Shown here piece after piece: positions 1 to 64,000 of a stretch of 64,000 nucleotides of DNA. The stretch lies in IMG/VR virus record IMGVR_UViG_3300031787_005083, positions 121,763 to 185,762 of that record. The stretch is one strand, 5' to 3'. Each line of letters begins with the position of its first letter. The first letter of the stretch is position 1. The notes beneath the pieces were generated by a model. That model made no database searches. It was not told the DNA's origin and saw only the letters and a list, made by a program, of their open reading frames with translations. The position numbers and the translations under genes are program-made. The stretch comes from a virus.

Positions 1-1
1 C

Positions 2-277
2 GGCATTTGGAGTACAATAGGTGCTCGAGAAGGTTGTTACATGACTAATTGTACTGACTGGGATTATGCACAGGTGCGCGACTTTGAATATTTAACTGAG
101 TATTGGAAAGAAAAGGGATACGGTCCTACAACAGATACTTCTGATTATTTTAATTGGTTAGGTACTGAACTTAAACACAAGTGCGGTTTAGAAGTTTCCA
201 ATATTGATAGTGACGGTTCAAAATTTTTCAAGACGGTGTATCAAAACACGCCAAGAATAATTAAAAGGGCAAAATGA
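2..277 (+). CDS. 3' end of a gene of unknown function (partial, or a 78-aa protein)
   Basis: The frame is open to the left edge of the window, so this may be the end of a longer gene. An ATG at 41 preceded by GAGAAGG (27-33, 7 nt spacing) could also start a 78-residue protein. The product is rich in Tyr, Trp and Lys, has no signal peptide or membrane segment, and matches no family I recognise. Its stop overlaps the ATG of the next gene (ATGA at 274-277), so it belongs to the same operon as the first radical SAM genes. Confidence 0.6.
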   Translation, partial: GIWSTIGAREGCYMTNCTDWDYAQVRDFEYLTEYWKEKGYGPTTDTSDYFNWLGTELKHKCGLEVSNIDSDGSKFFKTVYQNTPRIIKRAK

Positions 278-1656
278 GCAACGAGCAAAAAATACAAATA
301 CTCAAAGATAAACGAGATAAAATTAACTCAGTAAGTTGTAGTTTTTGCACAGCTAAATGGTTACAAACAACTTTATATCTGCAAAACGGTTACAATCACA
401 GTTGCCATCATCCTGCTCCTCATAAGATTCCTCTCGAAGAAGTACTAGCAGATCCTGCGGCATTGCATAACAGTAAATTTAAAAAAAGCCAACGTGAACT
501 GATGCTCAAAGGCGAGCGACCTAGTGAGTGTGATTATTGTTGGAACATAGAAGATTTAAATAAAGATTATTTTAGCGATAGGCATTATAAAACATCGGAT
601 TACTGGGCATGGGATAAATTTGATCAAATTGCTAACAGCGACCCTAATGATAATGTTTATCCTAGTTATTTAGAAATTAGTTTTTCCAATGCATGTAATT
701 TTGCGTGTATTTACTGTAGTCCTGAAATTTCATCTAAATGGATGGAAGATATACAACAGAACGGGTCTTACCCAGTTAAGAATGGAGCTCATCATTTAGG
801 CTGGTTAAAACAAGTGGGACGTTATCCGTATGCACATCACGATGAGAATCCGTATGTAGACGCTTTCTGGAAATGGTTTCCAGAAACGTTACCGCATTTA
901 AAAGTGTTGCGTATTACAGGCGGTGAACCAACTATGAGTAAAGACTTATGGAAATTATTAGATTACTTAATTGAAAACCCGCAGCCTGAATTAGAATTAG
1001 CTATTAACACTAACATGTGTGTGCCTGATGTATTAATTGAAAAATTAATTAATAAAATTAATAGCTTACGAGGTGTGATAAAGCGTTTAGATATTTACAC
1101 TAGTCTTGAAAGCACTGGATCTCAGGCAGAATATGCAAGAGACGGATTAGACATCAGTGTATGGCAGCAGAATGTTTGTAAAGTATTAGATAATACGCAA
1201 TCAACAGTGGCTATAATGACCACTGTTAACATATTAAGTTTACCTACCTTTGTAGATTTTATAGAACTAGTAATGCAGTTACGTAAAGATTACAATACAA
1301 ACTTTGAACATAATCGAATTCCGCTCAGTATAAATTATCTAAGATGGCCACCACATTTGCAATGCACTCTTTTAGATAAAGAAGAAAGACAGCAGTATGC
1401 AGATGATATCTATGTAGCTTGTGAAAAATGGCTGAAATATTATAGCTTAGAAAAGTATGCTCGAATCTATTTAGAAGAATGGGATCAAATACAAAGATTT
1501 TGTGATTACTTACGCACAGCAGAACCAGCAGTAGAACACAGACAGGACTTTGTAAGATACATACAAGAGTATAATTTTAGAAGAAACAAATCGTTTACTA
1601 AGATATTTCCTGAATTCAAAAACTTATTAAAGGAATGGGATGCCCAAGAAGCCTGA
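274..1656 (+). CDS. radical SAM protein with N-terminal SPASM/twitch-like cysteine domain
   Basis: A 460-residue radical SAM enzyme. The [4Fe-4S]/SAM cluster motif is C141-x3-C145-x2-C148, followed by GGEP at 216-219, the motif that contacts the SAM amino group. Before the core is a cysteine-rich region (C22, C25, C44, C86, C89, the last two in GERPSECDYCW) that resembles a SPASM/twitch auxiliary cluster domain placed at the N-terminus. The substrate is unknown. It is the first of two tandem paralogues: the next protein keeps C44, C86, C89 and GGEP at almost the same positions. The ATG start overlaps the upstream stop. Family assignment is strong; function is open. Confidence 0.88.
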   Translation: MSNEQKIQILKDKRDKINSVSCSFCTAKWLQTTLYLQNGYNHSCHHPAPHKIPLEEVLADPAALHNSKFKKSQRELMLKGERPSECDYCWNIEDLNKDYFSDRHYKTSDYWAWDKFDQIANSDPNDNVYPSYLEISFSNACNFACIYCSPEISSKWMEDIQQNGSYPVKNGAHHLGWLKQVGRYPYAHHDENPYVDAFWKWFPETLPHLKVLRITGGEPTMSKDLWKLLDYLIENPQPELELAINTNMCVPDVLIEKLINKINSLRGVIKRLDIYTSLESTGSQAEYARDGLDISVWQQNVCKVLDNTQSTVAIMTTVNILSLPTFVDFIELVMQLRKDYNTNFEHNRIPLSINYLRWPPHLQCTLLDKEERQQYADDIYVACEKWLKYYSLEKYARIYLEEWDQIQRFCDYLRTAEPAVEHRQDFVRYIQEYNFRRNKSFTKIFPEFKNLLKEWDAQEA

Positions 1657-3088
1657 AGAAGATTTAAAGCAATATAGAGAACGTGTTCTAGACACTAAGA
1701 GCACCAGCTTCTGCGGAGCAAAATGGTATAATGCTACTACATGGCTAGGTAGTGGTACCACAGCAAGTTGCCATCATCCTCCAGCACATAAAATTCCAAT
1801 AGAGGAAATTAAACGTAATTACACTGCTATTCATAATACTGAACATAAAAAAGAAATGCGTCGAATGATGCAGTCTGGCGAACGCCCTCGCGAGTGTGAG
1901 TACTGTTGGAAAATGGAAGACATGGGCAAAGATGCTGTTAGTGATCGAACATTTAAAAGTATCATTTATACTGATGAAGAACTACAACAGGCGTTTGATG
2001 CAGACATAAACGAAAATACTAATTTAAAAACTTTTGAAATTGCATTTGATAGGGTATGTAATCTTGCCTGTTCATATTGTAATGCTAGTTTCTCAACTAC
2101 ATGGGCAAAGGATATTAAAAACAACGGTCCTTATATTAATCTTGTAAGTGACGGCGCAGGCGCATTTCATCACGATGGATCTTGGGCACAGCCTTACAAA
2201 GACGATGAAGATAATCCCTATGTACAAGCATTTTGGAAATGGTGGGATAACGGACTATCAGAAAGTCTACAAGAGTTACGAATCACAGGCGGCGAACCTC
2301 TAATGAGTGGTAACACATGGAAATTATTTGATTGGTTTGAAGCGCAAAACAGTGATATGAGATTTGCTATTAACAGTAACTTAATTGCAAAGTCTGATAT
2401 TATAGATAAGTTAATTGCTAAATCAAAAAATATTAAACACTTTGATTTGTACACAAGTTGCGAAGCAGTAGGCGATCAAGCAGAATACATACGTGATGGT
2501 CTAGATTATCAACTATGGAAAACAAATCTAAAAAGAATTCTTACAGAAGCAAACTATAAAGGTGTACACATAATGATGACTATTAATAGTTTATCTTTGT
2601 TTAGTATTACTGAATTTCTTGACGAAATGTACCAGCTAAAAGAAATGACACAAAGTAGAACTCCTACTGTTAGTTTAAATCTGTTAAGATTTCCTAGTTT
2701 TCAAAGTCCGTTGGCACTACCTAATCATATTAAAGATCATTGCCATAAAAAGCTGTCAACATGGTATGCGCAAAATAAAGACCTACCAGGTTGGCACGAA
2801 TTTGAACGTGCAAGTATTGAAAGATTAATTGATTATCTTGTTACAGTAGATGCACCTCATCGCAGAACAAGTAATCCTATTACACTGTGGAGAGACTTTA
2901 AAACTTTTTATCAGCAGTACGATCAGCGCAGATCAAAATCCATATATGTATTTCCTAAAATTTTAACAGATTGGATTGATACTATACCTGATACAGACAT
3001 AGCAATAAAAGAGTTAGCAGACAAAGAAGGCTGGGTGTTAACACCTGACTCAAGGAACATTGATGATCCTATTGCGACCTACAATTAA
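1640..3088 (+). CDS. radical SAM protein, tandem paralogue of the preceding gene
   Basis: A 482-residue radical SAM enzyme with cluster cysteines C140, C144 and C147 and GGEP at 217-220. The N-terminal auxiliary cysteines C25, C44, C86 and C89 sit in the same contexts as in its upstream neighbour (ASCHHPP, GERPRECEYCW), which shows an old tandem duplication. The start overlaps the previous gene by 17 nt and has an AAAGGA Shine-Dalgarno 5 nt upstream. The C-terminal half has no recognisable SPASM motif. Substrate unknown. The two paralogues may act together or on related substrates; that is inference. Confidence 0.88.
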   Translation: MPKKPEEDLKQYRERVLDTKSTSFCGAKWYNATTWLGSGTTASCHHPPAHKIPIEEIKRNYTAIHNTEHKKEMRRMMQSGERPRECEYCWKMEDMGKDAVSDRTFKSIIYTDEELQQAFDADINENTNLKTFEIAFDRVCNLACSYCNASFSTTWAKDIKNNGPYINLVSDGAGAFHHDGSWAQPYKDDEDNPYVQAFWKWWDNGLSESLQELRITGGEPLMSGNTWKLFDWFEAQNSDMRFAINSNLIAKSDIIDKLIAKSKNIKHFDLYTSCEAVGDQAEYIRDGLDYQLWKTNLKRILTEANYKGVHIMMTINSLSLFSITEFLDEMYQLKEMTQSRTPTVSLNLLRFPSFQSPLALPNHIKDHCHKKLSTWYAQNKDLPGWHEFERASIERLIDYLVTVDAPHRRTSNPITLWRDFKTFYQQYDQRRSKSIYVFPKILTDWIDTIPDTDIAIKELADKEGWVLTPDSRNIDDPIATYN

Positions 3089-4355
3089 TTTATATTACGA
3101 TAATATTGTTAACGGAATACCTGTTCCTAACGGCATAACACGATATAAAATTAATAAACAGTACGATATTCCAGTGATGTCTAGTTTAGAATACAGTGAT
3201 CAAGTCCTTAAAACTACGTATTTTTATAATGTAATGAAGGCAAACGAAGTCACAGTTAATTTGTTTACTAAAAGAGATATGGCGTCAAATTTATTTTATC
3301 CATTGGAGCTTTCAAAAACAGCAATACGGAATCGTCTTATTGATATTATTCCGGAAAAGACATTAACTCGTATTAAAAAACGAAAAATGAAATTATTATT
3401 ACTTTATCAACAATGGATAGGTGATTATAACTTTATGCAAAATCTTAAAGAAAGAATTGATGTATTAATTCGAAACGGAGTTCCTACTGATCAAATTTAT
3501 TTAATAACCGGTGATATTAATTGTTCCTATCAGGAATTATTTGACAAGGTTAAAGTATTTGGTATTGATTGGTGGCAAATTGCTTATCAACTAACTTGTA
3601 AATCTAAGTATCAAAATATTGATTATCATTGGGTCACATTTTTACTAGATGATGAAGTGCGTGAAAGTTTTGATATCAATAATTGGAATAATCCCAGTTT
3701 ACTATTTACAGCATTAACTGGTGAATCGTCAATGCATTCACTGGCTACTATTACTGAACTAGAATCTAGAGAATTATTAGATAAAGGTTGCTATGAATTT
3801 AATGTTAAGAAAAACAAAAATCTAAATTTAGATAGTAAAATATTTACTAATGAGTCATTGTTAAATAACAAACAGTCAAAAAAAGATATAATTAATAATT
3901 TATTATCATCTGAGACAACTATCGCAAATATATCGGAGTCATTAGAAGACAGTCTATTTGCAATTGTAGCAGAGCCGTTCACACCTATGATGGATAAAAC
4001 GTATCTGTCAGAAACAAATGCACTATGGGTATCGCCAAATATATGGAACGCTATTGCTCAAGGTTATCCTTTTATGGTAGTAGGAAGTTTATCTACTATG
4101 CGTTATCTTAATAACGAAGGATATTTTAGTTATGTAGATCTGTTTAATGAAACATATGATAGTGTTAGTGATTTAAAAATTAAATTAAATTTAATAATGA
4201 CTGAAGTTGACAGATTATCTAAATTGTCTAAAGAAGAAATTAATGATCGTATAATTTTAACAAAACCATTTATCGAGGCCAATAAGAAAAAGTTTTATGA
4301 TAAAAAACACACTTGGAAATTTTACGACCTTTTCAAAGAAATGCAATATGAATAA
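3063..4355 (+). CDS. glycosyltransferase-like protein of unknown specificity (TEKTWR-related family)
   Basis: About 430 residues with no N-terminal signal. The C-terminal part (around residues 320-350) reads SPNIWNAIAQGYPFMVVG and is followed by a YLNNEGYFSY segment. This matches the layout of the two proteins at 33816 and 35982, which read FITEKTWRTxxxxHPFIFAG and then FRYIKxxGFxTFE. Such a motif order (acidic/Lys loop, Pro-Phe strand, Gly-Phe strand) resembles the nucleotide-sugar site of some GT-B glycosyltransferases, but that is only a structural guess. ATG at 3063 is preferred over TTG at 3060 because AAGGA lies 6 nt before it. It overlaps its upstream neighbour. Confidence 0.6.
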   Translation: MILLRPTINLYYDNIVNGIPVPNGITRYKINKQYDIPVMSSLEYSDQVLKTTYFYNVMKANEVTVNLFTKRDMASNLFYPLELSKTAIRNRLIDIIPEKTLTRIKKRKMKLLLLYQQWIGDYNFMQNLKERIDVLIRNGVPTDQIYLITGDINCSYQELFDKVKVFGIDWWQIAYQLTCKSKYQNIDYHWVTFLLDDEVRESFDINNWNNPSLLFTALTGESSMHSLATITELESRELLDKGCYEFNVKKNKNLNLDSKIFTNESLLNNKQSKKDIINNLLSSETTIANISESLEDSLFAIVAEPFTPMMDKTYLSETNALWVSPNIWNAIAQGYPFMVVGSLSTMRYLNNEGYFSYVDLFNETYDSVSDLKIKLNLIMTEVDRLSKLSKEEINDRIILTKPFIEANKKKFYDKKHTWKFYDLFKEMQYE

Positions 4356-5607
4356 AGATTTTAATAATTTTTGTGTAGCACCCTGGATGCACTTGCACGT
4401 CATCAACGACGGTAGAGCTTTTGCATGTTGTCAAACCCCATTAAAAAACGAAAATAGTTTTGGAAATGTAAAAACTCAAAAACTTATAGAAATTGTTAAT
4501 AGTGATCAAGCTAAAGTAATGAGGAAAAATATGCTTGAAGGCAAGCCTCTGCCTACTGCTTGTGAAAGATGTACTTCTAAAGAAGCTGTTGGACTTAATA
4601 GTATGCGAACAGGCTTTAATGATAGATGGTATGCAGAAATGCAACCGTTAATTGAACAAACAGATATAGACGGTGCCATTCCTTCATTGCAATTAAAATA
4701 CTGGGATTTTAGATTTAGTAACTATTGTAATCTAGCTTGCACAACATGTTCACCACTGTTTAGTACACAGTGGGCATCTGATTGGATTAAACTACATCCT
4801 GGATACGACAAATATTCTGAAACAAGATTAATTGATTTAGAAAAAGCAGATTTATTTTGGGACGACATTGCACAAAATTTAGATACAATGAAGCAGATAC
4901 ATTTTGCAGGTGGCGAACCACTAATGATGCCTGAACATTGGAAAATTTTAAAACTACTTGATGAACGTAAAAAATATGACATTGAATTAAGATACAGTAC
5001 CAATGGGACCACGTTAGGTAGAGATAAAGACAATGTATTAGATTATTGGAAAAAATTTAAACATGTACATTTAAGTTTGAGCATCGATGGCGAAGGTGAT
5101 GCATTTGAATATATCAGATATAAAGGTAACTGGAAATCTACATTTGAAAATTTAAAACGTATACGAGAAAGCGGAGTAGTTGATTATTGGTTTCATCCTA
5201 CAGTGAGTATATTAAATATATTTAGATTAACAGAATTGCATGAAGTTTTACATAAAGCAGATCTTATGCCTTTAAAATCAATACACAAGCACATGGGCTT
5301 CAACATTGAAAATTATTGGGTTGATAGATTTCACCTGAATCCTTTGTTTACTCCTGATTATTATAGTATAACAGTTCTTCCTGCCCATTTAAAAGATCAA
5401 GCCGCTGAAAAAATAACAAAGTATGGCAAGAAGCTTGAGGCTGACACAGCAATACCTTTTAGCGGTTGGCAAAATATTATTGATTTTATGTATAGTGAAG
5501 ATCGCAGCATACTATTTGAAAAGTTTAAATGGAAATCGCAACAGATTGATACTATTCGAAACAATGATGTTTTTGCATTTAATCCGGAGCTTATCAATGT
5601 TAAATAA
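4348..5607 (+). CDS. twitch/SPASM-type radical SAM protein
   Basis: A 419-residue protein from ATG 4348, which overlaps the upstream stop by 8 nt; a longer frame from 4297 would add residues lying wholly in the preceding gene. N-terminal auxiliary cysteines are C9 (FCVAPW), C27-C28 (ACC) and C72/C75 (CERC). The radical SAM motif is C127-x3-C131-x2-C134 with GGEP at 188-191. The layout CxxPW, CC, CxxC, then radical SAM recurs in the genes at 12391, 17482, 28831 and 37159. Substrate unknown; the auxiliary cluster suggests modification of a peptide or another large substrate, as in known SPASM enzymes. Confidence 0.88.
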   Translation: MNKDFNNFCVAPWMHLHVINDGRAFACCQTPLKNENSFGNVKTQKLIEIVNSDQAKVMRKNMLEGKPLPTACERCTSKEAVGLNSMRTGFNDRWYAEMQPLIEQTDIDGAIPSLQLKYWDFRFSNYCNLACTTCSPLFSTQWASDWIKLHPGYDKYSETRLIDLEKADLFWDDIAQNLDTMKQIHFAGGEPLMMPEHWKILKLLDERKKYDIELRYSTNGTTLGRDKDNVLDYWKKFKHVHLSLSIDGEGDAFEYIRYKGNWKSTFENLKRIRESGVVDYWFHPTVSILNIFRLTELHEVLHKADLMPLKSIHKHMGFNIENYWVDRFHLNPLFTPDYYSITVLPAHLKDQAAEKITKYGKKLEADTAIPFSGWQNIIDFMYSEDRSILFEKFKWKSQQIDTIRNNDVFAFNPELINVK

Positions 5608-6448
5608 AATAAAAAAATATATAAGAGGTTTAACTCTTGAAGAGTATATAAAATATGTAAAAACATCATCAAGTCATGTTAATAGTATTGACGACCTTGC
5701 ACAATTTGGTATTAAAAAATCAGTATGGTCTAAAGATGACTATGAGCGCGGCTATACAACTGTACTAGGTATGAATTCAGCAGAGGAAAAAATAGTAAAA
5801 CCTGGAGATTGGGAGTACGTTATCAATAGATACAATTTTAGAGAAATATGGGACTTTAATTCTCCTAGACCTAAAATTGGATTTTTTGGTTGTAGTTTTA
5901 CATTTGGTGAAGGTATAGAATATAAAGATACATTTGTTAGTATGGTTTCAAAGCAGTTTGACCTTAATTGTTTTAATTTAGCTATAGGTGGATCTTCTTT
6001 ACAAAGGGTGGCAAAAACGTTTAGTGCTGCCTCTAAAGTAATAGATCTTGATTATGCTGTGTTTACCTTGCCGCAATGGCATAGACAAATGTATCTTGAC
6101 GATCAAGGTAAAATTGTTAATCTTATACCCCAATGGCCGCATCAACAGTATGAAGAATTAAGTAATCAGCTTACTGCTTTAGACGAGGAATATTATATAG
6201 TACAAGCAGTATCTTATGTAAACTGGATACATGATTTAGCAGAACATAAAAATATAAAAATAATTTTATGTTCTTGGGATTATCCACTAAACGATTTATG
6301 TGAGGTTATGTACCCTAATGAAACAATAAAACCTTTTCCTAATATTGATGATAAATGCGCTAGAGATAAAATGCATCCTGGTATACGTTCTCAACATGCA
6401 CATGCAGAGCAAATTAAAAGAGCAATATATGATAGAGCTTGGTTTTAG
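5597..6448 (+). CDS. SGNH/GDSL hydrolase-like protein
   Basis: A 283-residue protein with the SGNH block I signature GFFGCSFTFGEG (nucleophile Ser100), a glycine in AIGGSS, and the C-terminal catalytic pair D257-x2-H260 in RDKMHP. These are the hallmarks of SGNH esterases or acyltransferase-like hydrolases that remove or move acyl groups on glycans and lipids. The first 90 residues have no recognised domain. ATG 5597 is chosen because GGAG lies about 8 nt upstream; an earlier ATG at 5423 lies inside the radical SAM gene. It overlaps that gene, so the two are likely co-translated. Confidence 0.75.
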   Translation: MLNKIKKYIRGLTLEEYIKYVKTSSSHVNSIDDLAQFGIKKSVWSKDDYERGYTTVLGMNSAEEKIVKPGDWEYVINRYNFREIWDFNSPRPKIGFFGCSFTFGEGIEYKDTFVSMVSKQFDLNCFNLAIGGSSLQRVAKTFSAASKVIDLDYAVFTLPQWHRQMYLDDQGKIVNLIPQWPHQQYEELSNQLTALDEEYYIVQAVSYVNWIHDLAEHKNIKIILCSWDYPLNDLCEVMYPNETIKPFPNIDDKCARDKMHPGIRSQHAHAEQIKRAIYDRAWF

Positions 6449-7391
6449 AAATAAAGATAATCAAATAAAATATCTTCAGATTAAACCTGATGATACAGCA
6501 TTGGCATCTGCATGGACTAAACAATTAGATCATTTATTACTAACACATAATAACAAAATATTTCAAAAGAATTTTAGTTTGTTAGGGTTTCATAACGATT
6601 GCAGAACGCGAGAACATATTTGTAATGATTTAGATAGGAGTATCCAAACAATAAATTATTATAAAGCATATAGAATTAATGAAGATTTTAGTTCTTTAAG
6701 ATACGAACACAATCAAGATCTTCTTAATGTTCTACATCATCATTTTGAAATAACACAAGGACAATTATGGAAACCAGGTACTGTTTTAGCTAAAGCTAAT
6801 GGGGAAACAAGAAATGCAATATCTATGCTTAACCATTGTTGCCATGAATTAGAGGCATGGTATGAAACAGAAAAAAATAGCCCTGAATGGACCAACGGAT
6901 ATTTTTATTATAATGTACTTGGAGTAACAGATCGTATTGAAATTCCTCTAGAAGAAAAACGAAATTTTACTAGAGACATTACTGATGGTTTAGTTTATCT
7001 TCATTATGCGCAAACAGGCAAGACATGGTACGAAGCATATCTTGACAATGATAATATAGTAGAAGCAAATGGCATTTCAGAACACAGAATAATCAGCGGC
7101 GAGTTTAATTGTTACTTTGGAACAGGCTATGAATTGCCTATGGATGACAATTTTACAAAATGGTTAGAAGCAAGAGGAGTAGATCCTACAGACGAACAGC
7201 TTGCACTTGGTTATGCACCTGTGGGAAAAATTATTGATATGCCATATACTGAGGCAGTAGATTTTTTTAAAGAATATACAGATTTTTACTCAATTGAATT
7301 TAATAAAAAACGCATAGAATACGACTACAGACATACTGATATTGGTTATTTTCCTATGTTAGAACGTATGTGGAGTAAATGGAATGGCTAA
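6429..7391 (+). CDS. conserved-looking protein of unknown function
   Basis: About 320 residues from ATG 6429, which overlaps the end of the SGNH gene. It is soluble and rich in aromatic, His and acidic residues, with HHHFE and NHCCHE clusters mid-protein that could bind a metal. I recognise no family. An earlier in-frame ATG (6345) would extend it deep into the SGNH gene and is less likely. The following gene starts 8 nt before its stop, so it belongs to a radical SAM/SGNH operon. Confidence 0.7.
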   Translation: MIELGFRNKDNQIKYLQIKPDDTALASAWTKQLDHLLLTHNNKIFQKNFSLLGFHNDCRTREHICNDLDRSIQTINYYKAYRINEDFSSLRYEHNQDLLNVLHHHFEITQGQLWKPGTVLAKANGETRNAISMLNHCCHELEAWYETEKNSPEWTNGYFYYNVLGVTDRIEIPLEEKRNFTRDITDGLVYLHYAQTGKTWYEAYLDNDNIVEANGISEHRIISGEFNCYFGTGYELPMDDNFTKWLEARGVDPTDEQLALGYAPVGKIIDMPYTEAVDFFKEYTDFYSIEFNKKRIEYDYRHTDIGYFPMLERMWSKWNG

Positions 7392-8193
7392 TTTTATTAA
7401 TGGTATATGGGAAAATGCTGGAAATGAATTTTGGAATATTAAGAAACCTGACGAAATATTAGGTATAGCTCGTGTGTCTAAACACATGTTAAGTTATTGG
7501 CCCAGAATTAAAAACTACGAAAACTACTTAATAAATTATTTTCAATACGGTATTAATAAAGAAGTAGAACCTACTATATGGTTATCTCACACAGATCCTG
7601 TGTATAACAGATATCAAGAAGAAATTGAAGGATATGTAAAAGCAGTTTGGCTTACACATGGATTTTTTACTGAAGGCGGTCTAAGAAAGCCAGTTGGGGT
7701 TCATTGGAGTCCTGTGTCTCTTGACTGGAGAATACATCCGGGTGGAACAAGACAAGCAATTATAAAATATTTTGCACCCGATGAAATAGATTGTCTTTGT
7801 TTTAATACAGGCGGTCAACCTATGCAATTTATAAAAGAATTTAACACAGTAGAAGAAATTGCTGAATATACTAATAGCTCTAAAGTTTTTTTAGTAGTTA
7901 CAGATGAACGCGGTCATTATATACCGCATGTTCATTTAGATGGATTTACTATTAAACCTGCAATGGTCGAGACACATGCACAGATGAAAAAGTTTTTTAG
8001 AAAAACTAAGATTGAAGCTAATTTTGATTTAGCTGAGTTAGGATATGATGAAACAAAAATATTAAAAACTGAAAAAAAACGCATAAAAATAACTATTGAA
8101 GATCAGTCTATGGATACAAAGGTAAAAGCAATGCTACTATTACCGTCGTTTAATAATTTTGAAGGACATGGAGTTAAAATTGAGCGTACCTAA
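7384..8193 (+). CDS. protein of unknown function
   Basis: A 269-residue soluble protein with many Trp, His and Asp residues. It includes a central segment around VHWSPVSLDWRIHPGG and the later HYIPHVHLDGF. I recognise no family. The ATG lies close after GGAG and overlaps the upstream stop; the next gene, a radical SAM protein, begins inside its 3' end. The tight overlap on both sides places it in the same functional unit as the flanking radical SAM enzymes. Its histidine-rich centre could indicate metal binding, but that is a guess. Confidence 0.7.
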   Translation: MANFINGIWENAGNEFWNIKKPDEILGIARVSKHMLSYWPRIKNYENYLINYFQYGINKEVEPTIWLSHTDPVYNRYQEEIEGYVKAVWLTHGFFTEGGLRKPVGVHWSPVSLDWRIHPGGTRQAIIKYFAPDEIDCLCFNTGGQPMQFIKEFNTVEEIAEYTNSSKVFLVVTDERGHYIPHVHLDGFTIKPAMVETHAQMKKFFRKTKIEANFDLAELGYDETKILKTEKKRIKITIEDQSMDTKVKAMLLLPSFNNFEGHGVKIERT

Positions 8194-9163
8194 TCTAGAA
8201 CGTGCAGTAGTTGAAGTTTTTGGGGGATGTAATTATACCTGTCAAATGTGTCCACAGACTGAAGGTAGAGGCAAGGCCTGGACACGTAAAATGCCACTTA
8301 ATATGTTTGAAAATATATTAGATCAGTTACCAGGTAATCCAGTTATTAATCTTGAAGGTAGTGGCGAACCTACTCTTGCTAAAGATTTGCCTTTGTACAT
8401 AGAAGCATGCACTAAACGAAATTTTCCTAGTTTTATGTATACTAATGGAAGTTTTTTCAGCGGTCATTTCATGCAAGATTGTGTAGACGCTGGACTAAGT
8501 TTTGCAAGATTTAGCTGTATTGGATACAATAAAGAAAAATATCGTGAGTGGATGAATGTTGATAATTTTGATTTACTAAAGACCAATGTAATAAAGGCCA
8601 AAGAGTATATTAAAAAATCTAACAGCAAATGTATACTGTCTAGTTATCATTTGATATTAGATAATACGCAAATAGATTACGAAGTTGAACAGTACCGTAA
8701 TAATTTTATTGGCCCAACTGGAACGTTAGGATACATATGGAAAATGCACAACTGGAGTGGCAATTATACTCCTGTATATTTTAGAGATCCTAAAAAACGT
8801 AGAACTTGTGGTAGACCATTTGCTCCTGAAATTACAATCCGAGCCGGTGGCAATAATGGTCTTACAGGCGCAGTTACTTCGTGTTGTCAAACAATGGGTC
8901 CACCAAACGAAAGTTTAAGTGTGCTAGGACATGTAGAAACACAATCAATAGAAGAAATATGGAACGGAGAAGCATACAATAAATTACGTGATGCACATGC
9001 TAACAAAAATTTTGATAGTATTGATTACTGTAAGAATTGTGATTTTTTATACGACGACCCCGAGGTGTTAGTTTGGAGTAACGACAAAGCAGCATCACTA
9101 GATCATATGCTTGGAACTAATTTTAGTCTTAAAGACTTTATGGTTGACAATACTTTAAAATAA
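8168..9163 (+). CDS. radical SAM/SPASM domain protein (C-terminal SPASM)
   Basis: About 331 residues. The cluster motif C21-x3-C25-x2-C28 lies in GGCNYTCQMCPQTEGRG near the N-terminus. The C-terminal third carries SPASM-like cysteines (TSCCQTMGPP, then SIDYCKNCDFLY) around a typical EEIWNGEAYNKLRDAH segment. This order, core first and SPASM last, is the classic one and differs from the N-terminal SPASM proteins in the same island. The start is uncertain: ATG 8168 or TTG 8159. Substrate unknown. Confidence 0.85.
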   Translation: MELKLSVPNLERAVVEVFGGCNYTCQMCPQTEGRGKAWTRKMPLNMFENILDQLPGNPVINLEGSGEPTLAKDLPLYIEACTKRNFPSFMYTNGSFFSGHFMQDCVDAGLSFARFSCIGYNKEKYREWMNVDNFDLLKTNVIKAKEYIKKSNSKCILSSYHLILDNTQIDYEVEQYRNNFIGPTGTLGYIWKMHNWSGNYTPVYFRDPKKRRTCGRPFAPEITIRAGGNNGLTGAVTSCCQTMGPPNESLSVLGHVETQSIEEIWNGEAYNKLRDAHANKNFDSIDYCKNCDFLYDDPEVLVWSNDKAASLDHMLGTNFSLKDFMVDNTLK

Positions 9164-9178
9164 TAGTATAATAATAAT

Positions 9179-9862
9179 ATGTATGATATCATTTTTATTT
9201 CTTATCAAGAACCTTATGCAGACATTAATTGGGAAAGATTAAAGTCTAAATTTCCTACAGCTAAAAGAGTTCACGGAGTAAAAGGAATTCATCAAGCACA
9301 CATCCAAGCGGCAAAATTGTGTTTTACAAAGATGTTTTGGGTCGTAGATGCTGATGCAGAAATAGTTGAAGATTTTAAATTTGATTATGTTGTTCCTGAA
9401 TGGGATTTAGAAACAGTACATGTATGGCGCAGTATAAATCCTGTTAACGATTTAGTTTATGGTTACGGAGGTGTTAAACTACTTCCTCGTAAATTAACAA
9501 TAAACATGGATACATCAAAAACTGATATGACAACAAGTATTAGTACGTTGTTTAAAGCAATGCCTGAAATATCTAATATTACAGCATTTAATACTGATCC
9601 GTTTAATACGTGGAAAAGTGCATTTAGAGAATGTGTAAAATTATCAAGCAAAACAATCGATAGGCAAGACGATATAGAAACTCAGTTAAGACTAGAAGCG
9701 TGGTGTACATTAAATGAGTCAGCGCCATACGGCAAATATGCACATCTGGGAGCTATTGCTGGAAAATATTTTGGTTTGTTTTGGCAAAATGCACCTAGTG
9801 AATTAGCGAAGATAAATGACTTCGAATGGTTAAATGAACAATTTTCAAAAAATACCTTTTGA
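9179..9862 (+). CDS. small glycosyltransferase-like protein
   Basis: A 227-residue protein whose N-terminal half looks like a minimal GT-A fold: MYDIIFISYQEP at the start and a DxD-type motif, VVDADAEI (D57 and D59), preceded by a hydrophobic strand. DxD binds the metal and nucleotide sugar in GT-A enzymes. It is short for a full family 2 enzyme, and the acceptor is unknown. It starts 15 nt after the preceding radical SAM gene. Upstream lies an A/T-rich stretch containing TATAATAA four bases before the ATG, with no clear Shine-Dalgarno. Confidence 0.6.
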   Translation: MYDIIFISYQEPYADINWERLKSKFPTAKRVHGVKGIHQAHIQAAKLCFTKMFWVVDADAEIVEDFKFDYVVPEWDLETVHVWRSINPVNDLVYGYGGVKLLPRKLTINMDTSKTDMTTSISTLFKAMPEISNITAFNTDPFNTWKSAFRECVKLSSKTIDRQDDIETQLRLEAWCTLNESAPYGKYAHLGAIAGKYFGLFWQNAPSELAKINDFEWLNEQFSKNTF

Positions 9863-10820
9863 ACAAATAGTACGCTTTGGTCAAAAAACTTTATTAGATA
9901 CTCGTCTTTTTACAGTATCGTGGATCCTTGCAAGATTCTGTAATTATAATTGTTCCTATTGCTGGCCCTATGCTAGGTCTGACAAACCAGATCATCAAGA
10001 ATTAGAATTATACCTACGTACTATTGACAGTATAAAAGCTCAAGCTCGCGCAAATAATTTTCCAGATTTTCATTTTAGTTTTAGTGGCGGCGAACCTACT
10101 GCTTACAAACAATTTGATAAAATTATAGAACATTACTGTGCGGATAGTAATGCTTTGTATCAAAGCATCCACATGACCACTAATTTATCCCCTGGCAGTA
10201 AATGGTGGAACAATTGGTTAACTACTACAGACTCTTTACAGCGAAGAAGTATTACAGCAAGTTATCATGCTGAGTTTGCAAAAGAGCAAGAGTTTGGCGA
10301 CAAATGTTTATATCTTATAAACAATGGAGTATTTGTAACCATTAATCAAGTTATGGTTCCTAATCAGTTTGATGACTTATATGCTAGATGTGAAAGATTT
10401 GCTGAACGAGGTATTAATGTTACTTTAAAACCTCAAAGTGACCCCACCGCAAGTTTTGTAATAAATGAATACACAACGGATCAAATTGATAAAATGCAAA
10501 TAGGGTTTCCGCAAGTGTGGCAAAGCGAAAATGTATCTCAAATTGAATTAGAGGATGCAACAGGTAATAAGTATTATATAGATCAAGCTGAGCGATTCAA
10601 TGCATTTGGATTTAATAAATTTAAAGGTTGGTTATGTAATGCAGGATATCAAGGAATAGTAATTCGAGAAAACGAAGTAAAGCGTAGCTATAGTTGTTAC
10701 GAACAACCTTTAGGAACATTAGAGCATGGGTTTGATATTTTTAAATCAGCAAAACACTGTGTAACACCTAGTTGCGTTAGTAGCGCAGATAGCAAAATAC
10801 CAAAGATGAAAAATGTATAA
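9834..10820 (+). CDS. radical SAM protein (GWxC subtype)
   Basis: A 328-residue radical SAM protein with C36-x3-C40-x2-C43 (FCNYNCSYCWP) and SGGEP at 84-88. The C-terminal region contains FKGWLCNAGYQG, then SCYEQ and two more cysteines. The same FKGW or YNGW plus Cys pattern closes the proteins at 14818 and 16602, so these three form a subfamily with their own C-terminal cluster-binding region. The gene overlaps the glycosyltransferase-like gene by 29 nt. Substrate unknown. Confidence 0.87.
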   Translation: MNNFQKIPFEQIVRFGQKTLLDTRLFTVSWILARFCNYNCSYCWPYARSDKPDHQELELYLRTIDSIKAQARANNFPDFHFSFSGGEPTAYKQFDKIIEHYCADSNALYQSIHMTTNLSPGSKWWNNWLTTTDSLQRRSITASYHAEFAKEQEFGDKCLYLINNGVFVTINQVMVPNQFDDLYARCERFAERGINVTLKPQSDPTASFVINEYTTDQIDKMQIGFPQVWQSENVSQIELEDATGNKYYIDQAERFNAFGFNKFKGWLCNAGYQGIVIRENEVKRSYSCYEQPLGTLEHGFDIFKSAKHCVTPSCVSSADSKIPKMKNV

Positions 10821-11799
10821 ATTAGAAGATATACGAGACATACACTTAGAAATTACCAGCAAGTGCCAGGCTCGTTGTCCTATGTGTCCTCGAAGGATAA
10901 ACGGCGGTGTAATTAATCCGTTAATTAAATTAGATGAAATTAATCTAGACAAATTTAAGTCTTGGTTTCCTGACTCATTTATTAAACAACTAGATAGTTT
11001 GTTTATGTGTGGTAACTTAGGTGATCCTATTATTGCTAAAGACTGTTTAGAAATCTTTGAATATCTTAGAACAGTAAATCCTTTAATACAATTATCAATG
11101 CACACAAACGGTAGTGCAAGAGATAAATCATGGTGGCAAGGTCTAGCCCGTGCAAATGTTCGAACAGTATTTGGTATAGACGGGTTAGAAGACACTCATA
11201 ATTTGTATCGAATTAACACAGACTTTGATAAGATAATTGACAATGCTTATGACTTTATACAAGCTGGTGGATATGCTGAATGGCATATGTTAGTGTTTGA
11301 TCATAACGAGCATCAAATAGAAAAATGTAAAAAACTAAGCGAAGAGCTTGGATTTAAAAAATTTCAAATTAAACATACTACTAGATTTGAAAAAGGTAAA
11401 TTCAATGTACTTGACGATGTAGGTAAAACTACACATATCTTATACCCTACACAAAAAAGCAAAGATATGATGAGTAAGGTAACTGGTTACATTACAGATG
11501 TTAAACCAGAGATAAAATGTAAAGCACAGAAGAACAAAAATTTCTATGTATCCTCGTGTGGTAAAATTACTCCGTGCTGTTGGTTAGACTTTGATTGGAT
11601 ACTGCCTAATCAAAATCGGCGGATTGATTATATGGATAAAATTGGAGTATTACCAGATCTAAATAGTCATTCCTTGGGTGAAATTTTTAACAGTGGGTAT
11701 TTTGATAAAATAGCAGAAACTTGGAATAATGATCCTCTAATAGAATGTAGTAAACAGTGTGGAACGTTTGACAAATTAGGAGCGCAGTTTGAAAGTTGA
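10813..11799 (+). CDS. radical SAM/SPASM domain protein
   Basis: A 328-residue protein with C18-x3-C22-x2-C25 (SKCQARCPMCPRR) and a C-terminal SPASM region: KCKAQKNKNFYVSSCGK, TPCCW, and finally CSKQCGTFD. It resembles the gene at 8168 in order of parts. It starts 8 nt before the stop of the upstream radical SAM gene and is followed by a methyltransferase-like gene whose SD lies in its last codons. A radical SAM plus methyltransferase pair suggests successive steps on one substrate; this is inference. Confidence 0.86.
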   Translation: MYKLEDIRDIHLEITSKCQARCPMCPRRINGGVINPLIKLDEINLDKFKSWFPDSFIKQLDSLFMCGNLGDPIIAKDCLEIFEYLRTVNPLIQLSMHTNGSARDKSWWQGLARANVRTVFGIDGLEDTHNLYRINTDFDKIIDNAYDFIQAGGYAEWHMLVFDHNEHQIEKCKKLSEELGFKKFQIKHTTRFEKGKFNVLDDVGKTTHILYPTQKSKDMMSKVTGYITDVKPEIKCKAQKNKNFYVSSCGKITPCCWLDFDWILPNQNRRIDYMDKIGVLPDLNSHSLGEIFNSGYFDKIAETWNNDPLIECSKQCGTFDKLGAQFES

Positions 11800-12394
11800 T
11801 ATACAAGATGTTTTATTTTGGATGGATGCAATTCGTAACAGCGATAATCAACATCGCACACTTGAAAGTTTTTGGAAAGGACAAATTAACAGTAAAGTTT
11901 GGTTAATAGAATCTTTAGAAAAAACGTTCTCATGGCTTCCAGTAACAGCAAATATTGTTATATATGGAGGATGGAATGGAGTACTTGCAAGTTTGTTGTT
12001 TAATACAGATATAGGTATTAATCATATTACAAGTATTGACATTGACCCTGAATGTGAAAAAATTGCATCTACAGTTAATAAGAGACAAGAGATAGAAGGT
12101 AGATTTAGTGCTATTACAGGTGATATGTGTCATTACACTAATCCCGAAGCTACTATAGTTATTAACACAAGTTGTGAACATATAACACAACAACAATACG
12201 ATCAATGGTTTAATTTACTCTCTGACGATGTATTAATTATTGTGCAAGGTAATAATTACAATATACCAGAGCATGTTAGAATTTCTCAAGATTTAGAAGA
12301 ATTCAAATCTCAGTGTAATATTAAAAATATTTTATATGCTGGCGAAATTGATCTTCCTCTATATAAAAGATTTATGATTATTGGTAAAAAATGA
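11789..12394 (+). CDS. class I SAM-dependent methyltransferase-like protein
   Basis: A 201-residue protein with a Rossmann-type SAM site: VIYGGWNGVLASLL (motif I, residues 57-70) followed by a strand ending in SIDIDPE (acidic residues 84-86). The SAM-binding Gly-rich loop is slightly unusual (GGWNG). A TTG start at 11789 is chosen because AGGAG (11778-11782) lies 6 nt before it, inside the upstream radical SAM gene; the first ATG, at 11822, would cut off conserved-looking residues. The next gene overlaps by ATGA. Target unknown. Confidence 0.7.
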   Translation: MKVDIQDVLFWMDAIRNSDNQHRTLESFWKGQINSKVWLIESLEKTFSWLPVTANIVIYGGWNGVLASLLFNTDIGINHITSIDIDPECEKIASTVNKRQEIEGRFSAITGDMCHYTNPEATIVINTSCEHITQQQYDQWFNLLSDDVLIIVQGNNYNIPEHVRISQDLEEFKSQCNIKNILYAGEIDLPLYKRFMIIGKK

Positions 12395-13785
12395 ATAAAA
12401 TTAAACAATGGCAAGATAAAATTGAAGTAGTATCAGGAAGCAAGACTTTTTGCATATTGCCATGGATACATTTTGCTACACGACCCAACGGTGATATGCG
12501 ATTGTGCTGTAGTGCTAATGCTAGTGGTGCAGGTGAGAATCATACTGTAGGCCTTGTTAAAAACGAAAAAGGGCAACCAGCAAATTTTGGCCGTGAAACT
12601 CCTATGAGTGCTTGGAACAATGAGTATATGAAAGATGTACGCTTAACTATGCTTGAAGGGAAGATACCTGCTAGTTGTAGTAAGTGCATTGCTGAAGAGT
12701 CACGTGGGGTTGCCAGTAAACGTATTTGGGAAACAGGTTCTTGGATGGAAGATGGAATTGATGTTGAAGAACTTATTAAACAAACCAAAGAAGATGGCAC
12801 TGTTCCTGAGAAACTTGTTTATTTAGATTTAAGATTAGGACACACTTGTAACTTAAAGTGTGTTATGTGCAGTCCGCATGACAGCAGTCAATGGGTTGGT
12901 GATCACAAGAAAATCTATCCACTATTTCAAGCAAAAGAACTTAAAGAACAAATGCAATGGGATAGAAAAGATTTTAATAACTTTTGGCATGAAAATCCAG
13001 ACTTCTGGAAAGAAATGTATGCACAGATTCCTAATTTAAAACAAGTATACTTTGCTGGCGGAGAACCATTGATGATTCGCGAGCATAAGTGGTTCCTTGA
13101 AGAAATTATTCGTCAAGGGTATTCAGATAAAATTCTTATACGTTATAATACAAATGGATTATTAGTTGATGACGAAATTATTGAGCTTTGGAAAAAATTT
13201 AAAAAAGTTAAAGTGGGATTCAGCATCGATGCAGTCGGCGATCGTAATTATTATATACGCTATCCTAGTGACTGGGATACTATCGAGCGTAATCTTCACA
13301 AGTTAGATAATACACCTGACAACATACAAGTTAGTATTGCTACTGCTATACAAATTCTTAATATTAAACACTTGGCTGATTTTGCTAAATGGAAAATTAA
13401 ACAGAATTTTAAGAAAGTTAATCTTGAAAATACTGTAGGCGGTATACAAGCTGGCGGCGGAATTGTTAATATGCATCTGTTGTACATACCTACATTTTTA
13501 AGTATTAGACTATTGCCCGAAGCAGACAAAGAAGAAGTACGTAAGAGTTTTGCAGATCTTGCTAGTTGGTTATATGAAAATTACAGACAAGATGAAGACT
13601 TCTGGAAAAATAATCCGTACGGTTGGAAACGTTGGCAAGCAGTATTAGATTTTATGAATGCAGAAGATCATACTGATCAACTACCTGCTTTTAAAGAATA
13701 CATTGAAAAATTAGAAGCATTACGTAAGACTAATTTTAAATCTACGTTTCCAGAGCTGGCACATTTGCTACATTGCCCAGTCTAA
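12391..13785 (+). CDS. twitch/SPASM-type radical SAM protein
   Basis: A 464-residue protein with the N-terminal auxiliary pattern C21 (FCILPW), C39-C40 (RLCC) and C96/C99 (CSKC), then the radical SAM motif C153, C157, C160 (GHTCNLKCVMC) and GGEP at 223-226. It is the closest in layout to the gene at 4348 and contains ENPDFWKEMY, a phrase typical of this phage subfamily. It closes the first + strand block; its 3' end overlaps the convergent gene at 13742-14839 by 44 nt. Substrate unknown. Confidence 0.88.
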   Translation: MNKIKQWQDKIEVVSGSKTFCILPWIHFATRPNGDMRLCCSANASGAGENHTVGLVKNEKGQPANFGRETPMSAWNNEYMKDVRLTMLEGKIPASCSKCIAEESRGVASKRIWETGSWMEDGIDVEELIKQTKEDGTVPEKLVYLDLRLGHTCNLKCVMCSPHDSSQWVGDHKKIYPLFQAKELKEQMQWDRKDFNNFWHENPDFWKEMYAQIPNLKQVYFAGGEPLMIREHKWFLEEIIRQGYSDKILIRYNTNGLLVDDEIIELWKKFKKVKVGFSIDAVGDRNYYIRYPSDWDTIERNLHKLDNTPDNIQVSIATAIQILNIKHLADFAKWKIKQNFKKVNLENTVGGIQAGGGIVNMHLLYIPTFLSIRLLPEADKEEVRKSFADLASWLYENYRQDEDFWKNNPYGWKRWQAVLDFMNAEDHTDQLPAFKEYIEKLEALRKTNFKSTFPELAHLLHCPV

Positions 13786-14839
13786 CTTTAGGGTTATTAA
13801 AGACTGGATTAGTTAGCACTTCTTTAAATGCTGTATATTCTGGATGTTCTGTTTTCCAGATAGTACGTTGATTGTAAATGTCCTCACTCCATGTTCCCCA
13901 ATCAATAACTAACTGAAACTCTACATAATAAAAATTAGGGTAACGTGTAAGTATTAAGTTAGTATAGTCGATCATTTCTTTATAATTTAAATCTTGTACT
14001 ACAAATTGTGTTAGTACGTTAATGTTGGGATATTTGCTTATTTCGTTATTGATGTAGTCGCAGTTTATTAGCAACGTTGGCCAATTTCCTCCCCGCCGCA
14101 CTACGTTATAAGTTTCCTCGCAAGCCGCATCAAAGCTAATTCGAATACTTCTAATTTTACTGTGCCACTTAGCTATTCTACGCCAATATGCTGGTGTAAG
14201 CATTACCCCGTTGGTTTGTAGGTCTAATATTAAGTTAGGCCACGGTGTTGGATCAAAATTAACTAGAAACTCACGAAATATTTTAGAACCAAATGGATCT
14301 CCACTGCCGGTCATATCTAATGTAATATGTTTGTTATGTGGTTTGTCAAATACAGTATTGATAATTTTATAATGTAATGCCAACTTACGTTCATAGTCCG
14401 GCCCTTCATGGTCGTATATTTTTTCAGTACGACAACTTGGACAAGTTAAATTACAACTAGCATCGTTTTCAAACATAATGTGTGTTGGAAATCCTGCTGG
14501 TGTAGGAGTGCCTTCAATATCAGGCAACCGGTTATCGGATATATCGCCACACACTGTATGATTACAATATCTAAAACTTCCGTCTAGTATAGATTCACGA
14601 ATTATAGTGGCCACTTCGCCGTGCCATATATCTTCAAATGACTGTTCGTTTAAATTGCCAATGCTATAAGGTAACCAGCTTGTACAGCACATCCAGCAAC
14701 TGCCATCATCACGCACTGATAATGTTTCAAATGGCTTACTACAAAATTTACCCTGTAAATTCTTTGTTTCGTGATTAAGGCCGGCAAGGTCACGCCCATT
14801 ATCTACCTTAATCATTATTATTTTACTAGTTGAGTCCAT
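13742..14839 (-). CDS. radical SAM protein with N-terminal SPASM-like domain
   Basis: A 365-residue protein. N-terminal cysteines are C33 (FCSKPFE), C48, C51-C52 (CWMCC) and C92/C97, followed by the radical SAM motif C129-x3-C133-x2-C136 (ASCNLTCPSC). The expected GGEP is replaced by GSGDP, as in several SPASM proteins. Two starts are possible (14839 or 14815), neither with a clear Shine-Dalgarno. The gene is last in the - strand block 13.7-20 kb and overlaps the convergent + strand gene. Substrate unknown. Confidence 0.85.
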   Translation of the reverse strand: MDSTSKIIMIKVDNGRDLAGLNHETKNLQGKFCSKPFETLSVRDDGSCWMCCTSWLPYSIGNLNEQSFEDIWHGEVATIIRESILDGSFRYCNHTVCGDISDNRLPDIEGTPTPAGFPTHIMFENDASCNLTCPSCRTEKIYDHEGPDYERKLALHYKIINTVFDKPHNKHITLDMTGSGDPFGSKIFREFLVNFDPTPWPNLILDLQTNGVMLTPAYWRRIAKWHSKIRSIRISFDAACEETYNVVRRGGNWPTLLINCDYINNEISKYPNINVLTQFVVQDLNYKEMIDYTNLILTRYPNFYYVEFQLVIDWGTWSEDIYNQRTIWKTEHPEYTAFKEVLTNPVFNNPKVRLGNVANVPALET

Positions 14840-15909
14840 ATTACTTTAAAGTCCTTTTCATCTCTTGCTTTAGGAGTACACATACCACATCCGCATCGTT
14901 GATTTGGACAAATAATTGGTGTTGGATTTTTTAAACGTTCTTTTAAATCTGCAATAAGTTTTTCACCATCTTTAAGATTACCAATAGCACCTATCTTCTC
15001 ACCGTGTAATGCTCGGCAAGTTTGATGATGGAATATATCTCCAAACTCTTGATTAATATGTAAAAAGTACCAGTCAACTGTACAACTCCAGCCTTTAAAG
15101 TGATTGTCAACTAATTTTATATCTTGCCATTCGTCTTCTACTTTTCCTATTAAACATCTACCGCCACAACATTTACGACCAATATTTGTGCCCTCATTAC
15201 TATTACTAGCTGAACCTTTAAAGTTAGTTTTCTTCCAAAACCATTCTTGTTGTTCTTTATTGTAAACATGACTTGTACGTCGATTGTTTCCGTCGGCATC
15301 AATGAACCAACCACTGATGGCTCTATTGCCATCTCCAATCGGAACAGGGTTATATTTGATTCCTTTAGAATCTAGAAAGTCACATACTTGTACAACCTCA
15401 TCCCAATAATCAACATGAAGCATTACGTTAACTTGTAACCAAAGACTAGTCTGCGCAATTTCAACAATATTTTTTAAAACACGGTCTTTTAATTTTTTAT
15501 CTGCTTCTGGGTGATAACTAATTGAAAGACCAAATAATGTATCAAGCACAGTGTCCATACGCTTATAATGCCAAGTGCCGTTAGTAGTTAAACTTAGTCT
15601 CCAGCGATCATCGATAGTTTTAATCTCTTTAATTAATTTCCAAAAGTTAGGATTGTTAGTTGGTTCACCACCAGTGAAATCAATGCCAGGATCGTACACT
15701 GGATTCGCACGATGAGCTGTATAAGTTTCATACCACTCTTTTGCAAAATGAAAAGTCTTTAAAAGTTCATCTAAACTAGAATGTTTGCTATAATTAGTAT
15801 GTCTGGTTGCATCACAATATGTACAGTCGTAGTTACATCTACGTCCAGTATCCCATGTAATCATCATACTAGATTGAACTTTTTCGTTGATTGCTGTTGT
15901 CTTTATCAT
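14818..15909 (-). CDS. radical SAM protein (GWxC subtype)
   Basis: A 363-residue protein with C25-x3-C29-x2-C32 (RRCNYDCTYCDATRHTNY) and a GGEP motif in DFTGGEPTNNP. The C-terminus holds KGWSCTVDW and then a dense CxxxxCGCGMC cluster that could bind a second Fe-S centre. It shares this layout with the genes at 9834 and 16602. An AAAGG Shine-Dalgarno precedes the ATG. The phage carries QueE separately, so this is not the queuosine enzyme. Substrate unknown. Confidence 0.87.
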   Translation of the reverse strand: MIKTTAINEKVQSSMMITWDTGRRCNYDCTYCDATRHTNYSKHSSLDELLKTFHFAKEWYETYTAHRANPVYDPGIDFTGGEPTNNPNFWKLIKEIKTIDDRWRLSLTTNGTWHYKRMDTVLDTLFGLSISYHPEADKKLKDRVLKNIVEIAQTSLWLQVNVMLHVDYWDEVVQVCDFLDSKGIKYNPVPIGDGNRAISGWFIDADGNNRRTSHVYNKEQQEWFWKKTNFKGSASNSNEGTNIGRKCCGGRCLIGKVEDEWQDIKLVDNHFKGWSCTVDWYFLHINQEFGDIFHHQTCRALHGEKIGAIGNLKDGEKLIADLKERLKNPTPIICPNQRCGCGMCTPKARDEKDFKVIWTQLVK

Positions 15910-15933
15910 TACTGACCTTTTTTTAATTGTATA

Positions 15934-16605
15934 TTATTGTATATCGATAGCAGATTTAATGTAATTAAATACTAGTTCATTTTTTAATTTATTGGATAAA
16001 TGATTGGGAGCTGTATCATTAAAGATATCATCTAAAGGGTTATCCATCATACACACCGACATTAACGACGGCCTAACTTCAACACCATTTTTCCAAGTAT
16101 AATAATATTCAAGATTACTTGCGTTAAATCCTGCCGTATTCCATTCTTTTGGTTTTCCAAACGACCACAGATGTACAATTTTAGTTTTAGTTGGTAGTTT
16201 AGGTAACACGTTATTATCAACATGTTCTAATAATGCTACATATTGTAATTCTAAAAATTCCTGATCATTTAAGTATGTAAAATAATCTCGAGCTGAATCC
16301 CATACCTTAGATCGTTCAGTATTAGTTTGTACCGATGCGTAATTTAAATTTCTAATAGTTCGATGAAATAATCTACCTGGATCAGTCCATGCAAAAACAC
16401 AAATATCAGGAACCTTGTTTTTTTGAATGAATGGTTTTAATTGCAACAAAATAAGATCGCCAATAGAACTACCGCCAGTTCCCAAATTTACAATTTTAGC
16501 ATTATAATAATCAGAAAGCATTGAGGTATAAGTTTTGTAGTTAAACGACAATGAATATCGACTAGCACAAAAGCTATCACCAAAAAATCCAATAGTACGT
16601 TTCAC
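15934..16605 (-). CDS. SGNH hydrolase-like protein
   Basis: A 223-residue protein beginning with the SGNH block I motif IGFFGDSFCAS (nucleophile Ser11), then NLGTGGSS with the block II glycine. A candidate C-terminal Asp/His pair is in NDTAPNHLS. The start codon is GTG at 16605, with AAGGA about 5 nt upstream. It is a close relative of the protein at 27613: both read KIVNLGxGGSS and later KIxHLWSFG. It lies between two GWxC-type radical SAM genes. Substrate unknown, possibly an acylated sugar. Confidence 0.75.
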   Translation of the reverse strand: MKRTIGFFGDSFCASRYSLSFNYKTYTSMLSDYYNAKIVNLGTGGSSIGDLILLQLKPFIQKNKVPDICVFAWTDPGRLFHRTIRNLNYASVQTNTERSKVWDSARDYFTYLNDQEFLELQYVALLEHVDNNVLPKLPTKTKIVHLWSFGKPKEWNTAGFNASNLEYYYTWKNGVEVRPSLMSVCMMDNPLDDIFNDTAPNHLSNKLKNELVFNYIKSAIDIQ

Positions 16606-17489
16606 AATTTTTCCTTAGTTAACGGTATGTCTGCCGCGCAGGTACAGAAATTACGGTTGCACGTAACTGGTTCGCTAGGAACAACAAAGTTATCTTCATA
16701 AATATTGCCTAGACTACCACCAACTCTACAAGTTGCCCTGTGTACATCTCCATCCCAATTTATCATCAGGCTTTCTATACCTGCGTTGCAAGTCCAACCA
16801 TTGTATTTGTTTAAATGCAATTTAATTACATCGTTGGCATGTATTAATTGCGTGTCATCTATTATTGTATTTGGCTGAACTGTTGCATCTTGTTCTTTTA
16901 ACCAATTTAAGTCATTTGCATTATATCGAAGATCGTCAAATAAATCGTGATCACCCTTAGTCCATCGTATACGTCTAACAGTACTAGGAATTTCTGCTAG
17001 CAAACACTTTGCTCGTAATTGTAATACAGCGTCCATATAATTGTGATGAGCCATAATTTGTGCTATTACATTTATCTTAGTAATGTCAACAACACTTTCT
17101 ATAGTGTTAAAAACACGTTTCCAGTCATACTCTAGATGTATGCTGAATACATATTGATCTACTGGAAGACTAGCATAGAATTCGTACGGTAATGTGCCGT
17201 TAGTTGTTACACTAATCCAACTAATGCCTACATGTTTACAGTATCTTACTAATTCTAGGAACTTAGGATGAACGCATGGTTCACCGCCTGTAAAACTTAA
17301 ACGTATAGATTTGCCTAATGTTACTAATTTATCTACAGTACGTTTAAGTATTTCTATATCAGTATGTGGACTTGAGTTGTCGTGTATACTACTTGGACAA
17401 TAACTACAATCATAGTTACAACGTTTGCCGATGTTCCATTCGATCTTAATACTATTCTGGTGCGGCCACCTACTTGTAACTTTATACAT
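16602..17489 (-). CDS. radical SAM protein (GWxC subtype)
   Basis: A 295-residue protein with C24-x3-C28-x2-C31 (GKRCNYDCSYCPSS) and the motif FTGGEPCVHP. The C-terminus has YNGWTCNAG, a single Cys in RATCRVGG, and NRNFCTCAAD, matching the subfamily at 9834 and 14818. It ends over the start of the SGNH gene and begins inside the 3' end of the twitch radical SAM gene, so the three are probably co-translated. Substrate unknown. Confidence 0.87.
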   Translation of the reverse strand: MYKVTSRWPHQNSIKIEWNIGKRCNYDCSYCPSSIHDNSSPHTDIEILKRTVDKLVTLGKSIRLSFTGGEPCVHPKFLELVRYCKHVGISWISVTTNGTLPYEFYASLPVDQYVFSIHLEYDWKRVFNTIESVVDITKINVIAQIMAHHNYMDAVLQLRAKCLLAEIPSTVRRIRWTKGDHDLFDDLRYNANDLNWLKEQDATVQPNTIIDDTQLIHANDVIKLHLNKYNGWTCNAGIESLMINWDGDVHRATCRVGGSLGNIYEDNFVVPSEPVTCNRNFCTCAADIPLTKEKL

Positions 17490-18729
17490 ATGGCCTAAAC
17501 TCTGGAATTACATCAAACAAACTTTGATTGCGTGTGGCATCTAAAGCTAGATTAAACTCTAAAAAGTCTCTCCATAGATTATGCTGATCTTTTGCTTGAA
17601 GATAGTTAATATTATCTTGTATTTGTTGATGTGTAACTGTTCTTAGTAAAGGATTTTTCTTAACTGCTTCCCATTCATCTACTTGAGACTTAACTGCTAA
17701 CAATTTAGTAATAGCTAATGCTTTTAAATCGTTAGGCAATACCTGTGCTGATAAGCAATTAGGGTAGCTTACGCGATGACTATAAAATACTATGTCCATT
17801 TTGTTAATAAAATAATCAATACATTCTGCGGCTTGTAGTATGTTACCAGCCTGTGCTGTAAATGCACCAACTACACGACTTACATTTGGAATCTTTTTTA
17901 TCTCTTTAATGTTTCTTTCAACGTCATTAAAGTTACCGTTACCACGTATGTAATTGTAAATATCGTGAATGCCGTCAATGCTGACATTAACGGCAACACT
18001 TCTAAAATGTGGCCAATAATCATGTATAGTCCTTCCTTTGCTTATGCCTAATGTTGTGCCATTAGTGGCATATTTAATTTCTATATTCTTACCATATGGT
18101 TTAAGCATATCAAGTATTTTGTAATGCTGCGGATCCATTAGTGGTTCTCCGCCTGCAAACTCAACTCGTTTAAAATGTGGAATTAATTTTTCAAAACTTG
18201 TCCACCAATTATCTGTGTCGTCAAATGGTCCAATATATTGACCTGGTGTTTTAACAAGACTTTCTATAGTAGGTACAAGATAGTTATTTTCTTTTTTATA
18301 AAATGGAACAACCTCATTCCAATCTTTCCAGTTAGTGCTATCTAGCGGATTGCACATACGACATTTTAAATTACATAAATTATTAAGTTTAATTTCCATT
18401 GTAGGAAATTCAAAAGGCATTATTTCTTGTAGCGGTGTATTAGGATATAAGTTAATACGTGCTTCAGGTATAACACCATTAATGTGACGTTGTCGTAAAC
18501 TTTCTACACCTTGATCTTCTAAATCAAAACAGGGTTTACAAACTTCAGGACGTTCTCCGCACAATACTTGCTTGCGAACAAGTTGCATATTGTCACTATT
18601 CCACACCTCTTCTAAACTTTGATTTTGTATCCAGCCAATAGGTTGGCTCCGGCAGCAAATTTTAATTGCACCATCTTCGCGTGTTGCTAACCCTGTAAAA
18701 GGGTGCATACAAAATGTTTCACTTTTCAT
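17482..18729 (-). CDS. twitch/SPASM-type radical SAM protein
   Basis: A 415-residue protein with N-terminal auxiliary cysteines C7 (FCMHPF), C25-C26 (KICC) and C64/C67 (VCKPC), then C119-x3-C123-x2-C126 (CNLKCRMC) and FAGGEPLMDP. It follows the same plan as the genes at 4348 and 12391, and the C-terminal segment before the stop (FNLALDATRNQS) is alike. It overlaps the upstream SGNH gene by 11 nt. Substrate unknown. Confidence 0.88.
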   Translation of the reverse strand: MKSETFCMHPFTGLATREDGAIKICCRSQPIGWIQNQSLEEVWNSDNMQLVRKQVLCGERPEVCKPCFDLEDQGVESLRQRHINGVIPEARINLYPNTPLQEIMPFEFPTMEIKLNNLCNLKCRMCNPLDSTNWKDWNEVVPFYKKENNYLVPTIESLVKTPGQYIGPFDDTDNWWTSFEKLIPHFKRVEFAGGEPLMDPQHYKILDMLKPYGKNIEIKYATNGTTLGISKGRTIHDYWPHFRSVAVNVSIDGIHDIYNYIRGNGNFNDVERNIKEIKKIPNVSRVVGAFTAQAGNILQAAECIDYFINKMDIVFYSHRVSYPNCLSAQVLPNDLKALAITKLLAVKSQVDEWEAVKKNPLLRTVTHQQIQDNINYLQAKDQHNLWRDFLEFNLALDATRNQSLFDVIPEFRPYV

Positions 18730-19339
18730 TTATAATCTTATAAAGTTTTTCTGCGGCAATACTGTGTGAAATAGGACCAGGATGACTGTTATCGCTTGCT
18801 AAATCAACAATGTTTAAAATATTACTATACAGAGTATTTTTACCAACAAATTTAGGTATACTTCCAAGATACTGTCCGGCAACAGAATCTAATATCTTAT
18901 CCAATATAGAATCTGCATAAGACGGAGCCCAAAAATTACAATGTTTAATGCCTATACTATTCATATATAACTCTGCGTGATGTATATAAATTCCTGCTCT
19001 CACATTATTATCATAATTGCTATGTAGCTCAGTCCATTTTTTAAATAACGTACTATCTCTGCCTGGCGAAATTCTTATATCTGGCAATAATTTATTAAAC
19101 ACTATATCTCTATGACAATATGTCCATCCTACAACAACTATATCATCTTCTTTAAATTTAAACGATAATATGTTATTAAGTATTTCAAGATTACTACTTC
19201 CTGGAATACTTTTATTAACTACAGTCCGTTTAATAAGTTTACCTAAAACTACAGGCCATGCTTGTGATGAATCTGTTAGTCCGTAACCAGATGTAAACGA
19301 ACACCCGAATGTTATAAGCCTTGACACTCTAATGCCCAC
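18719..19339 (-). CDS. SGNH hydrolase-like protein
   Basis: A 206-residue protein with block I LITFGCSFTSGYG (Ser14), a block II-like IPGSSN, and the C-terminal DNSHPG motif that would supply catalytic Asp and His. This third SGNH type is closer to the one at 5597 (GCSFT) than to those at 15934 and 27613 (GDSFC). Two GTG starts are possible (19339 or 19327) and the SD does not decide between them. It overlaps the PP-loop gene upstream and the radical SAM gene downstream. Confidence 0.72.
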   Translation of the reverse strand: MGIRVSRLITFGCSFTSGYGLTDSSQAWPVVLGKLIKRTVVNKSIPGSSNLEILNNILSFKFKEDDIVVVGWTYCHRDIVFNKLLPDIRISPGRDSTLFKKWTELHSNYDNNVRAGIYIHHAELYMNSIGIKHCNFWAPSYADSILDKILDSVAGQYLGSIPKFVGKNTLYSNILNIVDLASDNSHPGPISHSIAAEKLYKIINEK

Positions 19340-19995
19340 TCACGTTCTTTACACCAGAAACAATTACCGCATACAGGAACATATTGTCCTGGTGTATATG
19401 TTGTATAATCTATATCTTCAAATTCGCCCTCACAACTACGAGTTAATTTTAAAAGGTCTTCAATGTTGTTTTTAAAATACTGTTTTATTATCCAGTCTTT
19501 CATAGTATACACGAAAGGATGATAAATGTCAATACCCATATGTTTCATATGAATGGGTAACACGCCTTCATCTCTTTCTTTTAAAGCTCCTACTATATCT
19601 ATATTTGGATTTTTAGTTACAGCAGAAAACCAAGCATCTAATTTATATGTATGAATTATGAATTCGTTATGGGCCCTAAGTATTATCCTATTACCTGGTT
19701 TAGTTTGTCCGTATTCGTCTTTAATATAGGTAGTATTTGGTTCTTCTAATTCTGGCGGAATAAACCCTTCGTGTCTTACAAATTTATTTTTTGGAAAACG
19801 CTTTTCTAACCATTTAAACACTTCCAAACTATTATGTCGTTGCCATGGTCGATTTTTCCAACATCTTACTTGACTAACAATATGTATTTCTGCATCTGTT
19901 CTAAGACAAATTAGATAAGCAAGAAGTGCGCTATCAGCACCACCACTTAGACTTATTCCAATTTTTTGCCACGCAGGATTTATATAAAGTTCCAT
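19312..19995 (-). CDS. PP-loop ATPase, QueC-like (7-cyano-7-deazaguanine synthase-like)
   Basis: A 227-residue protein with the PP-loop SGGADS at 17-22, which binds ATP, and a C-terminal cysteine set C188 and C209-x2-C212-x2-C215 (CGNCFWC) that matches the zinc site of QueC. QueC converts 7-carboxy-7-deazaguanine to preQ0. The core of this phage has FolE, QueD-like, QueE and DpdA-like genes but no other QueC, so this protein could fill the gap. Its context, however, is the radical SAM/SGNH island, and related PP-loop enzymes amidate or thiolate other substrates. It opens the - strand block from a divergent, apparently leaderless promoter. Confidence 0.55.
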   Translation of the reverse strand: MELYINPAWQKIGISLSGGADSALLAYLICLRTDAEIHIVSQVRCWKNRPWQRHNSLEVFKWLEKRFPKNKFVRHEGFIPPELEEPNTTYIKDEYGQTKPGNRIILRAHNEFIIHTYKLDAWFSAVTKNPNIDIVGALKERDEGVLPIHMKHMGIDIYHPFVYTMKDWIIKQYFKNNIEDLLKLTRSCEGEFEDIDYTTYTPGQYVPVCGNCFWCKEREWALECQGL

Positions 19996-20049
19996 GTTAA
20001 TATTTACCAGGATAACTGCGCACTTAATTTAGAAGCGGTAAATATTATT
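19996..20049. promoter_or_regulatory. divergent promoter pair made of an inverted repeat
   Basis: The 54-bp space between two divergent genes contains GGTAAATATTA on the + strand (20037-20047) and its exact reverse complement at 19998-20008. Each copy holds a T4-late-like TAAATA box, and in each direction exactly 5 nt separate the box from the ATG (20050 and 19995). A transcript started by gp55-type holoenzyme would begin at or next to the start codon, so both mRNAs may be leaderless; neither side has a Shine-Dalgarno. Confidence 0.6.
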
Positions 20050-20709
20050 ATGCTAGTAAAAACGACAATAACAGTACCTTCTGATCTACTATTAATTGCA
20101 GAAACAAAGTCTTTTGATGTGATGAAAACTACATTAAATGAGCCGACGGGCGATCTATTTTATGATCCTTGGACATTAAAACAAGAATTTATTGGATCTG
20201 TATGGGAAAAACTAATTGAGCCTCTAGGCCCTAACATAGGTGAGGTTAGAATTATTGTATTAGATTCACCAAGTGCTTATACACAACATGCTGATATTGA
20301 CGATAGATATCATTTAAACATTACAGGGGACGGTAGTTACTTGTTGGACCTCAATGATTTAAAAATATATCCTTTAATTAATGATGGCATATGGTATATA
20401 ATGAATGCTGGTAAACTACACACAGCAATCGCTGTTGGAAAGAAATACAGAATTCAATTAGTTGTTAGAAAATTATTAACTCATTCTGTATTAGTAGATC
20501 CAATTAATGTTAAATTAACACAAATTGATCCAAACTCAAGATATGACTTTGATAATTCTATAAGTAGTTGGTTAAATCAAGCAGTTAAAAGAAGTATTTT
20601 AGACAACTTTAGAATAGAAGGTAATAGTGCGTTATTTGCAGTTGAACATAAGTGTTTGCATGAGTTACTAACAATAGTACCATCAACTATAAAGATTTAT
20701 ATGAATTGA
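20050..20709 (+). CDS. 2OG-Fe(II) oxygenase-like (Asp/Asn hydroxylase-like) protein
   Basis: A 219-residue protein from ATG 20050. The double-stranded beta-helix metal triad is visible as H80-x-D82 (TQHADID) and H124 (NAGKLHTA), with R134 in YRIQLVVRK as candidate 2-oxoglutarate anchor. Such enzymes hydroxylate proteins or small molecules using Fe(II), O2 and 2-oxoglutarate. The C-terminal 75 residues have no known motif. An earlier ATG at 19966 would read back into the divergent gene and is rejected. First gene of the 20-24.6 kb + block. Confidence 0.65.
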   Translation: MLVKTTITVPSDLLLIAETKSFDVMKTTLNEPTGDLFYDPWTLKQEFIGSVWEKLIEPLGPNIGEVRIIVLDSPSAYTQHADIDDRYHLNITGDGSYLLDLNDLKIYPLINDGIWYIMNAGKLHTAIAVGKKYRIQLVVRKLLTHSVLVDPINVKLTQIDPNSRYDFDNSISSWLNQAVKRSILDNFRIEGNSALFAVEHKCLHELLTIVPSTIKIYMN

Positions 20710-20710
20710 T

Positions 20711-21388
20711 ATGCAGTGGACACCTTATTTAAAACTTAATGAAGAAGGTATTTCTAGTATGGCTCAGCAAACCTATGAGCCATTAATAAGTAGTGACGGA
20801 AAAATTTTCTGCAAAAACTACAGTTGGCCAAATAACTATCAGTTCATGTATGAAAAAGAAAGACCGCTTTATACCAAAGAAGTCGTAGATTGGTTTTTTT
20901 CTAATGAATTATATTGGATAGAATATTTTAAAGATAGTGCATATGCACCTGAAGTAACTGATATTGATTTAATCAATAAGAAAATATACATTAAGTGGTA
21001 CGGCGAAAGCTGTAATCAAATTATATACAGCGGAAAATTTTGGCCACAGCAAGAATGGCGTAAACAAATAAAAGATATAATTATTGATCAATATTCTAAA
21101 GGAGTTTATAAATTAACAATGTATCCTCATTGTCATTATATTGATAATAACAACAATATGAGAGCAATAGATTGGTATGGATGTGTACCGGTCAATGAAC
21201 CTTATATACAGGAAAAATTTATGCAAGGTATTATACACGAAACTGCAAAATTTAGATTAGATGAAACTGGATCTTCAATTAATAATTTATTAAATTTAGA
21301 AACTATGTTCAAACGTAGTTTAAACACACATGTAATGTGGGGTAATCAAAATATGAATTACATTTACAAGGAGATTTTTAATGCCTAA
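20711..21388 (+). CDS. kinase-like protein of unknown function
   Basis: A 225-residue protein related to the one at 25096. Both have the same order: PLISSDGKxF or SLISKDRKTF near residue 25, then W....YI or WIEYF, a P..xDIDL(x)xKK(I/L)Y strand pair, WR.Q...I, a GxYKxxxxPxxYxxxNxxxxxI(D/N)W(F/Y) segment. This looks like a reduced protein-kinase/APH-like fold, with the His-Pro/His catalytic-loop region degenerate. I infer a small kinase-like domain and cannot say whether it is active. It begins right after the upstream stop. Confidence 0.5.
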   Translation: MQWTPYLKLNEEGISSMAQQTYEPLISSDGKIFCKNYSWPNNYQFMYEKERPLYTKEVVDWFFSNELYWIEYFKDSAYAPEVTDIDLINKKIYIKWYGESCNQIIYSGKFWPQQEWRKQIKDIIIDQYSKGVYKLTMYPHCHYIDNNNNMRAIDWYGCVPVNEPYIQEKFMQGIIHETAKFRLDETGSSINNLLNLETMFKRSLNTHVMWGNQNMNYIYKEIFNA

Positions 21389-21956
21389 AAGAGTAGGAAC
21401 AACACAGGGCTTAATTGACTGGGATAAAGTTGTTGCTGATATTCAACATCATGTTGGTGATCATAATACTGTTACTAGTGTAGTGGATCGCAGCGAAGCA
21501 GAAGCAGTAGACGACCAAGAATTACTAAGCTCTTATAGAGAAGTAATTGGTACTTGGGAAAAAGCTGGTTACGATTTAAAACAAATAGAATGGTGGGACT
21601 ATTATCCAGGGCAACACTTTGATATAGAAGTACAACAGGTGTTTGAACGTATGTTTAATATAAAACCTCGACGAGTGTTTATAAGCAAAGTAATGCCAGG
21701 TAACATGGTTCCTTATCACTGGGACGTCGAGGATCATGAAAAGGAATGGTTAAAAGAAGGTACATTAGTGCGCTACGTTTGTTTTATAGACCCTCCAAAA
21801 TTTGGTCACGTAATGATTTTAGAAGACAAGGCCTTTCATAATATTAAACGTGGAGAAATATATCAGTGGGATAATTATCGATCCCATCACGCAGGTGTTA
21901 ATGGCGGCGAAGGACCGCAATATCTATTTCATTTTTTAGGATCGTTAAATGATTAA
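21381..21956 (+). CDS. 2OG-Fe(II) oxygenase-like protein (Asp/Asn hydroxylase type)
   Basis: A 191-residue protein with H113-x-D115 (PYHWDVED), H169 or H170 (YRSHHAGVN) and a typical PGxxxPxHxD lead-in, the metal site of Asp/Asn beta-hydroxylase-like enzymes. The next gene is a paralogue with H113, D115 and H170 at the same positions, so this is a tandem duplication. Start and stop overlap both neighbours. Substrate unknown; a protein, peptide or lipid are all possible. Confidence 0.72.
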   Translation: MPKRVGTTQGLIDWDKVVADIQHHVGDHNTVTSVVDRSEAEAVDDQELLSSYREVIGTWEKAGYDLKQIEWWDYYPGQHFDIEVQQVFERMFNIKPRRVFISKVMPGNMVPYHWDVEDHEKEWLKEGTLVRYVCFIDPPKFGHVMILEDKAFHNIKRGEIYQWDNYRSHHAGVNGGEGPQYLFHFLGSLND

Positions 21957-22509
21957 ATTTTTAGGTAACTCTAGCGATATAATTAACTGGGACGAAGTTA
22001 TAGCCGGACTAGAAAAATGTGGTCACGAAAGTCATCCAGGCCCGTTTACTGGGCCAAGTCACAAAGAAGGTGATGATATTCCTAAGTTAAATGAAGTTAT
22101 TGAGTTATGGAAGCAAAATGGATACAAAGCCGTAGAAGAAGGTGGTACTGTGCAATGGGATATGTTTTTTCCCGGTGTACACTTTGATCAGAGTGTAGTA
22201 GATGCATTTTGTAAAAAGTATAGTATTGAAAAGTATGACTCTGCGTGGATTAGTCGAGTGTGGCCAGGCCGCTTTGCCCCAATACACTGGGACGTAAACG
22301 ACAACGAGGAATACTACCTGTCTATTCCAGATAGATTAAGATGGCATGCTCATATTAGCAAGCCAGCATTTGGTCATGTATTTGTAGTAGATGATGAAAT
22401 ACTGTATAGTAAAGAACAAGGTGACGTATTTCAGTGGGATAGTCGAAGGTTATGGCACTCGGGTATGAACTGCGGCTTAGTACCAAAATATTTATTTAAC
22501 ATATGGTGA
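21949..22509 (+). CDS. 2OG-Fe(II) oxygenase-like protein, tandem paralogue
   Basis: A 186-residue protein with H113-x-D115 (PIHWDVND), H170 (RLWHSGMN) and the same WPGRFAPIHWD lead-in and FGHVFVVDDE strand as its upstream neighbour. The N-termini align as well (IDWDKV and INWDEV), so the pair came from one gene. The tandem arrangement suggests action on related positions of one substrate, which is inference. It overlaps the upstream stop by 8 nt. Confidence 0.72.
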   Translation: MIKFLGNSSDIINWDEVIAGLEKCGHESHPGPFTGPSHKEGDDIPKLNEVIELWKQNGYKAVEEGGTVQWDMFFPGVHFDQSVVDAFCKKYSIEKYDSAWISRVWPGRFAPIHWDVNDNEEYYLSIPDRLRWHAHISKPAFGHVFVVDDEILYSKEQGDVFQWDSRRLWHSGMNCGLVPKYLFNIW

Positions 22510-22513
22510 TAAA

Positions 22514-23545
22514 ATGGAAAAAGGTATAGTTACATGGTTTAATGATGCTAAAGGCTTTGGATTTGTTAGAACAGATCAAGGTGACGAAATAATCTGTGAC
22601 AAGCGACACTTAATTACAGAACCAAAGACTATGAAGGAACTACAACAAATTTCTTTTGAGCGTGTAACTGTAAATGGCAGAGATCACGCAACTGTTATTT
22701 CTGTTATACGTGATGATGCTATAGCTAAACCCATTCTTACTATGAAAAACTGCAAAGTATATTCTATGATGCCGTTCATAGCTGTATTTGAAGATGTAGT
22801 ATCTATTGATATGTGTAACGAAATAATAAACAAACATGTCTTAGATGGTATGAATCCTAATAGTGGCGGTCAATCAAGACAAGAAAGCTACACTCAAGTA
22901 ACTGAAGATGTTGAAAATCGAGGAATTAGCCTAGGTATGGATCCGCATCATTACAACATTATTGCTAGAACTATCGTAGATAACATTGGTATACCTTATT
23001 CGTATATAGAAGCGATCGACATATACAATTATGAAGTAGGACAGTTCTTAGATCTACATCACGATTACCCTTATGATCCTACGCAGATTAATTATTACAG
23101 TCACGGTGGTGATAGAGTTGGTACAGGTATTTTATATTTAAACGATAACTTTGACGGCGGCATTACTAGTTTCCCTAAATTAGATGTACACATTAAACCA
23201 AAAACTGGTTCAATGTTATATTTTAAACAAGGATACGAGGACGAAGCTATAAATTGGTCAACAATTCATGAAAGTACACTAATAACCAAAGGTACTAAAT
23301 GGGTAGCTAGTTGTTTTTTTAGTGCTAGTGAACGAATTGGATTTACTGACAGAGAAGATTTTGTTCCTCAGGAAAATCCTCAACTACGTAACGAATTTTA
23401 TGTTAAGAAGTTTATGGACATACAAAGGGGTAATATTCAACTTTATAGAAAATTAAAAAATCTTGAAACCAGTCCATTAAGAACAAAAGTTGAAGAAGTG
23501 TTAGGTATAGACTTTTTTAAAAATATAGATGATTTAGTTAAATGA
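22514..23545 (+). CDS. cold shock domain fused to prolyl 4-hydroxylase-like 2OG-Fe(II) oxygenase
   Basis: A 343-residue fusion. Residues 1 to about 68 form a cold shock domain with the RNP-1-like GIVTWFNDAKGFGFV (4-18), which binds single-stranded nucleic acid. Residues 80-270 form a prolyl 4-hydroxylase-type oxygenase with H182-x-D184 (LHHDYPYD), H252 (STIHEST) and K262 for 2-oxoglutarate. Nothing breaks the frame between the two. Such a fusion would bring a hydroxylase to RNA or to an RNA-bound protein, but its target is unknown. It ends by ATGA overlap with a short SDR. Confidence 0.78.
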   Translation: MEKGIVTWFNDAKGFGFVRTDQGDEIICDKRHLITEPKTMKELQQISFERVTVNGRDHATVISVIRDDAIAKPILTMKNCKVYSMMPFIAVFEDVVSIDMCNEIINKHVLDGMNPNSGGQSRQESYTQVTEDVENRGISLGMDPHHYNIIARTIVDNIGIPYSYIEAIDIYNYEVGQFLDLHHDYPYDPTQINYYSHGGDRVGTGILYLNDNFDGGITSFPKLDVHIKPKTGSMLYFKQGYEDEAINWSTIHESTLITKGTKWVASCFFSASERIGFTDREDFVPQENPQLRNEFYVKKFMDIQRGNIQLYRKLKNLETSPLRTKVEEVLGIDFFKNIDDLVK

Positions 23546-23982
23546 AAGTCGGTATTACTGGAACTACTCGCGGACTTGGCCAAGCACTACACGACCATTT
23601 TGTTAACAAAGGTCATCATGTTATAGCCTTTAATAGAGGATCAGACATTGGTGACGCAGTTGGTTGTGACTTGCTTATTAATAACGCCTATGGTATACAA
23701 ATGGATATACTTAATCAGTTGTACACAAGTGTTGGCAAAATGGTTGTTATGGGCAGTATAGTTACAGACTTTCCTGATGTAGAAATGCCAGACTATACAC
23801 AGCAAAAAACAAAATTAGAAGAACGTGTACTAGATCTTAAAAGTCCGAACGTAGTTCTATTAAAACTATCTAGTACTGCCTACAACGATTCGCAAATCGT
23901 AATCAATGCTATTGAGTATTGGCTGGCAAATCCATTAGTTAATGTTATATCGTTCAGAGCAACCGGAGGTCCTAATAGATGA
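23542..23982 (+). CDS. short-chain dehydrogenase/reductase-like protein, short form
   Basis: A 146-residue protein with the NAD(P) motif TGTTRGLG (6-13), an NNAY segment (47-50) and the catalytic YxxxK pair Y85/K89 (DYTQQK). It is about 100 residues shorter than a usual SDR and lacks a normal substrate-binding C-terminus. The gene ends by ATGA overlap with a second short SDR. It is complete as drawn: both copies start with their own Gly-rich motif, so this is not one gene split by a frameshift. Confidence 0.75.
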   Translation: MKVGITGTTRGLGQALHDHFVNKGHHVIAFNRGSDIGDAVGCDLLINNAYGIQMDILNQLYTSVGKMVVMGSIVTDFPDVEMPDYTQQKTKLEERVLDLKSPNVVLLKLSSTAYNDSQIVINAIEYWLANPLVNVISFRATGGPNR

Positions 23983-24578
23983 CAAAGAAAATAATTATAA
24001 CAGGCCATACACATGGTATAGGTAAAGCAATATATGATAAGTTTACAGAAATAAGTTGCCACGAGATTATAGGAATGAGTCGTAGCAACGGTTACGATAT
24101 TGATAAAGACTTTGACAAGATAGTTGCTGAAGCGGAAGGATGTGAGTTGTTTATCAATAATGCTTACCGTGATCAGCAACAGACTAAACTAGTTAATGCT
24201 CTTAAAGACAAAGTAGATATGATGGTAGTTATGGGAAGTGTTAGTAGATTCTACCCTGAACTTATACCTACGCAATATGTACATGATAAACAAGAACTAG
24301 CAGAAACTTGTAGACTAATAAGTTTGAATCCAGATGGTATTCCTTTATTACATTTAGACTTAGGATTTTTAGAAGGTACAGCAGTAGATAATGCTGACCC
24401 AACTGCGTTTGTTAGCGACTACAATACTAAATTAGACGATATTGTTGATACAATTATATTCTGGGCGCAAAAGCCTAGCATTAGGCAAATTGAATTTAGA
24501 TGGAAATTAACTCCACATGTATTAGCAGAATTAAATCGTATCAATCCTAACCTAGATCCATCTAGGATACAGTTCTAA
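23979..24578 (+). CDS. short-chain dehydrogenase/reductase-like protein, second copy
   Basis: A 199-residue protein with TGHTHGIG (8-15), FINNAY (58-63), a Ser in VMGSVS and the YxxxK pair Y100/K104 (QYVHDK). It is a distant paralogue of the SDR just upstream, which shares VVMGS and the NNAY loop. Two tandem SDRs may form a heterodimer or act in sequence; this is inference. It is the last + strand gene of the block and its 3' end overlaps the convergent gene at 24552 by 27 nt. Confidence 0.78.
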   Translation: MTKKIIITGHTHGIGKAIYDKFTEISCHEIIGMSRSNGYDIDKDFDKIVAEAEGCELFINNAYRDQQQTKLVNALKDKVDMMVVMGSVSRFYPELIPTQYVHDKQELAETCRLISLNPDGIPLLHLDLGFLEGTAVDNADPTAFVSDYNTKLDDIVDTIIFWAQKPSIRQIEFRWKLTPHVLAELNRINPNLDPSRIQF

Positions 24579-25103
24579 ATTAGCAAGAAATCGATCTGGA
24601 TATATTCGCCAGACAGTTTGATCAGTATTGCGATAATTCATTTCGCACACACGTTCTACAATCCCTAGTTTAGCAAGTGTAGGAAAATAATGTCTATGTA
24701 CTAGACGTTGACTTGCTACAACACTTTCATTGCTTGTAGCATACAAATCCCCCTTTGCCCAGTTAATACATGCAGGGAGTAAAAACTGATCTGTTAAGTT
24801 TTGATGTTCAGCAATTAATTTCTTAGCTGTAATCAATCCAGTGTTTAAATTAGCCTCAGCAAGTGTACAGGTACGTGCTAGTACACGATAAGCGTTAGGC
24901 CCCATGATATTAAAACTATGTGCAGCTACACTTCCAATAGCACGATCATTTTGATATAGAATCCATGCTGCCCACTCTGGTTCATTTTGAAAACAGTCAA
25001 TCATTACTTTTTGATTACTATTGTTTTCAAACCCCCTACGTTTTGCATTAGAATAGAATTCGGTTAAGTCTAATTCTTCTGACCATGGAACAATTTTAAA
25101 CAT
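24552..25103 (-). CDS. GNAT-like acyltransferase of unknown function
   Basis: A 183-residue protein from ATG 25103, which overlaps the upstream kinase-like gene by 8 nt. It shows the alternating strands and helices of a GNAT-like fold (WAAWILYQNDRAIGSVAAH, then a strand and RVLARTCTL), but the acetyl-CoA loop is not textbook and I rate this as a fold guess. A longer start at 25160 would lie inside the upstream gene. The neighbours are a kinase-like protein and a PRMT-like methyltransferase, which suggests protein or small-molecule tailoring. Confidence 0.5.
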   Translation of the reverse strand: MFKIVPWSEELDLTEFYSNAKRRGFENNSNQKVMIDCFQNEPEWAAWILYQNDRAIGSVAAHSFNIMGPNAYRVLARTCTLAEANLNTGLITAKKLIAEHQNLTDQFLLPACINWAKGDLYATSNESVVASQRLVHRHYFPTLAKLGIVERVCEMNYRNTDQTVWRIYPDRFLANLELYPRWI

Positions 25104-25791
25104 ATAATTTTTTACATTCATCCATAAAGTCTGAAGGAAAATTTGTTTTAAAACTTTCAAATGCTAGTAACTGTATATCTTTAAAAGGAGTTGGCATATT
25201 TACGTCTATACCCGCAGCAGTCATTTTAGGTAGCAAGTCCTTTTGTCTATCTTCGCTGATGTGACTCATCACACTACGTAAACTAATTTGCTGATCAAGG
25301 TCTCGATAACAGAAAAAATAATTGATACTTTTAAGCTGACCGTTAACAACAAAATAACTACTGGGATGTAAACTATATTTGTATATTCCTAATGACGTAT
25401 GCGCCTTAAATATTTCCAACATTTGTTCACGCCAATTGGGTAGTACACTATCATAGTCTTGTTTAATAGGATCAGCTTGTTGCCAAAAATCAACACCGTC
25501 TATTTCAAGATAGAGTTTTCTTTTTTCTAAATCTATATTAATAATCTTAGGAACTAGATGCGGAAATGTATTACGCATTTGAGTAATGTAGTTTACTTCA
25601 CGTAACCATTTTTCCTCCATTAAGTCAGGATCAACAATTTGATTTTGTCCTCGATGATAATCAGTATCATTATGGTACCATTGACAAAATGTTTTACGAT
25701 CCTTACTTATAAGACTTGTATAAATTAAATTATTACGACATAATCCTTTACCAGGTACGTCATTATAATAGTATTCAAAATTAGTGGACAA
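25096..25791 (-). CDS. kinase-like protein, paralogue of the gene at 20711
   Basis: A 231-residue protein. It shares with the gene at 20711 the order SLISKDRKTFC, a WLREVNYI helix, VPKIINIDLEKRKLYLEIDG, WREQM, and LGIYKYSLHPSSYFVVNG. The last segment resembles the catalytic-loop strand of small kinases, but the usual HGD or HxD is HPS here, so catalytic activity is doubtful. I place it as a kinase-like or pseudokinase-like fold. It sits between a PRMT-like and a GNAT-like gene on the - strand. Confidence 0.5.
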   Translation of the reverse strand: MSTNFEYYYNDVPGKGLCRNNLIYTSLISKDRKTFCQWYHNDTDYHRGQNQIVDPDLMEEKWLREVNYITQMRNTFPHLVPKIINIDLEKRKLYLEIDGVDFWQQADPIKQDYDSVLPNWREQMLEIFKAHTSLGIYKYSLHPSSYFVVNGQLKSINYFFCYRDLDQQISLRSVMSHISEDRQKDLLPKMTAAGIDVNMPTPFKDIQLLAFESFKTNFPSDFMDECKKLYV

Positions 25792-26752
25792 AGTTAATCA
25801 CCTTATTTTTTGGTGTTTCAATTATATTGTACTTGTGCTTGTGTTCTTCTTTGATTAAATGTATTGTTTGATCATTATATGAAAATATAAAATTTCCGTC
25901 AGCAAAATTTTGTTCTATTCTAAAATTATTGTTGGCATTTACAATTAATGGATATTGTGCAAAAGTTCCCCAGTTGTCACAAATGTCTGTATAAAGTTTA
26001 TGTTCTTTGTACTTGATTCCAGTTCTAAATATTAACAAATAATTAGTTCCTGTTTCTAATTCAATGTTCCAATCAATACCTTCTTGTGTAACAGGTTCGT
26101 TAATATTAATATTATACATTTTTGTAGGTAAACTGTTTGATATTTCGCAAACATCTAATACTTGATGTATATTATTGATAGTTATACCATGAAGACCATC
26201 TTTAAGTTGTACTTCTGATTTATTTAATATTTTGTTTACTACTGCACTAAATTTTTCAGTAATTTCTAAACCGGGATTACAAACTTCTTTATCGTCATTG
26301 ATTAATCTTTTTGCATAATTATTGCTAATTGGAACTGCATATACTTCTAAAAAATAAATGTTCGGTAAAATTTCTGGAAGCGCACCACCTACTGCCTTAA
26401 GCATAGACTCTCCAAACAGAGTGTGATTAATTGTTTCAGTAAAAATGTAATCTATATTTTTGTGGTTGTGTATTTTATCTGGTCTAAACTGTTGGCCTAT
26501 AAGTTCAATTTTATTTTGTAAACCTAAATTTTGAATAATCTCAAGTCCTAGTTGATAAGTTTCTAAATCTTCTTCGTAAGCAACAATATGATTAGCACCC
26601 GCTTCAAGTGCAAGGATAGATAATATACCAGATCCAAAACCTATTTCTAAACAGTTTTTATTTTTTGTATCTTTTAGAATCTTTTTATAAAAACTATTTC
26701 GAACAACGTCATTTATCATTGTCATGCCGTACTTGAGATGTTTATATACCAT
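25781..26752 (-). CDS. PRMT-like protein (arginine) methyltransferase
   Basis: A 323-residue protein with a SAM-binding motif LEIGFGSGILSILALEAGA (35-53), an acidic ribose-binding E60, and the region FTETINHTLFGESM (104-117), whose two glutamates E106 and E115 match the double-E loop of protein arginine methyltransferases. The C-terminal half would be the beta-barrel. PRMTs methylate arginine side chains and are rare in phages. If the phage rather than the host supplies the substrate, ribosomal or RNA-binding proteins are candidates. The start ATG at 26752 is 46 nt from the divergent gene. Confidence 0.65.
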   Translation of the reverse strand: MVYKHLKYGMTMINDVVRNSFYKKILKDTKNKNCLEIGFGSGILSILALEAGANHIVAYEEDLETYQLGLEIIQNLGLQNKIELIGQQFRPDKIHNHKNIDYIFTETINHTLFGESMLKAVGGALPEILPNIYFLEVYAVPISNNYAKRLINDDKEVCNPGLEITEKFSAVVNKILNKSEVQLKDGLHGITINNIHQVLDVCEISNSLPTKMYNININEPVTQEGIDWNIELETGTNYLLIFRTGIKYKEHKLYTDICDNWGTFAQYPLIVNANNNFRIEQNFADGNFIFSYNDQTIHLIKEEHKHKYNIIETPKNKVINFVH

Positions 26753-26785
26753 GTGTCAGTTTCTCGATTGTATATATAATTACCA

Positions 26786-26793
26786 GATAAATA
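26786..26793 (+). promoter_or_regulatory. T4-late-like promoter box, leaderless spacing
   Basis: GATAAATA at 26786-26793 ends 4 nt before the ATG at 26798. T4 late promoters read TATAAATA and initiate roughly 5-6 nt after the box, so transcription would start on the start codon. No Shine-Dalgarno lies upstream. The same arrangement is seen at 19996-20049 and 32964-32975. Confidence 0.5.
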
Positions 26794-26797
26794 TTTT

Positions 26798-27613
26798 ATG
26801 ATTAAAGGAATTGGCGGTAAGCCTTATATAAACTTAGATCCATTTTTAGATATTGATGGATTTAAAAATCTACATCCAGAAATATGTAAAGGGTTTGCCC
26901 TAGCTAGAGATTATGCCAAGGAAGGCACTTGGATGAAACCAGGGTTTGATTGGAAAGATGCTAGTTACATAGTTAATTGGAAACCAATTTATAAAGCAGT
27001 AGAAGAATATCTAGCTTTACCCAAGGAGCATCCTATTCGTGTACACGGCGATCCTATGTATTTTACAGACTTGAGTGATTTTAAAAATCGTAACTTATTC
27101 ACACGTTATCTTAAAATGGCCATGGGTGCGAGTGATCCTTATATTTACTACTTTCTGTGGGAACAAGGTGATTGGAACGACCGTAGCGCAGAACGCAAAC
27201 CTACAGAAGAAAGCAAATACTTTCCTGGTGTAGTAACGTGGGTAAACAATCTAGTAGAACAAAACATTATTAGCCAAATTGGTCGAGTTATATTCTTTCA
27301 CTGTGATCATAATGGACTAGGGTTTGAGCACAGAGACTTAGATGCTAACAATGGTGTATTAGAAAAGAACTCCTACACTGACCACCGCAACGAATTTATA
27401 CACATACGTTTTAGAACCAAGCGTGGATTTTATATTTGGGATCCGGATACTGAGAACAAACACTATATCAATAGCAATGCCGGCTTCTGGAATGACGAAG
27501 ACTGGCATGGCGGCGACAGTATAGGCGAACAGGATTATGCTTTACGTGTAGATTGTAAATTTACAGAAGAGTTTCGCAAGGCTCTTAAGATAGATTATTT
27601 GGAAAATTATTAA
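26798..27613 (+). CDS. 2OG-Fe(II) oxygenase-like/cupin protein
   Basis: A 271-residue protein with H178-x-D180 (EHRDLD), H237 (EDWHGGD) and R250 (YALRVDCKF) in a double-stranded beta-helix, together with a long, Trp/Tyr-rich N-terminal half of about 165 residues with no recognised motif. Such size is typical of an enzyme with a specific substrate-binding domain. It heads a + strand block, apparently leaderless. The SGNH gene follows with a one-base overlap (stop and start share an A). Confidence 0.68.
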   Translation: MIKGIGGKPYINLDPFLDIDGFKNLHPEICKGFALARDYAKEGTWMKPGFDWKDASYIVNWKPIYKAVEEYLALPKEHPIRVHGDPMYFTDLSDFKNRNLFTRYLKMAMGASDPYIYYFLWEQGDWNDRSAERKPTEESKYFPGVVTWVNNLVEQNIISQIGRVIFFHCDHNGLGFEHRDLDANNGVLEKNSYTDHRNEFIHIRFRTKRGFYIWDPDTENKHYINSNAGFWNDEDWHGGDSIGEQDYALRVDCKFTEEFRKALKIDYLENY

Positions 27614-28347
27614 TGAAAATAGGTTTTTTTGGCGACAGCTTTTGTGCAGAAATGAATAATACTTATACTTGGAAAAACAAGTATGATACTTATATCAACA
27701 AATTGCAGGATCATTACAAAGCAAAAATAGTAAATTTAGGATATGGGGGTAGTAGCTATTGGGATCTAATACTGTATCAATTTCCAAAGTTTATTAATAA
27801 CTTACCTGATGTATGCATATTTGTATGGACTTCGCCTGGACGAATTTATCATCCTGAGTGTCGAAACATTACTTCTTGGGTTTTAGATATAGATAATGTG
27901 CCTATTTCAGAATTTCATTATACTAGACTTTTATATAAGAAAAAATATAAAGTTGCAGCTGAATTTTATAAAGAGCTCTATAATGAGGAAAAAGAAAAGC
28001 GAGAAAGATTAGCAGCCTTATATCATTACGATAGAGAAGTATTACTTCCCTTAATGGAAAAAACTAAAATAATTCATCTATGGAGTTTTGGTAACTTTAA
28101 AACTTGGCACGACCCTAACACACGTTATAGTGCAAACAACATGTATTATGATTATAGATTTTTAAGTGGCACAGAGTGTAGACCAGCTTTAGAAAATTTT
28201 TCTAAGTATAATAAAGATGTTGATTATAATACAGATACAGTTTCAAATCATTTATTTGGTAATGAAATTAATGATCTTGTAAAAAACATGTTAGTAGAAG
28301 CAATTGACAATCATGGTAACGGAAAAGTTTTAGATTTTAATTTATGA
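27613..28347 (+). CDS. SGNH hydrolase-like protein
   Basis: A 244-residue protein with block I IGFFGDSFCA (Ser9), NLGYGGSS as block II, and a late VSNHL that may supply the catalytic His. It is the closest paralogue of the protein at 15934: both keep KIVNLGxGGSS, VWTSPGR or AWTDPGR, and IHLWSFG. It shares a base with the upstream oxygenase gene and overlaps the downstream one by 4 nt. The SGNH/oxygenase/radical SAM run suggests one pathway; inference. Confidence 0.75.
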   Translation: MKIGFFGDSFCAEMNNTYTWKNKYDTYINKLQDHYKAKIVNLGYGGSSYWDLILYQFPKFINNLPDVCIFVWTSPGRIYHPECRNITSWVLDIDNVPISEFHYTRLLYKKKYKVAAEFYKELYNEEKEKRERLAALYHYDREVLLPLMEKTKIIHLWSFGNFKTWHDPNTRYSANNMYYDYRFLSGTECRPALENFSKYNKDVDYNTDTVSNHLFGNEINDLVKNMLVEAIDNHGNGKVLDFNL

Positions 28348-28841
28348 AATATATAGGAAATTATAGTTCTTGGATAAATGACAATTGGATTTCTAAAATA
28401 TTAGAAACTCCAGGACAAGCCCGCCCCAGAGATTGGCCGCCAAATTCTAAAATTGAACAAGAAGAATATCAGCGATATGCAACTTCTGGATACGATCTAA
28501 ACGCAGTTAATTGGTGGATTTACGAAAGTAAAGATCTAGATATAATAATTTCCCCGCCTTGGACCAATGGAAAAATTCATTGGTGGATTACTAAATTAAC
28601 CCCAGGACAATTCATGCCAATGCACACTGATCCTCATACACACGATGTTAGCTGTTTGCGATATTGGGTTCCGTTACAGGACTATCATCCTGGGCATATA
28701 TTTGTATACAAAGATGAAATGATCACTAATTATAAAAAAGGTGATGTATATGTTTACACTAGTTCTACAGATTTACATGGCGCTGCTAACATAGGCCAGA
28801 TACCTAGACTTGTTTTACAAATTACAGAATATGACATCTAA
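28344..28841 (+). CDS. 2OG-Fe(II) oxygenase-like protein (small Asp/Asn hydroxylase type)
   Basis: A 165-residue protein with H94-x-D96 (PMHTDPHT), H145 (DLHGAAN) and R155 (PRLVLQI), the His-Asp-His plus Arg set of 2-oxoglutarate oxygenases. It is small and has the PGxFMPMHTD lead-in also seen in the proteins at 21381 and 40365. Its 3' end overlaps the start of the next gene, a radical SAM protein, by 11 nt, so the two are probably co-translated. Substrate unknown. Confidence 0.7.
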   Translation: MKYIGNYSSWINDNWISKILETPGQARPRDWPPNSKIEQEEYQRYATSGYDLNAVNWWIYESKDLDIIISPPWTNGKIHWWITKLTPGQFMPMHTDPHTHDVSCLRYWVPLQDYHPGHIFVYKDEMITNYKKGDVYVYTSSTDLHGAANIGQIPRLVLQITEYDI

Positions 28842-29985
28842 GACATATTGCGTATATCCTTTTATAAGTTCTAGTCTGCAAGCAGATAACACAGTTTTGC
28901 CTTGCGGACAGTTTATGAAATCTACTCTATTTCAAAACATTATTCCAATAAATGAAGTAAGACACGGCCCTGTAATGCAAGAAATGCGTAGAAAAATGTT
29001 AAACGGCGAACGAGTAGAAGGATGTCAATGCTATGCTGAAGAAGATGTAGGTATTCCGTCAATGCGCCAAAGCGGACTTAACAAATATGAATTTACTACT
29101 GACACTACAATAAAAAAATTAGAATTAGTCATGGATAACATCTGTAACATAAAATGCAGAAGTTGTGGTTCACCTAATAGTCATACTTGGCACGAAGATG
29201 AAATAAAAATTTACGGAGAATCTTTTTCTAAGAAAAAATATATTAAAAATACTTTATACAAAGATCTTGAGTTAGATAGCTTAATTGAAATAGAAGTTCT
29301 TGGTGGTGAGCCAATGTACAGTCCGGGAACTAGAGATTTTTTTAAATTATTAAAAGACAAGGACATTTTAAAAAATCTTTCTATACAACTAAGCACAAAC
29401 GGAACTATAGAACCAACTGACTCTGTATTAGACAGTTTATTAAGTTGTAAAGAATTAAGTTTAAATATTAGTATAGACGGATTTGGTCATTATAATGATT
29501 ATATTAGAAGCGGCTCCGATTGGAATGCAATTGAACAGAATTTAAAATTTTATGATAACTTAATTGATTTAAGAAAAGATAAAAAAACATCAATGAACGT
29601 GCATACGGCAGTAAGCATTTATAATGTAAACCAACTCGACTTGTTAGACAACTACGTTAAAGAACACTTCCCTAGATTTTCTAAAACATTTCAACTAGTA
29701 CAATATCCAGTATTTTTGTCTATTAAAAACACTCCATTAGAATATAAAGAACTAGTCTCTAAATACATTAATAACGATAGTATTACTGAATATCTCAACT
29801 CAGAAGGAAATGATCATTTCCAACATTTTATAAACTATTCTCAACAGCTTGATGAAATTAGATCGGAAGATATGGCAGAATTTAATCCGCTGTTAAAACA
29901 ATATATTGAAAAGTATACTTCTAAGGTAACTAGAGCAGAAAGTAAAGTTTTTTTAATAAAAGAATTTAAAAAACTACAAAATTAA
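28831..29985 (+). CDS. twitch/SPASM-type radical SAM protein with altered auxiliary cysteines
   Basis: A 384-residue protein from ATG 28831 (a longer frame from 28810 lies in the preceding gene). N-terminal cysteines are C7 (YCVYPF), a single C25 (LPCGQ) instead of the CC pair of its relatives, and C65-x-C67 (GCQCYAEED) in place of CxxC. The radical SAM motif is C105-x3-C109-x2-C112, followed by GGEPMYS. The auxiliary cluster may differ in this member. The stop TAA shares the palindrome TTAA with the convergent gene. Confidence 0.85.
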   Translation: MTSKTYCVYPFISSSLQADNTVLPCGQFMKSTLFQNIIPINEVRHGPVMQEMRRKMLNGERVEGCQCYAEEDVGIPSMRQSGLNKYEFTTDTTIKKLELVMDNICNIKCRSCGSPNSHTWHEDEIKIYGESFSKKKYIKNTLYKDLELDSLIEIEVLGGEPMYSPGTRDFFKLLKDKDILKNLSIQLSTNGTIEPTDSVLDSLLSCKELSLNISIDGFGHYNDYIRSGSDWNAIEQNLKFYDNLIDLRKDKKTSMNVHTAVSIYNVNQLDLLDNYVKEHFPRFSKTFQLVQYPVFLSIKNTPLEYKELVSKYINNDSITEYLNSEGNDHFQHFINYSQQLDEIRSEDMAEFNPLLKQYIEKYTSKVTRAESKVFLIKEFKKLQN

Positions 29986-31205
29986 TTCCAGTCTAGATTA
30001 TAATGCCAAGTTGGTTTTTTTAAAGTTTCCATATTAGTAATTTTAAAATCTTTACTAATTCCCAATGTCTTTAAATTTTCTACAAATCCAACTGCGGCCC
30101 TAATATTAAAATTAATTGTACATTCAGGAACTTTTTCTTTTAATGAATTAATAATTTCATTTTCTTTGTGTACCCTATAGTACAACGGTGACAAACATGC
30201 TGTACCTTCGTAGCAAAAAATATTTGATAAATTAATTAACGTAGTTGAATTATGCTCTGCGTTGATGTAATCTATAAGATTATTTTCTAATAGTAAATCG
30301 GCTTTTACAAATATATACTCAATATTATTCTTTTGTTGAATTTTGTTCTTCCAGTAGTTTAAAGCATTATCATTGTAATCATAAACAACGATTCGACCCT
30401 CGTCAATTAAATCAGTATAAAGTAGACCACTAGCTGGAATAATTAATTGTGTAAATTTTTTATTAACATTGCTATGTTCTTCGGTATTTTCTGTATGAAT
30501 AAATTCAGATGCTGCATACTTTTCTCGAAAGTATACCCAATTAAGATTTTCTAAAAAGTCTTTTTTAGATTCTGGATAAAGATGTTTTTTGTTATGTCTA
30601 ATATCGTTATTAAATATTTTAACAGGCAGATTATATGTAAGTGCTAAACTTAATATATTCCATCCGTGACATTTATGATCATATGATTTAGTTTGATATC
30701 CAGTTTTAACCCAAATAGGTGTATAATCATCGTGTATATTTTCTACACTTCTTTCTGGAATCACTTGAGTATGTTTAGTACCAAGCTCTAATTGACCAAT
30801 TGCTGGACAACCTAATTTACGATATATTTCTAAATTTATTAGATAACACTGATTGTGCAGTTCATAATATGCGGTACCTCTATCTAGAATATGTCCATAG
30901 ATAAAAAAATCGTCTTTGATAAGATCTTCTAATGAATTAAAAAACTCACTTCCGTTAATAAATTCTGTCCCAGTACTAAAGACAAGAGCATAGGTATAAT
31001 CTAAATTTGCTACATGTTGTAATACAGTATCCTCATTTAAAGACTGATATACATCATAATTTTTATTTAGTACATTTGATAATGTATAATCAGACTGATT
31101 TTTTATAATTTCCTTACAAAAATTATCTTGTATCTGATTAGTATTATCTATAAAACAAAATGCAATCTTATTAGAAGAATTATAATTGTACTCAACTACA
31201 TTCAT
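29982..31205 (-). CDS. two-domain protein of unknown function
   Basis: A 407-residue soluble protein. The first about 230 residues look like an alpha/beta domain with a TGTEFINGSEFF turn, where glycosyltransferase-like folds often have their acidic loop. The last 170 look Rossmann-like, with LIIPASGLLYTDLI, a strand GRIVVYDYNDNAL and an INLSNIF strand, resembling a SAM-dependent methyltransferase. I cannot name a family for either part. It overlaps the upstream radical SAM gene by 4 nt, so it is translationally coupled with it. Confidence 0.6.
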   Translation of the reverse strand: MNVVEYNYNSSNKIAFCFIDNTNQIQDNFCKEIIKNQSDYTLSNVLNKNYDVYQSLNEDTVLQHVANLDYTYALVFSTGTEFINGSEFFNSLEDLIKDDFFIYGHILDRGTAYYELHNQCYLINLEIYRKLGCPAIGQLELGTKHTQVIPERSVENIHDDYTPIWVKTGYQTKSYDHKCHGWNILSLALTYNLPVKIFNNDIRHNKKHLYPESKKDFLENLNWVYFREKYAASEFIHTENTEEHSNVNKKFTQLIIPASGLLYTDLIDEGRIVVYDYNDNALNYWKNKIQQKNNIEYIFVKADLLLENNLIDYINAEHNSTTLINLSNIFCYEGTACLSPLYYRVHKENEIINSLKEKVPECTINFNIRAAVGFVENLKTLGISKDFKITNMETLKKPTWHYNLDWN

Positions 31206-32203
31206 TTTTTATAAAATTTAATAGGCAAAACATTTTCTTCGGTCAATATTACTTCATTTTGAGATGACGGACACATTGAACATTCACTAATTGGTTTATA
31301 CTTAGAAATAGAAAAATTTTCTACTTCTTCGTCAGTACAATTAGTTAAGTCAAGAGGTTTGTATGCTAAAAATTTCTGCCATTCTTCGTCGTCGACTGCA
31401 TTATGTCTTTCTAAAAAGTTTTTTAAAGTTCCTAATGCTGCACACTTATAAAGTTTTTTATTATACATAAATGTACAGTAACAACTTGGACAGTTACCAT
31501 AATAAGCCTTTTCAATATCCGTTGAGTTAAACGGTTTTGGTTTATTATCTTTCATGTAAAAATGTTTTAGATGGGAATCTTGATCAATTGAAAGTACACC
31601 GTACTGGCCGTTCCACCAAAAGTCATCATCAGGCGGAATTGGTGATTTATTTTCTATAGCACAATAAGCATTATGTCTATAGTCCTTAACATCAATCCAA
31701 TAATTCCTCCAACCATCAGTAGAGTCGTACATCATCTTTGACCAAAAATTCTCACTAGGAAGTTTTTGAATATCAAGTTTTTCTGTTAACACTTCAACGG
31801 CAGCTTTTATTCTATTTGATCGAGTCTTATCTTCAAATTGAATAAAGTGATCACTAACTAATATCATAACTTTATACTTAACAATAATATTAGATAAGAA
31901 GTCTATGTTCTTATCGATAAGTTCGCCATTAGTTGGAATCCATACTGGTGTAGTTTGATCAAAGCTTCTAATAAATTCTAGGAGTGATTCAATTCTGTCT
32001 TTGTATAACAGTGGTTCACCGCCTAGTAAACTATAGTGTTCAATATGAAACTTTTCTTTAGTTAACAGAATTCCTTCTTTGATTGTTTCAAGGTCAGGAT
32101 CATGTTCTCCTTTTCTAATCAAGTCACTACGTGTATCACACTGTTGGCAGGCAATTTGACATTTATTGCCGTAAAAAATATCAAAAACTTTAAGATTGGG
32201 CAT
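31202..32203 (-). CDS. radical SAM protein (CSMCP subtype)
   Basis: A 333-residue protein with C15-x3-C19-x2-C22 (NKCQIACQQC) and LGGEPLL. The C-terminus ends with ECSMCPSSQNE, also seen as CSMCPNSVE in the divergent gene at 32980, so these two form a subfamily with their own C-terminal cysteines. ATG 32203 is chosen because AAGGA lies about 5 nt upstream, while the longer frame (32248) has none. It overlaps the 2OG oxygenase-like gene by 14 nt. Substrate unknown. Confidence 0.86.
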   Translation of the reverse strand: MPNLKVFDIFYGNKCQIACQQCDTRSDLIRKGEHDPDLETIKEGILLTKEKFHIEHYSLLGGEPLLYKDRIESLLEFIRSFDQTTPVWIPTNGELIDKNIDFLSNIIVKYKVMILVSDHFIQFEDKTRSNRIKAAVEVLTEKLDIQKLPSENFWSKMMYDSTDGWRNYWIDVKDYRHNAYCAIENKSPIPPDDDFWWNGQYGVLSIDQDSHLKHFYMKDNKPKPFNSTDIEKAYYGNCPSCYCTFMYNKKLYKCAALGTLKNFLERHNAVDDEEWQKFLAYKPLDLTNCTDEEVENFSISKYKPISECSMCPSSQNEVILTEENVLPIKFYKK

Positions 32204-32936
32204 TATATTCCTTTTTATAACTTCTAGCAACGAGTTTAGTAAACTCACTTGTTTTATTTTCTAATTTACCGTGCGCAATTAAATGTATCCTAGACGTGTT
32301 AGATAAATTTATTACGCTATGATAATTTCTAATATTTATGATAAATGCTTTTCCGGTTTTAAATGGAACACATCCGTAACCGTCCAAGCTCATATAACAT
32401 TCTTCTGGATGTACTAATGCTATGTTTATGGGAACTCCAAATTTGAGAGCATCAAAGTTTTCTTCACCAGGTAATTTACCAGGGGCATCACTATGCGGGC
32501 TAATATGCCCTCCTGCTTCCAATTCCATAAATCTTATTCTTCTATAAGTATCGTACGGAAAGTTCTTCCAAAATTCTTTAATTACAGGTGTTTTGGATGC
32601 TACCGGGGTCCAATCATATGGTACTTGATCTTCATGGGTGTAACCATACGAAGTCCATGCACCGGTGCTAGCCGCGTTTATACCGTGTATACAGCAACTA
32701 TTCCACCCATGACTATCGCTTTCTCTATGAGGAACTAAATGTACTTTTGAATCCTCAGCTTCTTTAATCCATTTATCAACATCAAACTCAATATCAAGTT
32801 CTAACCAACCAAAATTACTTTTGTTCAATAACCAATCTGCTATTTCATAATCAGTTTTCGCCCATTCAGGCATTTTAGGTAAGTTAGATTTTATATTTTT
32901 GTTTTTGTGATAAAAATCCAACGCAGTGGTATTCAT
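32190..32936 (-). CDS. 2OG-Fe(II) oxygenase-like protein (Asp/Asn hydroxylase type)
   Basis: A 248-residue protein with H148-x-D150 (SPHSDAPG), H206 (NYHSVIN) and R216 (SRIHLIAH), the iron and 2-oxoglutarate ligands of Asp/Asn beta-hydroxylase-like enzymes. The N-terminal 130 residues are Trp/Asp-rich with no recognised motif. It heads a - strand operon with a CSMCP radical SAM gene and the two-domain unknown gene. It is transcribed from a shared, palindromic late promoter box and has a 27-nt leader without a strong Shine-Dalgarno. Confidence 0.7.
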   Translation of the reverse strand: MNTTALDFYHKNKNIKSNLPKMPEWAKTDYEIADWLLNKSNFGWLELDIEFDVDKWIKEAEDSKVHLVPHRESDSHGWNSCCIHGINAASTGAWTSYGYTHEDQVPYDWTPVASKTPVIKEFWKNFPYDTYRRIRFMELEAGGHISPHSDAPGKLPGEENFDALKFGVPINIALVHPEECYMSLDGYGCVPFKTGKAFIINIRNYHSVINLSNTSRIHLIAHGKLENKTSEFTKLVARSYKKEYNAQS

Positions 32937-32963
32937 GTCATTAACCTAGTATTTTATATCTTG

Positions 32964-32975
32964 TATTTATAAATA
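32964..32975. promoter_or_regulatory. bidirectional palindromic late promoter box
   Basis: TATTTATAAATA (32964-32975) is a perfect 12-bp palindrome that carries the consensus TATAAATA on both strands. It lies between the divergent genes at 32936 (-) and 32980 (+). On the + side only 4 nt separate it from the ATG, predicting a leaderless mRNA; on the - side the leader would be about 20 nt. One box could serve both directions. Confidence 0.6.
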
Positions 32976-32979
32976 GTTT

Positions 32980-33813
32980 ATGAACACAAAAATAAAAATC
33001 CCACATCTTGAGTGGCATGTTGCTCATGCTTGTAATCTATCTTGTAAAGGTTGTTGCCATCTTTCTGATTATGGGCAAAAAGGAATAGTTAGTTATAATG
33101 AGATCAAAGACTGGTATTCAAAATGGAGTCATAGACTAGCACCAAAATCAATAGACATTTTAGGGGGAGAACCTTTATTAAACAAAGATATCTGTAAAAT
33201 TATTTCTTTAACAAGAGAAATGTGGGATGATCCGTATCTAGAACAATTACAATTAACAACTAACGGACTTTTAATTCACAAATTTCCAGATTTACCTAAA
33301 GTATTAAAAGATTCTAATTGTTCTATTTCAGTGTCTTGGCATAGTGAAGATCCAAGTTATAATAAATTGTTTGATAAATCTAAAAACATTTTAAATGAAT
33401 GGGTAGAAAAATACGGAATCCAAGTTCGTATACTAGATTTTTATAATTATTGGACTCCATTTTATAAAGGTTACGGTAGCACTATGGAACCGTTTAACGA
33501 AGAAAACTTTGAAAAAAGTTGGGATAATTGTATAACGGGACAAGATTGTTTTCAGATATATAATGGCGATATTTATAAATGCTCAAATTTAGCGTACTTG
33601 CCTATGACTAAACAAAAAATTAATCTTTCAGAGAATTGGGATTATTATCTAAGTTATGTTCCACTAAAGCCGGAAGCTTCGGACAATGAAATTACAGAGT
33701 TTTTTAATAAAGGTGCAGAAAAATTTTGTAGTATGTGTCCCAATTCAGTTGAAATGATTAAAAAACCAGATCCTTTAAAATTTCGTAAACAAATACTGAT
33801 GAAGAAAATTTGA
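32980..33813 (+). CDS. radical SAM protein (CSMCP subtype)
   Basis: A 277-residue protein with C18-x3-C22-x2-C25 (HACNLSCKGCC) and LGGEPLL. The C-terminus carries FCSMCPNSVE, as in the divergently transcribed relative at 31202, which shares LGGEPLL too. Between them lies the late box. The gene is the shortest radical SAM protein of the island. It is followed at once by a TEKTWR-family gene. Substrate unknown. Confidence 0.86.
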   Translation: MNTKIKIPHLEWHVAHACNLSCKGCCHLSDYGQKGIVSYNEIKDWYSKWSHRLAPKSIDILGGEPLLNKDICKIISLTREMWDDPYLEQLQLTTNGLLIHKFPDLPKVLKDSNCSISVSWHSEDPSYNKLFDKSKNILNEWVEKYGIQVRILDFYNYWTPFYKGYGSTMEPFNEENFEKSWDNCITGQDCFQIYNGDIYKCSNLAYLPMTKQKINLSENWDYYLSYVPLKPEASDNEITEFFNKGAEKFCSMCPNSVEMIKKPDPLKFRKQILMKKI

Positions 33814-33815
33814 TT

Positions 33816-35018
33816 ATGAAACAAGGAAGATTAATAAACTTTGAATTACTGTGGGATACTGACCTAAGCGTCAATGTTGTATTACCAAAACTACTTGAAT
33901 TAGAATTTCAAGAAGCAGTAGCTGACGGAGTAACTACCATTTTTGGAATGTTTTTAATGGAGGGAATTTATCCGCATGATTGTCATAATCAACAACTGTT
34001 TTTAGAAATTAAAAAAATAGCTGACAAATACAATTTAGAAGTTATTCTATTGTCAGGCCTTGGAGAAAGTTTTAACAATCAGTATAGTATAGAAAATGGT
34101 AGTATTTTAAACAATCTTCCATTTGAGGTAATATACTCATCATATCCTTTAAGAGTATGTTACAACATCATTAATAATATTCCTAGAAAATCAAAAACTA
34201 TCAATAATAAGTTTTTATTCTTAGGTGGAATTCCTACTAGATTAAATAGAATTTATTTATTAAGTAAGTTGTATGAAAACAATCTTTTAATAAATGGTAA
34301 ATGGTCATTTTTTATTCCGTTATCCCAAGAAGATAAAAATTATTGCAGAAATTTATTATCACATTATTCAGATGAAGAGTACGAAACTTTTTTAAAAAAC
34401 TGTACTAGCTCAATAGATGAAAAATATCAAGAAATGGCTAACTTTTTTCAAGACTATGCACCGTACGAAGAAGGCGATCTTGAAAAGTGGGGCGAAATAG
34501 TTCATACTGATTTTTGGAAAAATCCTATATACATAGATCCTGAAGTTTACGATGAAACTTCGTTAAGTATAATTTCTGAAGGTCCAAATTATTGGTCGCC
34601 TGATTATAAATTTATTACAGAAAAAACATGGCGGACAATAATTTATAAGCATCCTTTTATATTTGCAGGCCCGCCTGAACAGTTTAGATATATTAAACAA
34701 ATGGGATTTGAAACATTTGAAAAATATATGCTTATTCAAAATTATGCACAGGTGGAAGATGAAAAAGAAAGAATTGAATTGATTGTTAAAAATGTAGAAC
34801 ATTTTTTAAAACACCAAACTTATCATCAAAAAGAAATACAACAAGATATTGAACATAATTTTAACTTATTCTTAAAACTAGCCAATGATCAAAATTGTCT
34901 ACTAACATCTTTAAAATCAAAATACAATATTCCTGATGCTGAGTTTTCAAAATTTTTTAGTACAACCGGCTATGAAAATTTGATTAGGCCCGTTGCCGAC
35001 CTCAAAAAATTAGGCTAG
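33816..35018 (+). CDS. TEKTWR-family glycosyltransferase-like protein
   Basis: A 400-residue protein from ATG 33816; a TTG at 33810 is the alternative. Around residues 250-290 it has SEGPNYWSPDYKFITEKTWR, then a HPFIFAGPPEQF strand and FRYIKQMGFETFEKY. The gene at 35982 is 50-70 percent alike at DNA level in this part by eye, and the gene at 3063 is a distant relative. The motif order resembles the donor-sugar site of GT-B glycosyltransferases, but I have no proof. A PLP-enzyme gene lies between the two copies. Confidence 0.55.
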   Translation: MKQGRLINFELLWDTDLSVNVVLPKLLELEFQEAVADGVTTIFGMFLMEGIYPHDCHNQQLFLEIKKIADKYNLEVILLSGLGESFNNQYSIENGSILNNLPFEVIYSSYPLRVCYNIINNIPRKSKTINNKFLFLGGIPTRLNRIYLLSKLYENNLLINGKWSFFIPLSQEDKNYCRNLLSHYSDEEYETFLKNCTSSIDEKYQEMANFFQDYAPYEEGDLEKWGEIVHTDFWKNPIYIDPEVYDETSLSIISEGPNYWSPDYKFITEKTWRTIIYKHPFIFAGPPEQFRYIKQMGFETFEKYMLIQNYAQVEDEKERIELIVKNVEHFLKHQTYHQKEIQQDIEHNFNLFLKLANDQNCLLTSLKSKYNIPDAEFSKFFSTTGYENLIRPVADLKKLG

Positions 35019-35050
35019 CATCATATTCGTAGTTATCAATAGTGTATGGT

Positions 35051-35058
35051 TATAAATA
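35051..35058 (+). promoter_or_regulatory. T4-late-like promoter box with mini ORF
   Basis: TATAAATA at 35051-35058 matches the T4 late consensus exactly. Five nt later an ATG (35064) opens an 8-codon frame (MTISVRLS) whose stop overlaps the aminotransferase start in ATGA (35087). The mini ORF could be a leader peptide or a chance frame; the box itself is convincing. Confidence 0.55.
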
Positions 35059-35063
35059 AGTTT

Positions 35064-35090
35064 ATGACTATATCTGTTAGACTATCATGA
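35064..35090 (+). CDS. possible 8-codon leader peptide
   Basis: ATG at 35064 opens the frame MTISVRLS and stops at TGA 35088-35090, overlapping the aminotransferase ATG (35087) as ATGA. It starts five bases after the late promoter box, in the same place as the leaderless starts elsewhere. Eight codons are too few to judge coding. A translated leader would couple ribosomes to the next gene; chance is also possible. Confidence 0.25.
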   Translation: MTISVRLS

Positions 35091-36001
35091 AAAATAATTA
35101 CGATAAACGGCATCTTCCTTTTGGACATTCTACAGCTATACAAGACAAAGAAACATTATCTTTTATCAATAATTGTAGTATCTCAACACAAACATTAAAC
35201 GATCAAACAATTAACGAACAATTCCTTAGCAAGTATGTAGAATGGATATTGACTACAACAAATAACAAAGTAACTGGTATTGATCAGTATCCATTCAAAT
35301 GTTTTTCGCAAGGGACATCTGAAGCGTTTGAAAAATTTTATATGAATTATTCTCATAGAAGATTTCGATGTTTTAAAGGCGAGTATGTTTATCATAAATT
35401 AGCTTGGAGAGATGATAGATTTAATTGGAAATACTTAGAGGATGATGCGCTTGATGCCAATGACGTAGTAATAATTAGTCAACCTTTTTCTGATACAGGC
35501 GATCAGCATCCTTTACTTAATGATATTTTAGATCAATGTGACAAACTAAATATTCCTGTAGTACTTGATTGTTGCTACTTTGGTATTTGTAGTAATATAA
35601 ATTTTGATTTTACAAGACCTTGTATAAAAGAAATCATCTTTAGTTTATCTAAAACTTTTCCAGTAGCTCATATTAGAATAGGTATGCGTCTTTCAAGGAT
35701 TGATAATGACGATTTGTTATTTGTGTATAACAAAAGTGGCTACACAAATAGATTAGCAGCAAGTATAGGACTTAATCTTATTAATCATTTTGATTCTGAC
35801 TACATAGTTAATAAGTATAAAAATAAACAAATTGAAATCTGTAAAAAATTAAATGTAACTCCTAGCAATACTGTGTTGTTTGGAATAGGCGGCTCTGAAT
35901 GGCAGGAATACAATCGTGATAGAGCTACTAACAGATTAGGATTACATAATTTTTTACACATGGAAGATACAGAGTGCTTAGATGAATATGTCAAAATCTA
36001 A
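35087..36001 (+). CDS. PLP-dependent aminotransferase-like protein (fold type I)
   Basis: A 304-residue protein with the landmarks of the aspartate aminotransferase fold: D161 and Y164 in VVLDCCYFG (the Asp pairs with the pyridine nitrogen), the Schiff-base lysine K189 in FSLSKTF, and R197 in IRIGM, which binds the cofactor phosphate. The family usually has 350-400 residues, so this one is short, apparently lacking part of the N-terminal arm. It may transfer an amino group to a keto sugar or keto acid. It lies between two TEKTWR-family genes. Confidence 0.7.
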   Translation: MKNNYDKRHLPFGHSTAIQDKETLSFINNCSISTQTLNDQTINEQFLSKYVEWILTTTNNKVTGIDQYPFKCFSQGTSEAFEKFYMNYSHRRFRCFKGEYVYHKLAWRDDRFNWKYLEDDALDANDVVIISQPFSDTGDQHPLLNDILDQCDKLNIPVVLDCCYFGICSNINFDFTRPCIKEIIFSLSKTFPVAHIRIGMRLSRIDNDDLLFVYNKSGYTNRLAASIGLNLINHFDSDYIVNKYKNKQIEICKKLNVTPSNTVLFGIGGSEWQEYNRDRATNRLGLHNFLHMEDTECLDEYVKI

Positions 36002-37169
36002 AATTATAAATTTTGAATGGATGTGTGATCACAATCATTACACCCATGAACAATTTGATAAAATTAAAACTGATTTAATTAAAAAAGACATTGATCAAGC
36101 CATAGATGAAAATGTTGATACTGTTGTAGGGCTTTATCTAATGGATGGGTTTTTACAACCTAAGTATAGATACAAAGAGTTTATTTTGCACCTAAACGAA
36201 ATAAAAGATTATGCTTACAATGCTGGAATTAAAAAAATAATTCTAATAAGTGGCCATGGCGAAACATTAGATAATTGTCCCTTTGAATACCTGTTTTTAG
36301 ATTTTAATCTTAGATTATTAATTAATAGCTATCCTGATCTAAATGTATTACCTAAATTCAATCCTGAAAATACAAAGTTTCTCTTTTTAACTGGCATGCC
36401 AAATAGACCTAATCGTATAGGTCTATTGAGCAAGTACTATGATAAAGATTTATTAGACACTGCTGAGTGGAGTTTTTTTGGCCCATGGACACCTATGGAT
36501 CAATCTTGGTGTAGAGAATATCTTAAACATTATAGTGATGAACACTACAATACATTTTTAATTAATTGTGAAAGATCTTTTGATAATAGATATGAAACGT
36601 GTAAGCCATTCTATGGATCGTATACTTCAACGGAAAATGCACCGCTATGGTATGATGTAGTTAATATTGACTGGGTTCAATTACCCAGTCATATTGATTC
36701 TAAAGTATATAGCGATACACTTTTTAGTGTTATATCTGAAGGTCCAAATTTTTGGTCTGAAGATTGGAGTTTCATTACAGAAAAAACATGGCGAACTTTT
36801 TTACATCGTCATCCTTTTATATTTGCCGGGCACCCTGATCAATTTAGATATATTAAGAAACTTGGATTTAAAACATTTGAAGAATATTTGTTAATCAAAG
36901 ATTACGCCTATATTGAAGATGAAAATGAAAGACTAGATGCTGTAGTCAAAAATACAGAATACTTATTAAAAAATATAAAAAATAATTTAGATGCTATAGA
37001 AAAAGACGTAGAATATAATTATCAAATGTATTTTAATCATGTAAACAATCAGGATAAAATTTTTAAATTCTTAAAGCACGATTTAAATGTTTCGTCAGAT
37101 GATATCCAGCCATATGCTAATATCAAAGGTTATCCGTATCTCATTAGGAGAATACCTGATGGATTCTAA
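35982..37169 (+). CDS. TEKTWR-family glycosyltransferase-like protein, duplicate
   Basis: A 395-residue paralogue of the gene at 33816. It shares IINFEWMCD with INFELLWD at the N-terminus, and FITEKTWRTF, HPFIFAGHPDQF and FRYIKKLGFKTFEEY around residues 245-290. The long stretch of near-identical bases between the copies indicates a fairly recent duplication. The start overlaps the aminotransferase stop by 20 nt, and a second ATG at 35988 is possible. Function unknown beyond glycosyltransferase-like. Confidence 0.55.
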   Translation: MNMSKSKIINFEWMCDHNHYTHEQFDKIKTDLIKKDIDQAIDENVDTVVGLYLMDGFLQPKYRYKEFILHLNEIKDYAYNAGIKKIILISGHGETLDNCPFEYLFLDFNLRLLINSYPDLNVLPKFNPENTKFLFLTGMPNRPNRIGLLSKYYDKDLLDTAEWSFFGPWTPMDQSWCREYLKHYSDEHYNTFLINCERSFDNRYETCKPFYGSYTSTENAPLWYDVVNIDWVQLPSHIDSKVYSDTLFSVISEGPNFWSEDWSFITEKTWRTFLHRHPFIFAGHPDQFRYIKKLGFKTFEEYLLIKDYAYIEDENERLDAVVKNTEYLLKNIKNNLDAIEKDVEYNYQMYFNHVNNQDKIFKFLKHDLNVSSDDIQPYANIKGYPYLIRRIPDGF

Positions 37170-38091
37170 ATGTGCAGCTTTCTGGAAACATACTAATGTT
37201 CGTAGCGATAACAAAATATTTCCCTGTTGTAGATTTAAGAATCCTGTAGATAATTTCAACGGCGATTTAATTCATATATTAGAGTCCAGTGCATATAAAG
37301 AACTTAGAAAAAAAAGTTTAAACGGTGAATTTATCCAAGGTTGCGAAAAATGCTATTACGAAGATGCCAACGGTAGGCAAAGTCTTCGACAACGATTAAA
37401 CAAAGAATATACTACTGACACAGTTGAATTAGAATTTTTAGAAATAGGGTTTGACAATATATGTAATTTAACCTGTGACGGATGCTGGAGTGATTTTAGT
37501 TCCGAGTGGAGTAAAAAACTTAACCCTACTGCAAACAAGATTACTCACTATCGTTCAGTTGATGAGATTGTTAAAGTTCCGTCTAGTATTAAAAAAATAC
37601 TCTTTTTAGGCGGTGAACCTTTAATGACCAACCGGCATGAAAAGTTTTTAAAACTAATTGAAAATCCAGCAGCAGTTGAAATAATTTACAACACTAACGG
37701 AATGTTTTTGTTAAAAGAAGAATTTATTAATTTTTTACATCAGTTTAAATCGGTAAAATTTACGTTAAGTATTGATGGGTACAAAGATCTAAATAACAAA
37801 GTTAGATCTGGAAGTAAGTGGGAAGATATTTTAAGTTTTATAGAACAGATATCTAAATCTAACTTTGATCTAGAAGTGAATACAGTGTTACATTTAAATA
37901 ACTGGCACGGAATAAAGGAGCTTGAATCCTTTATACAACAATTAGGAGTACCGTGGATAGTAAATGTTTTAACATATCCTACACATTTAGATATTTCTAA
38001 TTTTGAACAAAAGGAACAAATTATTAATTTGATTAGCGAAACAAACATTCCAAATAAAACTTATGTCATTAACCATCTATTACATAATTAA
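37159..38091 (+). CDS. twitch/SPASM-type radical SAM protein, short form
   Basis: A 310-residue protein from ATG 37159, chosen because AGGAG lies about 8 nt upstream. N-terminal auxiliary cysteines are C5 (KCAAFWKH), C23-C24 (FPCCRF) and C62/C65 (CEKC). The radical SAM motif is C102-x3-C106-x2-C109 and FLGGEPLM follows. Compared with its relatives (380-460 residues) it lacks the C-terminal 80-100 residues. A strong AAAGGAG site for the next gene lies just after its stop. Substrate unknown. Confidence 0.86.
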   Translation: MDSKCAAFWKHTNVRSDNKIFPCCRFKNPVDNFNGDLIHILESSAYKELRKKSLNGEFIQGCEKCYYEDANGRQSLRQRLNKEYTTDTVELEFLEIGFDNICNLTCDGCWSDFSSEWSKKLNPTANKITHYRSVDEIVKVPSSIKKILFLGGEPLMTNRHEKFLKLIENPAAVEIIYNTNGMFLLKEEFINFLHQFKSVKFTLSIDGYKDLNNKVRSGSKWEDILSFIEQISKSNFDLEVNTVLHLNNWHGIKELESFIQQLGVPWIVNVLTYPTHLDISNFEQKEQIINLISETNIPNKTYVINHLLHN

Positions 38092-38106
38092 TAAAAGGAG
38101 TTATTT

Positions 38107-38727
38107 ATGAGTTCAGAATTTTATCAGTATTTTGATTATCCAAATTGGTTAGAACATCAAAAAAAATTGTTAGCATATAGACAATTAAAGATGGCTGACA
38201 TCGTAACTGACAATCAATCATGGGCTGCGTTAAACTATGATGAATTTTCTATGGATTTAAAAGATGTTATTGACGATTATGCACAGCTTGGTCTATACAT
38301 AAAACAGTTAATTTTTATATCTTTCCCCCCTACTGATTTAAATTCTACAGACATGAATGATCCAAAAACAATTTATATACATGTTGACAGTAAGGATGAC
38401 GATGAACATTTGTTAAAGGAATCAGCTCCTACATTGTTTTCTCCAAGATATGTATTTAATATTCCATTAATAAATTGTGAAAACAGTACTACGTTTTTTT
38501 ATGATTTTATAGATCCAAATAAACACACAAAAGACACTCATGTATATTTTGGAGGTTGTGTCGATTACAGTAATGTAGTTGAAGTGGATAAATTTACTCT
38601 TAACAAACCTGCATTTCTAAAAGTTAGTGTTCCCCATGCAGTGCATAATCCTACTGATAGTTTAAGAATTGTTTGTAGTATGCGTGTTGATGATAGTAGT
38701 CCATTACTAAAAAGGCTTTTCAAATGA
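38107..38727 (+). CDS. 2OG-Fe(II) oxygenase-like/cupin protein
   Basis: A 206-residue protein with H92-x-D94 (IYIHVDSKDD), H177 or H180 (VPHAVHN) and R187 (LRIVCSMR), consistent with a 2-oxoglutarate oxygenase-like or cupin fold. AAAAGGAG lies about 8 nt before the ATG, a strong translation signal that is uncommon in this island. The next gene overlaps by 4 nt. Substrate unknown. Confidence 0.6.
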   Translation: MSSEFYQYFDYPNWLEHQKKLLAYRQLKMADIVTDNQSWAALNYDEFSMDLKDVIDDYAQLGLYIKQLIFISFPPTDLNSTDMNDPKTIYIHVDSKDDDEHLLKESAPTLFSPRYVFNIPLINCENSTTFFYDFIDPNKHTKDTHVYFGGCVDYSNVVEVDKFTLNKPAFLKVSVPHAVHNPTDSLRIVCSMRVDDSSPLLKRLFK

Positions 38728-39299
38728 CATCAACTATAAGCTGTAAACGGTATATTGAATATAACAAGATTATTAGTGCTGTAGATTCAATGGCTAAAAA
38801 AGTTGCAGAATTTAGAGAAACTATGTCAAGTGATATGTACGACTTGACTCAAGTTGACCCGGCTCCTGATTTAACAGACATACATCCTAGAGATAGAAAA
38901 AATGTTAAAATTCTTTGCGGTGCTTTGCCCTTTGATGGAAAACCAAACTTAGGCAAACTATTAAAAGAAGAATCAGATATACTAACAAATTTAAAAGGAT
39001 ATTCTGCTGGGTTTGTTTTCTTTATGACTCCAAATTCAATCTTACCATTACATGTACACGGCGAATATGTAGCGAAAGATTCAAACGATACAATAGGAGT
39101 TTGGAATGCCTGTTTTGGAATTACAGTACCGTCGACAGATTCTAACATGGTAGGTATAGAAGTAAACGGTGAAGTTTATTCTCATGGTCATAATGTAGAT
39201 GTAACATTTGACCCACAAACACCGCATCAAGCATGGAACCACACTAACGAGTGGTGGACTATGTTAATCTTAAATATTGATAAGAGATTTTTTATTTAA
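38724..39299 (+). CDS. cupin/Asp-Asn hydroxylase-like protein
   Basis: A 191-residue protein with H110-x-H112 (LPLHVHGE) and H168 (TPHQAWNH), a metal set closer to cupins or non-standard 2-oxoglutarate enzymes because the usual Asp is His. The flanking strands (GYSAGFVFFMTPNS, WWTMLILN) fit a double-stranded beta-helix. It overlaps the preceding oxygenase-like gene by 4 nt. The amidinotransferase gene follows 10 nt later. Substrate unknown. Confidence 0.6.
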   Translation: MTSTISCKRYIEYNKIISAVDSMAKKVAEFRETMSSDMYDLTQVDPAPDLTDIHPRDRKNVKILCGALPFDGKPNLGKLLKEESDILTNLKGYSAGFVFFMTPNSILPLHVHGEYVAKDSNDTIGVWNACFGITVPSTDSNMVGIEVNGEVYSHGHNVDVTFDPQTPHQAWNHTNEWWTMLILNIDKRFFI

Positions 39300-39309
39300 A
39301 GGAAATATT

Positions 39310-40368
39310 TTGAAAATATCAACAAATAATCATTGGGATCCATTAGAAGAAATAATTGTAGGCATAGCTGATCATGCACGAGTGCCTACAGTGGACAGAA
39401 GCACCATGAATATGAGCTACAGTAACTATAGTATGGATAGTGTTAAACCTTTAGAAGGAGCATATCCTCAATGGTTAATTGATGAAGCTAACGAAGACTT
39501 GGAAGGATTGGCTACCGCGCTAAGAAAAGCCGGAGTTAAAGTACATAGACCAAAGCCGTTAGATCACAGTAAACAGTTTAGTACACCAGAGTGGCAAACT
39601 ACTGGTTGGTATACTTGGTGTCCTAGAGACTTACTGTTGCCGTTAAAAAATCTAATTATTGAAACGCCTAGTGGGTGTCGTTCTAGATATTTTGAAACTA
39701 GGGCATATCACGATATAATGTTAGAAGCAGTTCGAGATGGAGTTGAATGGATAGCAGCACCTAAACCTATTCTATTAGATGAAGGCTATCAATTTGAAGA
39801 TATACAAGGAAAGCCAAGTTTATTAAATTTAGAACCTATATTTGATGCTCCTAACTGTGTGCGTTTGGGTAAAGATATTTTATTTCAAATTTCAAACACT
39901 GGTAATCATTTAGGAATGCAATGGTTAAAAAATGTGCTTGAACCTAGAGGTTATAGAATACATGCGGCAGAGCATATTTACAGTTTTGCTCATATGGATA
40001 GTACCATCGTTCCTTTAAGTCCGGGGAAAGTTTTGTTAAATAGTACTAGAGTCACGCCTGAAAATTGTCCTAAGATATTTGAAAAATGGGATAAGATATG
40101 GTTTAAAGATGTAAATATTAATCCTACTACAGAAACCGGACCAGGCAGTATCAGTCCGTGCAGTCCGTATATAGGAATGAATATTTTAAGTATAAACCCT
40201 AGTACAGTAATAGTAGGCGAAGATCAGATTAATTTAACAAGAGTTTTAGAAAAACAAGGATTTGATGTAGTACATGTAAAAATGCGGCACGCTCAAACAC
40301 TTAGTGGCGGACTTCATTGTACTACTTTAGATTTAAGAAGAACAGGATCGTTAGAGGATTATACATGA
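39310..40368 (+). CDS. amidinotransferase (glycine amidinotransferase-like)
   Basis: A 352-residue enzyme of the GATM/StrB amidinotransferase family, which moves an amidino group from arginine to an amine acceptor. It has WCPRDLLLP, DAPNCVRLGKDILFQISNTG, HMDSTIVPLSPGKVLLN and SGGLHCTTLD, where C337 is the catalytic cysteine. The start is TTG at 39310 with AGGA 6 nt upstream; an ATG at 39277 lies inside the previous gene. The acceptor is unknown (glycine, an aminocyclitol or an amino sugar). The gene is followed by a small oxygenase-like gene that overlaps its end. Confidence 0.85.
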   Translation: MKISTNNHWDPLEEIIVGIADHARVPTVDRSTMNMSYSNYSMDSVKPLEGAYPQWLIDEANEDLEGLATALRKAGVKVHRPKPLDHSKQFSTPEWQTTGWYTWCPRDLLLPLKNLIIETPSGCRSRYFETRAYHDIMLEAVRDGVEWIAAPKPILLDEGYQFEDIQGKPSLLNLEPIFDAPNCVRLGKDILFQISNTGNHLGMQWLKNVLEPRGYRIHAAEHIYSFAHMDSTIVPLSPGKVLLNSTRVTPENCPKIFEKWDKIWFKDVNINPTTETGPGSISPCSPYIGMNILSINPSTVIVGEDQINLTRVLEKQGFDVVHVKMRHAQTLSGGLHCTTLDLRRTGSLEDYT

Positions 40369-40859
40369 TTGAGTTTGTAACAAATATAAAAGATTTTTGG
40401 TCAACTGATTTAGAAAAATTTGTCTTTCCAGTTATGTCACCTCTTAACACTAATGTAAGAGATTATTGGAATCATCCTAATTTTCAAAATGCCAAACCTC
40501 TCTTGCAAGCATTTGACAATGATTTACCAGAGTATTGGAATAAATTTCTAATTGAGCTAGGTACAACAGAAGGTACAGTATCTTGGACTAACCTAGTACC
40601 GGGTCAAGTCCTACCTGTTCATACTGATGAGTTTTATAAACTAAGAACCAAGTACAATGTTGATATAGAAAAATGTAGAAGATATTTAATTTTTCTAAAT
40701 GATTGGGTACTTGGACATTCTGTTGATTTTGAAGAAAAGACTATAACAAGATGGAAGTGTGGAGATGTTTGGTTATTTGATCATCGTTCATTCCACTGCG
40801 CCGCTAATGCTTCTACAGTAGATTTTATAACCTGTCAGGTTAATACTATTACGATTTAA
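40365..40859 (+). CDS. 2OG-Fe(II) oxygenase-like protein, small
   Basis: A 164-residue protein from ATG 40365, which overlaps the amidinotransferase stop by 4 nt. It has H86-x-D88 (PVHTDEF) after the PGQVLP turn, and H144 (SFHCAANAS), the iron ligands of a small 2-oxoglutarate oxygenase; the layout matches the protein at 28344. It is the last island gene. Its TAA shares the palindrome TTAA with the stop of the convergent tail gene. Confidence 0.7.
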   Translation: MIEFVTNIKDFWSTDLEKFVFPVMSPLNTNVRDYWNHPNFQNAKPLLQAFDNDLPEYWNKFLIELGTTEGTVSWTNLVPGQVLPVHTDEFYKLRTKYNVDIEKCRRYLIFLNDWVLGHSVDFEEKTITRWKCGDVWLFDHRSFHCAANASTVDFITCQVNTITI

Positions 40860-42001
40860 GGATTTAGAGGATATAGTGGAAGTGCATAATCTACGCCATC
40901 AACTATAATTCTAATATATTTAACTGTTCCACCTGTATTAACTTCGCCGGAACCAGCACCAGCTACTATTGAATTATCTTGTATTCCGATAATCCCCTCG
41001 CTGTCTATAGATAACATAGTAACAAGTTCTTCTGTAGCATTTACACAACCTAATTCTATTCTACCTGGAATATACCCAGCACCCGGAGTGTCATCTACAA
41101 AAATTTGAATACCGGCTACTACAGCAGGACTACCGTTGCTATCTGCACCAAGCCAGTATTGACTAACAATTTTATCACCAATTTGAAGTGGCAATGGTGT
41201 TTCATGCGTTCCTCTATATCTACTATACAATACTGCTGGCCCTTCTACAGTATTAGAAGCGCCATAGATAGACATAGCGTCATACGCATCGTCCGCAGTA
41301 CCAGTAGTATATACAGCTAATCCTGCTAAAGTACCGTTATTATTTTGTCCTGATAATGTAATTGTAGCACCGTTAACATCTTTAGTAGTAATGGCAATAT
41401 TATCAACTTCGCCAACAATTTTTCCAGCTACTGAATCAACAAGAGTGCTAGAATCATCAGCAAAAACAGAACCTGTTAAATCGCCTATGATTTCTCTTGC
41501 AGTAAGTGTATCAGTTTCTGCGTCCCATAGCACTAAATTACTATCTGCTGAGCCGCTTGAGAGTTTAATAATTTGTGAACCAACTGCTAACGTAGTGTCT
41601 ACGTTTGCTTGAGTAGCCCAAAGATTACGCCACTGTTTGGCACTTGTACCTAAATTATAAGAATCGTCAATGGCTGGAGTCAGTGACGAATTAATTAAAC
41701 CAAGTACACTGATATTGTCGGTTGCATTGTCACCTAAGTTAATAGATCCAGTAGCAGTAATATTACCAGTAATATTAATGTTACCTGTGCCTATTATGTT
41801 ATTACCGTTTAAGTTTAAATTGCCGCCCAGCAGTGGACTTGTTTCAGTTGAAAGGGCAGTTGGGCCAACGAGAATACCACCTGTAGTAGCTCCGTCGCCT
41901 ACAAATAACTTTTTCGTATCAGTAACGTAGACAATTTCGCCTATGTCTACGAATGCAGTAACACGTTCTGCTTCAGTACCGCGTCTTAATTTCAAAGCCA
42001 T
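40856..42001 (-). CDS. tail fibre/receptor-binding protein with Mtd-N-like domain
   Basis: A 381-residue protein whose first about 45 residues (LKLRRGTEAERVTAFVDIGE, then LFVGDGATTGG) match the Mtd N-terminal domain found on phage tail fibre and baseplate proteins. The rest is Gly/Asn/Thr-rich, with beta-repeat stretches, as expected for an adhesin or fibre. It starts with a late promoter (CATAAATA at 42032-42039) and a CAGGAG Shine-Dalgarno 8 nt before ATG. No reverse transcriptase lies nearby, so this is not a diversity-generating cassette as seen here. Confidence 0.72.
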   Translation of the reverse strand: MALKLRRGTEAERVTAFVDIGEIVYVTDTKKLFVGDGATTGGILVGPTALSTETSPLLGGNLNLNGNNIIGTGNINITGNITATGSINLGDNATDNISVLGLINSSLTPAIDDSYNLGTSAKQWRNLWATQANVDTTLAVGSQIIKLSSGSADSNLVLWDAETDTLTAREIIGDLTGSVFADDSSTLVDSVAGKIVGEVDNIAITTKDVNGATITLSGQNNNGTLAGLAVYTTGTADDAYDAMSIYGASNTVEGPAVLYSRYRGTHETPLPLQIGDKIVSQYWLGADSNGSPAVVAGIQIFVDDTPGAGYIPGRIELGCVNATEELVTMLSIDSEGIIGIQDNSIVAGAGSGEVNTGGTVKYIRIIVDGVDYALPLYPLNP

Positions 42002-42031
42002 GTAAATACTCCTGGTATCAATATCATATAG

Positions 42032-42039
42032 TATTTATG
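42032..42039 (-). promoter_or_regulatory. late promoter box of the tail protein gene
   Basis: CATAAATA on the - strand (42032-42039) lies 30 nt before the ATG of the tail protein and is followed by a leader with CAGGAG. This is the normal T4-like late promoter with leader, in contrast to the leaderless boxes of the island. Confidence 0.5.
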
Positions 42040-42054
42040 CCTTTGAATAAAAGA

Positions 42055-42390
42055 CTACTTGTTCTTTTTTAAGAAGCTTTTAGTGCGAGTTTGTATATCT
42101 CGTTTGATACGATCTGTATCTAACCTAAAATCAACGTTAATAATGTGCTCGTCGTACTCTTTAAACATCTGTTCGAGAACAGATTCTAAGTCTAAACTAG
42201 AGTGTTTTTGTCGAGATTTTTCAACGTCAATATCCCATACTTTTCCGCCCTTAAAGCTAACTCTAACGGAATGGAGATACTCTATGGGTACTGCTTCAAC
42301 TCTAACATCTTGAAATACTTCAGGCCAATGTGCTATTACATCTTCAGGAAGTTCTGTTATTTTTTTAGGCACTTTCTTCGGATTTTGCAC
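42055..42390 (-). CDS. conserved phage protein of unknown function
   Basis: A 111-residue, highly charged protein starting with GTG (42390), which overlaps the end of the next gene upstream by 26 nt. It is Lys-rich at both ends (KKVPKKITELPE and KSFLKKNK). I recognise no domain; similar small proteins are common beside structural genes of marine T4-like phages. Confidence 0.6.
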   Translation of the reverse strand: MQNPKKVPKKITELPEDVIAHWPEVFQDVRVEAVPIEYLHSVRVSFKGGKVWDIDVEKSRQKHSSLDLESVLEQMFKEYDEHIINVDFRLDTDRIKRDIQTRTKSFLKKNK

Positions 42391-42988
42391 TCTTTTTCTT
42401 TACAGGTGATAACTTATCTGCTTCTTCTCTAAGACGTTTAGCTTCTTTATATAATCGATCAGCATCGCTGCGATATTTAGAAGCTATTTGATCATCTGTA
42501 AGTACGCCGTCGGCTGGTGCCGCAAGTGTTTGTATAGTAGCAATATCTGTAACCTCAACGGAGTTTTCGTCAGTATTTACTACTGATGCAGTTTGCATAT
42601 CAGAACTCTTAAGAGCTAATTCGTCAATACTTACACCTTTTTGTTGTGCAATTGCTTGATTTAAATCGCTTAACAAAATAGTAGTTTTCATATCCGGCGT
42701 CATTTCTACTAAATTAGTGGCCATTTTTACCATTTTACCTGTAACGTGAAATGCTGCCAACATATTCCTACCGTCTGGTAGTGATGTGCGAGCCATTGCT
42801 TCTGCAAATTCATAAGCAGTTTGGCCAGCATTTGATTCAATCAATTTCATTAAAGTGTCATGCTCGTCTGCTTGTAAGTTCTCTGTAGTAACTACAATAC
42901 AGTTTTCTGCATCACCTGGTATTGTACGATACGCTACAACTATTTTTCTTTGGTTATTTTTTACTCTACCAACATGTTTTAGAGACAT
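42365..42988 (-). CDS. conserved phage protein of unknown function, charged C-terminus
   Basis: A 207-residue protein. The N-terminal 110 residues are a compact alpha/beta domain (KIVVAYRTIPGDAENCIVV), and the C-terminal 50 are a helical, Lys/Glu-rich tail ending KKKSAKSEESA. No catalytic motif is seen. It begins one base after the following gene's stop in an operon with the proteins at 42990 and 42055. A structural or assembly role is likely from context only. Confidence 0.6.
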   Translation of the reverse strand: MSLKHVGRVKNNQRKIVVAYRTIPGDAENCIVVTTENLQADEHDTLMKLIESNAGQTAYEFAEAMARTSLPDGRNMLAAFHVTGKMVKMATNLVEMTPDMKTTILLSDLNQAIAQQKGVSIDELALKSSDMQTASVVNTDENSVEVTDIATIQTLAAPADGVLTDDQIASKYRSDADRLYKEAKRLREEADKLSPVKKKSAKSEESA

Positions 42989-42989
42989 A

Positions 42990-43223
42990 TTATTCTCCTT
43001 CTTTTTTAGGTTGTTGTGAAGCTACAGCGGCTAGAAATGCTTCTAGTTTATTGTATGTCTGTCCTACTACAACCATTTCGCTGGGTTTAAAAGTACCCCT
43101 TTGACTTGCAACATCAATAATTTGCTTTAGGGCGTTTAGATCCTGCACAGTTAGTTCTGCGCTAGGTTGTGCAGGTGCAGTTGTTGCAGTAGTTTCAGGT
43201 TGTTTCTTTTGTTCATCGCTCAT
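42990..43223 (-). CDS. small phage protein, unknown function
   Basis: A 77-residue protein with a low-complexity, Thr/Pro/Ala/Gln-rich N-terminus and a helical C-terminus (LTVQDLNALKQIIDVAS). GGAG lies just before the ATG and a late-like box (AGTAAATA) about 30 nt upstream. It has no recognised domain. Confidence 0.6.
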   Translation of the reverse strand: MSDEQKKQPETTATTAPAQPSAELTVQDLNALKQIIDVASQRGTFKPSEMVVVGQTYNKLEAFLAAVASQQPKKEGE

Positions 43224-43250
43224 AATATCTCCTTAATTAAATGCGCTTTT

Positions 43251-43258
43251 TATTTACT
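43251..43258 (-). promoter_or_regulatory. late promoter-like box
   Basis: AGTAAATA on the - strand, about 28 nt before the ATG of the 77-residue protein and followed by a leader with AAGGAG. It deviates in two positions from TATAAATA, so the call is tentative. Confidence 0.4.
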
Positions 43259-43535
43259 AGTATTTTAAATATGGACACGCCAAAGTGAAATAAGAAAGTT
43301 CTTTATGATCTTCAAAACCTATTTTTAACAAAGTTACTACTTGATTGGTAGAATCTACTTCTACAGTTTTTCCAACATAAAATCTGCCCTTTTGATGATC
43401 CATAATCCACTTTGCAATACTGTCTTGCAAGTTGTAATTCATGGGAACTGAGACATACTCAAAATGCTTTGGAGGCACTTTGAGTTGTCTCAGATCAAAA
43501 AAGTTTAAAGGATTTGGATCTTTAAGACGTAACAT
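43257..43535 (-). CDS. small phage protein, unknown function
   Basis: A 92-residue protein with short beta-strands and basic residues (FYVGKTVEVDSTNQVVTLLK). It begins with ATG sharing a base with the stop of the VWA protein gene (TAATG), so it is probably co-translated with it. No recognised domain. Confidence 0.6.
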   Translation of the reverse strand: MLRLKDPNPLNFFDLRQLKVPPKHFEYVSVPMNYNLQDSIAKWIMDHQKGRFYVGKTVEVDSTNQVVTLLKIGFEDHKELSYFTLACPYLKY

Positions 43536-44818
43536 TACTTGTCGTAGTGCGCAGTCAATCCAAACGGTGCTTGTAAATTTTTGTCATGATGTCCGTGAAC
43601 AATAAAAATAGTATCACAGTAATCATCCTCGCCCCAACTGTCCCACGGATAACCGTCAGTAAACATAATAAACTTTTTAGGGTTAATATCATGGTCTCTC
43701 ATGTATTTCCAGTTAGCCATAAAGTCAGTACCGCCGCCGCCCATAATCTCGTAACTGAGCAAGTCATCGCCTGTGTCAGCAGTAAAGTCTTGTTCATTAT
43801 ACACTTTTGTATCAAAGCACCAAAGTTTAATTTGATAATCTTTGTACTCGTCCATAATGCCTTTAATTTCACTTAAAAAGTCTTTAGCCTGATCATCACC
43901 GATACTTCCGCTCATATCCAAACTAACAGCAATATCGATAGTTTCGTCGTATTGTTGTCCGGGTAATACGGCACCAGTATGCCAGCCTTTACGCGAAGGA
44001 CGAGCAAAGGTAAAGTCATGCTTAATAGTGCTTTGGATTTGTTGACGCAGAAGTTCACGCCAATTCATTTTTGGCTCAGTAAGCTCTTTGATCATACGTA
44101 CAATTTCGCCCGGAGTGTTACCAGCACCTGCTGCCTGTGCCGCTTGTAGCATGCCTTCTTTAATCTCGTCACGAATCTTTTGCATCTCATCTTTAGAATA
44201 CTTTGGACGACCTTTGCCTTTACCGTCTTTGTCATCACCTTCTCCATCACCTTCACCGTCGAGGTCTAGGTGTTCGTCTAGCATAGAACCTAGACTTTCT
44301 AGAAATTCTTTACCATTTTTTTGTGCTTGCTTAAATAGTTCTTCGTAAACTTCTTCGCTAGTCCAGCCAGCATATTTTGCATCTTTAAAGCAGTCTACTA
44401 GGGTAGGCTCTACACCAATTCGATCTCGAATTAACAAGTTGTTGACAATGTAGTCCTGTGCAATATTAGACAAAACTGGATCCATGTTACGATCTTGCCA
44501 AGTACGGCGACCAAGATGGTCAAATACACAATGCAGGATCTCGTGTGCAATAACAAACTCAATCTCTTTATTAGACATTGCATTAAAGAATTGAGTATTG
44601 AAATAAAGATTTCGACCGTCTACAGCGGCAGTAGGCAACCATTCATCTGCTGCCTGAATTCGCAAACGAGTTGCCATGTTACCAAAGAATGGGTGACGTA
44701 GAAGTAAGCCAACTCTTGCAACAATGATACGATCAAGAACTTCTGTACGCATCTCTGCAAGTTGTTCGGGTGTAATATTTGGATCAGGTGTCCATTGTTT
44801 TTTGCTTGCTACGCTCAT
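43535..44818 (-). CDS. VWA domain/metallopeptidase-like protein (DUF2201-type)
   Basis: A 427-residue protein with a zinc-protease-like HEILH (92-96) in the N-terminal half and a von Willebrand A domain with the MIDAS motif DMSGS (301-305) in the C-terminal half; an acidic Gly/Asp linker of about 25 residues (186-203) separates them. This is the putative metallopeptidase plus VWA partner of a MoxR-type AAA ATPase, which is the next gene upstream. The pair acts as a chaperone or insertase in protein maturation. It has its own sigma70 promoter and AGGAG. Confidence 0.82.
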   Translation of the reverse strand: MSVASKKQWTPDPNITPEQLAEMRTEVLDRIIVARVGLLLRHPFFGNMATRLRIQAADEWLPTAAVDGRNLYFNTQFFNAMSNKEIEFVIAHEILHCVFDHLGRRTWQDRNMDPVLSNIAQDYIVNNLLIRDRIGVEPTLVDCFKDAKYAGWTSEEVYEELFKQAQKNGKEFLESLGSMLDEHLDLDGEGDGEGDDKDGKGKGRPKYSKDEMQKIRDEIKEGMLQAAQAAGAGNTPGEIVRMIKELTEPKMNWRELLRQQIQSTIKHDFTFARPSRKGWHTGAVLPGQQYDETIDIAVSLDMSGSIGDDQAKDFLSEIKGIMDEYKDYQIKLWCFDTKVYNEQDFTADTGDDLLSYEIMGGGGTDFMANWKYMRDHDINPKKFIMFTDGYPWDSWGEDDYCDTIFIVHGHHDKNLQAPFGLTAHYDK

Positions 44819-44849
44819 ATGCTATACTCCTATGTAACTGTATATATGT

Positions 44850-44877
44850 ATTATACAGCATTTGCGGATAAAGTCAA
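44850..44877 (-). promoter_or_regulatory. sigma70 promoter of the VWA gene
   Basis: On the - strand TTGACT (44872-44877) and TATAAT (44850-44855) are separated by 16 nt. This near-consensus host-type promoter would make the VWA gene transcribed early or independently. An AGGAG ribosome site follows in the leader. Confidence 0.65.
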
Positions 44878-44922
44878 GAAAGAAAGTGGGCGTTTTTTGG
44901 AGAAACGCCCATAAACTCTATA

Positions 44923-46014
44923 TTACGCCTTTTGAGCGGCAGTAATATACTTACCAAATCGACTGTGGAACTCGTCAAAACATTCGACTTCGTCCGGATC
45001 AATTGGCAAGCTGTACTGAGTAAGAGCGAGTTTGATGCCCATAACAACCAATTCAGTTTCAAAATTATCCATTGCAAAGCGCAGGAAATTGTTAACTTTA
45101 TTGTCAAACTTCTTATCGCTCTTGTCAGACGCCTCTTTTAGCTCGTAGCAGAGCGAGACTGTCAAGGAATACATGGCACTGATTTCTTTAGTCTTCAGCT
45201 CCTTTACCTTGCCATCCAAAATATCTGTTGGATTAGGCATCTGACTGGCAACCTTGCGGTGCGCCATAAACTTAACAGCAAGACCTTCACCGACTGCGCC
45301 AGAGACTAGGTCAGTAAGTGTATTGCTATCAAGCTCGTCATCTAACAGTTCGCTAACAAAGGACCACGAACGTGGAGTAGCAAACGAACGGCTAGGGGAC
45401 TTTGGATCAAAGTCGTAGAGGTCCTTCTTGCTAAAAGTCAAGAAGCCTACAACGTCTCTGTGGATACTATGATTTACAGCCCATTGGAACCAGTCATCAA
45501 AATTGACAGCCATTTCCAAGTGAACAAAACGGTTAGCTAACGGAGCAGGCATACGATAAGTAACACCTTTGTCAGCTTCTCGATTACCGGCTGCAACAAT
45601 AAACACGTTATCGGGCAATTTGTATTGTCCAACTCGACGGTTCAAAACTAATTGATAAGCCGCTGCCTGTACGCTAGGAGCCGCACTATTCATTTCATCT
45701 AAGAACAAAATAATATTTTCGTGCTTTGATGCCATGATCTCATCAGGCAATTCTGCCGGAGGAGCCCAAACCATTTTACCTTGATTAGAATCAAAGTAAG
45801 GAATACCTTTAATGTCTGTAGGTTCCCAAAGAGATAGACGAACGTCAATTACGTGAGCGTTCATATATTCACCAATTTGGTGAACAACATCAGATTTACC
45901 AATACCTGGGGGACCCCACAGGAAAATTGGTCGACGTTTGATGATTGCATGTTTAATGCTAGCTTTTGCCGAATTAGGCGAAAGTTGACGGGCCGATGAG
46001 CTTTCCGATGCCAT
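44923..46014 (-). CDS. MoxR-type AAA ATPase
   Basis: A 363-residue protein with Walker A GPPGIGKS (34-41), Walker B IILFLDEMN (101-109), and an Arg-rich sensor region (LANRFVHLEM). MoxR ATPases work with VWA proteins to remodel or mature other proteins, and the VWA gene lies immediately downstream. It has its own sigma70-like promoter and an unusual 10-bp inverted repeat in front of it. Its job in the phage is unknown; assembly or host take-over are guesses. Confidence 0.85.
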   Translation of the reverse strand: MASESSSARQLSPNSAKASIKHAIIKRRPIFLWGPPGIGKSDVVHQIGEYMNAHVIDVRLSLWEPTDIKGIPYFDSNQGKMVWAPPAELPDEIMASKHENIILFLDEMNSAAPSVQAAAYQLVLNRRVGQYKLPDNVFIVAAGNREADKGVTYRMPAPLANRFVHLEMAVNFDDWFQWAVNHSIHRDVVGFLTFSKKDLYDFDPKSPSRSFATPRSWSFVSELLDDELDSNTLTDLVSGAVGEGLAVKFMAHRKVASQMPNPTDILDGKVKELKTKEISAMYSLTVSLCYELKEASDKSDKKFDNKVNNFLRFAMDNFETELVVMGIKLALTQYSLPIDPDEVECFDEFHSRFGKYITAAQKA

Positions 46015-46059
46015 TGTGTATTCCTTGTTAAGTTATAAAACAGTCAGTGCCTTACTGTT

Positions 46060-46092
46060 CTTATATTGTAACACCTACACAATATAAGTCAA
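46060..46092 (-). promoter_or_regulatory. sigma70 promoter with inverted repeat, upstream of MoxR
   Basis: TTGACT (46087-46092) and TACAAT (46065-46070) on the - strand, 16 nt apart. The space between holds a perfect 10-bp inverted repeat, CTTATATTGT (46060-46069) and ACAATATAAG (46079-46088), with a 9-nt loop. It covers the -10 and touches the -35, where a dimeric repressor or activator would bind; an RNA hairpin is the alternative. Confidence 0.6.
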
Positions 46093-46108
46093 GATCTAGT
46101 TTACCAAA

Positions 46109-46495
46109 CTACTCCGCATCGTGTCGTTTCATTGCTTTGGTTAATCCGTATTTACGTATGTCTCCGGAAAAAAGATGAAGTTCGAGAGCTTTCTTTTCGT
46201 CCGTTACAATAATTGAATCTCTGCCTAACCAATATGGACAAGTAATAAATCGATCTAACCAAATTATGGTTTGCGTAGTTAATTCAAAATCTTTTGGAAA
46301 AGGAACTTCGTATGTTTGGAGATCAAGTGTATCAGTGACAAAAAGATATCCTTGATCTGTAAGACGCAGGCCACCTTCGTCTTTGGATCTAGTGTTTTGC
46401 CACCATGTTGAATAATATTCTTTAAAAGATATTTCGTTAACACCTTTTCCGGCCTGTTTTAGAAATATCTTTGTATATGTTTCTTTCCAATTCAT
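46109..46495 (-). CDS. phage protein of unknown function
   Basis: A 128-residue protein, mostly short strands and charged loops, with no recognised motif. It overlaps the upstream 98-residue gene by 4 nt and precedes the MoxR promoter. Similar short genes are common in marine T4-like phages. Confidence 0.6.
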   Translation of the reverse strand: MNWKETYTKIFLKQAGKGVNEISFKEYYSTWWQNTRSKDEGGLRLTDQGYLFVTDTLDLQTYEVPFPKDFELTTQTIIWLDRFITCPYWLGRDSIIVTDEKKALELHLFSGDIRKYGLTKAMKRHDAE

Positions 46496-46788
46496 TGTAT
46501 TTCTTCAAGTACGATTTCGCCTGAAGTTAATTTTACTACTTGGAAGTCTGCGCAGGAAAACATTTCGTTTAATTTTTTTGCCAAATTAAATGCATGGCCA
46601 GGATTACTAAACGAAACTTTTTTATATTTTGGTCCCGGATAATTAGTGAGCATGTTAGAACTTTTAAGATTAAACGGATCGCCCTTGTAAAAGACAGCCC
46701 AAATAGCTTCAGCACGAAGCACTTGCTCACTCTTGTATGTTTTTTTATCTACGTGATCTAACAACACAGTGGGTTTTGGTCTACTCAT
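46492..46788 (-). CDS. phage protein of unknown function
   Basis: A 98-residue basic protein with the segment AEAIWAVFYKGDPFNLK and later AFNLAKKLNEMFSC. No domain recognised. It is first in its operon, with AAAGGA before ATG and a perfect TATAAATA late box at 46819-46826. Confidence 0.6.
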   Translation of the reverse strand: MSRPKPTVLLDHVDKKTYKSEQVLRAEAIWAVFYKGDPFNLKSSNMLTNYPGPKYKKVSFSNPGHAFNLAKKLNEMFSCADFQVVKLTSGEIVLEEIQ

Positions 46789-46818
46789 ATACGCAATCCT
46801 TTAAATTAACTACGTATA

Positions 46819-46826
46819 TATTTATA
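46819..46826 (-). promoter_or_regulatory. consensus late promoter box
   Basis: TATAAATA on the - strand, an exact T4 late consensus, 31 nt before the ATG of the 98-residue protein. The leader holds AAAGGA, so this is the ordinary leadered type. Confidence 0.55.
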
Positions 46827-46853
46827 TCAAAAACACATTATATTACCTGTTTA

Positions 46854-47102
46854 TTACCATCCAGGATTACTTGAACCTATTTGAATTTGAATTACTTCGT
46901 TGTCGCCTGAGTTCTTTTTAGCTAATATTTGTTCTAAATCACCGTTTAAACGTGTCATAACAAGCCCTAAAGTAAATGCTAGAGCCTTAGCTTGCTGTAT
47001 GTCTATGCGGATGTCTTTGGCTCGACTGGCATCTGCACTCTTAACTTGGTTAAGAAACTGCGTAATAGGTGTAGTGTTTAACGGCTCATTTTGTGTTGAC
47101 AC
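46854..47102 (-). CDS. small phage protein of unknown function
   Basis: An 82-residue protein starting at GTG (47102), with CAGGAG about 7 nt upstream. It is helical with a mixed-charge middle (DASRAKDIRIDIQQAKALAF). It overlaps the next gene upstream. No domain recognised. Confidence 0.55.
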   Translation of the reverse strand: MSTQNEPLNTTPITQFLNQVKSADASRAKDIRIDIQQAKALAFTLGLVMTRLNGDLEQILAKKNSGDNEVIQIQIGSSNPGW

Positions 47103-47556
47103 GACTTAACTCCTGTCTCATTTCTATCTCAGTCCTAAACGGACCTTTAGTTTCGTAGCGTTCTACAGTGATCAGCTTTGGACAAAAACTTTTGACCCAA
47201 CCTTTTTCAAAGTGAATCACATAATATCCTGCACAATATAAACTTTTTGATTTAGCTGATTTTGTAAAAAGAGGAAGTTTTCGTTTTACATCAAATATAG
47301 GATTGTGTGGTTGACACGATGTTGCATAGCCGTGAACTTCTTTGGTATAGTCTTTGGCTATTTTAAGAGCAGTCCATGTTACATCGTTACCTAAGGTTTT
47401 CTTAAGTTGTTTTTGATTTTCAAAAAATCGTGTGCCAGCTTTGTCGCTTAGGATATACTTTTCATCGTTATAAGAAATGGTAGCTACATTTTCACCATCT
47501 TCCTCAACAATCCAAAATTTACCACCTAATATTTCTTTCGCTATCATTTTATTCAT
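47086..47556 (-). CDS. phage protein of unknown function
   Basis: A 156-residue protein from ATG 47556, which overlaps the RNase H stop as ATGA; the longer frame from 47625 lies in that gene and is rejected. It is rich in Lys and Tyr with a basic second half (KRKLPLFTKSAKSKSLYC), so nucleic acid binding is conceivable. No domain recognised. Confidence 0.6.
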   Translation of the reverse strand: MNKMIAKEILGGKFWIVEEDGENVATISYNDEKYILSDKAGTRFFENQKQLKKTLGNDVTWTALKIAKDYTKEVHGYATSCQPHNPIFDVKRKLPLFTKSAKSKSLYCAGYYVIHFEKGWVKSFCPKLITVERYETKGPFRTEIEMRQELSRVNTK

Positions 47557-48539
47557 CCCGGATACCTCGCATTTAATGGTACAGCATATAACTGTGCATT
47601 GTCGGCCACTCGTTGCATGTCCCACTTAGCACAAAATTTAATCAGTCGCATTCCAACTTGTGTAATGTCTTTTGGAAAGCTAGCTTGTTTAATTGTATTA
47701 TTAATTAGTTCTTTAATTTCTAAAGGTTGTGCTGTTAAATCGCATAGAGTCACATTTCTATTATAGTCGTCTAACACACGATGTTCTACACCCTCGTGAT
47801 CGGACCAACGTTGCAACATGAGATTATTCCAAGCATAGCCTTTGGTATTCTTATCAGCATATGCTTCAGTAAGGCCTACTTTATTCTTAGTACCTTTAAC
47901 TCTAACACCAGGATATGCACTAAAGACATTATCACTAGTATCGCCACGCATACATTTTTCAAATAGCAACCAATCTGGATTAGGGGCAGGCTTAATTTCT
48001 TTCGTTTTCTTATCAATTACAGACTTACCCTTGTCGTCAAAATAGCCTTCATGAGTAGTTGTAATATTACTGACACCATTATATTGTTTTACGTTTGGTG
48101 CAATGAGTTGTGCAAAGTCGCCGTCTGTAGAAATAATCACGTGATTGTCATGCGGGTGATTCTGCACCCAGCCTGCAATCAAGTCATCTGCTTCTAGTTG
48201 TGGGTGTTGCATTACAGTACAATTTGTTTTAGTTTGTACAAAATCTTTAAACTCGTCAAAGATTTCCCAAAACATTTTATCTTCCTCAGCTTCACGGGGA
48301 GTGAGCGCATCACGAGTTTCTTGTCGATTTCGCTTGTAAGGTTGATAAAAATCTTTACGCCAGCTACGTCCCTCAAGACAGAATACTACATGATCTGCAT
48401 TAAAGTCAGTCCAAGCCTTTTTAATCGAATTGAATGTAATATGCAGGGCCATGCCCACTTTTGTGTCAAGGTCACCACGTACTACGTGTCGAGCTCTAAA
48501 AAAAGTGTTTGCAGTATCTACTAGGATGTATGTGCTCAT
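47553..48539 (-). CDS. rnh: T4 RNase H-like 5'-3' exonuclease (FEN family)
   Basis: A 328-residue nuclease of the 5' nuclease family. The N-terminal LVDTANTFFRARH holds the first metal Asp, followed by FCLEGRSWRKDFYQPYKRNR, the acidic cluster LEADDLIAG, and STDGDFAQL. These match T4 RNase H and phage 5' nucleases that remove RNA primers and flaps during lagging-strand synthesis. It is near the expected length (T4 protein about 305 residues). A helical protein gene lies just upstream and one of unknown role downstream. Confidence 0.85.
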   Translation of the reverse strand: MSTYILVDTANTFFRARHVVRGDLDTKVGMALHITFNSIKKAWTDFNADHVVFCLEGRSWRKDFYQPYKRNRQETRDALTPREAEEDKMFWEIFDEFKDFVQTKTNCTVMQHPQLEADDLIAGWVQNHPHDNHVIISTDGDFAQLIAPNVKQYNGVSNITTTHEGYFDDKGKSVIDKKTKEIKPAPNPDWLLFEKCMRGDTSDNVFSAYPGVRVKGTKNKVGLTEAYADKNTKGYAWNNLMLQRWSDHEGVEHRVLDDYNRNVTLCDLTAQPLEIKELINNTIKQASFPKDITQVGMRLIKFCAKWDMQRVADNAQLYAVPLNARYPG

Positions 48540-48985
48540 GAAACTTCGCTTTTGCCTTTTGCAATTGGTACTACATTAATATAACCAGCGCCGCGATTTG
48601 CATCCATGCCTTCTTCACTTAGCATTTGTGATACAATGTCGCGGAACCAACGATCTACAACTTCTTCATCTGGATCACCTTCAAACCCGTATCCAGCTTG
48701 TCTTAATTGTACTATAAAAAGGTCATTCCAGTCAAGCTCAAAAAATCCATTCCTAATATTTTCTGGATTAACTTTAGTATCAAGCACCGCTACCCAAGGT
48801 TCTCCTTTAACTGTAGCACGTTCTTTTGGTGTCAATTTAGCTTGTTCTTCTGCTTTGGCAGCACGTTCAGCAGCCTCAGTGGCTGTTTTGGCTGCTTTGG
48901 CAGCGGCTGTAGCTATTGCCATATTACGTTCAGCTTCTGCCTTGATCTTATCTATGCCAAATAATTTTTCTATAAATTTTTTCAT
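48536..48985 (-). CDS. phage protein with N-terminal coiled coil
   Basis: A 149-residue protein from ATG 48985, which shares a base with the QueE stop (TAATG). Residues 15-52 are an Ala/Glu/Lys-rich predicted coiled coil with a heptad-like AxxAxxA pattern; the C-terminal 90 residues form a compact acidic domain (RQAGYGFEGDPDEEVVDRWF). Function unknown. It sits between QueE and RNase H. Confidence 0.65.
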   Translation of the reverse strand: MKKFIEKLFGIDKIKAEAERNMAIATAAAKAAKTATEAAERAAKAEEQAKLTPKERATVKGEPWVAVLDTKVNPENIRNGFFELDWNDLFIVQLRQAGYGFEGDPDEEVVDRWFRDIVSQMLSEEGMDANRGAGYINVVPIAKGKSEVS

Positions 48986-49842
48986 TAAGTACCCCATTCA
49001 TTTTTAAATAGCGGCACTTGCAAACGATCGCTATAGCGTAATCCGTTTTTCATTGCCAGTAATGCTACATTCTTATTGTTTAGTGCGTACACACTTTCTA
49101 CACCGCCAACTGGCATTAGATAAACATGCCCGTCAAAACCAGCCGCACGATATTCTTCAGTTGCACGTTTAGCATCTTCAAAATCTTGTTCTGTAGCAAT
49201 AACAAACTTCAAATATGCTGTACCAACTTTTTCGTATTCACAAACTATTTCAGGAAGAATTGCTTCTTCCCACTTCTCACCACTACATGGAAGTTTAGCA
49301 CTTACACTGAATGTAACTTCTCTCTCGTCACTACCAAGAAACCAATCTGTTAAGTATTCTTTAAATTCTGGAGTAAGTCTCTGGGTACCGTTTGTTTCAA
49401 ATGTAATCTCTTTCAAACCCGCCATCTTAGGATGACTTAGCAAGTCTGGATAAGCACGTTGCCAACCTAGTAAAGGTTCGCCGCCTGTAATTACAAGATG
49501 TTCGTCTTCCCACTCATTGTATGGCAGTATCTCCATAATGCGATCAGCAATGGCATCACTAGTAAGCATTGGACTTAGATCTTTAAATGCTGGATGCCAA
49601 CTTGCATAACTATCACATCCTGTACTTACTAACGGAAGTTCTTCATATTTTTGAAAAGACTCTATATTTGCATGTGTATACGCAATATCATCTGCTTCAA
49701 TACTAATTTTATCACGCGGCATACCAAAGCCTGCACATTTAAAGTTGCAGCCGAATGTGCGTAAAAAGACACTAGGTACACCCATGTACCTACCTTCGCC
49801 TTGTATACTGTAAAAAAGTTCTGCTATTTTTATTTTGCTCAT
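48985..49842 (-). CDS. queE: QueE, 7-carboxy-7-deazaguanine synthase
   Basis: A 285-residue radical SAM enzyme that converts 6-carboxytetrahydropterin to 7-carboxy-7-deazaguanine. The N-terminus LFYSIQGEGRYMGVPSVFLR and FGCNFKC, and GGEPLLG later, are QueE signatures. The third cluster cysteine is not at the usual place: C32-x3-C36 are followed by AGFGMPR, and the CDSY motif that normally follows at once appears 40 residues later (C76), so the sequence has an insertion in the cluster loop. FolE, a QueD-like protein and a DpdA-like enzyme lie in the same core. Confidence 0.82.
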   Translation of the reverse strand: MSKIKIAELFYSIQGEGRYMGVPSVFLRTFGCNFKCAGFGMPRDKISIEADDIAYTHANIESFQKYEELPLVSTGCDSYASWHPAFKDLSPMLTSDAIADRIMEILPYNEWEDEHLVITGGEPLLGWQRAYPDLLSHPKMAGLKEITFETNGTQRLTPEFKEYLTDWFLGSDEREVTFSVSAKLPCSGEKWEEAILPEIVCEYEKVGTAYLKFVIATEQDFEDAKRATEEYRAAGFDGHVYLMPVGGVESVYALNNKNVALLAMKNGLRYSDRLQVPLFKNEWGT

Positions 49843-50114
49843 GCTTTTAATGATTCCATGGTTGCTATTTTTGCAATACGATCGCCAAAGTCTTGATCAT
49901 TAGTGATAATATAAGTTTGGTTATGACTGCGATCCTTTATGCGATCATAGTAACGAAACTCTACAACTTTGCCGCCTATTGCATTGTATACTTTAAAGTT
50001 TAACACAGGTTCGCCTTCAATGCAATCACTTTCTCTACTAGATATGCATATATCTTTTCCAGGAGTATCTTCTTCAAACATCCAATTACGTAATTTACGT
50101 TTAATCCATTTCAT
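49839..50114 (-). CDS. small phage protein of unknown function
   Basis: A 91-residue protein from ATG 50114, with AAAGGA 7 nt upstream; the longer frame from 50192 is rejected. It has strands with KVVEFRYYDR and an acidic end. It overlaps the QueE start by ATGA, so it may be co-translated with QueE. No domain recognised. Confidence 0.6.
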   Translation of the reverse strand: MKWIKRKLRNWMFEEDTPGKDICISSRESDCIEGEPVLNFKVYNAIGGKVVEFRYYDRIKDRSHNQTYIITNDQDFGDRIAKIATMESLKA

Positions 50115-50326
50115 ACTTTGTCCTTTAACCACTCGTCTACTTTGGCTTCTGCTTCTTCCTGTGAAACAGCATAAGCATAAATCCAATAACATTCATCCTT
50201 GCCTTTAATATCAAATGGCACAGGTCCGTTAAACAATATACCGTCTTCTAACATACGTTTAACTTCAAACTTTTTTAAATTTCTAGCACGATTAATTAAA
50301 TCGTTAGTCATGTCTATTGAGTTCAT
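50111..50326 (-). CDS. small phage protein of unknown function
   Basis: A 71-residue protein from ATG 50326 with AAAGGA upstream; a longer frame to 50416 would read into the next gene. It is charged, with YWIYAYAVSQEEAEAKVDEW at its C-terminus. No domain recognised. Confidence 0.6.
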   Translation of the reverse strand: MNSIDMTNDLINRARNLKKFEVKRMLEDGILFNGPVPFDIKGKDECYWIYAYAVSQEEAEAKVDEWLKDKV

Positions 50327-50985
50327 TTTGTTTCCTTTATTAAACCACGCCACAGTACTACATGTTCGTTGGACCATTGATTGCCGTCCCATTGTGCATA
50401 TGTAGGAAATGGCCAATTAGGTGTTACACTTGAAGTAATTTGATAAGTACCGTTTCTTACAGGATTAATATTTACAGAAAACCAATCAGTTACTTCTGGC
50501 TCTTCAACTACTATTTCTTCAACAGATTTAATAGGAACTCCGCCTACAGAAATATTTTTATCAGGTTCGCCTTGAAATACTTCGCCAGTATCTTGATTAG
50601 TAAGTTCTAAAGGACCGTAGTAGTGATATTCTGTATCGTCTAGCATCCAACCTAACGCCTCAACAGCTTCGTATGTATCTTCGTCCCAAGCAGTATTAAA
50701 CTCTTCAAGGTCTGTATCAGTACAGTTACGACCTGCTTCAGTGTCTGCCCAACATCCGTCAATTAGGTCCCATAGTTCCCAACATTCGTCATTTTCAATA
50801 CAGCTAAGTTCGTAACCGTCTTCGTTTTTAAGTTCTTCGTCAGTAAGTGGTCGCTCATCTGATTCTACGCTAAAAGTACCCCAGCGATAACCTTCTTCGC
50901 GAATAATTACCTTGCTGTCTTTATACCAAAATTGTCGCTCAACAGCGGATTTTTTATATTGTGGTGAAAGTTTCCAAGTAGTCAT
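50323..50985 (-). CDS. acidic phage protein of unknown function
   Basis: A 220-residue acidic protein from ATG 50985, with AAGGA upstream. Its middle is very rich in Asp/Glu/Trp (DLIDGCWADTEAGRNCTD), and the C-terminus has strands and Trp. I recognise no domain. It lies between FolE and small genes of the QueE operon, so co-regulation is likely. Confidence 0.6.
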   Translation of the reverse strand: MTTWKLSPQYKKSAVERQFWYKDSKVIIREEGYRWGTFSVESDERPLTDEELKNEDGYELSCIENDECWELWDLIDGCWADTEAGRNCTDTDLEEFNTAWDEDTYEAVEALGWMLDDTEYHYYGPLELTNQDTGEVFQGEPDKNISVGGVPIKSVEEIVVEEPEVTDWFSVNINPVRNGTYQITSSVTPNWPFPTYAQWDGNQWSNEHVVLWRGLIKETK

Positions 50986-50995
50986 ATTTTGTTCC

Positions 50996-51835
50996 TTATC
51001 TCGGTGCAAACTCTTGTTGTAATTTGATATTGTCAAAGAATTCTTTCTTTGTATGAGGATCATCTTTAAATGTTCCTTTAAGGACTGTAGTCTGTGTTAG
51101 TGAGCTATGCGCCATAATGCCGCGATTCTCACAACATCCATGTGTTGCTTGAATGTATACTGCTACGTTTTCGGAGTCAGTAGCTTTACTAATCTCACGG
51201 GCAATGTCGTTGCAAAGCTCCTCCTGGAGTGTGCCTCGTCTAGCACACCACTGTGCAATACGTGTGTACTTGCTGAGCCCAATAAGTTTCTGAGCGGCAA
51301 TAATACCAATATAAGCAACGCCACTAACGGGTTGATGATGATGACTGCACATACTGCGAAGCTCACTACGAACAACCAACATACCTTCGTAACGGTCCTG
51401 CGAGTCGTTTGGAAATGCTGTTGCGTCTGGTCCTGGTTCATATCTGCCACTCATAATTTCGTTGAAGTACATTTTAGCAAGCCGTCTTGCTGTACCATGC
51501 GAGTTAGGATCGTTTTCACGATCAATCAACAAAGTATCTAATACTTGTTCAAATGCTTCTGTAGCTTCGTTGATTAAATGTTCTTTATCACTTTCGTGTA
51601 AGTAATCACTTATATTGTCTCCAGCCCAATATCTCTTTCCTTCTCTTTTCATTTTAGCACGTAGTACAGCAGATAGACTAGATTCCTTATATCCGCCGTC
51701 ACCTGCCATTGCGTCAAGTGCTGTTTCTTTTTTAATATAAACCGGCTTACCCAATGGTTCATATTTCTCTTCAACAAACTCCCTGTTGTCAGGACCGTTC
51801 ATTATCGGATCCGGTTTAAATTCTGCTTTTGTCAA
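50996..51835 (-). CDS. folE: GTP cyclohydrolase I (FolE)
   Basis: A 279-residue enzyme that opens GTP to 7,8-dihydroneopterin triphosphate, the first step to deazaguanines (and folate). The zinc site is C163/H166 (SMCSHHHQP) with C234 (THGCCENRG), and GLSKYTRIAQWCARRGTLQEEL is the typical core. The N-terminal 85 residues are an extension beyond the usual 190-220 residue enzyme. It starts at TTG with GGAG 7 nt upstream and has a consensus sigma70 promoter. QueE, QueD-like and DpdA-like genes lie in the same core. Confidence 0.88.
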   Translation of the reverse strand: MTKAEFKPDPIMNGPDNREFVEEKYEPLGKPVYIKKETALDAMAGDGGYKESSLSAVLRAKMKREGKRYWAGDNISDYLHESDKEHLINEATEAFEQVLDTLLIDRENDPNSHGTARRLAKMYFNEIMSGRYEPGPDATAFPNDSQDRYEGMLVVRSELRSMCSHHHQPVSGVAYIGIIAAQKLIGLSKYTRIAQWCARRGTLQEELCNDIAREISKATDSENVAVYIQATHGCCENRGIMAHSSLTQTTVLKGTFKDDPHTKKEFFDNIKLQQEFAPR

Positions 51836-51875
51836 TTTTATTCTCCGAGTTATAGACGTGGATGTCTATTGTTAA

Positions 51876-51904
51876 ATTATATACTTTATTTAGATCGTTG
51901 TCAA
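51876..51904 (-). promoter_or_regulatory. consensus sigma70 promoter of folE
   Basis: TTGACA (51899-51904) and TATAAT (51876-51881) on the - strand with a 17-nt spacer, a perfect host consensus promoter, drives the FolE/QueE operon early. The spacer also contains TAAATA. Confidence 0.75.
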
Positions 51905-52111
51905 TCATTCTGAAAAATATTTGTTAAGCATTTCTAGCTTATCATCATATTCTGCAATTTGAGCTATCTCTGCTTCAATAGCACTCATTATGTCTGTATG
52001 CTCTGGAATAGCAATTGGGTTCCGTAACATAGTTTCAACATTCATTCTATGTTTTAAAATATGTGATTCAAAATGTGCTTTACTGGCTTGTAGTAGTTCT
52101 TTACGCATCAT
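51905..52111 (-). CDS. small phage protein of unknown function
   Basis: A 68-residue helical protein (ASKAHFESHILKHRMNVETM, then an acidic part). ATG 52111 or 52108, with AAGGAG upstream of both. Similar short proteins occur in marine T4-like phages. It overlaps the CDGSH-like gene by 11 nt. Confidence 0.6.
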   Translation of the reverse strand: MMRKELLQASKAHFESHILKHRMNVETMLRNPIAIPEHTDIMSAIEAEIAQIAEYDDKLEMLNKYFSE

Positions 52112-52280
52112 TGTCTCCTTGTTCTAATGCTTCTTTTAATTGCTTATCTTCATACTCAGCTAAACGTTGTCTAAATTCTTCTTCAGGCAGTCCGTGCCAA
52201 CCAATACATTTACCTGTAGGACTGCGACCACATCCGCAGTTACCGATTTCGTTAACATCTTCTTTTACTCTTACTTGCAT
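52101..52280 (-). CDS. 59-aa CDGSH-like iron-sulfur protein
   Basis: A 59-residue protein starting at ATG 52280 with AAGGA about 6 nt upstream, small enough to be missed by length filters. The motif CGCGRSPTGKCIGWH has C15, C17, S20, C25, G27 and H29. CDGSH iron-sulfur proteins have C-x-C-x2-S-x3-P-x-C-D-G-x-H and bind [2Fe-2S] through three Cys and one His; this one is shorter by one residue and lacks the DG pair, so a divergent form. The rest is acidic helix. Its role is unknown. Confidence 0.6.
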   Translation of the reverse strand: MQVRVKEDVNEIGNCGCGRSPTGKCIGWHGLPEEEFRQRLAEYEDKQLKEALEQGDNDA

Positions 52281-52624
52281 ATAGTTTCCTTTTTATAGTT
52301 GCCTTTTTCTGGTATAACATGACGTACTCCGCCTCTAGGATCTTCCATGTCTCCCTTTCTACGGGGAATTAAGTGTATGTGCGGATACATAACAGTTTGG
52401 CCTGCTGCCTCGCCTACATTTTGTCCAATATTAAATGCATCGCAGTATCCACGCTCAACCCAGTCATAACCCCACTTGTAGGCTGCTTCCCAACATTTTA
52501 CCATGTGAGACCAATCTTCTACTTTAGGTACAAACAATAAATGTCCGTCAGTTACAGGAAATCCGTCCTTGTATACTGTAAAATCTTTAGAATCAATTAA
52601 TACGTTAGTCCATGGTCCTGGCAT
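52271..52624 (-). CDS. HIT family nucleotide hydrolase/transferase
   Basis: A 117-residue protein from ATG 52624 with AGGA upstream (52639 is an alternative). It has the histidine triad region GQTVMYPHIHLIPRR (H82, H84) and an NIGQNVGEAAG stretch, typical of HIT hydrolases that act on nucleoside phosphoramidates or dinucleotides. Host or phage nucleotide metabolism is likely. It overlaps a BPSL0761-like gene and the small CDGSH-like gene by 10 nt. Confidence 0.82.
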   Translation of the reverse strand: MPGPWTNVLIDSKDFTVYKDGFPVTDGHLLFVPKVEDWSHMVKCWEAAYKWGYDWVERGYCDAFNIGQNVGEAAGQTVMYPHIHLIPRRKGDMEDPRGGVRHVIPEKGNYKKETICK

Positions 52625-52856
52625 TTTTCTGTTCCTCATAGGATTTAAATAAACGAGTTACTGCTTCCATTTGTTCTTGGAATACATCTGGTGCGCCGTC
52701 GGCTGCACGTTTCATATCCCAGTCGCTAGGATAATGACGCAAACAATGTCTAGCGCCGTCTTTAATTGCTTTCGGGACTCGAGGAGTATTCAGAATCTCA
52801 ACTAAAAATTTTTGAGTCTGTACCACTGCTCGATACCTTTCGTCAGGTAGTGTCAT
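52605..52856 (-). CDS. BPSL0761-family small protein
   Basis: An 83-residue protein from ATG 52856, which overlaps the PRTase stop as ATGA. The N-terminus MTLPDERYRAVVQTQKFLVE and a later PSDWDMKRA match the BPSL0761 family of small bacterial proteins, whose role is unknown. It precedes the HIT gene. A longer frame from 52886 lies in the upstream gene. Confidence 0.65.
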   Translation of the reverse strand: MTLPDERYRAVVQTQKFLVEILNTPRVPKAIKDGARHCLRHYPSDWDMKRAADGAPDVFQEQMEAVTRLFKSYEEQKNARTMD

Positions 52857-53398
52857 TCTGATTGTTCCCATGGATATACTAACCAAACATCTTCTTCTGC
52901 CTTGTTTACTTCTGTACTGTAGTAGCTAACTTCGTCAAACTTAGAACTTAGATTGTTAGTTAGCACTGCAAATCTAACGTTCTTACCCCACACACTATTC
53001 CATGCTGAATCTTCGTTTGGAAAACATCCACTAGACCAATCTTCTTTGATCCAATTAAACGTAGCACCGGTATCGTTGATATCATCGATAACAAGGATAT
53101 TCTTTCTTTTTGAAATATCCCATCTACTCTTTAATGTCAATTGCTCTTCAGGTGATACAACCCCAAATGCATCTTCAGCTATACCTAAATCACTTACACA
53201 TTGGCCACCATCACGCAGACTAACTTCTAGTGGGCGCATAGGAATATCAGTTAGATGACTTAGTATTACAGCAGGTATAGCACCGCCACGAGTAATACCA
53301 ACAATGTAGTCTGGACGCCAATTATCTTTGTACATCTGCATACTGATGCCTACACACATGTGTTGAATATCAGACCAAGTGTAGTAGAGTTTCTTCAT
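52853..53398 (-). CDS. phosphoribosyltransferase
   Basis: A 181-residue type I PRTase. The PRPP-binding loop ILVIDDINDTGAT (101-113) and an N-terminal GITRGGAIPAVIL are clear. Such enzymes couple PRPP to a purine or pyrimidine base (hypoxanthine/guanine-type or xanthine-type are nearest by pattern). In this phage it may salvage bases, and base modification is conceivable since deazaguanine genes lie near. The gene overlaps the next by ATGA. Confidence 0.8.
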   Translation of the reverse strand: MKKLYYTWSDIQHMCVGISMQMYKDNWRPDYIVGITRGGAIPAVILSHLTDIPMRPLEVSLRDGGQCVSDLGIAEDAFGVVSPEEQLTLKSRWDISKRKNILVIDDINDTGATFNWIKEDWSSGCFPNEDSAWNSVWGKNVRFAVLTNNLSSKFDEVSYYSTEVNKAEEDVWLVYPWEQSE

Positions 53399-53625
53399 TG
53401 CGTTAAACCGTAGGCCAATGCTTGAAGTTCTTCTTTAGTCATAAAAAAATTGTATGTTTGACTATCGGCAACTTCACCGTCTTTTAAACTTTCTTGAATA
53501 AGTTCAAGACTAAACAATCCCTTAGGGTTTAGTACTTCGTGTTTTACCATGCGTACACGATAACCATCGTGTTCTTTAATTGTCATTTCTCTACGAGTGT
53601 GTGCAACTGATTCATGTAGTTTCAT
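53395..53625 (-). CDS. small phage protein of unknown function
   Basis: A 76-residue protein, mostly charged, starting MKLHESVAHTRREMTIKEHD. It overlaps the PRTase start and the next gene's stop by 4 nt. No domain recognised. Confidence 0.6.
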   Translation of the reverse strand: MKLHESVAHTRREMTIKEHDGYRVRMVKHEVLNPKGLFSLELIQESLKDGEVADSQTYNFFMTKEELQALAYGLTQ

Positions 53626-54047
53626 TTTGAGTCCTTTATAGTTTCAAATATTTTATACTTTTCTTCGGCAAGTCGATACTCTTGTGCCGCCTCTTTAATT
53701 TTTATATTAACATCACTTTGAAGTTTTTGCAAGAGTAATTGATATTGTTCTCCTGATTGTTTAAGTCCTTTAAACTTTGATTCTAAATCCCTGTTACGAT
53801 TTACAACGCCAGTGACTGCCATTAAATCTTTAAGTACTTGTTCAACATCAATGCCGTTAACGTCAAGCGGAACAGTAACAGTCATCCGACCTTGATTTAT
53901 TATCAAACTAGCATCTACAGACGAATTAGTAATTGCAGAGGTAGTATATCCACCATTGACTACTGTATTGTTATTAGGAGCAAGATTATTATACAATGAA
54001 TTAACAGTCCATGCAATCGGATTGGATTTAGTATTAACTGTTCCCAT
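53622..54047 (-). CDS. phage protein of unknown function with coiled-coil tail
   Basis: A 141-residue protein. The N-terminal half is Asn/Thr/Ser-rich (NNNTVVNGGYTTSAI), and the C-terminal 60 residues form a helical, charged coiled-coil-like tail (QLLLQKLQSDVNIKIKEAAQ). It may be a virion or structural accessory protein; this is a guess. It overlaps a cupin gene by 14 nt. Confidence 0.6.
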   Translation of the reverse strand: MGTVNTKSNPIAWTVNSLYNNLAPNNNTVVNGGYTTSAITNSSVDASLIINQGRMTVTVPLDVNGIDVEQVLKDLMAVTGVVNRNRDLESKFKGLKQSGEQYQLLLQKLQSDVNIKIKEAAQEYRLAEEKYKIFETIKDSK

Positions 54048-54486
54048 GCCGTTCCTTTAGATATTGTTCGTTTGGTATCCATTTATTGTTAACTAAAAAT
54101 CCCCAATCACGTTTATGTGGACCAGGCATAAAAAGTGTCCAAGCAGTGACACCTTCTTTTAGTTCAATGCGATGATAGCTATTAGGACTGCAAATACGGA
54201 AATGCCCAGGACCTCTCCATTTACGCACTTCACATGATTTAGTGCCGTCTGAATTAAATTGCGGAATCCATTCGTAGTAACCGCCTTTAAGAATTAATGT
54301 AGCATAAGGCCAAGGATGATCATGTACATCATCTGGATCGCCTTTTAAAAACTTGTGTAAAAATATATTGAAAGGAAAACGTTCTCTTTCTTTTAAGAAA
54401 AGATAGTAACGCTCTAAATACGGCTCGTCATTAACACGATCCATAATAATTCTTTTTCTACCTAAACGTTCAAGAATTTTCAGCAT
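54034..54486 (-). CDS. cupin-like protein
   Basis: A 150-residue protein from ATG 54486, with AAAGG upstream. Its HDHPWPYATLILKGGYYEWIP and later NSYHRIEL fit a cupin metal-binding barrel (H-D-H and a distal His). Possible roles are sugar or small-molecule metabolism or a non-catalytic sensor. It overlaps the upstream gene by 17 nt. Confidence 0.65.
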   Translation of the reverse strand: MLKILERLGRKRIIMDRVNDEPYLERYYLFLKERERFPFNIFLHKFLKGDPDDVHDHPWPYATLILKGGYYEWIPQFNSDGTKSCEVRKWRGPGHFRICSPNSYHRIELKEGVTAWTLFMPGPHKRDWGFLVNNKWIPNEQYLKERHGNS

Positions 54487-54868
54487 CTTTCTTACCTTTC
54501 CAATCTTGTAGTACAAGATCGTATACTGTTTTGAAGTTTTCGTATACCTTTGCTAGTGCAGGGTATTCTTTACACATAGATTCAACTTCAACTATTTCGA
54601 TATGCGTGTTTTGTGTGGTTACCCACCATTGGGGGTCTACAGGGCTTATTGTAGTGTAAGTTCCACCAGCGCCGCTGGTTATCGTATTATATCCACCTGC
54701 ACCACTGCCTATACTAATAGTATCATCAAGAGTTATTGTATAACTGCTATCTATTGAACCTAGATCTTGTGCTAGGATGCCAACACCGCTACCGCCAAGA
54801 TATGTAGTTGTTGAACCGTATGTGTCGTTTAAATTTATAACAACAGTGTTGGAATCTTTATCATCCAT
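54470..54868 (-). CDS. Ser/Gly/Thr-rich phage protein
   Basis: A 132-residue protein. The first 65 residues are very rich in Gly, Ser, Thr and Ile (GSGVGILAQD, then SGAGGTYTTI), like a beta-rich structural strand region; the last 50 are helical with KVYENFKTVYDLVLQDW. A virion-associated protein is the best guess. Confidence 0.55.
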   Translation of the reverse strand: MDDKDSNTVVINLNDTYGSTTTYLGGSGVGILAQDLGSIDSSYTITLDDTISIGSGAGGYNTITSGAGGTYTTISPVDPQWWVTTQNTHIEIVEVESMCKEYPALAKVYENFKTVYDLVLQDWKGKKDAENS

Positions 54869-55952
54869 TTATTGCCTCATAAAGAGCTTTTCCTGAGAAG
54901 AATTCTTTTTTAAGTTTTGCTGTTTGTTTAAGTAAGCTAGGAAGAAAACTTTCGTAATTTTCCATATATTCAACTACTTGATTTACTATTTGTTTTCTAT
55001 TTTGAATATAAGATCCAAAATCTTCTGTCCATGTACTAGGATACTTAAACTCTGCTAAAGCCATTTCAGAATAGCTTAAACGATCAGGAACCATTGGAAT
55101 AGCATTTACTAGAGCGCCTTCGTACCAACTAATACCTAATGTTTCTTGCAAGTTAGCTGAAAACACTAATTTAGCACGACCAAGAATATTATGATATTCG
55201 TTCTTAGTTAATTGTTGCTCTTGACAAATTACAAATTCATACTGAGGTAGTTGTTCTTTAAGATCGCGAAAAATATCAACTTGTTTCTCGGGAGCAATAC
55301 GATGAGGGAAAACAATTAAATTTTCCTTATCCATGCATTTGTAACTGTCTAGGCTGTGTTCTAGATATTCCATAGGCCAGCCCACACGTTTGATTCTAGG
55401 ATGTTCGCCAGCCAATGCATCAGCTATATCATCTTCTATCCAAGGATTATCTAGACCAAACAATGTTCTTACAAACATGTCAATGTGAAAATCTGTAGCA
55501 AAGAAGTTATCGTCGTATGTAAAAAACATACTCTGTTCAGCATGTCTTACCCAAGGCTTGTTTCCAATCAGTCGACCTAAGAAATCTTGAGGATCATAAC
55601 TACCAGCATGCCATAAGCCACCAATTCTGATATTAATGTTTAGCAATTCAGCCATGTAACGAAGCTGTATAACTGTAGGGTTCCACGCATCAGTATAAAG
55701 GAAGTAGTCGCCATCTTTAACATCTCCCCTACAAAACATCTCCCCTATGGTTTCCAACTGTTTACTTTTATAAACATTAGTACCACCAAAATTAAGAAAT
55801 GCTCCAGGAGTTGTAGCTTGTGGTGTATCACCGCCACTAATGACTACTACTTCTTTATTCGTAGCATGATGCAGTTGTTTAGGTAAGTATTCCTTCCACT
55901 GCTTAGTATAGCGAGTGTCAACTGCTTCAATATCTACGATATAGATTGTCAT
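54861..55952 (-). CDS. GT-B glycosyltransferase (group 1-like)
   Basis: A 363-residue protein with an N-terminal GT-B domain and a C-terminal sugar-nucleotide domain. The second contains HRIAPEKQVDIF and QETLGISWYEGALVNAIPMV, the E-x7-E-like motif of GT4 enzymes. It likely transfers a sugar to phage DNA, host surface or virion proteins; no acceptor can be read. It ends in the operon next to a Ser/Gly-rich protein. Confidence 0.75.
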   Translation of the reverse strand: MTIYIVDIEAVDTRYTKQWKEYLPKQLHHATNKEVVVISGGDTPQATTPGAFLNFGGTNVYKSKQLETIGEMFCRGDVKDGDYFLYTDAWNPTVIQLRYMAELLNINIRIGGLWHAGSYDPQDFLGRLIGNKPWVRHAEQSMFFTYDDNFFATDFHIDMFVRTLFGLDNPWIEDDIADALAGEHPRIKRVGWPMEYLEHSLDSYKCMDKENLIVFPHRIAPEKQVDIFRDLKEQLPQYEFVICQEQQLTKNEYHNILGRAKLVFSANLQETLGISWYEGALVNAIPMVPDRLSYSEMALAEFKYPSTWTEDFGSYIQNRKQIVNQVVEYMENYESFLPSLLKQTAKLKKEFFSGKALYEAING

Positions 55953-56206
55953 TAAGAACCTCTACGGTCGTAAAAACGTTTTGCACCATTGTTAGTATTG
56001 GTGTTATTGTTGTAATTATTAAATCTACCACGACTCTTCGATTTGTAGATTAAGAATTTTTGGTAAGCCTGCCAAACAGGCGACTGGGTATCATAAAGAT
56101 CCTTCTCATCGAAAGGATACCCACCGTAACCTTCGAAGCGACAAAAGTCGCGGAACTTATCCAAGTCGTCGAAAATTTTATTGACTGGAGGAAAAGTTTG
56201 TGCCAT
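55952..56206 (-). CDS. phage protein of unknown function
   Basis: An 84-residue protein with an acidic N-terminal helix (KIFDDLDKFRDFCRFEGYGG) and an Asn/Arg-rich tail (NNYNNNTNTNNG). It overlaps the glycosyltransferase start by one base. No domain recognised; conserved in marine T4-like phages as far as I recall. Confidence 0.6.
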   Translation of the reverse strand: MAQTFPPVNKIFDDLDKFRDFCRFEGYGGYPFDEKDLYDTQSPVWQAYQKFLIYKSKSRGRFNNYNNNTNTNNGAKRFYDRRGS

Positions 56207-56219
56207 TTTAATTTACCTT

Positions 56220-56609
56220 TTAAAGATTGAATGGATAATAGATAAGTGAGCCGTTTTCTCCATCTTCGGAGACTTCTATTTCGACAAAGCGGCCTGGAAA
56301 CTTTGAACGAATTTGCTGATACAAATCATCTGAAATCATCTCACATGATTTGTGATTCAGTTCTAGTGTGCCTTGATTATAAAGATTTTCTAACCAACGC
56401 TTAAATTGAATAAATTCGATGTCACGATCGTCGTGAAACACTTCGATACGAATTTTAAAGTGAAAAATGTGTCTATGGGGATAGCCTAGAAAACTTACGT
56501 CATACTGATCTCCAGTTTTTAGATTAGGGTCTGTAAGTGCTGCCGGGTAAAGATGAATGCCTTCTTTACGGAAGGTTACCCAGATGCTTTTTGTAATTGC
56601 TGTACTCAT
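56220..56609 (-). CDS. QueD-like (6-carboxytetrahydropterin synthase-like) T-fold protein
   Basis: A 129-residue protein that fits the QueD/PTPS T-fold: EGIHLYPAAL (H19), YPHRHIFHFKIRIEV (H45, H47, H50), DIEFIQFKRWLENLY, LNHKS and VEIEVSEDG (E115). QueD makes 6-carboxytetrahydropterin, the second step to preQ0, and FolE and QueE are present in this core. The catalytic Cys usual in QueD is not obvious, so it is divergent. A sigma70 promoter (TTGACA, 17 nt, TATCAT) ends 6 nt before ATG, which predicts a leaderless mRNA. Confidence 0.65.
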   Translation of the reverse strand: MSTAITKSIWVTFRKEGIHLYPAALTDPNLKTGDQYDVSFLGYPHRHIFHFKIRIEVFHDDRDIEFIQFKRWLENLYNQGTLELNHKSCEMISDDLYQQIRSKFPGRFVEIEVSEDGENGSLIYYPFNL

Positions 56610-56615
56610 GTTCTT

Positions 56616-56644
56616 ATGATACTTTCAATGTAGGTAGTTGTCAA
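56616..56644 (-). promoter_or_regulatory. sigma70 promoter of the QueD-like gene, leaderless spacing
   Basis: TTGACA (56639-56644) and TATCAT (56616-56621) on the - strand, spacer 17 nt. Only 6 nt separate the -10 from the ATG (56609), so transcription would start at or next to the start codon. No Shine-Dalgarno is present. Confidence 0.65.
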
Positions 56645-56645
56645 C

Positions 56646-57170
56646 TTATTTGATAACTTCGTCTTCGGAATATTGAGACCATTCGGTAAACTTTGAACGA
56701 TCCATTAGGTCGTGTAGGCTGTGACACCAAACACCGGGATTAGATGCTTTAAAATCTTTGTCGTCAATCTTAAGCATTGTGTTGTAATTCCATAAACGGA
56801 TGTATGGAATAGGAACTCGAATCTGTGGAATAAAATTGCTATACTCGTTAAATGCACTGTCGTTGAATGTTTCAACGTGGGATAATGGAATGTCTAAAGT
56901 ACATAGAACACCTTGTTCCAAGAATGGAAGAATCATAGATTCCCACTCTAACCATGCGTCAAAGCTACCTATGTCAGGATGAAAGCTGTGATTAGCACCA
57001 AAGAAAATATGCTTTACATCTTGTTCGATCATGTGCTTTTCTACAACGTCTGGACTATGAACCCCTGTAACAAACAGTGTGGGCATTCCATAAGCAGGAG
57101 TTTTTTCTATTTCATATCCAAAGAAAAATACTGCGTCATCTGCTTCACCTGTGCTGTAATCTCTTTTCAT
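56646..57170 (-). CDS. phage protein of unknown function
   Basis: A 174-residue protein with alternating strands and helices (FFFGYEIEKTPAYGMPTLFV, then VLCTLDIPLSH). Pattern suggests an alpha/beta fold, perhaps TIM-barrel-like or Rossmann-like, but no motif is clear. It lies between the QueD-like and DpdA-like genes, and overlaps the small DUF465-like gene by 4 nt, so a role in the deazaguanine pathway is conceivable. Confidence 0.6.
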   Translation of the reverse strand: MKRDYSTGEADDAVFFFGYEIEKTPAYGMPTLFVTGVHSPDVVEKHMIEQDVKHIFFGANHSFHPDIGSFDAWLEWESMILPFLEQGVLCTLDIPLSHVETFNDSAFNEYSNFIPQIRVPIPYIRLWNYNTMLKIDDKDFKASNPGVWCHSLHDLMDRSKFTEWSQYSEDEVIK

Positions 57171-57376
57171 GTTAAAGTCATTCTTATTAATTGTTGGTTG
57201 ATTCGATGTATCTCGTCTTTAAGCCATAGCTTCATAGTTTTCTTTTTTCGAACTTCGTCTGAGGCTGTTATATTATTATAGCGTACTTCAATTTCTGTGT
57301 CAAGCTCTTTATGTCGCCGTTCTAATTCTTCTAGATGTGCTTTGAGTTTATCATAGTCATTATTAAAGTTGCTCAT
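57167..57376 (-). CDS. DUF465/YdcH-like small coiled-coil protein
   Basis: A 69-residue protein, helical throughout, with LKAHLEELERRHKELDTEIE and MKLWLKDEIHRIN, the pattern of the YdcH/DUF465 family of short two-helix proteins. Function unknown. It overlaps the DpdA-like gene by 14 nt. Confidence 0.6.
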   Translation of the reverse strand: MSNFNNDYDKLKAHLEELERRHKELDTEIEVRYNNITASDEVRKKKTMKLWLKDEIHRINQQLIRMTLT

Positions 57377-58922
57377 CCTCTAACGCCTCCAATTTATGTT
57401 CTTCATCTTCTGTAAAACAACCATCTTCCAGTTCTTCTACTTCAGGTTCAACTACATCAAACAAAGCTCCAAAATATGTGCTAGAGTTTACAGTCTTTTT
57501 ACCAATGGCGCCTCTAGTGCCTGGAATAGCCATCCAAAACTTTGAGTTTTGTTCTATCAACTTATTTGCAGCTTCTCTTGTAGTCTGTGAAAAGATTTCT
57601 TCTACAAGATCTCTAAAGAACACCCTGTCAAACTTTTCTTGTACAAGCATGTTTGGTACAACTCCAGCATCATACTGTCTGTTAGCTTCCTGTACTGCAT
57701 TAATATGGCTCCAAACATTATGGCCCATTTGAATAGCGTAACTAAAACTATCCCAACTTGTGCGACCTTCTTTGCCAATTTTATTCAAGTCACCTGGTTT
57801 GTAAACGCATACATCACTAACTTTCATTTCTGCTGTAATAGGACTATCTTCAAAGTTTTTAAAGATACCATCTTGCAATACTGCTTGTTTAAAAGTTCTA
57901 GTATCAGTTGCATACTTTTTATCGTCAATGCTTGGAACCATTCTATAGGTCCACTTGCCTCTATCAGGTGTTTCGTTCTGAATATAAATCTGTCCATTAG
58001 CAGTTGCTAAGAATGGACTTGCACAGTCAAATGTCAACATCATAGTAGGATTGTAATACTTACGAATAGCACGTTGTAAGTCTGTAAGCAAACATGCCCA
58101 CTCTAACTTACTAGTACCCAAGAAGTGCATTACATCATGTACGCCACTTTGTAGTAAGCCATCAAAGTGTAGTGCTACTATACGTTTAAGTACTAGATGC
58201 ACGTCACACATATTTTGCCCACCCATTGACCACCCATTAAAGTGATTGTCAGGATACTTAACTGGATCGCAATAATCTTTCATCTGCTGATACCAATCTT
58301 CTGCATCTGTATGATTCTCACCTTGTAGTACGTTTAAGAACTTACAAGCACCTGTACGATGCTTCATCCAATAATCGTTATTGATACGTGTTGCGGTTAC
58401 AGCTTCGTCGTATGTACTAATGCCTGTAGCTTTTGCACCTTCGGGTGAGCGAGCGACCCAGGCAGGAATATCAAGTACCATGCCATAGTCCATATACGCA
58501 TCCATCCAACGTAATACACCATCTCGTTTCTTTTGTGCCTTAGGACAATTAGGATCTTTCCAATCACCTTCCCAAACACCCTTACCAATCTGGAAACCAC
58601 CTGAGTCGCCTAGTAACCAAGTGTTTTGACGATCCCTGTTCCGTACCATATCTTCTTTAGGCACAATTTTGTTTGTATCTAAATCAGCGTGACCCGCAGA
58701 GTAAAGCGTCCACTTATAGGTAAACGCTCCCTGTTGTGCATTTAGATAGTTAAGACTTTCTACACCATTTTGAAAGTTAGCCGGAATACGAGTGTCTTCG
58801 ATGTAAGGACCTTTAACAGGATCAGGAAAACGCTGCTTGCCCACGTAAGTTGCATAAAAGCCACTTAGTGCTGGTAAAAAGTGTGCGTAATCGTTTTGTG
58901 TTGCTGTTAAGTCTTTATTCAT
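57363..58922 (-). CDS. dpdA: DpdA-like DNA-guanine transglycosylase
   Basis: A 519-residue protein of the tRNA-guanine transglycosylase superfamily, type seen in DpdA enzymes that insert preQ0 into DNA. The general-base motif DSGGFQ (D106) and the nucleophile region TFDCASPF (D299) match the two catalytic aspartates; LNVLQGENH (196-204) and GWSMGG (230-235) match the substrate loops. FolE, QueD-like and QueE genes lie in the same core, so preQ0 supply is encoded. This gives the phage 7-deazaguanine DNA that resists restriction. It overlaps a small DUF465-like gene. Confidence 0.75.
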   Translation of the reverse strand: MNKDLTATQNDYAHFLPALSGFYATYVGKQRFPDPVKGPYIEDTRIPANFQNGVESLNYLNAQQGAFTYKWTLYSAGHADLDTNKIVPKEDMVRNRDRQNTWLLGDSGGFQIGKGVWEGDWKDPNCPKAQKKRDGVLRWMDAYMDYGMVLDIPAWVARSPEGAKATGISTYDEAVTATRINNDYWMKHRTGACKFLNVLQGENHTDAEDWYQQMKDYCDPVKYPDNHFNGWSMGGQNMCDVHLVLKRIVALHFDGLLQSGVHDVMHFLGTSKLEWACLLTDLQRAIRKYYNPTMMLTFDCASPFLATANGQIYIQNETPDRGKWTYRMVPSIDDKKYATDTRTFKQAVLQDGIFKNFEDSPITAEMKVSDVCVYKPGDLNKIGKEGRTSWDSFSYAIQMGHNVWSHINAVQEANRQYDAGVVPNMLVQEKFDRVFFRDLVEEIFSQTTREAANKLIEQNSKFWMAIPGTRGAIGKKTVNSSTYFGALFDVVEPEVEELEDGCFTEDEEHKLEALEDEQL

Positions 58923-58924
58923 TA

Positions 58925-59275
58925 TTATACCAAATGTTGTGCCAATACCATACAGCTAATCCAAGCCCATATAGTGTTGAACCCTACTAATGTTGGTAAC
59001 AGTTTCTTCTCGCTAGCCCAAATCAATGTTAGACTTGTAAACAACGTGAAGAAATATAACCACCAAATTTGTATACCAAATATTAAGCCAGGAACAATAA
59101 TAAAGGCCTTAGCCGCCCAACTGGCAAACTCTACTGTATTATAGTCAGTCCAATATTCCTTTGTAAACCACATGCCGTAACATTCTTTAATTTTTTTAAA
59201 TCCTATGTGACCATATACAGCGCCACACAGAACTAAAAATGCTAAACATGCAGATAGTATTTGTACACTATTCAT
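58925..59275 (-). CDS. small integral membrane protein
   Basis: A 116-residue protein with about three membrane segments: residues 5-22 (VQILSACLAFLVLCGAVY), the region around 55-85 (FIIVPGLIFG), and the C-terminal 30 residues (LVGFNTIWAWISCMVLA). Function unknown. It sits between the sliding clamp and the DpdA-like gene and overlaps the clamp gene's stop by one base. Confidence 0.65.
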   Translation of the reverse strand: MNSVQILSACLAFLVLCGAVYGHIGFKKIKECYGMWFTKEYWTDYNTVEFASWAAKAFIIVPGLIFGIQIWWLYFFTLFTSLTLIWASEKKLLPTLVGFNTIWAWISCMVLAQHLV

Positions 59276-60006
59276 TACTTGCTCTGCGCAGGAAGAATGT
59301 AATCGTATTTTGCTAATCCGCTGTCAATACTGATCATCATAGCACCTTGATCAGAAATGCTCACAGTAGAGTCACCGTCTAGATTTAGAATACTTTGAAT
59401 TTGTGCAACTGGCCAACTCCATGCATGCTTTAGAGATCCAGATATATCGTGTTGAAATACAAATGAACCTGCGTGTGTACTTGCGTCACCAAAGTAAAAA
59501 ACTAGATTATTGTTCTCTGTCTTGACAGTAAAGATTGGCTCTTCGCTGTGTGCGGCGCTCATTAGCTTCATACGTTGAATTGATGCAACACTAGGTTTAA
59601 ATGTTACTTCCCATGATGCGCCTTTGAATTTAACAGTCTTAAGTTTTTCTTCGATAATTGCTTTGTTCATAAAGCGATAATCGTTTTCAAAGTCACCTGC
59701 GGCATTTTCAAAGTGAATGTGTGTTGGAATAACGTCACCGTTTCTTTCTGCACTTTTAACTTCAATCTTTGCCTTATCCTTATACTCAGGATTTTTTAAA
59801 TGGAGAGAAAGTTTATCTAAGTTTGGCATACCAAATGTGCCAATAAATTCAGCGACTGGTTTATGAGTGCTTGCAGTTAAAATAACAGAACGATCTTCTG
59901 CCATTGAATCAATAGTAGTTGATCCGTTTTCTGAATTAACTTTCACTAGTGCTAAAAATCCTAGTGCGTGTGTATGTGCTACGATATCTTGTAGTATGTC
60001 TTTCAT
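59275..60006 (-). CDS. 45: sliding clamp, T4 gp45-like
   Basis: A 243-residue protein that fits the trimeric T4 gp45 clamp by length (T4: 228) and pattern: an N-terminal helix (MKDILQDIVAHTHALGFLAL), strands such as VILTASTHKPVAEF and SILNLDGDSTVSIS, and a C-terminus YDYILPAQ. The clamp tethers the DNA polymerase and, in T4, activates late transcription with gp33 and gp55, which fits the late promoter boxes in this window. AAGGAG precedes ATG. Confidence 0.8.
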   Translation of the reverse strand: MKDILQDIVAHTHALGFLALVKVNSENGSTTIDSMAEDRSVILTASTHKPVAEFIGTFGMPNLDKLSLHLKNPEYKDKAKIEVKSAERNGDVIPTHIHFENAAGDFENDYRFMNKAIIEEKLKTVKFKGASWEVTFKPSVASIQRMKLMSAAHSEEPIFTVKTENNNLVFYFGDASTHAGSFVFQHDISGSLKHAWSWPVAQIQSILNLDGDSTVSISDQGAMMISIDSGLAKYDYILPAQSK

Positions 60007-60028
60007 GCCTGTATATCTCCTTATTAAA

Positions 60029-60754
60029 TTACAGTTTAATGTCTAAGCCTTTATTTGTCAAGAACTCTTTGACATTGTATTTAGGTTCAAAGCCTAATTC
60101 TTTTAAAATTTCTATGTTTGCCTGTGTACACTTTCTTTCGTGTAGTCTATTTAAACGAAGCGGTTTTCCTGGAGCTAGATCTTGAACGTTAGTACTTTCG
60201 CCAGTACCAACATCAACTACTCCTTTAATATTTGGATTTTTTATCAATAGCTCAATAGCATCACATAGATCCTCTACGTGAATAAAATCTCTAGAATGAT
60301 CAGTGATATATTCTAGTGAGTTTGATAACAGTTTATCCAATAACATGCCTTTTCTAGGATTGTCAGAATACACAGTATGGAATCTCATACCCACGCTATT
60401 ATCCGGAGCCATCATGTCCATGATATATTTGGATGCGGCATACGGATTTAGTGTAGGCTCATATGCTGAACTTGAACTTGCATACAGTATGCGAGCTTCA
60501 CTAAACTGATCAAAAATTCTACGCGATCCTTCAACGTTGACATGCCAATAAGGTCCAGGAAGCCGCATACTTTCTCTTACACCACTTTTTCCTGCTAGAT
60601 GTATTACTACATCAACTTCGTAATCAAGTGTACATGTTAGAATGTCTTTTCCATCTTTTAAATCTATACCATACATAGTATAGCCTCTATCCCACAAATA
60701 TGGATAAAGGTGACTACCAATAAATCCTTTATGACCTGTCATTAAAATACGCAT
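60029..60754 (-). CDS. NAD-dependent epimerase/dehydratase (extended SDR)
   Basis: A 241-residue protein with TGHKGFIGSHL (NAD site), HLAGKSGV, SSSSAY and YAASK (catalytic Tyr and Lys). It belongs to the UDP-sugar epimerase/dehydratase group. It is about 80 residues shorter than the usual 310-340 residues, mostly at the C-terminal substrate domain. It could make a sugar for the phage glycosyltransferase. AGGA lies 8 nt before ATG. Confidence 0.78.
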   Translation of the reverse strand: MRILMTGHKGFIGSHLYPYLWDRGYTMYGIDLKDGKDILTCTLDYEVDVVIHLAGKSGVRESMRLPGPYWHVNVEGSRRIFDQFSEARILYASSSSAYEPTLNPYAASKYIMDMMAPDNSVGMRFHTVYSDNPRKGMLLDKLLSNSLEYITDHSRDFIHVEDLCDAIELLIKNPNIKGVVDVGTGESTNVQDLAPGKPLRLNRLHERKCTQANIEILKELGFEPKYNVKEFLTNKGLDIKL

Positions 60755-60758
60755 TACT

Positions 60759-60869
60759 TTAATCCTGAAATCTTTCTTTTAATTCTTTTAACATCTGAAT
60801 GAGTTCTTCGATTATTTGTAAATCGTGATCTCTTTCTGTATCTACTTCTACTTCAATTTTAATTTTCAT
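60759..60869 (-). CDS. 36-aa acidic/helical protein (small ORF)
   Basis: A 36-residue frame, MKIKIEVEVDTERDHDLQII at its start and then a helical KEL-rich tail, with GGAGA before ATG 60869 inside the DNA polymerase 3' end. Its stop lies 5 nt before the epimerase start. It looks coding (regular codons, good SD) but is too short to prove. Confidence 0.45.
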   Translation of the reverse strand: MKIKIEVEVDTERDHDLQIIEELIQMLKELKERFQD

Positions 60870-60870
60870 T

Positions 60871-63543
60871 TTAGTCTCCAAAGTCAAACAAACTGTTGAA
60901 GGTATTGTGTCGCTTAGTATCCTCTAATGGATAGTCCAGCACTCCAATCAAATTGTCTAACTTATTATCAATAATAGTTTCTGCCATTGCTGCATCATCA
61001 AATGGCAGTTCTTTGAACCATTCAGGCATACGTAATTCATCTGTTGGATAAGCAACACTTGTATAGCCCAATGGGTTTTGTTTTAGTTTGCAAACAATAA
61101 CTTTCATGCCGTCAACAATCTCTTGCGAGTATTTGTCTCCGTTCATACGTTTAAGTGTATTCCAATTAATACTTGCTCTAACGTGGCCGGGCATGTTTGC
61201 TTTGCCCTGTTTTGCTTCGAGTCGTTGATAGTGTCCAATCTTGTTTGCACGTTTTGGACTACCTTTCTCCCAACCCGGACGTTCACTAAACTCTTGCCGG
61301 AATCTTGTAATACGTTCTAATACATCTTCTCTAGGTTTATCTGTAAGCACCATAAGCAATAGTTCGCTTAGAAATTCTTGCATAAACACAGGTGTATCAC
61401 TTCTACGCAGGTCTAAGCCCATAGCCTTTACTTTGCCTGGCTTACCATCTACGTCACTGCGGAAACCTTCTGTGTCATATACCAGAGCCGCATAACGTTT
61501 TTTAGTAATAAACAATCCGCTTTCAGCAACAATCTCACGACCTGCGGCAATAACTTCTGCTCGACTTTTTGGACAATGAAATGATTTTGCCATCATGTCA
61601 ACAAACGTAGCATTGGCTGCTTCTGCTACTTGATCGTAAAGTGTAATAACATTTTCTTTAGACCACGGAATCTTACCTGCTTCTACTTCTTTACTGAGAG
61701 TAGGCCAAGCACTAAAATACACAGAGTCAGTGTCACCGTAAATTACTGCCTCACCAACGTGATCATAAACACCAGTAATAACTTTGTTTACTTCTGCACT
61801 CATGTGTTTAACAATAGTACGACCAGTAAGAGTAGTACTTTGACCAATACGCTTGTCAAAGAATCTACAACCTGGATTAAGAATGGCACCGTATAAACTG
61901 TTAAGCAAAATCTTCTTAACCAACTGTCGTTTGTCCCAGTATTCAGTTTCTGCTTTGTTACCTGCTTCTTTTGCTTTTTTCAACATCTTTTGCAGGTCCT
62001 TACGTTCAGCATACCAACGCTTTAGAATACCTGGAATAACACCTTCAAACTCTTGTGTAAAGATAGTGCCGTTACTACTGAGCATCCACGGATTGTTACT
62101 GTCAAAAATTAATTTATAAATTTCAGCACCGCTCATTACTTCTGTTTGTCCGCTTTCAAAGTCTATTGTTAGAGCAACATCCTTGCGCTTGCTCATAACA
62201 GCTTCGTATTCTTCTGTTGCAAAACGACCTTCCCAACTTCCAGCAAATGTTTTTTTCTTAAGAGTTATGTCTTCGTGAACACGAGCATCACTGATGTCTA
62301 GTCGTATTTGTCCAACGATAGTTTCTGGAGCCATATTCAAAGCACGAATCACTGACGGATACAGAGAGTTCAAGTCCATCGAACCAATCCATTTGTGCAA
62401 GCCTTTTTTAGGAAACGCAACGTATGCACCTGCGGCTTGTATATTTTCTTCGTTATCTCTGTTTGTACGATTGGGAACCTGCAATCCACGATTGTGAGCT
62501 TCGTTGATAATACCTTGTTCAGTAACAGCAACAGCACCCATTGTAGTTTGGATAAGCACGGTGTTCTCATGTGCAATGGTATTACTCAAATCAATAAAGC
62601 GCAGTTTTTTATCTAACTTATCAAGTAGTGCAGTATCTTGAATGTTGTATTGAATAAACTTTTTAAAGTCATTGTTGTAAAGCTGATCCAACGTACCTTC
62701 GTATGCTGTCTTGTTTTCGCCTACTTCAATTTCACCAATAGCATCTAGTCGATAACTGTGACGTTCTTCATAGGTATACTTACGATACAAGTTCAAACTG
62801 TCTACGTGTACACGACCTACTAAATCGTATGTCTCGCTCATCTTGCCGTACTTTTCGTATTCACGCTTCTTAGGCAATTGACCCCATAAGCAAAAACGTC
62901 TTGTATCGTCTTTACTCATTATGCGGGCTACACGATTTACAATATAAGGGATATCATAGCCCTCGCTGTTCCAACCACTTAATATATCAGCTTCTTCGAT
63001 AAGTGTTAAGAACGTGTCCAGCATGTCCTTTTCTTTTTCAAACAACATTACATTAGGAATATCTTTAACTAATTCTGTCGCTTGCTCCATAGTAAGTGTC
63101 TTAGGAGGGACTGCCAAACATATCATTGTTTCTAACCACTGCAAATAAACGGAGACAGACGTAATGCCCATAAATGGATCGCTAGGGTCAGCAAATCCAC
63201 GTTCGGGATCAAAGTCTGTCTCAATATCGAAAAATGCAATGTTTAGTTTTGGAGCATCTTGGTTGAGATAGTTTTCACTTAGACATTGAAAGATTGGATT
63301 AATATCACTTTCAAATAAAGTTTTATCTCGATTGATGGCAATTTCTTTGCGGAAATCTTTTGTGTTCTTACATACAATACGACTCAAAGGATCTCCGTAC
63401 ACACTCTTGTACTTGCCTTTTTGGTCTTTGTAGTAAAATGTATACTTTACAGGATATTCACGGAATGTTCTAACTCCGTCTTTGCGTTCAACTATTTTGA
63501 TCGTATCATGATCACGGTCAAACAATGCGTCTACGTAACTCAA
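60871..63543 (-). CDS. 43: family B DNA polymerase, T4 gp43-like
   Basis: An 890-residue replicative polymerase with a 3'-5' exonuclease site FFDIETD (D106, E108), polymerase motif A DLNSLYPSVI (D390), motif B KKILLNSLYG (543-552) and motif C YGDTDSVYF (D604, D606). Length and order match T4 gp43 (898 residues). It starts at TTG, with GGGAGG about 7 nt upstream. A 5-bp stem with an 8-nt loop sits right against this Shine-Dalgarno sequence, as in the T4 gene 43 translational operator. Confidence 0.93.
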   Translation of the reverse strand: MSYVDALFDRDHDTIKIVERKDGVRTFREYPVKYTFYYKDQKGKYKSVYGDPLSRIVCKNTKDFRKEIAINRDKTLFESDINPIFQCLSENYLNQDAPKLNIAFFDIETDFDPERGFADPSDPFMGITSVSVYLQWLETMICLAVPPKTLTMEQATELVKDIPNVMLFEKEKDMLDTFLTLIEEADILSGWNSEGYDIPYIVNRVARIMSKDDTRRFCLWGQLPKKREYEKYGKMSETYDLVGRVHVDSLNLYRKYTYEERHSYRLDAIGEIEVGENKTAYEGTLDQLYNNDFKKFIQYNIQDTALLDKLDKKLRFIDLSNTIAHENTVLIQTTMGAVAVTEQGIINEAHNRGLQVPNRTNRDNEENIQAAGAYVAFPKKGLHKWIGSMDLNSLYPSVIRALNMAPETIVGQIRLDISDARVHEDITLKKKTFAGSWEGRFATEEYEAVMSKRKDVALTIDFESGQTEVMSGAEIYKLIFDSNNPWMLSSNGTIFTQEFEGVIPGILKRWYAERKDLQKMLKKAKEAGNKAETEYWDKRQLVKKILLNSLYGAILNPGCRFFDKRIGQSTTLTGRTIVKHMSAEVNKVITGVYDHVGEAVIYGDTDSVYFSAWPTLSKEVEAGKIPWSKENVITLYDQVAEAANATFVDMMAKSFHCPKSRAEVIAAGREIVAESGLFITKKRYAALVYDTEGFRSDVDGKPGKVKAMGLDLRRSDTPVFMQEFLSELLLMVLTDKPREDVLERITRFRQEFSERPGWEKGSPKRANKIGHYQRLEAKQGKANMPGHVRASINWNTLKRMNGDKYSQEIVDGMKVIVCKLKQNPLGYTSVAYPTDELRMPEWFKELPFDDAAMAETIIDNKLDNLIGVLDYPLEDTKRHNTFNSLFDFGD

Positions 63544-63550
63544 TTAAATG

Positions 63551-63574
63551 CCTCCCCGTTATTAATGGCTAACG
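63551..63574 (-). promoter_or_regulatory. RNA hairpin next to the DNA polymerase Shine-Dalgarno (possible autogenous operator)
   Basis: On the - strand the RNA reads CGTTA, an 8-nt loop (GCCATTAA) and TAACG, ending at 63557, and is followed at once by GGGAGG (63551-63556) and TTG at 63543. T4 gene 43 has a 5-bp stem with an 8-nt loop just before its SD, where gp43 binds and represses its own translation. The loop bases differ here, so I call it by position and shape. Confidence 0.5.
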
Positions 63575-63611
63575 TTGCCTCTACATGTTCGTAAGTGAAC
63601 GACTCTATAAA

Positions 63612-63619
63612 TATTTATT
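63612..63619 (-). promoter_or_regulatory. late promoter-like box upstream of DNA polymerase
   Basis: AATAAATA on the - strand (63612-63619) overlaps a 12-bp palindrome (ATAAATATTTAT, 63607-63618). It lies about 68 nt before the TTG of the polymerase gene. It may be a promoter for gene 43, but the sequence departs from TATAAATA by one base and is A/T-rich, so it is tentative. Confidence 0.35.
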
Positions 63620-63902
63620 ACCACCAACTATTTGCAACGCCAAACCCGAATACGTTTATAACTGCAAAATAACCAGTCAGTAACATTGGCCAAGCCAAGC
63701 CTCTTCTATAATAAGCGTATGTGCCAGTGATACTTCCAATAAAGAAGCCAGGATAGATAACAGCCATGTTTGGACTTTGTGCAGTAAAGGCAAGAGTTAA
63801 ACTTGCCGCTACTGTAAACACAAAACTAATTAACTCAAAAGTAAAAGCAGTTTTATCACTATGATAACTGTCCAGCCAAAAGTCTTTTATTTTTTTAATC
63901 AT
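63618..63902 (-). CDS. small membrane protein
   Basis: A 94-residue protein with two to three membrane segments: FELISFVFTVAASLTLAF, AVIYPGFFIGSITGTY and MLLTGYFAVINVFGFGVA. The N-terminus is basic and cytoplasmic. Function unknown; similar small membrane proteins are common in marine T4-like phages. Its ATG overlaps the stop of the partial upstream gene. Confidence 0.65.
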   Translation of the reverse strand: MIKKIKDFWLDSYHSDKTAFTFELISFVFTVAASLTLAFTAQSPNMAVIYPGFFIGSITGTYAYYRRGLAWPMLLTGYFAVINVFGFGVANSWW

Positions 63903-64000
63903 TTATCCTTGCCAACGGTTACGACCAATGTTTCTAAGTCGTCAAACTCGCCAGCAACACGATCCCAGTCGCCTTTTCGTGCAATTTTAATTGCTTTGGT
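63899..64000 (-). CDS. 3' end of a gene of unknown function (partial)
   Basis: A frame open to the window edge, encoding 33 residues before the stop (TKAIKIARKGDWDRVAGEFD and on to TVGKDK). It overlaps the membrane protein ATG as ATGA. Its function cannot be told from this fragment. Confidence 0.55.
   Translation of the reverse strand, partial: TKAIKIARKGDWDRVAGEFDDLETLVVTVGKDK

Follow-up and report, generated by a model that had tools for sequence, protein, structure and literature searches.

A radical SAM-rich gene island in a T4-superfamily phage and its possible role in sugar or glycan tailoring

Gene content of the island

The window (the whole stretch analysed, 64,000 nucleotides of a possibly incomplete record of 185,762 b) covers most of an island of about 45 kb in a phage of the T4 superfamily, a large virus of bacteria. 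The island packs about 45 enzyme genes, including 15 for radical-chemistry enzymes, with 99.5% of its length coding and a largest gap of 68 b. It sits between tail-fibre genes, its border being marked by a tail-fibre/tropism-determinant-like protein (40856..42001, minus strand; PF18454 Mtd_N, 2.3e-9). Genes below are on the plus strand unless marked.

The 15 reading frames that the initial annotation had called radical SAM genes are all present, each with CxxxCxxC, with longer upstream starts in four (4297, 8159, 28810 and 37087 rather than 4348, 8168, 28831 and 37159); those at 13742, 14818, 16602, 17482 and 31202 are on the minus strand. The motif occurs in 15/46 island proteins, compared to a mean expectation of 0.14 and a maximum of 2 in 300 shuffles of each protein, and the GGEP-like motif ascribed to most of them is exact in 12, GSGEP in one and a looser variant in two. 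All 15 match PF04055 (E ≤ 6e-4; 12 above the curated cut-off), which bears out the assigned identity; rSAM2, rSAM6 and rSAM8, under the cut-off, are backed by N_Twi_rSAM (rSAM2) or SPASM (rSAM6, rSAM8). The N_Twi_rSAM profile (NF033640, “twitch domain-containing radical SAM”; whole-protein cut-off 170 bits) is passed by seven (rSAM1, 2, 3, 7, 11, 12 and 15; 212-415 bits) and missed by rSAM8 (54 bits); its nearest solved relatives include cytosylglucuronate decarboxylase (weak). BLAST grouping and C-terminal motifs agree with the four subtypes proposed earlier: N-terminal SPASM/twitch (the same seven and probably rSAM8), C-terminal SPASM (rSAM4, rSAM6), GWxC (rSAM5, rSAM9, rSAM10) and CSMCP (rSAM13, rSAM14). 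The paralogues did not arise by recent tandem duplication but are separate old lineages, each of which has orthologues of its own. The best PDB match of rSAM14 is 7wzv. A viperin-type defence function was rejected (best score 54 bits over about 90 core residues; curated full-length cut-off of NF038283/pVip 180 bits). Record-wide, 17 radical SAM genes were counted in a search in which rSAM8 fell under the threshold, including a QueE-like gene and one at the left, opposite end of the record (C1:304-819). QueE, previously counted as the sixteenth of the window, does match PF04055, but weakly (17 bits) and with a motif (CNFKCAGF) that lacks the canonical third cysteine.

The window opens in the 3' end of a GT-A-like gene of module A (2..277; A4 family; whole gene C1:121146-122039, L007:3146-4039), upstream of which lie two GT8-like genes (glycogenin E 0.0045) and a GDP-mannose-dehydratase-like epimerase (GDP_Man_Dehyd-like; PF01370 E 4e-37). 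The module continues with rSAM1 (274..1656; NF033640 325 bits) and rSAM2 (1640..3088; 302 bits), the latter 57% identical to a protein of a Bdellovibrionota-like MAG. Then come GTx1, putatively glycosyltransferase-like (3060..4355; no Pfam/NCBIfam match; weakly similar to GTx2), rSAM3 (4297..5607; NF033640 379 bits, SPASM, PF04055), an accessory SGNH-type hydrolase-like gene (5423..6448, true start probably ~5600; GxSFTFG-type motif by reading only, no Pfam match), rSAM4 (8159..9163; PF04055 1e-10, SPASM 5.5e-11), and a GT-A-like protein often found beside rSAM5 (9179..9862). The latter is a paralogue of the gene at 2..277, and its AlphaFold model (pLDDT 88.8) has GT-A glycosyltransferases as best PDB matches (E 3e-4, TM ~0.4).

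Module B, the most radical-SAM-rich, starts with rSAM5 (9834..10820; PF04055 2e-12; 20/22 independent lineages), rSAM6 (10813..11799; PF04055/SPASM; 20/22), a class I SAM methyltransferase-like gene (11789..12394; weak PF13649; 19/22) and its anchor rSAM7 (12391..13785; NF033640 415 bits; 80 viral loci). On the minus strand follow rSAM8 (13742..14839; SPASM 42.5 bits, PF04055 21.4 bits), rSAM9 (14818..15909; PF04055 3.7e-12), an SGNH/GDSL hydrolase-like gene (15934..16605; PF13472 0.024, weak), rSAM10 (16602..17489; PF04055 4e-13; 22/22), rSAM11 (17482..18729; NF033640 320 bits; 21/22, adjoining rSAM10 in 21), an accessory SGNH-like hydrolase (18719..19339; motif by reading, no Pfam match) and a QueC-like PP-loop ATPase (19312..19995; phrog_1550 2.6e-7, PF06508 0.0055; 17/22). 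Back on the plus strand are a putative Fe(II)/2OG oxygenase of the module (19966..20709; HxD...H motif only; 20/22), a gene with a kinase-like fold by reading (20711..21388; no Pfam match; paralogue at 25096-25791, 1e-8), three oxygenase genes starting at 21381, 21949 and 22514 (21381..23545; the third a cold-shock domain plus 2OG-Fe(II) oxygenase, PF13640 3.4e-10, the others assigned by homology to the gene at 40317) and two short SDR-like paralogues (23542..24578; assigned by reading). A co-conserved stretch of module B (24552..27613, strand unassigned) holds GNAT-like, kinase-like, methyltransferase (25781; PF03602/PF06325) and oxygenase-like genes, and rSAM12 lies beyond it (28810..29985; NF033640 233 bits).

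The right part begins with rSAM13 (31202..32248, minus; PF04055 4.5e-8). Module C comprises an Asp/Asn-hydroxylase-type oxygenase (32190..32936, minus; PF05118 3.5e-8; 7/7 lineages), rSAM14 (32980..33813; PF04055 8e-10), a PLP aminotransferase, fold-type I-like (35087..36001; PF00155 5.9e-4; 7/7), the putative glycosyltransferase GTx3 (35982..37169), rSAM15 (37087..38091; NF033640 212 bits; 6/7), a StrB1-type amidinotransferase (39277..40368; 1BWD, 317 bits, 46% identity) and, at the right end of the island, a 2OG-oxygenase-like gene (40317..40859; weak PF05118; 7/7). GTx2 (33810..35018) is a paralogue of GTx3 (39% identical). A known glycosyltransferase fold was rejected for GTx3, whose AlphaFold model, although confident (pLDDT 89.9), matched nothing in the PDB; its BFVD match is a phage protein named UDP-glucose/GDP-mannose dehydrogenase. 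Catalytic residues D190/H239/C348 of the amidinotransferase align with StrB1, to which it is nearer (317 bits) than to AGAT, HsvA and SxtG (200-223 bits; glycine amidinotransferase 200), and judged from its sequence this enzyme is the clearest functional clue.

The strict late-promoter motif TATAAATA is not enriched in count; the looser NATAAATA is enriched 18-38 b upstream of ORFs (15/37 sites versus 16/478 for permuted motifs, p 5e-11). Two late-type motifs within the island suggest its late expression, a signal to be taken as a hint only, NATAAATA before module C being poorly conserved in relatives.

Recurrence of the modules in other genomes

In other viral contigs, three modules hold both gene content and order: rSAM1 then rSAM2 in 18/18 loci (module A), rSAM5-6-MT-7...10-11-PPloop in 22 independent lineages (module B), and aminotransferase-GTx-rSAM15-amidinotransferase-oxygenase in 7 lineages (module C). 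The genes are co-conserved, and neither of the two outcomes that the initial annotation had named as counting against it was observed: most of the proteins proving not to be radical SAM folds, or the genes never being conserved together. Its reading of their density as a multi-step pathway gains from this conservation, from the separate orthologues of the paralogues and from the 99.5% coding share, and the product, then left undefined, can now be narrowed; the implied rarity was overstated, since multi-radical-SAM modules in T4-like phages had already been published (PMC2853527, PMC5332604, PMC7029224). Members such as rSAM3, rSAM4 and SGNH1, among others, occur in few relatives.

Some relatives carry sugar-nucleotide genes at these loci: in one (L126), module C itself contains NAD epimerase and UDPG_MGDP_dh genes, between the aminotransferase and the oxygenase of 40317 type; another (L129) has such genes next to an amidinotransferase, and a third (L138) has a UDP-sugar dehydrogenase in the vicinity of module B. 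Adenylate-forming enzymes are also found in relatives. A scan of 84,980 species gave one 3.5-kb contig in which the genes run in the phage order; its assignment to an archaeal bin (L089) is probably an error. The scan also gave two Bdellovibrionota-like MAGs whose N_Twi arrays are distant and stand amid housekeeping genes; a cellular origin of module B was rejected on these results.

Possible functions

The aminotransferase, the StrB1-type amidinotransferase, the NDP-sugar enzymes and the glycosyltransferase-like genes point, as far as their sequences can be read, to amino/guanidino-sugar or glycan tailoring. Because a StrB1-type enzyme is present, because its counterpart in the cultured Synechococcus phage S-SCSM2R stands in a glycosyltransferase/DegT context, and because relatives carry NDP-sugar genes, we favour a phage-encoded sugar/glycan-tailoring pathway, to which we give an even chance. 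In such a pathway, the aminotransferase would form an amino sugar or aminocyclitol, onto which the amidinotransferase would pass the amidino group of arginine to give a guanidino sugar, as in streptomycin; the twitch/SPASM radical SAM enzymes may carry out sugar C-H chemistry (dehydrogenation, epimerisation or deoxygenation), oxygenases and methyltransferases may finish the sugar, and the GT8-like, GT-A-like and GTx proteins may attach it. The acceptor could be a host surface polysaccharide (with receptor change and exclusion of competing phages) or, about equally likely, the glycosylated virion or tail fibres; because all enzymes look soluble, a flippase or polymerase would not be supplied by the phage. 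When the island was examined as a glycan locus, a clear epimerase was found at the left edge, and glycosyltransferases were weak here and clear in S-SCSM2R, while relatives had a clear UDP-sugar dehydrogenase and epimerase. Several observations count against the glycan reading: the glycosyltransferase calls of the island are weak (E 3e-4 to 5e-3, TM ~0.4), no NDP-sugar enzyme lies inside the modules of this phage (those it has are at the left edge and at 60029), module B in this genome has no direct sugar signature but the adjoining GT-A-like gene, and no glycan genes lie near the N_Twi arrays of the Bdellovibrionota-like chromosomes. Members of the amidinotransferase superfamily such as HsvA and SxtG also act on non-sugars. 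The narrower proposal, that several T4-like lineages run a streptomycin-like pathway in which radical SAM enzymes help to build a guanidino-amino sugar attached to their own virions or the host surface, is tentative and rather doubtful.

Direct modification of proteins without a sugar (tail fibres or a host target, by peptide epimerisation, crosslinks, hydroxylation or guanidination) is unlikely. Twitch/SPASM radical SAM enzymes are mostly peptide-acting, peptide maturases are frequent among the weak NCBIfam neighbours, Asp/Asn-hydroxylase-type oxygenases act on proteins, and both the flanking tail-fibre genes and the possible late expression would suit it; however, no maturase cut-off was approached, no peptidase or transporter was recognised, and this reading would not account for the StrB1-type enzyme in company, in relatives, with sugar enzymes and a DegT aminotransferase. 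A RiPP pathway in particular was rejected, no precursor gene being found beside a maturase where long ORFs leave gaps of at most 68 b. That the island is instead a hypervariable region gathering unrelated auxiliary genes is quite unlikely: several members are indeed confined to few relatives and the equivalent pelagimyophage region has been termed hypervariable, with radical SAM cassettes (PMC7029224), but the gene content of the three modules and its order are conserved (across 18 loci, 22 lineages and 7 lineages, respectively), and the paralogues are separate and old, each having orthologues of its own.

It appears improbable that the island serves to hypermodify phage DNA or a nucleotide pool, in which case radical SAM enzymes and oxygenases would build a modified base together with the QueC-like PP-loop protein. 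The QueC-like gene stands in the core of module B as the only QueC candidate of the record, and QueE-like and FolE (PF01227) genes occur elsewhere in the window; yet the PF06508 match of the QueC-like gene is below cut-off, QueD was not found in the possibly incomplete record, QueE and FolE are some 30 kb distant and belong to none of the conserved modules, and the modules showed no recognisable enzyme for DNA binding or base attachment. A transglycosylase candidate at 57363 gave no Pfam match and no meaningful PDB match. There is likewise only a slim chance that a diffusible small molecule (an aminoglycoside-like antibiotic, siderophore or signal) is made during infection: the StrB1-like enzyme, kinase-like genes, methyltransferases and oxygenases, the tryptophan halogenases elsewhere in the record and the adenylate-forming enzymes of relatives resemble natural-product chemistry, but carrier-protein or export genes were not recognised, the benefit to the phage is unclear, and the position between tail-fibre genes better fits a surface or virion role.

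Reports of phage modules rich in radical SAM genes go back to 2010, without a functional reading. The pairing with a StrB1-type amidinotransferase recurs in three phage groups; cultured members exist for two of these (Synechococcus S-SCSM2R and Campylobacter CP220). It leads to a prediction that can be tested, namely that a guanidino-sugar is present in the virion or in the glycan of the host. If glycan tailoring is right, the island would bring a new chemical arm to superinfection control and to recognition between phage and host, and would offer a set of sugar-active radical enzymes yet to be characterised; if the guanidino-amino sugar is also real, it would be a dedicated viral glycan, of a chemistry undescribed in phages, centred on a phage-specific twitch family (rSAM7).

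Comparison with known systems

In our literature search, we found no report of twitch radical SAM proteins in phages, or of a phage amidinotransferase and radical SAM enzymes with LPS. Similar, less understood clusters are already known from a few other phages. TARA_ERS488813_N000010, a 183-kb T4-like environmental genome with 12 radical SAM genes for which no pathway was proposed (PMC5332604), is likened here by its published description; it differs in having an A-type Fe-S carrier and glutaredoxin. Neither Fe-S_biosyn nor glutaredoxin families were found in our phage, and a phage-borne Fe-S supply of that kind was rejected for it. The pelagimyophage host-recognition cluster is hypervariable, near tail fibres, with GT8 glycosyltransferases and radical SAM cassettes, the latter mentioned briefly with no modules described (PMC7029224). 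The Campylobacter phages CP220/CPt10 are T4-like with 11-12 radical SAM proteins, five of them plus an amidinotransferase per exchangeable cluster (PMC2853527). Their amidinotransferases are 35% and 23% identical to that of the island; in CP220, five radical SAM genes flank the 35% identical one, followed by two nucleotide-diphospho-sugar transferase-like genes. They differ in that no CP220 protein exceeds the N_Twi cut-off, the other radical SAM proteins are only 23-30% similar, module B is absent and the clusters are smaller.

Known aminocyclitol pathway genes were not recognised in the island; the link to streptomycin biosynthesis lies in StrB1, 46% identical to the island enzyme with the catalytic triad aligned. 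In S-SCSM2R (PQ898602), a relative of rSAM14 (39% over 266 aa), an oxygenase like that at 40317 and a StrB1-like amidinotransferase occur together, as in the island, with a DegT/StrS aminotransferase and glycosyltransferases around them, one of the latter matching PF00535/PF02709; this glycan-like cluster differs in having one radical SAM gene, DegT in place of the aminotransferase at 35087, and GT25/GT2-type transferases.

Radical SAM content and layout of the island

The record is linear and 185,762 bases long, the window being its final 64 kb, and its gp23-type major capsid protein shares 65-70% identity with those of T4-superfamily large phages, e.g., Sinorhizobium phage Phosso and Vibrio phage 2.275.O. 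All 15 genes listed as radical SAM enzymes in the initial annotation (rSAM1 to rSAM15) were confirmed as encoding radical SAM proteins: of the 46 island proteins, 15 had a CxxxCxxC motif vs 0.14 expected by chance, and seven of the 15 proteins passed the N_Twi_rSAM cut-off (NCBIfam NF033640, twitch-domain family, 170 bits). The proposed four subtypes were supported by BLAST grouping; the proposed 16 in the window holds with the QueE-like gene counted, and the whole record has 17, adding a left-edge gene (rSAM8 was missed by the record-wide search).

The island spans from about C1:117,976 (C1, the whole record), where two GT8-like genes, a GDP-mannose-dehydratase-like epimerase gene and a GT-A-like gene lie, to window position 40,859, where an Mtd_N tail-fibre-like gene begins. 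Coding sequence makes up 99.5% of it, and its gaps are at most 68 b long. No membrane-embedded proteins were apparent among the island proteins, the sole hydrophobic stretch being the N-terminus of the 5423 gene, which is probably over-extended. The other island genes comprise about ten oxygenase-like genes (22514, 32190 and 38724 with Pfam support) and methyltransferase, kinase-like, SDR-like and SGNH-like genes, together with a QueC-like PP-loop gene, one aminotransferase gene and one amidinotransferase gene, several of these labels being motifs recognised by eye.

Outside the island, a tryptophan-halogenase gene (L002:7475-9073, a locus within C1; PF04820, E 3e-100) and two putative ones from sequence reading (L002:11516-13078 and 14862-16289) are interspersed with genes for 2OG oxygenases close to the tail-fibre region (C1 about 27-36 kb), and a putative GroEL-like chaperonin gene was read at L002:4159-5748. 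Halogenase or adenylate-forming genes also adjoin module C (described below) in the relatives L126 and L140. A QueE-like gene whose cysteine motif is non-canonical (window 48985-49842), FolE (50996-51835) and a large protein, tRNA-guanine-transglycosylase/DpdA-like by eye and with no Pfam or PDB match (57363-58922), may form a 7-deazaguanine pathway without a recognised QueD.

Conserved modules and possible late expression

Relatives' contigs were found via query-derived sequence patterns, which favour near relatives. In module A, rSAM1 was followed by rSAM2 in 18/18 loci. The rSAM7 search gave 80 viral loci in 28 clusters at 88% identity; in the 22 with >=11 kb of sequence, module B was represented by rSAM10 (22/22), rSAM11 (21/22), rSAM5, rSAM6 and the putative oxygenase 19966 (20/22 each), the methyltransferase-like MT11789 (19/22) and the PP-loop gene (17/22), absences here being lower bounds because flanks were limited to <=10 kb. 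The amidinotransferase search yielded 26 loci in 7 clusters, with oxygenases 32190 and 40317 and the aminotransferase of module C in 7/7, and the putative glycosyltransferase GTx3 (window 35982..37169, +) and rSAM15 in 6/7. Modules B and C occur in the window's order on contig G003, and 13 related records have 6-15 radical SAM matches apiece. Conserved co-occurrence, which the initial annotation held would favour a common pathway, was seen as module gene sets recurring across viral loci.

NATAAATA is the T4/cyanophage late-promoter consensus. Genome-wide, it is enriched 18-38 b ahead of ORFs, many of which are structural; such late-promoter-like sites lie at, e.g., C1:13378, 47658, 90208 and 115519 and window 32971, 35051 and 42039. 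Two sites precede oxygenase 32190 and aminotransferase 35087, a hint that module C may be expressed late; the sites ahead of module C genes are not kept in most relatives.

N_Twi phylogeny and bacterial relatives

A tree of 48 N_Twi proteins (with long branches and an unsure placement of rSAM8) showed no exclusive pair of window paralogues; they grouped with orthologues of other phages. Some phage lineages were interleaved with Bdellovibrionota-like ones, rSAM2 falling within a bacterial group, and this interleaving suggests gene exchange.

Bdellovibrionota-like chromosomes carry tandem twitch radical SAM arrays (L090, L159, L160 and L161; Bacteriovoracaceae MAG G013 and MAG G014), one adjoining ATP synthase genes, with 10 and 26 matches per genome, some being close kin of phage rSAM1/rSAM2. 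The phage order rSAM7-rSAM9-rSAM10 also appears on a 3.5-kb contig (L089, PUNK01000001.1) that was assigned to a Thermoplasmata archaeon but is probably a misbinned phage fragment. Vibrio phage K566 (L008, 160-170 kb and 178 kb) has five N_Twi matches, two above the cut-off, with hypothetical genes between, and offers a cultured phage for study of the family.

Predicted pathway and known systems

The strongest functional clue is the predicted amidinotransferase (window 39277..40368, +), which matched StrB1 (1BWD) at 317 bits and 46% identity vs 200-223 bits for AGAT, HsvA and SxtG, with catalytic residues aligned to those of StrB1. Because of this StrB1-type enzyme, the genes for epimerase and UDP-sugar dehydrogenase that interrupt or adjoin module C in relatives, and the neighbourhoods in two phages, the island pathway is predicted from its genes, with the balance evenly poised, to tailor a sugar or glycan. 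Synechococcus phage S-SCSM2R has relatives of rSAM14 and 40317 and a StrB1-like amidinotransferase in the company of glycosyltransferases and a DegT/StrS aminotransferase. The amidinotransferase gene of Campylobacter phage CP220 has five radical SAM genes around it, and two nucleotide-diphospho-sugar transferase-like genes come next. Counting against sugar or glycan tailoring, a confident structure model of GTx3 had no PDB match, and module B in this genome has no direct sugar signature. Among the viral structural relatives of GTx3 are a 788-aa protein, probably a fusion, that bears the name UDP-glucose/GDP-mannose dehydrogenase and, as weak matches, glycosyltransferases.

Radical SAM richness in phages is already known, given the 11-12 radical SAM proteins and exchangeable amidinotransferase-bearing clusters of CP220/CPt10 (PMC2853527), the 12 of TARA_ERS488813_N000010 (PMC5332604) and the cassettes within the host-recognition cluster of pelagimyophages (PMC7029224). 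The new features, as far as the literature searched shows, are conservation of the modules, a link to StrB1 that spans phage groups, and an rSAM7 family that appears to be specific to phages.

Follow-up and report, generated by a model that had tools for sequence, protein, structure and literature searches.

Certain T4-like phages very probably express part of their genes through a conserved leaderless mode, in which gp55-type late promoters and sigma70-type promoters stand at such a short distance from the start codon that the predicted mRNA begins with AUG; read from sequence, this mode would combine two known things. The underlying arrangement, a TAAATA box followed after 5 nt by ATG, is plain in its geometry, is enriched and conserved, and is specific to particular phages. 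The window analysed here is a 64-kb stretch of DNA, the final part of a 185,762-bp IMG/VR virus record. The phage has a T4/RaK2-like DNA polymerase, and its closest isolates, Sinorhizobium phage Phosso and Agrobacterium phage Atu_ph07, share at most 48% identity with it. A gene for a gp55-type late sigma factor lies elsewhere in the same genome (G000:83860-84669, minus strand; phrog_12791, E 2.5e-78; phrog_234, E 1e-25). Sigma-factor searches with PF04542 (Sigma70 region 2) and phrog_188 gave no match, phrog_12791 being the family that matched gp55; T4 gp45 was assigned to phrog_223. According to the proposed mechanism, TAAATA or its variant TAAGTA, the latter presumably also gp55-dependent, would act as a -10-like late promoter without a -35 element, RNA polymerase would start on the A of the ATG, and the ribosome would bind the 5'-terminal AUG of the resulting mRNA directly.

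An earlier note on this DNA had described TAAATA boxes ending 4-5 nt before the ATGs at 19995(-), 20050(+), 26798(+) and 32980(+), with no Shine-Dalgarno (SD) sequence. We find spacings of 5, 5, 4 and 4 nt, respectively, and a mean anti-SD duplex energy of -2.4 kcal/mol for the SD-less class with 4-6 nt spacing, versus -6.3 kcal/mol for boxes 16-24 nt from the start. The first two genes are divergent. On the minus strand, the box at 20001-20006 is separated by the spacer ttaac from the start of a predicted leaderless gene (19312-19995, 227 aa), so placed that the predicted +1 is the A of the ATG; an SGGADS motif read by eye suggests a PP-loop ATPase-like product, for which a Pfam search returned no match. 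On the plus strand, the box at 20039-20044 and the spacer ttatt precede its predicted leaderless partner (20050-20709, 219 aa). A module search places the two boxes and ATGs in a 60-bp back-to-back unit, CAT-5-TATTTA-32-TAAATA-5-ATG (19993-20052).

The gene caller chose a downstream ATG at 20122 for the second of these genes, and the intergenic DNA is AT-rich, so wrongly assigned start codons or chance matches could in principle create such an arrangement. Homologues of the 20050 gene begin at the same codon, which confirms this ATG, and alignments begin with residue 1 at the box-adjacent ATG, also for an SD-led homologue with the same start. In the annotated stretch of the cultivated Pelagibacter phage HTVC008M, 9/9 cases of the arrangement coincide with deposited start codons. 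Together with the permuted hexamers and other phages described below, which show no peak, these observations make an artefact the least probable of the explanations that we considered, and a very unlikely one.

Genes were called in the whole 185.8-kb genome and 18 related contigs, and the spacing between TAAATA and the ATGs of candidate gene starts was determined; the main survey was limited to ATG starts, other start codons giving few gene matches at 2-8 nt. The spacing is bimodal, with a sharp peak at 5 nt, a nearly empty zone at 7-15 nt and a broad, SD-bearing class from 16 nt upwards. Non-redundant counts were 9 at 0-3 nt, 6 at 4 nt, 22 at 5 nt, 1 at 6 nt and 10 at 7-15 nt, such that the peak holds 22 of the 48 starts whose box lies at 0-15 nt (binomial P ~2e-14, a rough guide that assumes a uniform expectation). 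In the genome of the window alone, 11 of 14 gene-start boxes at 0-15 nt fall at 4-6 nt (P ~2e-6). Such a gap is expected under leaderless translation, since an SD sequence does not fit into a leader of 2-10 nt. TAAGTA peaks at the same position (11 cases 5 nt before ATG), with no clear excess at leadered distances; it seems to be reserved for leaderless genes, as in clade contigs G003:41034, G009:11666 and G010:33070/33111. Across the window TAAATA is depleted about two-fold (73 found, 140 expected), as if it were counter-selected outside promoters.

A-U-rich sequence near start codons can help initiation, and TAAATA beside the ATG might accordingly be a translation element, such as a ribosome standby or enhancer site, with no promoter function. 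Fourteen other permutations of the hexamer averaged 2-5 cases per position, and none of them peaked at 5 nt. The same box also occurs 16-40 nt upstream, ahead of SD leaders, it fits the T4 late consensus in a genome that has gp55, and some homologues of the 19995 gene carry the promoter TTGACA-17-TATAAT in its place. We therefore consider a purely translational role quite unlikely, and favour promoter function.

For a late promoter, the distance has a direct meaning. The T4 late box occupies positions -13 to -6 (PMC2988020), and with a 5-nt spacer transcription would thus begin (+1) at the A of the ATG. The base at -1 is a pyrimidine in 29/29 short-spacing cases versus 43% of all gene starts, as expected of the position before a transcription start. 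At leadered boxes, free of interference from a start codon, a pyrimidine-purine step is likewise commonest 5 nt downstream of the box (0.46; Atu_ph07, 0.68; T4, 0.45). A few cases have spacings of 4 or 6 nt, which leaves the exact predicted start uncertain by one base. The TAAATA core, often found as GATAAATA, lacks a conserved -35 element, for which modules down to 32 bp leave no intergenic space. The proposal in the earlier note that these mRNAs begin at the start codon is upheld, as a strong prediction, by the T4 geometry, the bimodal spacing, the -1 pyrimidine, the control phages and the conservation of the box over a drifting spacer.

This conservation can be followed at three of the window genes. 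Among non-redundant IMG/VR homologues, a box lies at 4-5 nt in 24/26 for the 19995 gene and 7/7 for the 20050 gene. The third gene, at 26798-27613(+) (271 aa), is predicted to be leaderless; it has its box at 26788-26793 and the spacer tttt, and TAARTA (TAAATA or TAAGTA) stands at 4-5 nt in 34/41 of its non-redundant homologues. Across the homologues of all three genes, box positions carry ~0.7-2.0 bits each and most spacer positions far less; box and spacing are also kept, over a drifting spacer, in a family of structural genes represented in seven contigs. A search of an annotated phage collection for isolate homologues of the 19995 and 26798 genes found none. In three window-gene homologues (L404, L409, L431) a normal SD leader stands ahead of the same start codon, and in four homologues of the 19995 gene (L331, L334, L344, L346) TTGACA-17-TATAAT-5-ATG replaces the late box, which implies that a single gene can exchange its leader and even its class of promoter. 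With the latter swap, the gene would remain leaderless but be expressed early rather than late.

The fourth gene, at 32980-33813(+), is predicted to be leaderless and encodes a radical SAM protein (PF04055; 277 aa). It follows the box TATAAATA at 32968-32975 (TAAATA core 32970-32975) after the spacer gttt; its known relatives are all identical, so box conservation there is uninformative. A second, opposite TATAAATA box (32964-32971, minus strand) overlaps it and serves a leadered gene at 32190-32936(-). A further TATAAATA box opens the segment 35051-35090(+), in which it is followed after 5 nt by an 8-codon frame, ATGACTATATCTGTTAGACTATCATGA; the TGA of this frame overlaps the start codon (ATG) of the gene at 35087-36001. 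Seen in identical relatives only, the frame is a possible leaderless leader peptide with translational coupling.

Bacteria are able to initiate without an SD sequence, and the mRNAs might start further upstream, within the divergent gene or an operon, with the box not an active promoter; SD-less translation would then begin on an AT-rich leader or, once a preceding stop codon has been passed, by re-initiation. Many clade cases do have a same-strand stop codon within 15 nt upstream: in 16/28, a same-strand gene ends there, often inside the box, and translational coupling is a possible second route for those cases. It is not one for the late cases in the window, whose divergent arrangement makes coupling impossible. 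Scanning 19700-20400 for sigma70 promoters gave no good one, only a single weak minus-strand match, fewer than in shuffled sequence. Upstream starts would also leave unexplained the exact 5-nt spacing, the opposed box pairs and the 6-nt peak of sigma70-type promoters described below. We regard such starts as improbable, though less so than the translation element or the artefact, and prefer transcription from the box.

The phage appears to combine the leaderless mode with ordinary SD-led late genes. As had been noted before, the genes at 42001(-) and 46788(-) share the box and have SD leaders, and the gene at 43223(-) does likewise, the box-to-ATG distance being roughly 26-30 nt in all three. 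Their boxes are TAAATA at 42032-42037 (30 nt, with the SD AGGAG), TATAAATA at 46819-46826 (SD AAAGGA) and TAAATA at 43251-43256 (SD AAGGAG), all on the minus strand. The predicted coexistence of two initiation modes in one phage, short spacing without SD and leaders with SD, is thereby supported. The SD leader of the 42001 gene itself starts with TAAATA-ctat-ATG and an 11-codon open frame (42037-42001, minus strand), and judging from these letters its mRNA may carry a 5'-terminal upstream AUG ahead of the SD-led start.

The division of labour that had been suggested, with cargo genes leaderless and core genes leadered, does not hold. Seven more late-type starts at 4-6 nt lie in the genome outside the window, and they belong to the large terminase subunit, a tail tube protein, a gp25 baseplate wedge, two virion structural proteins and two others; some cargo homologues, conversely, are SD-led. 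The apparent split was an effect of viewing 64 kb only. Positions 1-40856 of the window form a cargo region of ~40 kb with many genes for radical SAM proteins, alongside genes resembling 2OG-Fe(II)/Asp-Arg hydroxylases, SGNH proteins, methyltransferases and amidinotransferases, and the region resembles the radical-SAM-rich hypervariable region of pelagimyophages (PMC7029224).

The proposal of leaderless late transcripts was too narrow: the predicted mode is not limited to late promoters. The gene at 56220-56609(-) (phrog_17812) had been singled out for its sigma70 promoter, and TTGACA-17-TATCAT-6-ATG is indeed present, with the promoter at 56616-56644(-). A predicted leaderless cargo gene that had been missed, at 9179-9862(+), has TTGACA-17-TATAAT at 9144-9172(+), again with the -10 box 6 nt before the ATG. 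In the clade, the spacing of this promoter type is bimodal as well: 16 promoters of the type TTGACA-16/18-TATAAT end 5-7 nt before an ATG, 13 of them at 6 nt, with few at 8-16 nt; in T4, Syn9, S-PM2 and RaK2, no sigma70-type promoter was found 3-9 nt before an ATG. Besides phrog_17812 and the 9179 cargo gene, a 185-aa family in several contigs belongs here. From its sequence pattern, the sigma70-type is a conserved class of predicted leaderless starts of its own, independent of the late class, in which host-type promoters would be used likewise, with the -10 box 6 nt before the ATG.

The back-to-back arrangement recurs outside the window. In 3.9 Mb, the pattern CAT-N4/5-TAYTTA-gap-TAARTA-N4/5-ATG, flanked on each side by an ORF of 60 codons or more, was matched by 70 non-redundant modules, versus 0, 0, 1, 0 and 1 for five permuted boxes; most came from loci fetched as window-gene homologues, and the 70 are therefore not 70 independent origins. 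Module lengths fall into three classes, 32-33, 44-49 and 59-60 bp; the 60-bp class includes the 19995/20050 pair, and the 32-bp class a DNA-end-protector/head-closure pair of HTVC008M, which is the same back-to-back module with 32 bp from CAT to ATG. Under the leaderless arrangement, divergent genes could stand only 26 bp apart. In the 60-bp modules (positions 19996-20049 of the window and L356-L361), the 32-bp stretch that separates the two boxes is conserved in part as CCAAGAAATATGCG..GTTAA...TCTTGG, an imperfect inverted repeat that is possibly a regulator-binding site.

The 5-nt peak is found in some T4-like phages and is missing from others. The comparison set comprised seven phages without it (T4, the cyanophages Syn9 and S-PM2, Atu_ph07, RaK2, phiM12 and the single-cell phage AG-345-L05, with 0-2 cases each) and three with it, namely the cultivated Pelagibacter phages HTVC008M and Mosig, with 12 and 5 cases, and Melnitz, an OM43 phage, with 2. 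HTVC008M and Mosig (Kyanoviridae) show the same peak, although they belong to a T4-like lineage distinct from the jumbo-phage-related clade of the window. HTVC008M genes with the arrangement include those for a 2OG oxygenase, a curli gene, tape measure, DNA end protector, head closure, tail tube cap and baseplate wedge. Phage-encoded ribosomal protein bS21 was considered as the cause; homologues occur in HTVC008M (position 91237), Atu_ph07 (489120) and Phosso (389762), and none was found in the genome of the window, so bS21 does not track the trait. As a weak hint to the host, a Ca. Puniceispirillum (SAR116) MAG includes a binned phage contig of the clade (L269, JADHOR010000039.1), on which the amidinotransferase-like cargo gene is present at 85% identity. 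Host-wide leaderless use in the SAR116 family was rejected: TATAAT-N6-ATG occurs 345 times against 157 for the reversed pattern, but a control with N11 spacing gave 355.

Leaderless phage genes are usually regarded as isolated oddities, and leaderless middle and late transcripts have reportedly been described for Thermus phage phiYS40; in the literature we found no report of leaderless genes as a systematic mode in T4-like phages. The likeness to T4 late promoters (TATAAATA, gp55/gp33/gp45; PMC2988020) lies in the box, the lack of a -35 element, the use of either strand, the gp55 homologue and a predicted start 5 nt downstream. T4, however, has no late box 4-6 nt before a gene ATG, against 11 in the phage of the window, and unlike T4 the clade prefers GATAAATA, with TAAGTA as a further box at the leaderless distance. 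In Deinococcus-Thermus, -10 boxes adjoining ORFs give leaderless mRNAs, with experimental support (PMC12340547); there too a -10 element stands directly ahead of the ATG without an SD sequence, but the promoters in that case belong to bacterial genes and are of the host sigma-A type, whereas here mainly phage-sigma late promoters, with a sigma70 class, are recognized from sequence alone. The classical leaderless phage mRNA is that of lambda cI, whose 5'-end AUG is translated without SD (PMC9031893); it is a single repressor gene, in contrast to the recurrent late and early mode predicted here, virion genes included. Late-promoter prediction was unsuccessful in a survey of pelagimyophages (PMC7029224), and the box-5-ATG feature has thus apparently gone unreported.

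In the proposed arrangement, a gene with ~11 bp of upstream DNA would be a complete expression unit; compactness and self-contained cassettes suggest themselves as advantages, and the shuffling of gene cassettes may benefit. With about even confidence, we suggest that a large, uncultivated T4-related group and the pelagiphages separately shifted part of their expression, in core and cargo genes and from late and host-type promoters, to the leaderless mode, and that back-to-back boxes in intergenic regions of 26-54 bp are minimal two-way promoters that travel with cassettes. This would mean that the phage depends on ribosomes being in a state that favours starting at a 5'-terminal AUG, or brings such a state about itself. 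The finding, if right, would correct the start codons of genes in many phage genomes from marine and fresh waters, provide a usable late-promoter rule for pelagimyophages, where prediction had failed, and allow the cultivated phages HTVC008M and Mosig to be used to test when phages give up Shine-Dalgarno translation. An expression signal of ~11 bp could also explain how cargo genes stay expressible when they are shuffled among phages.
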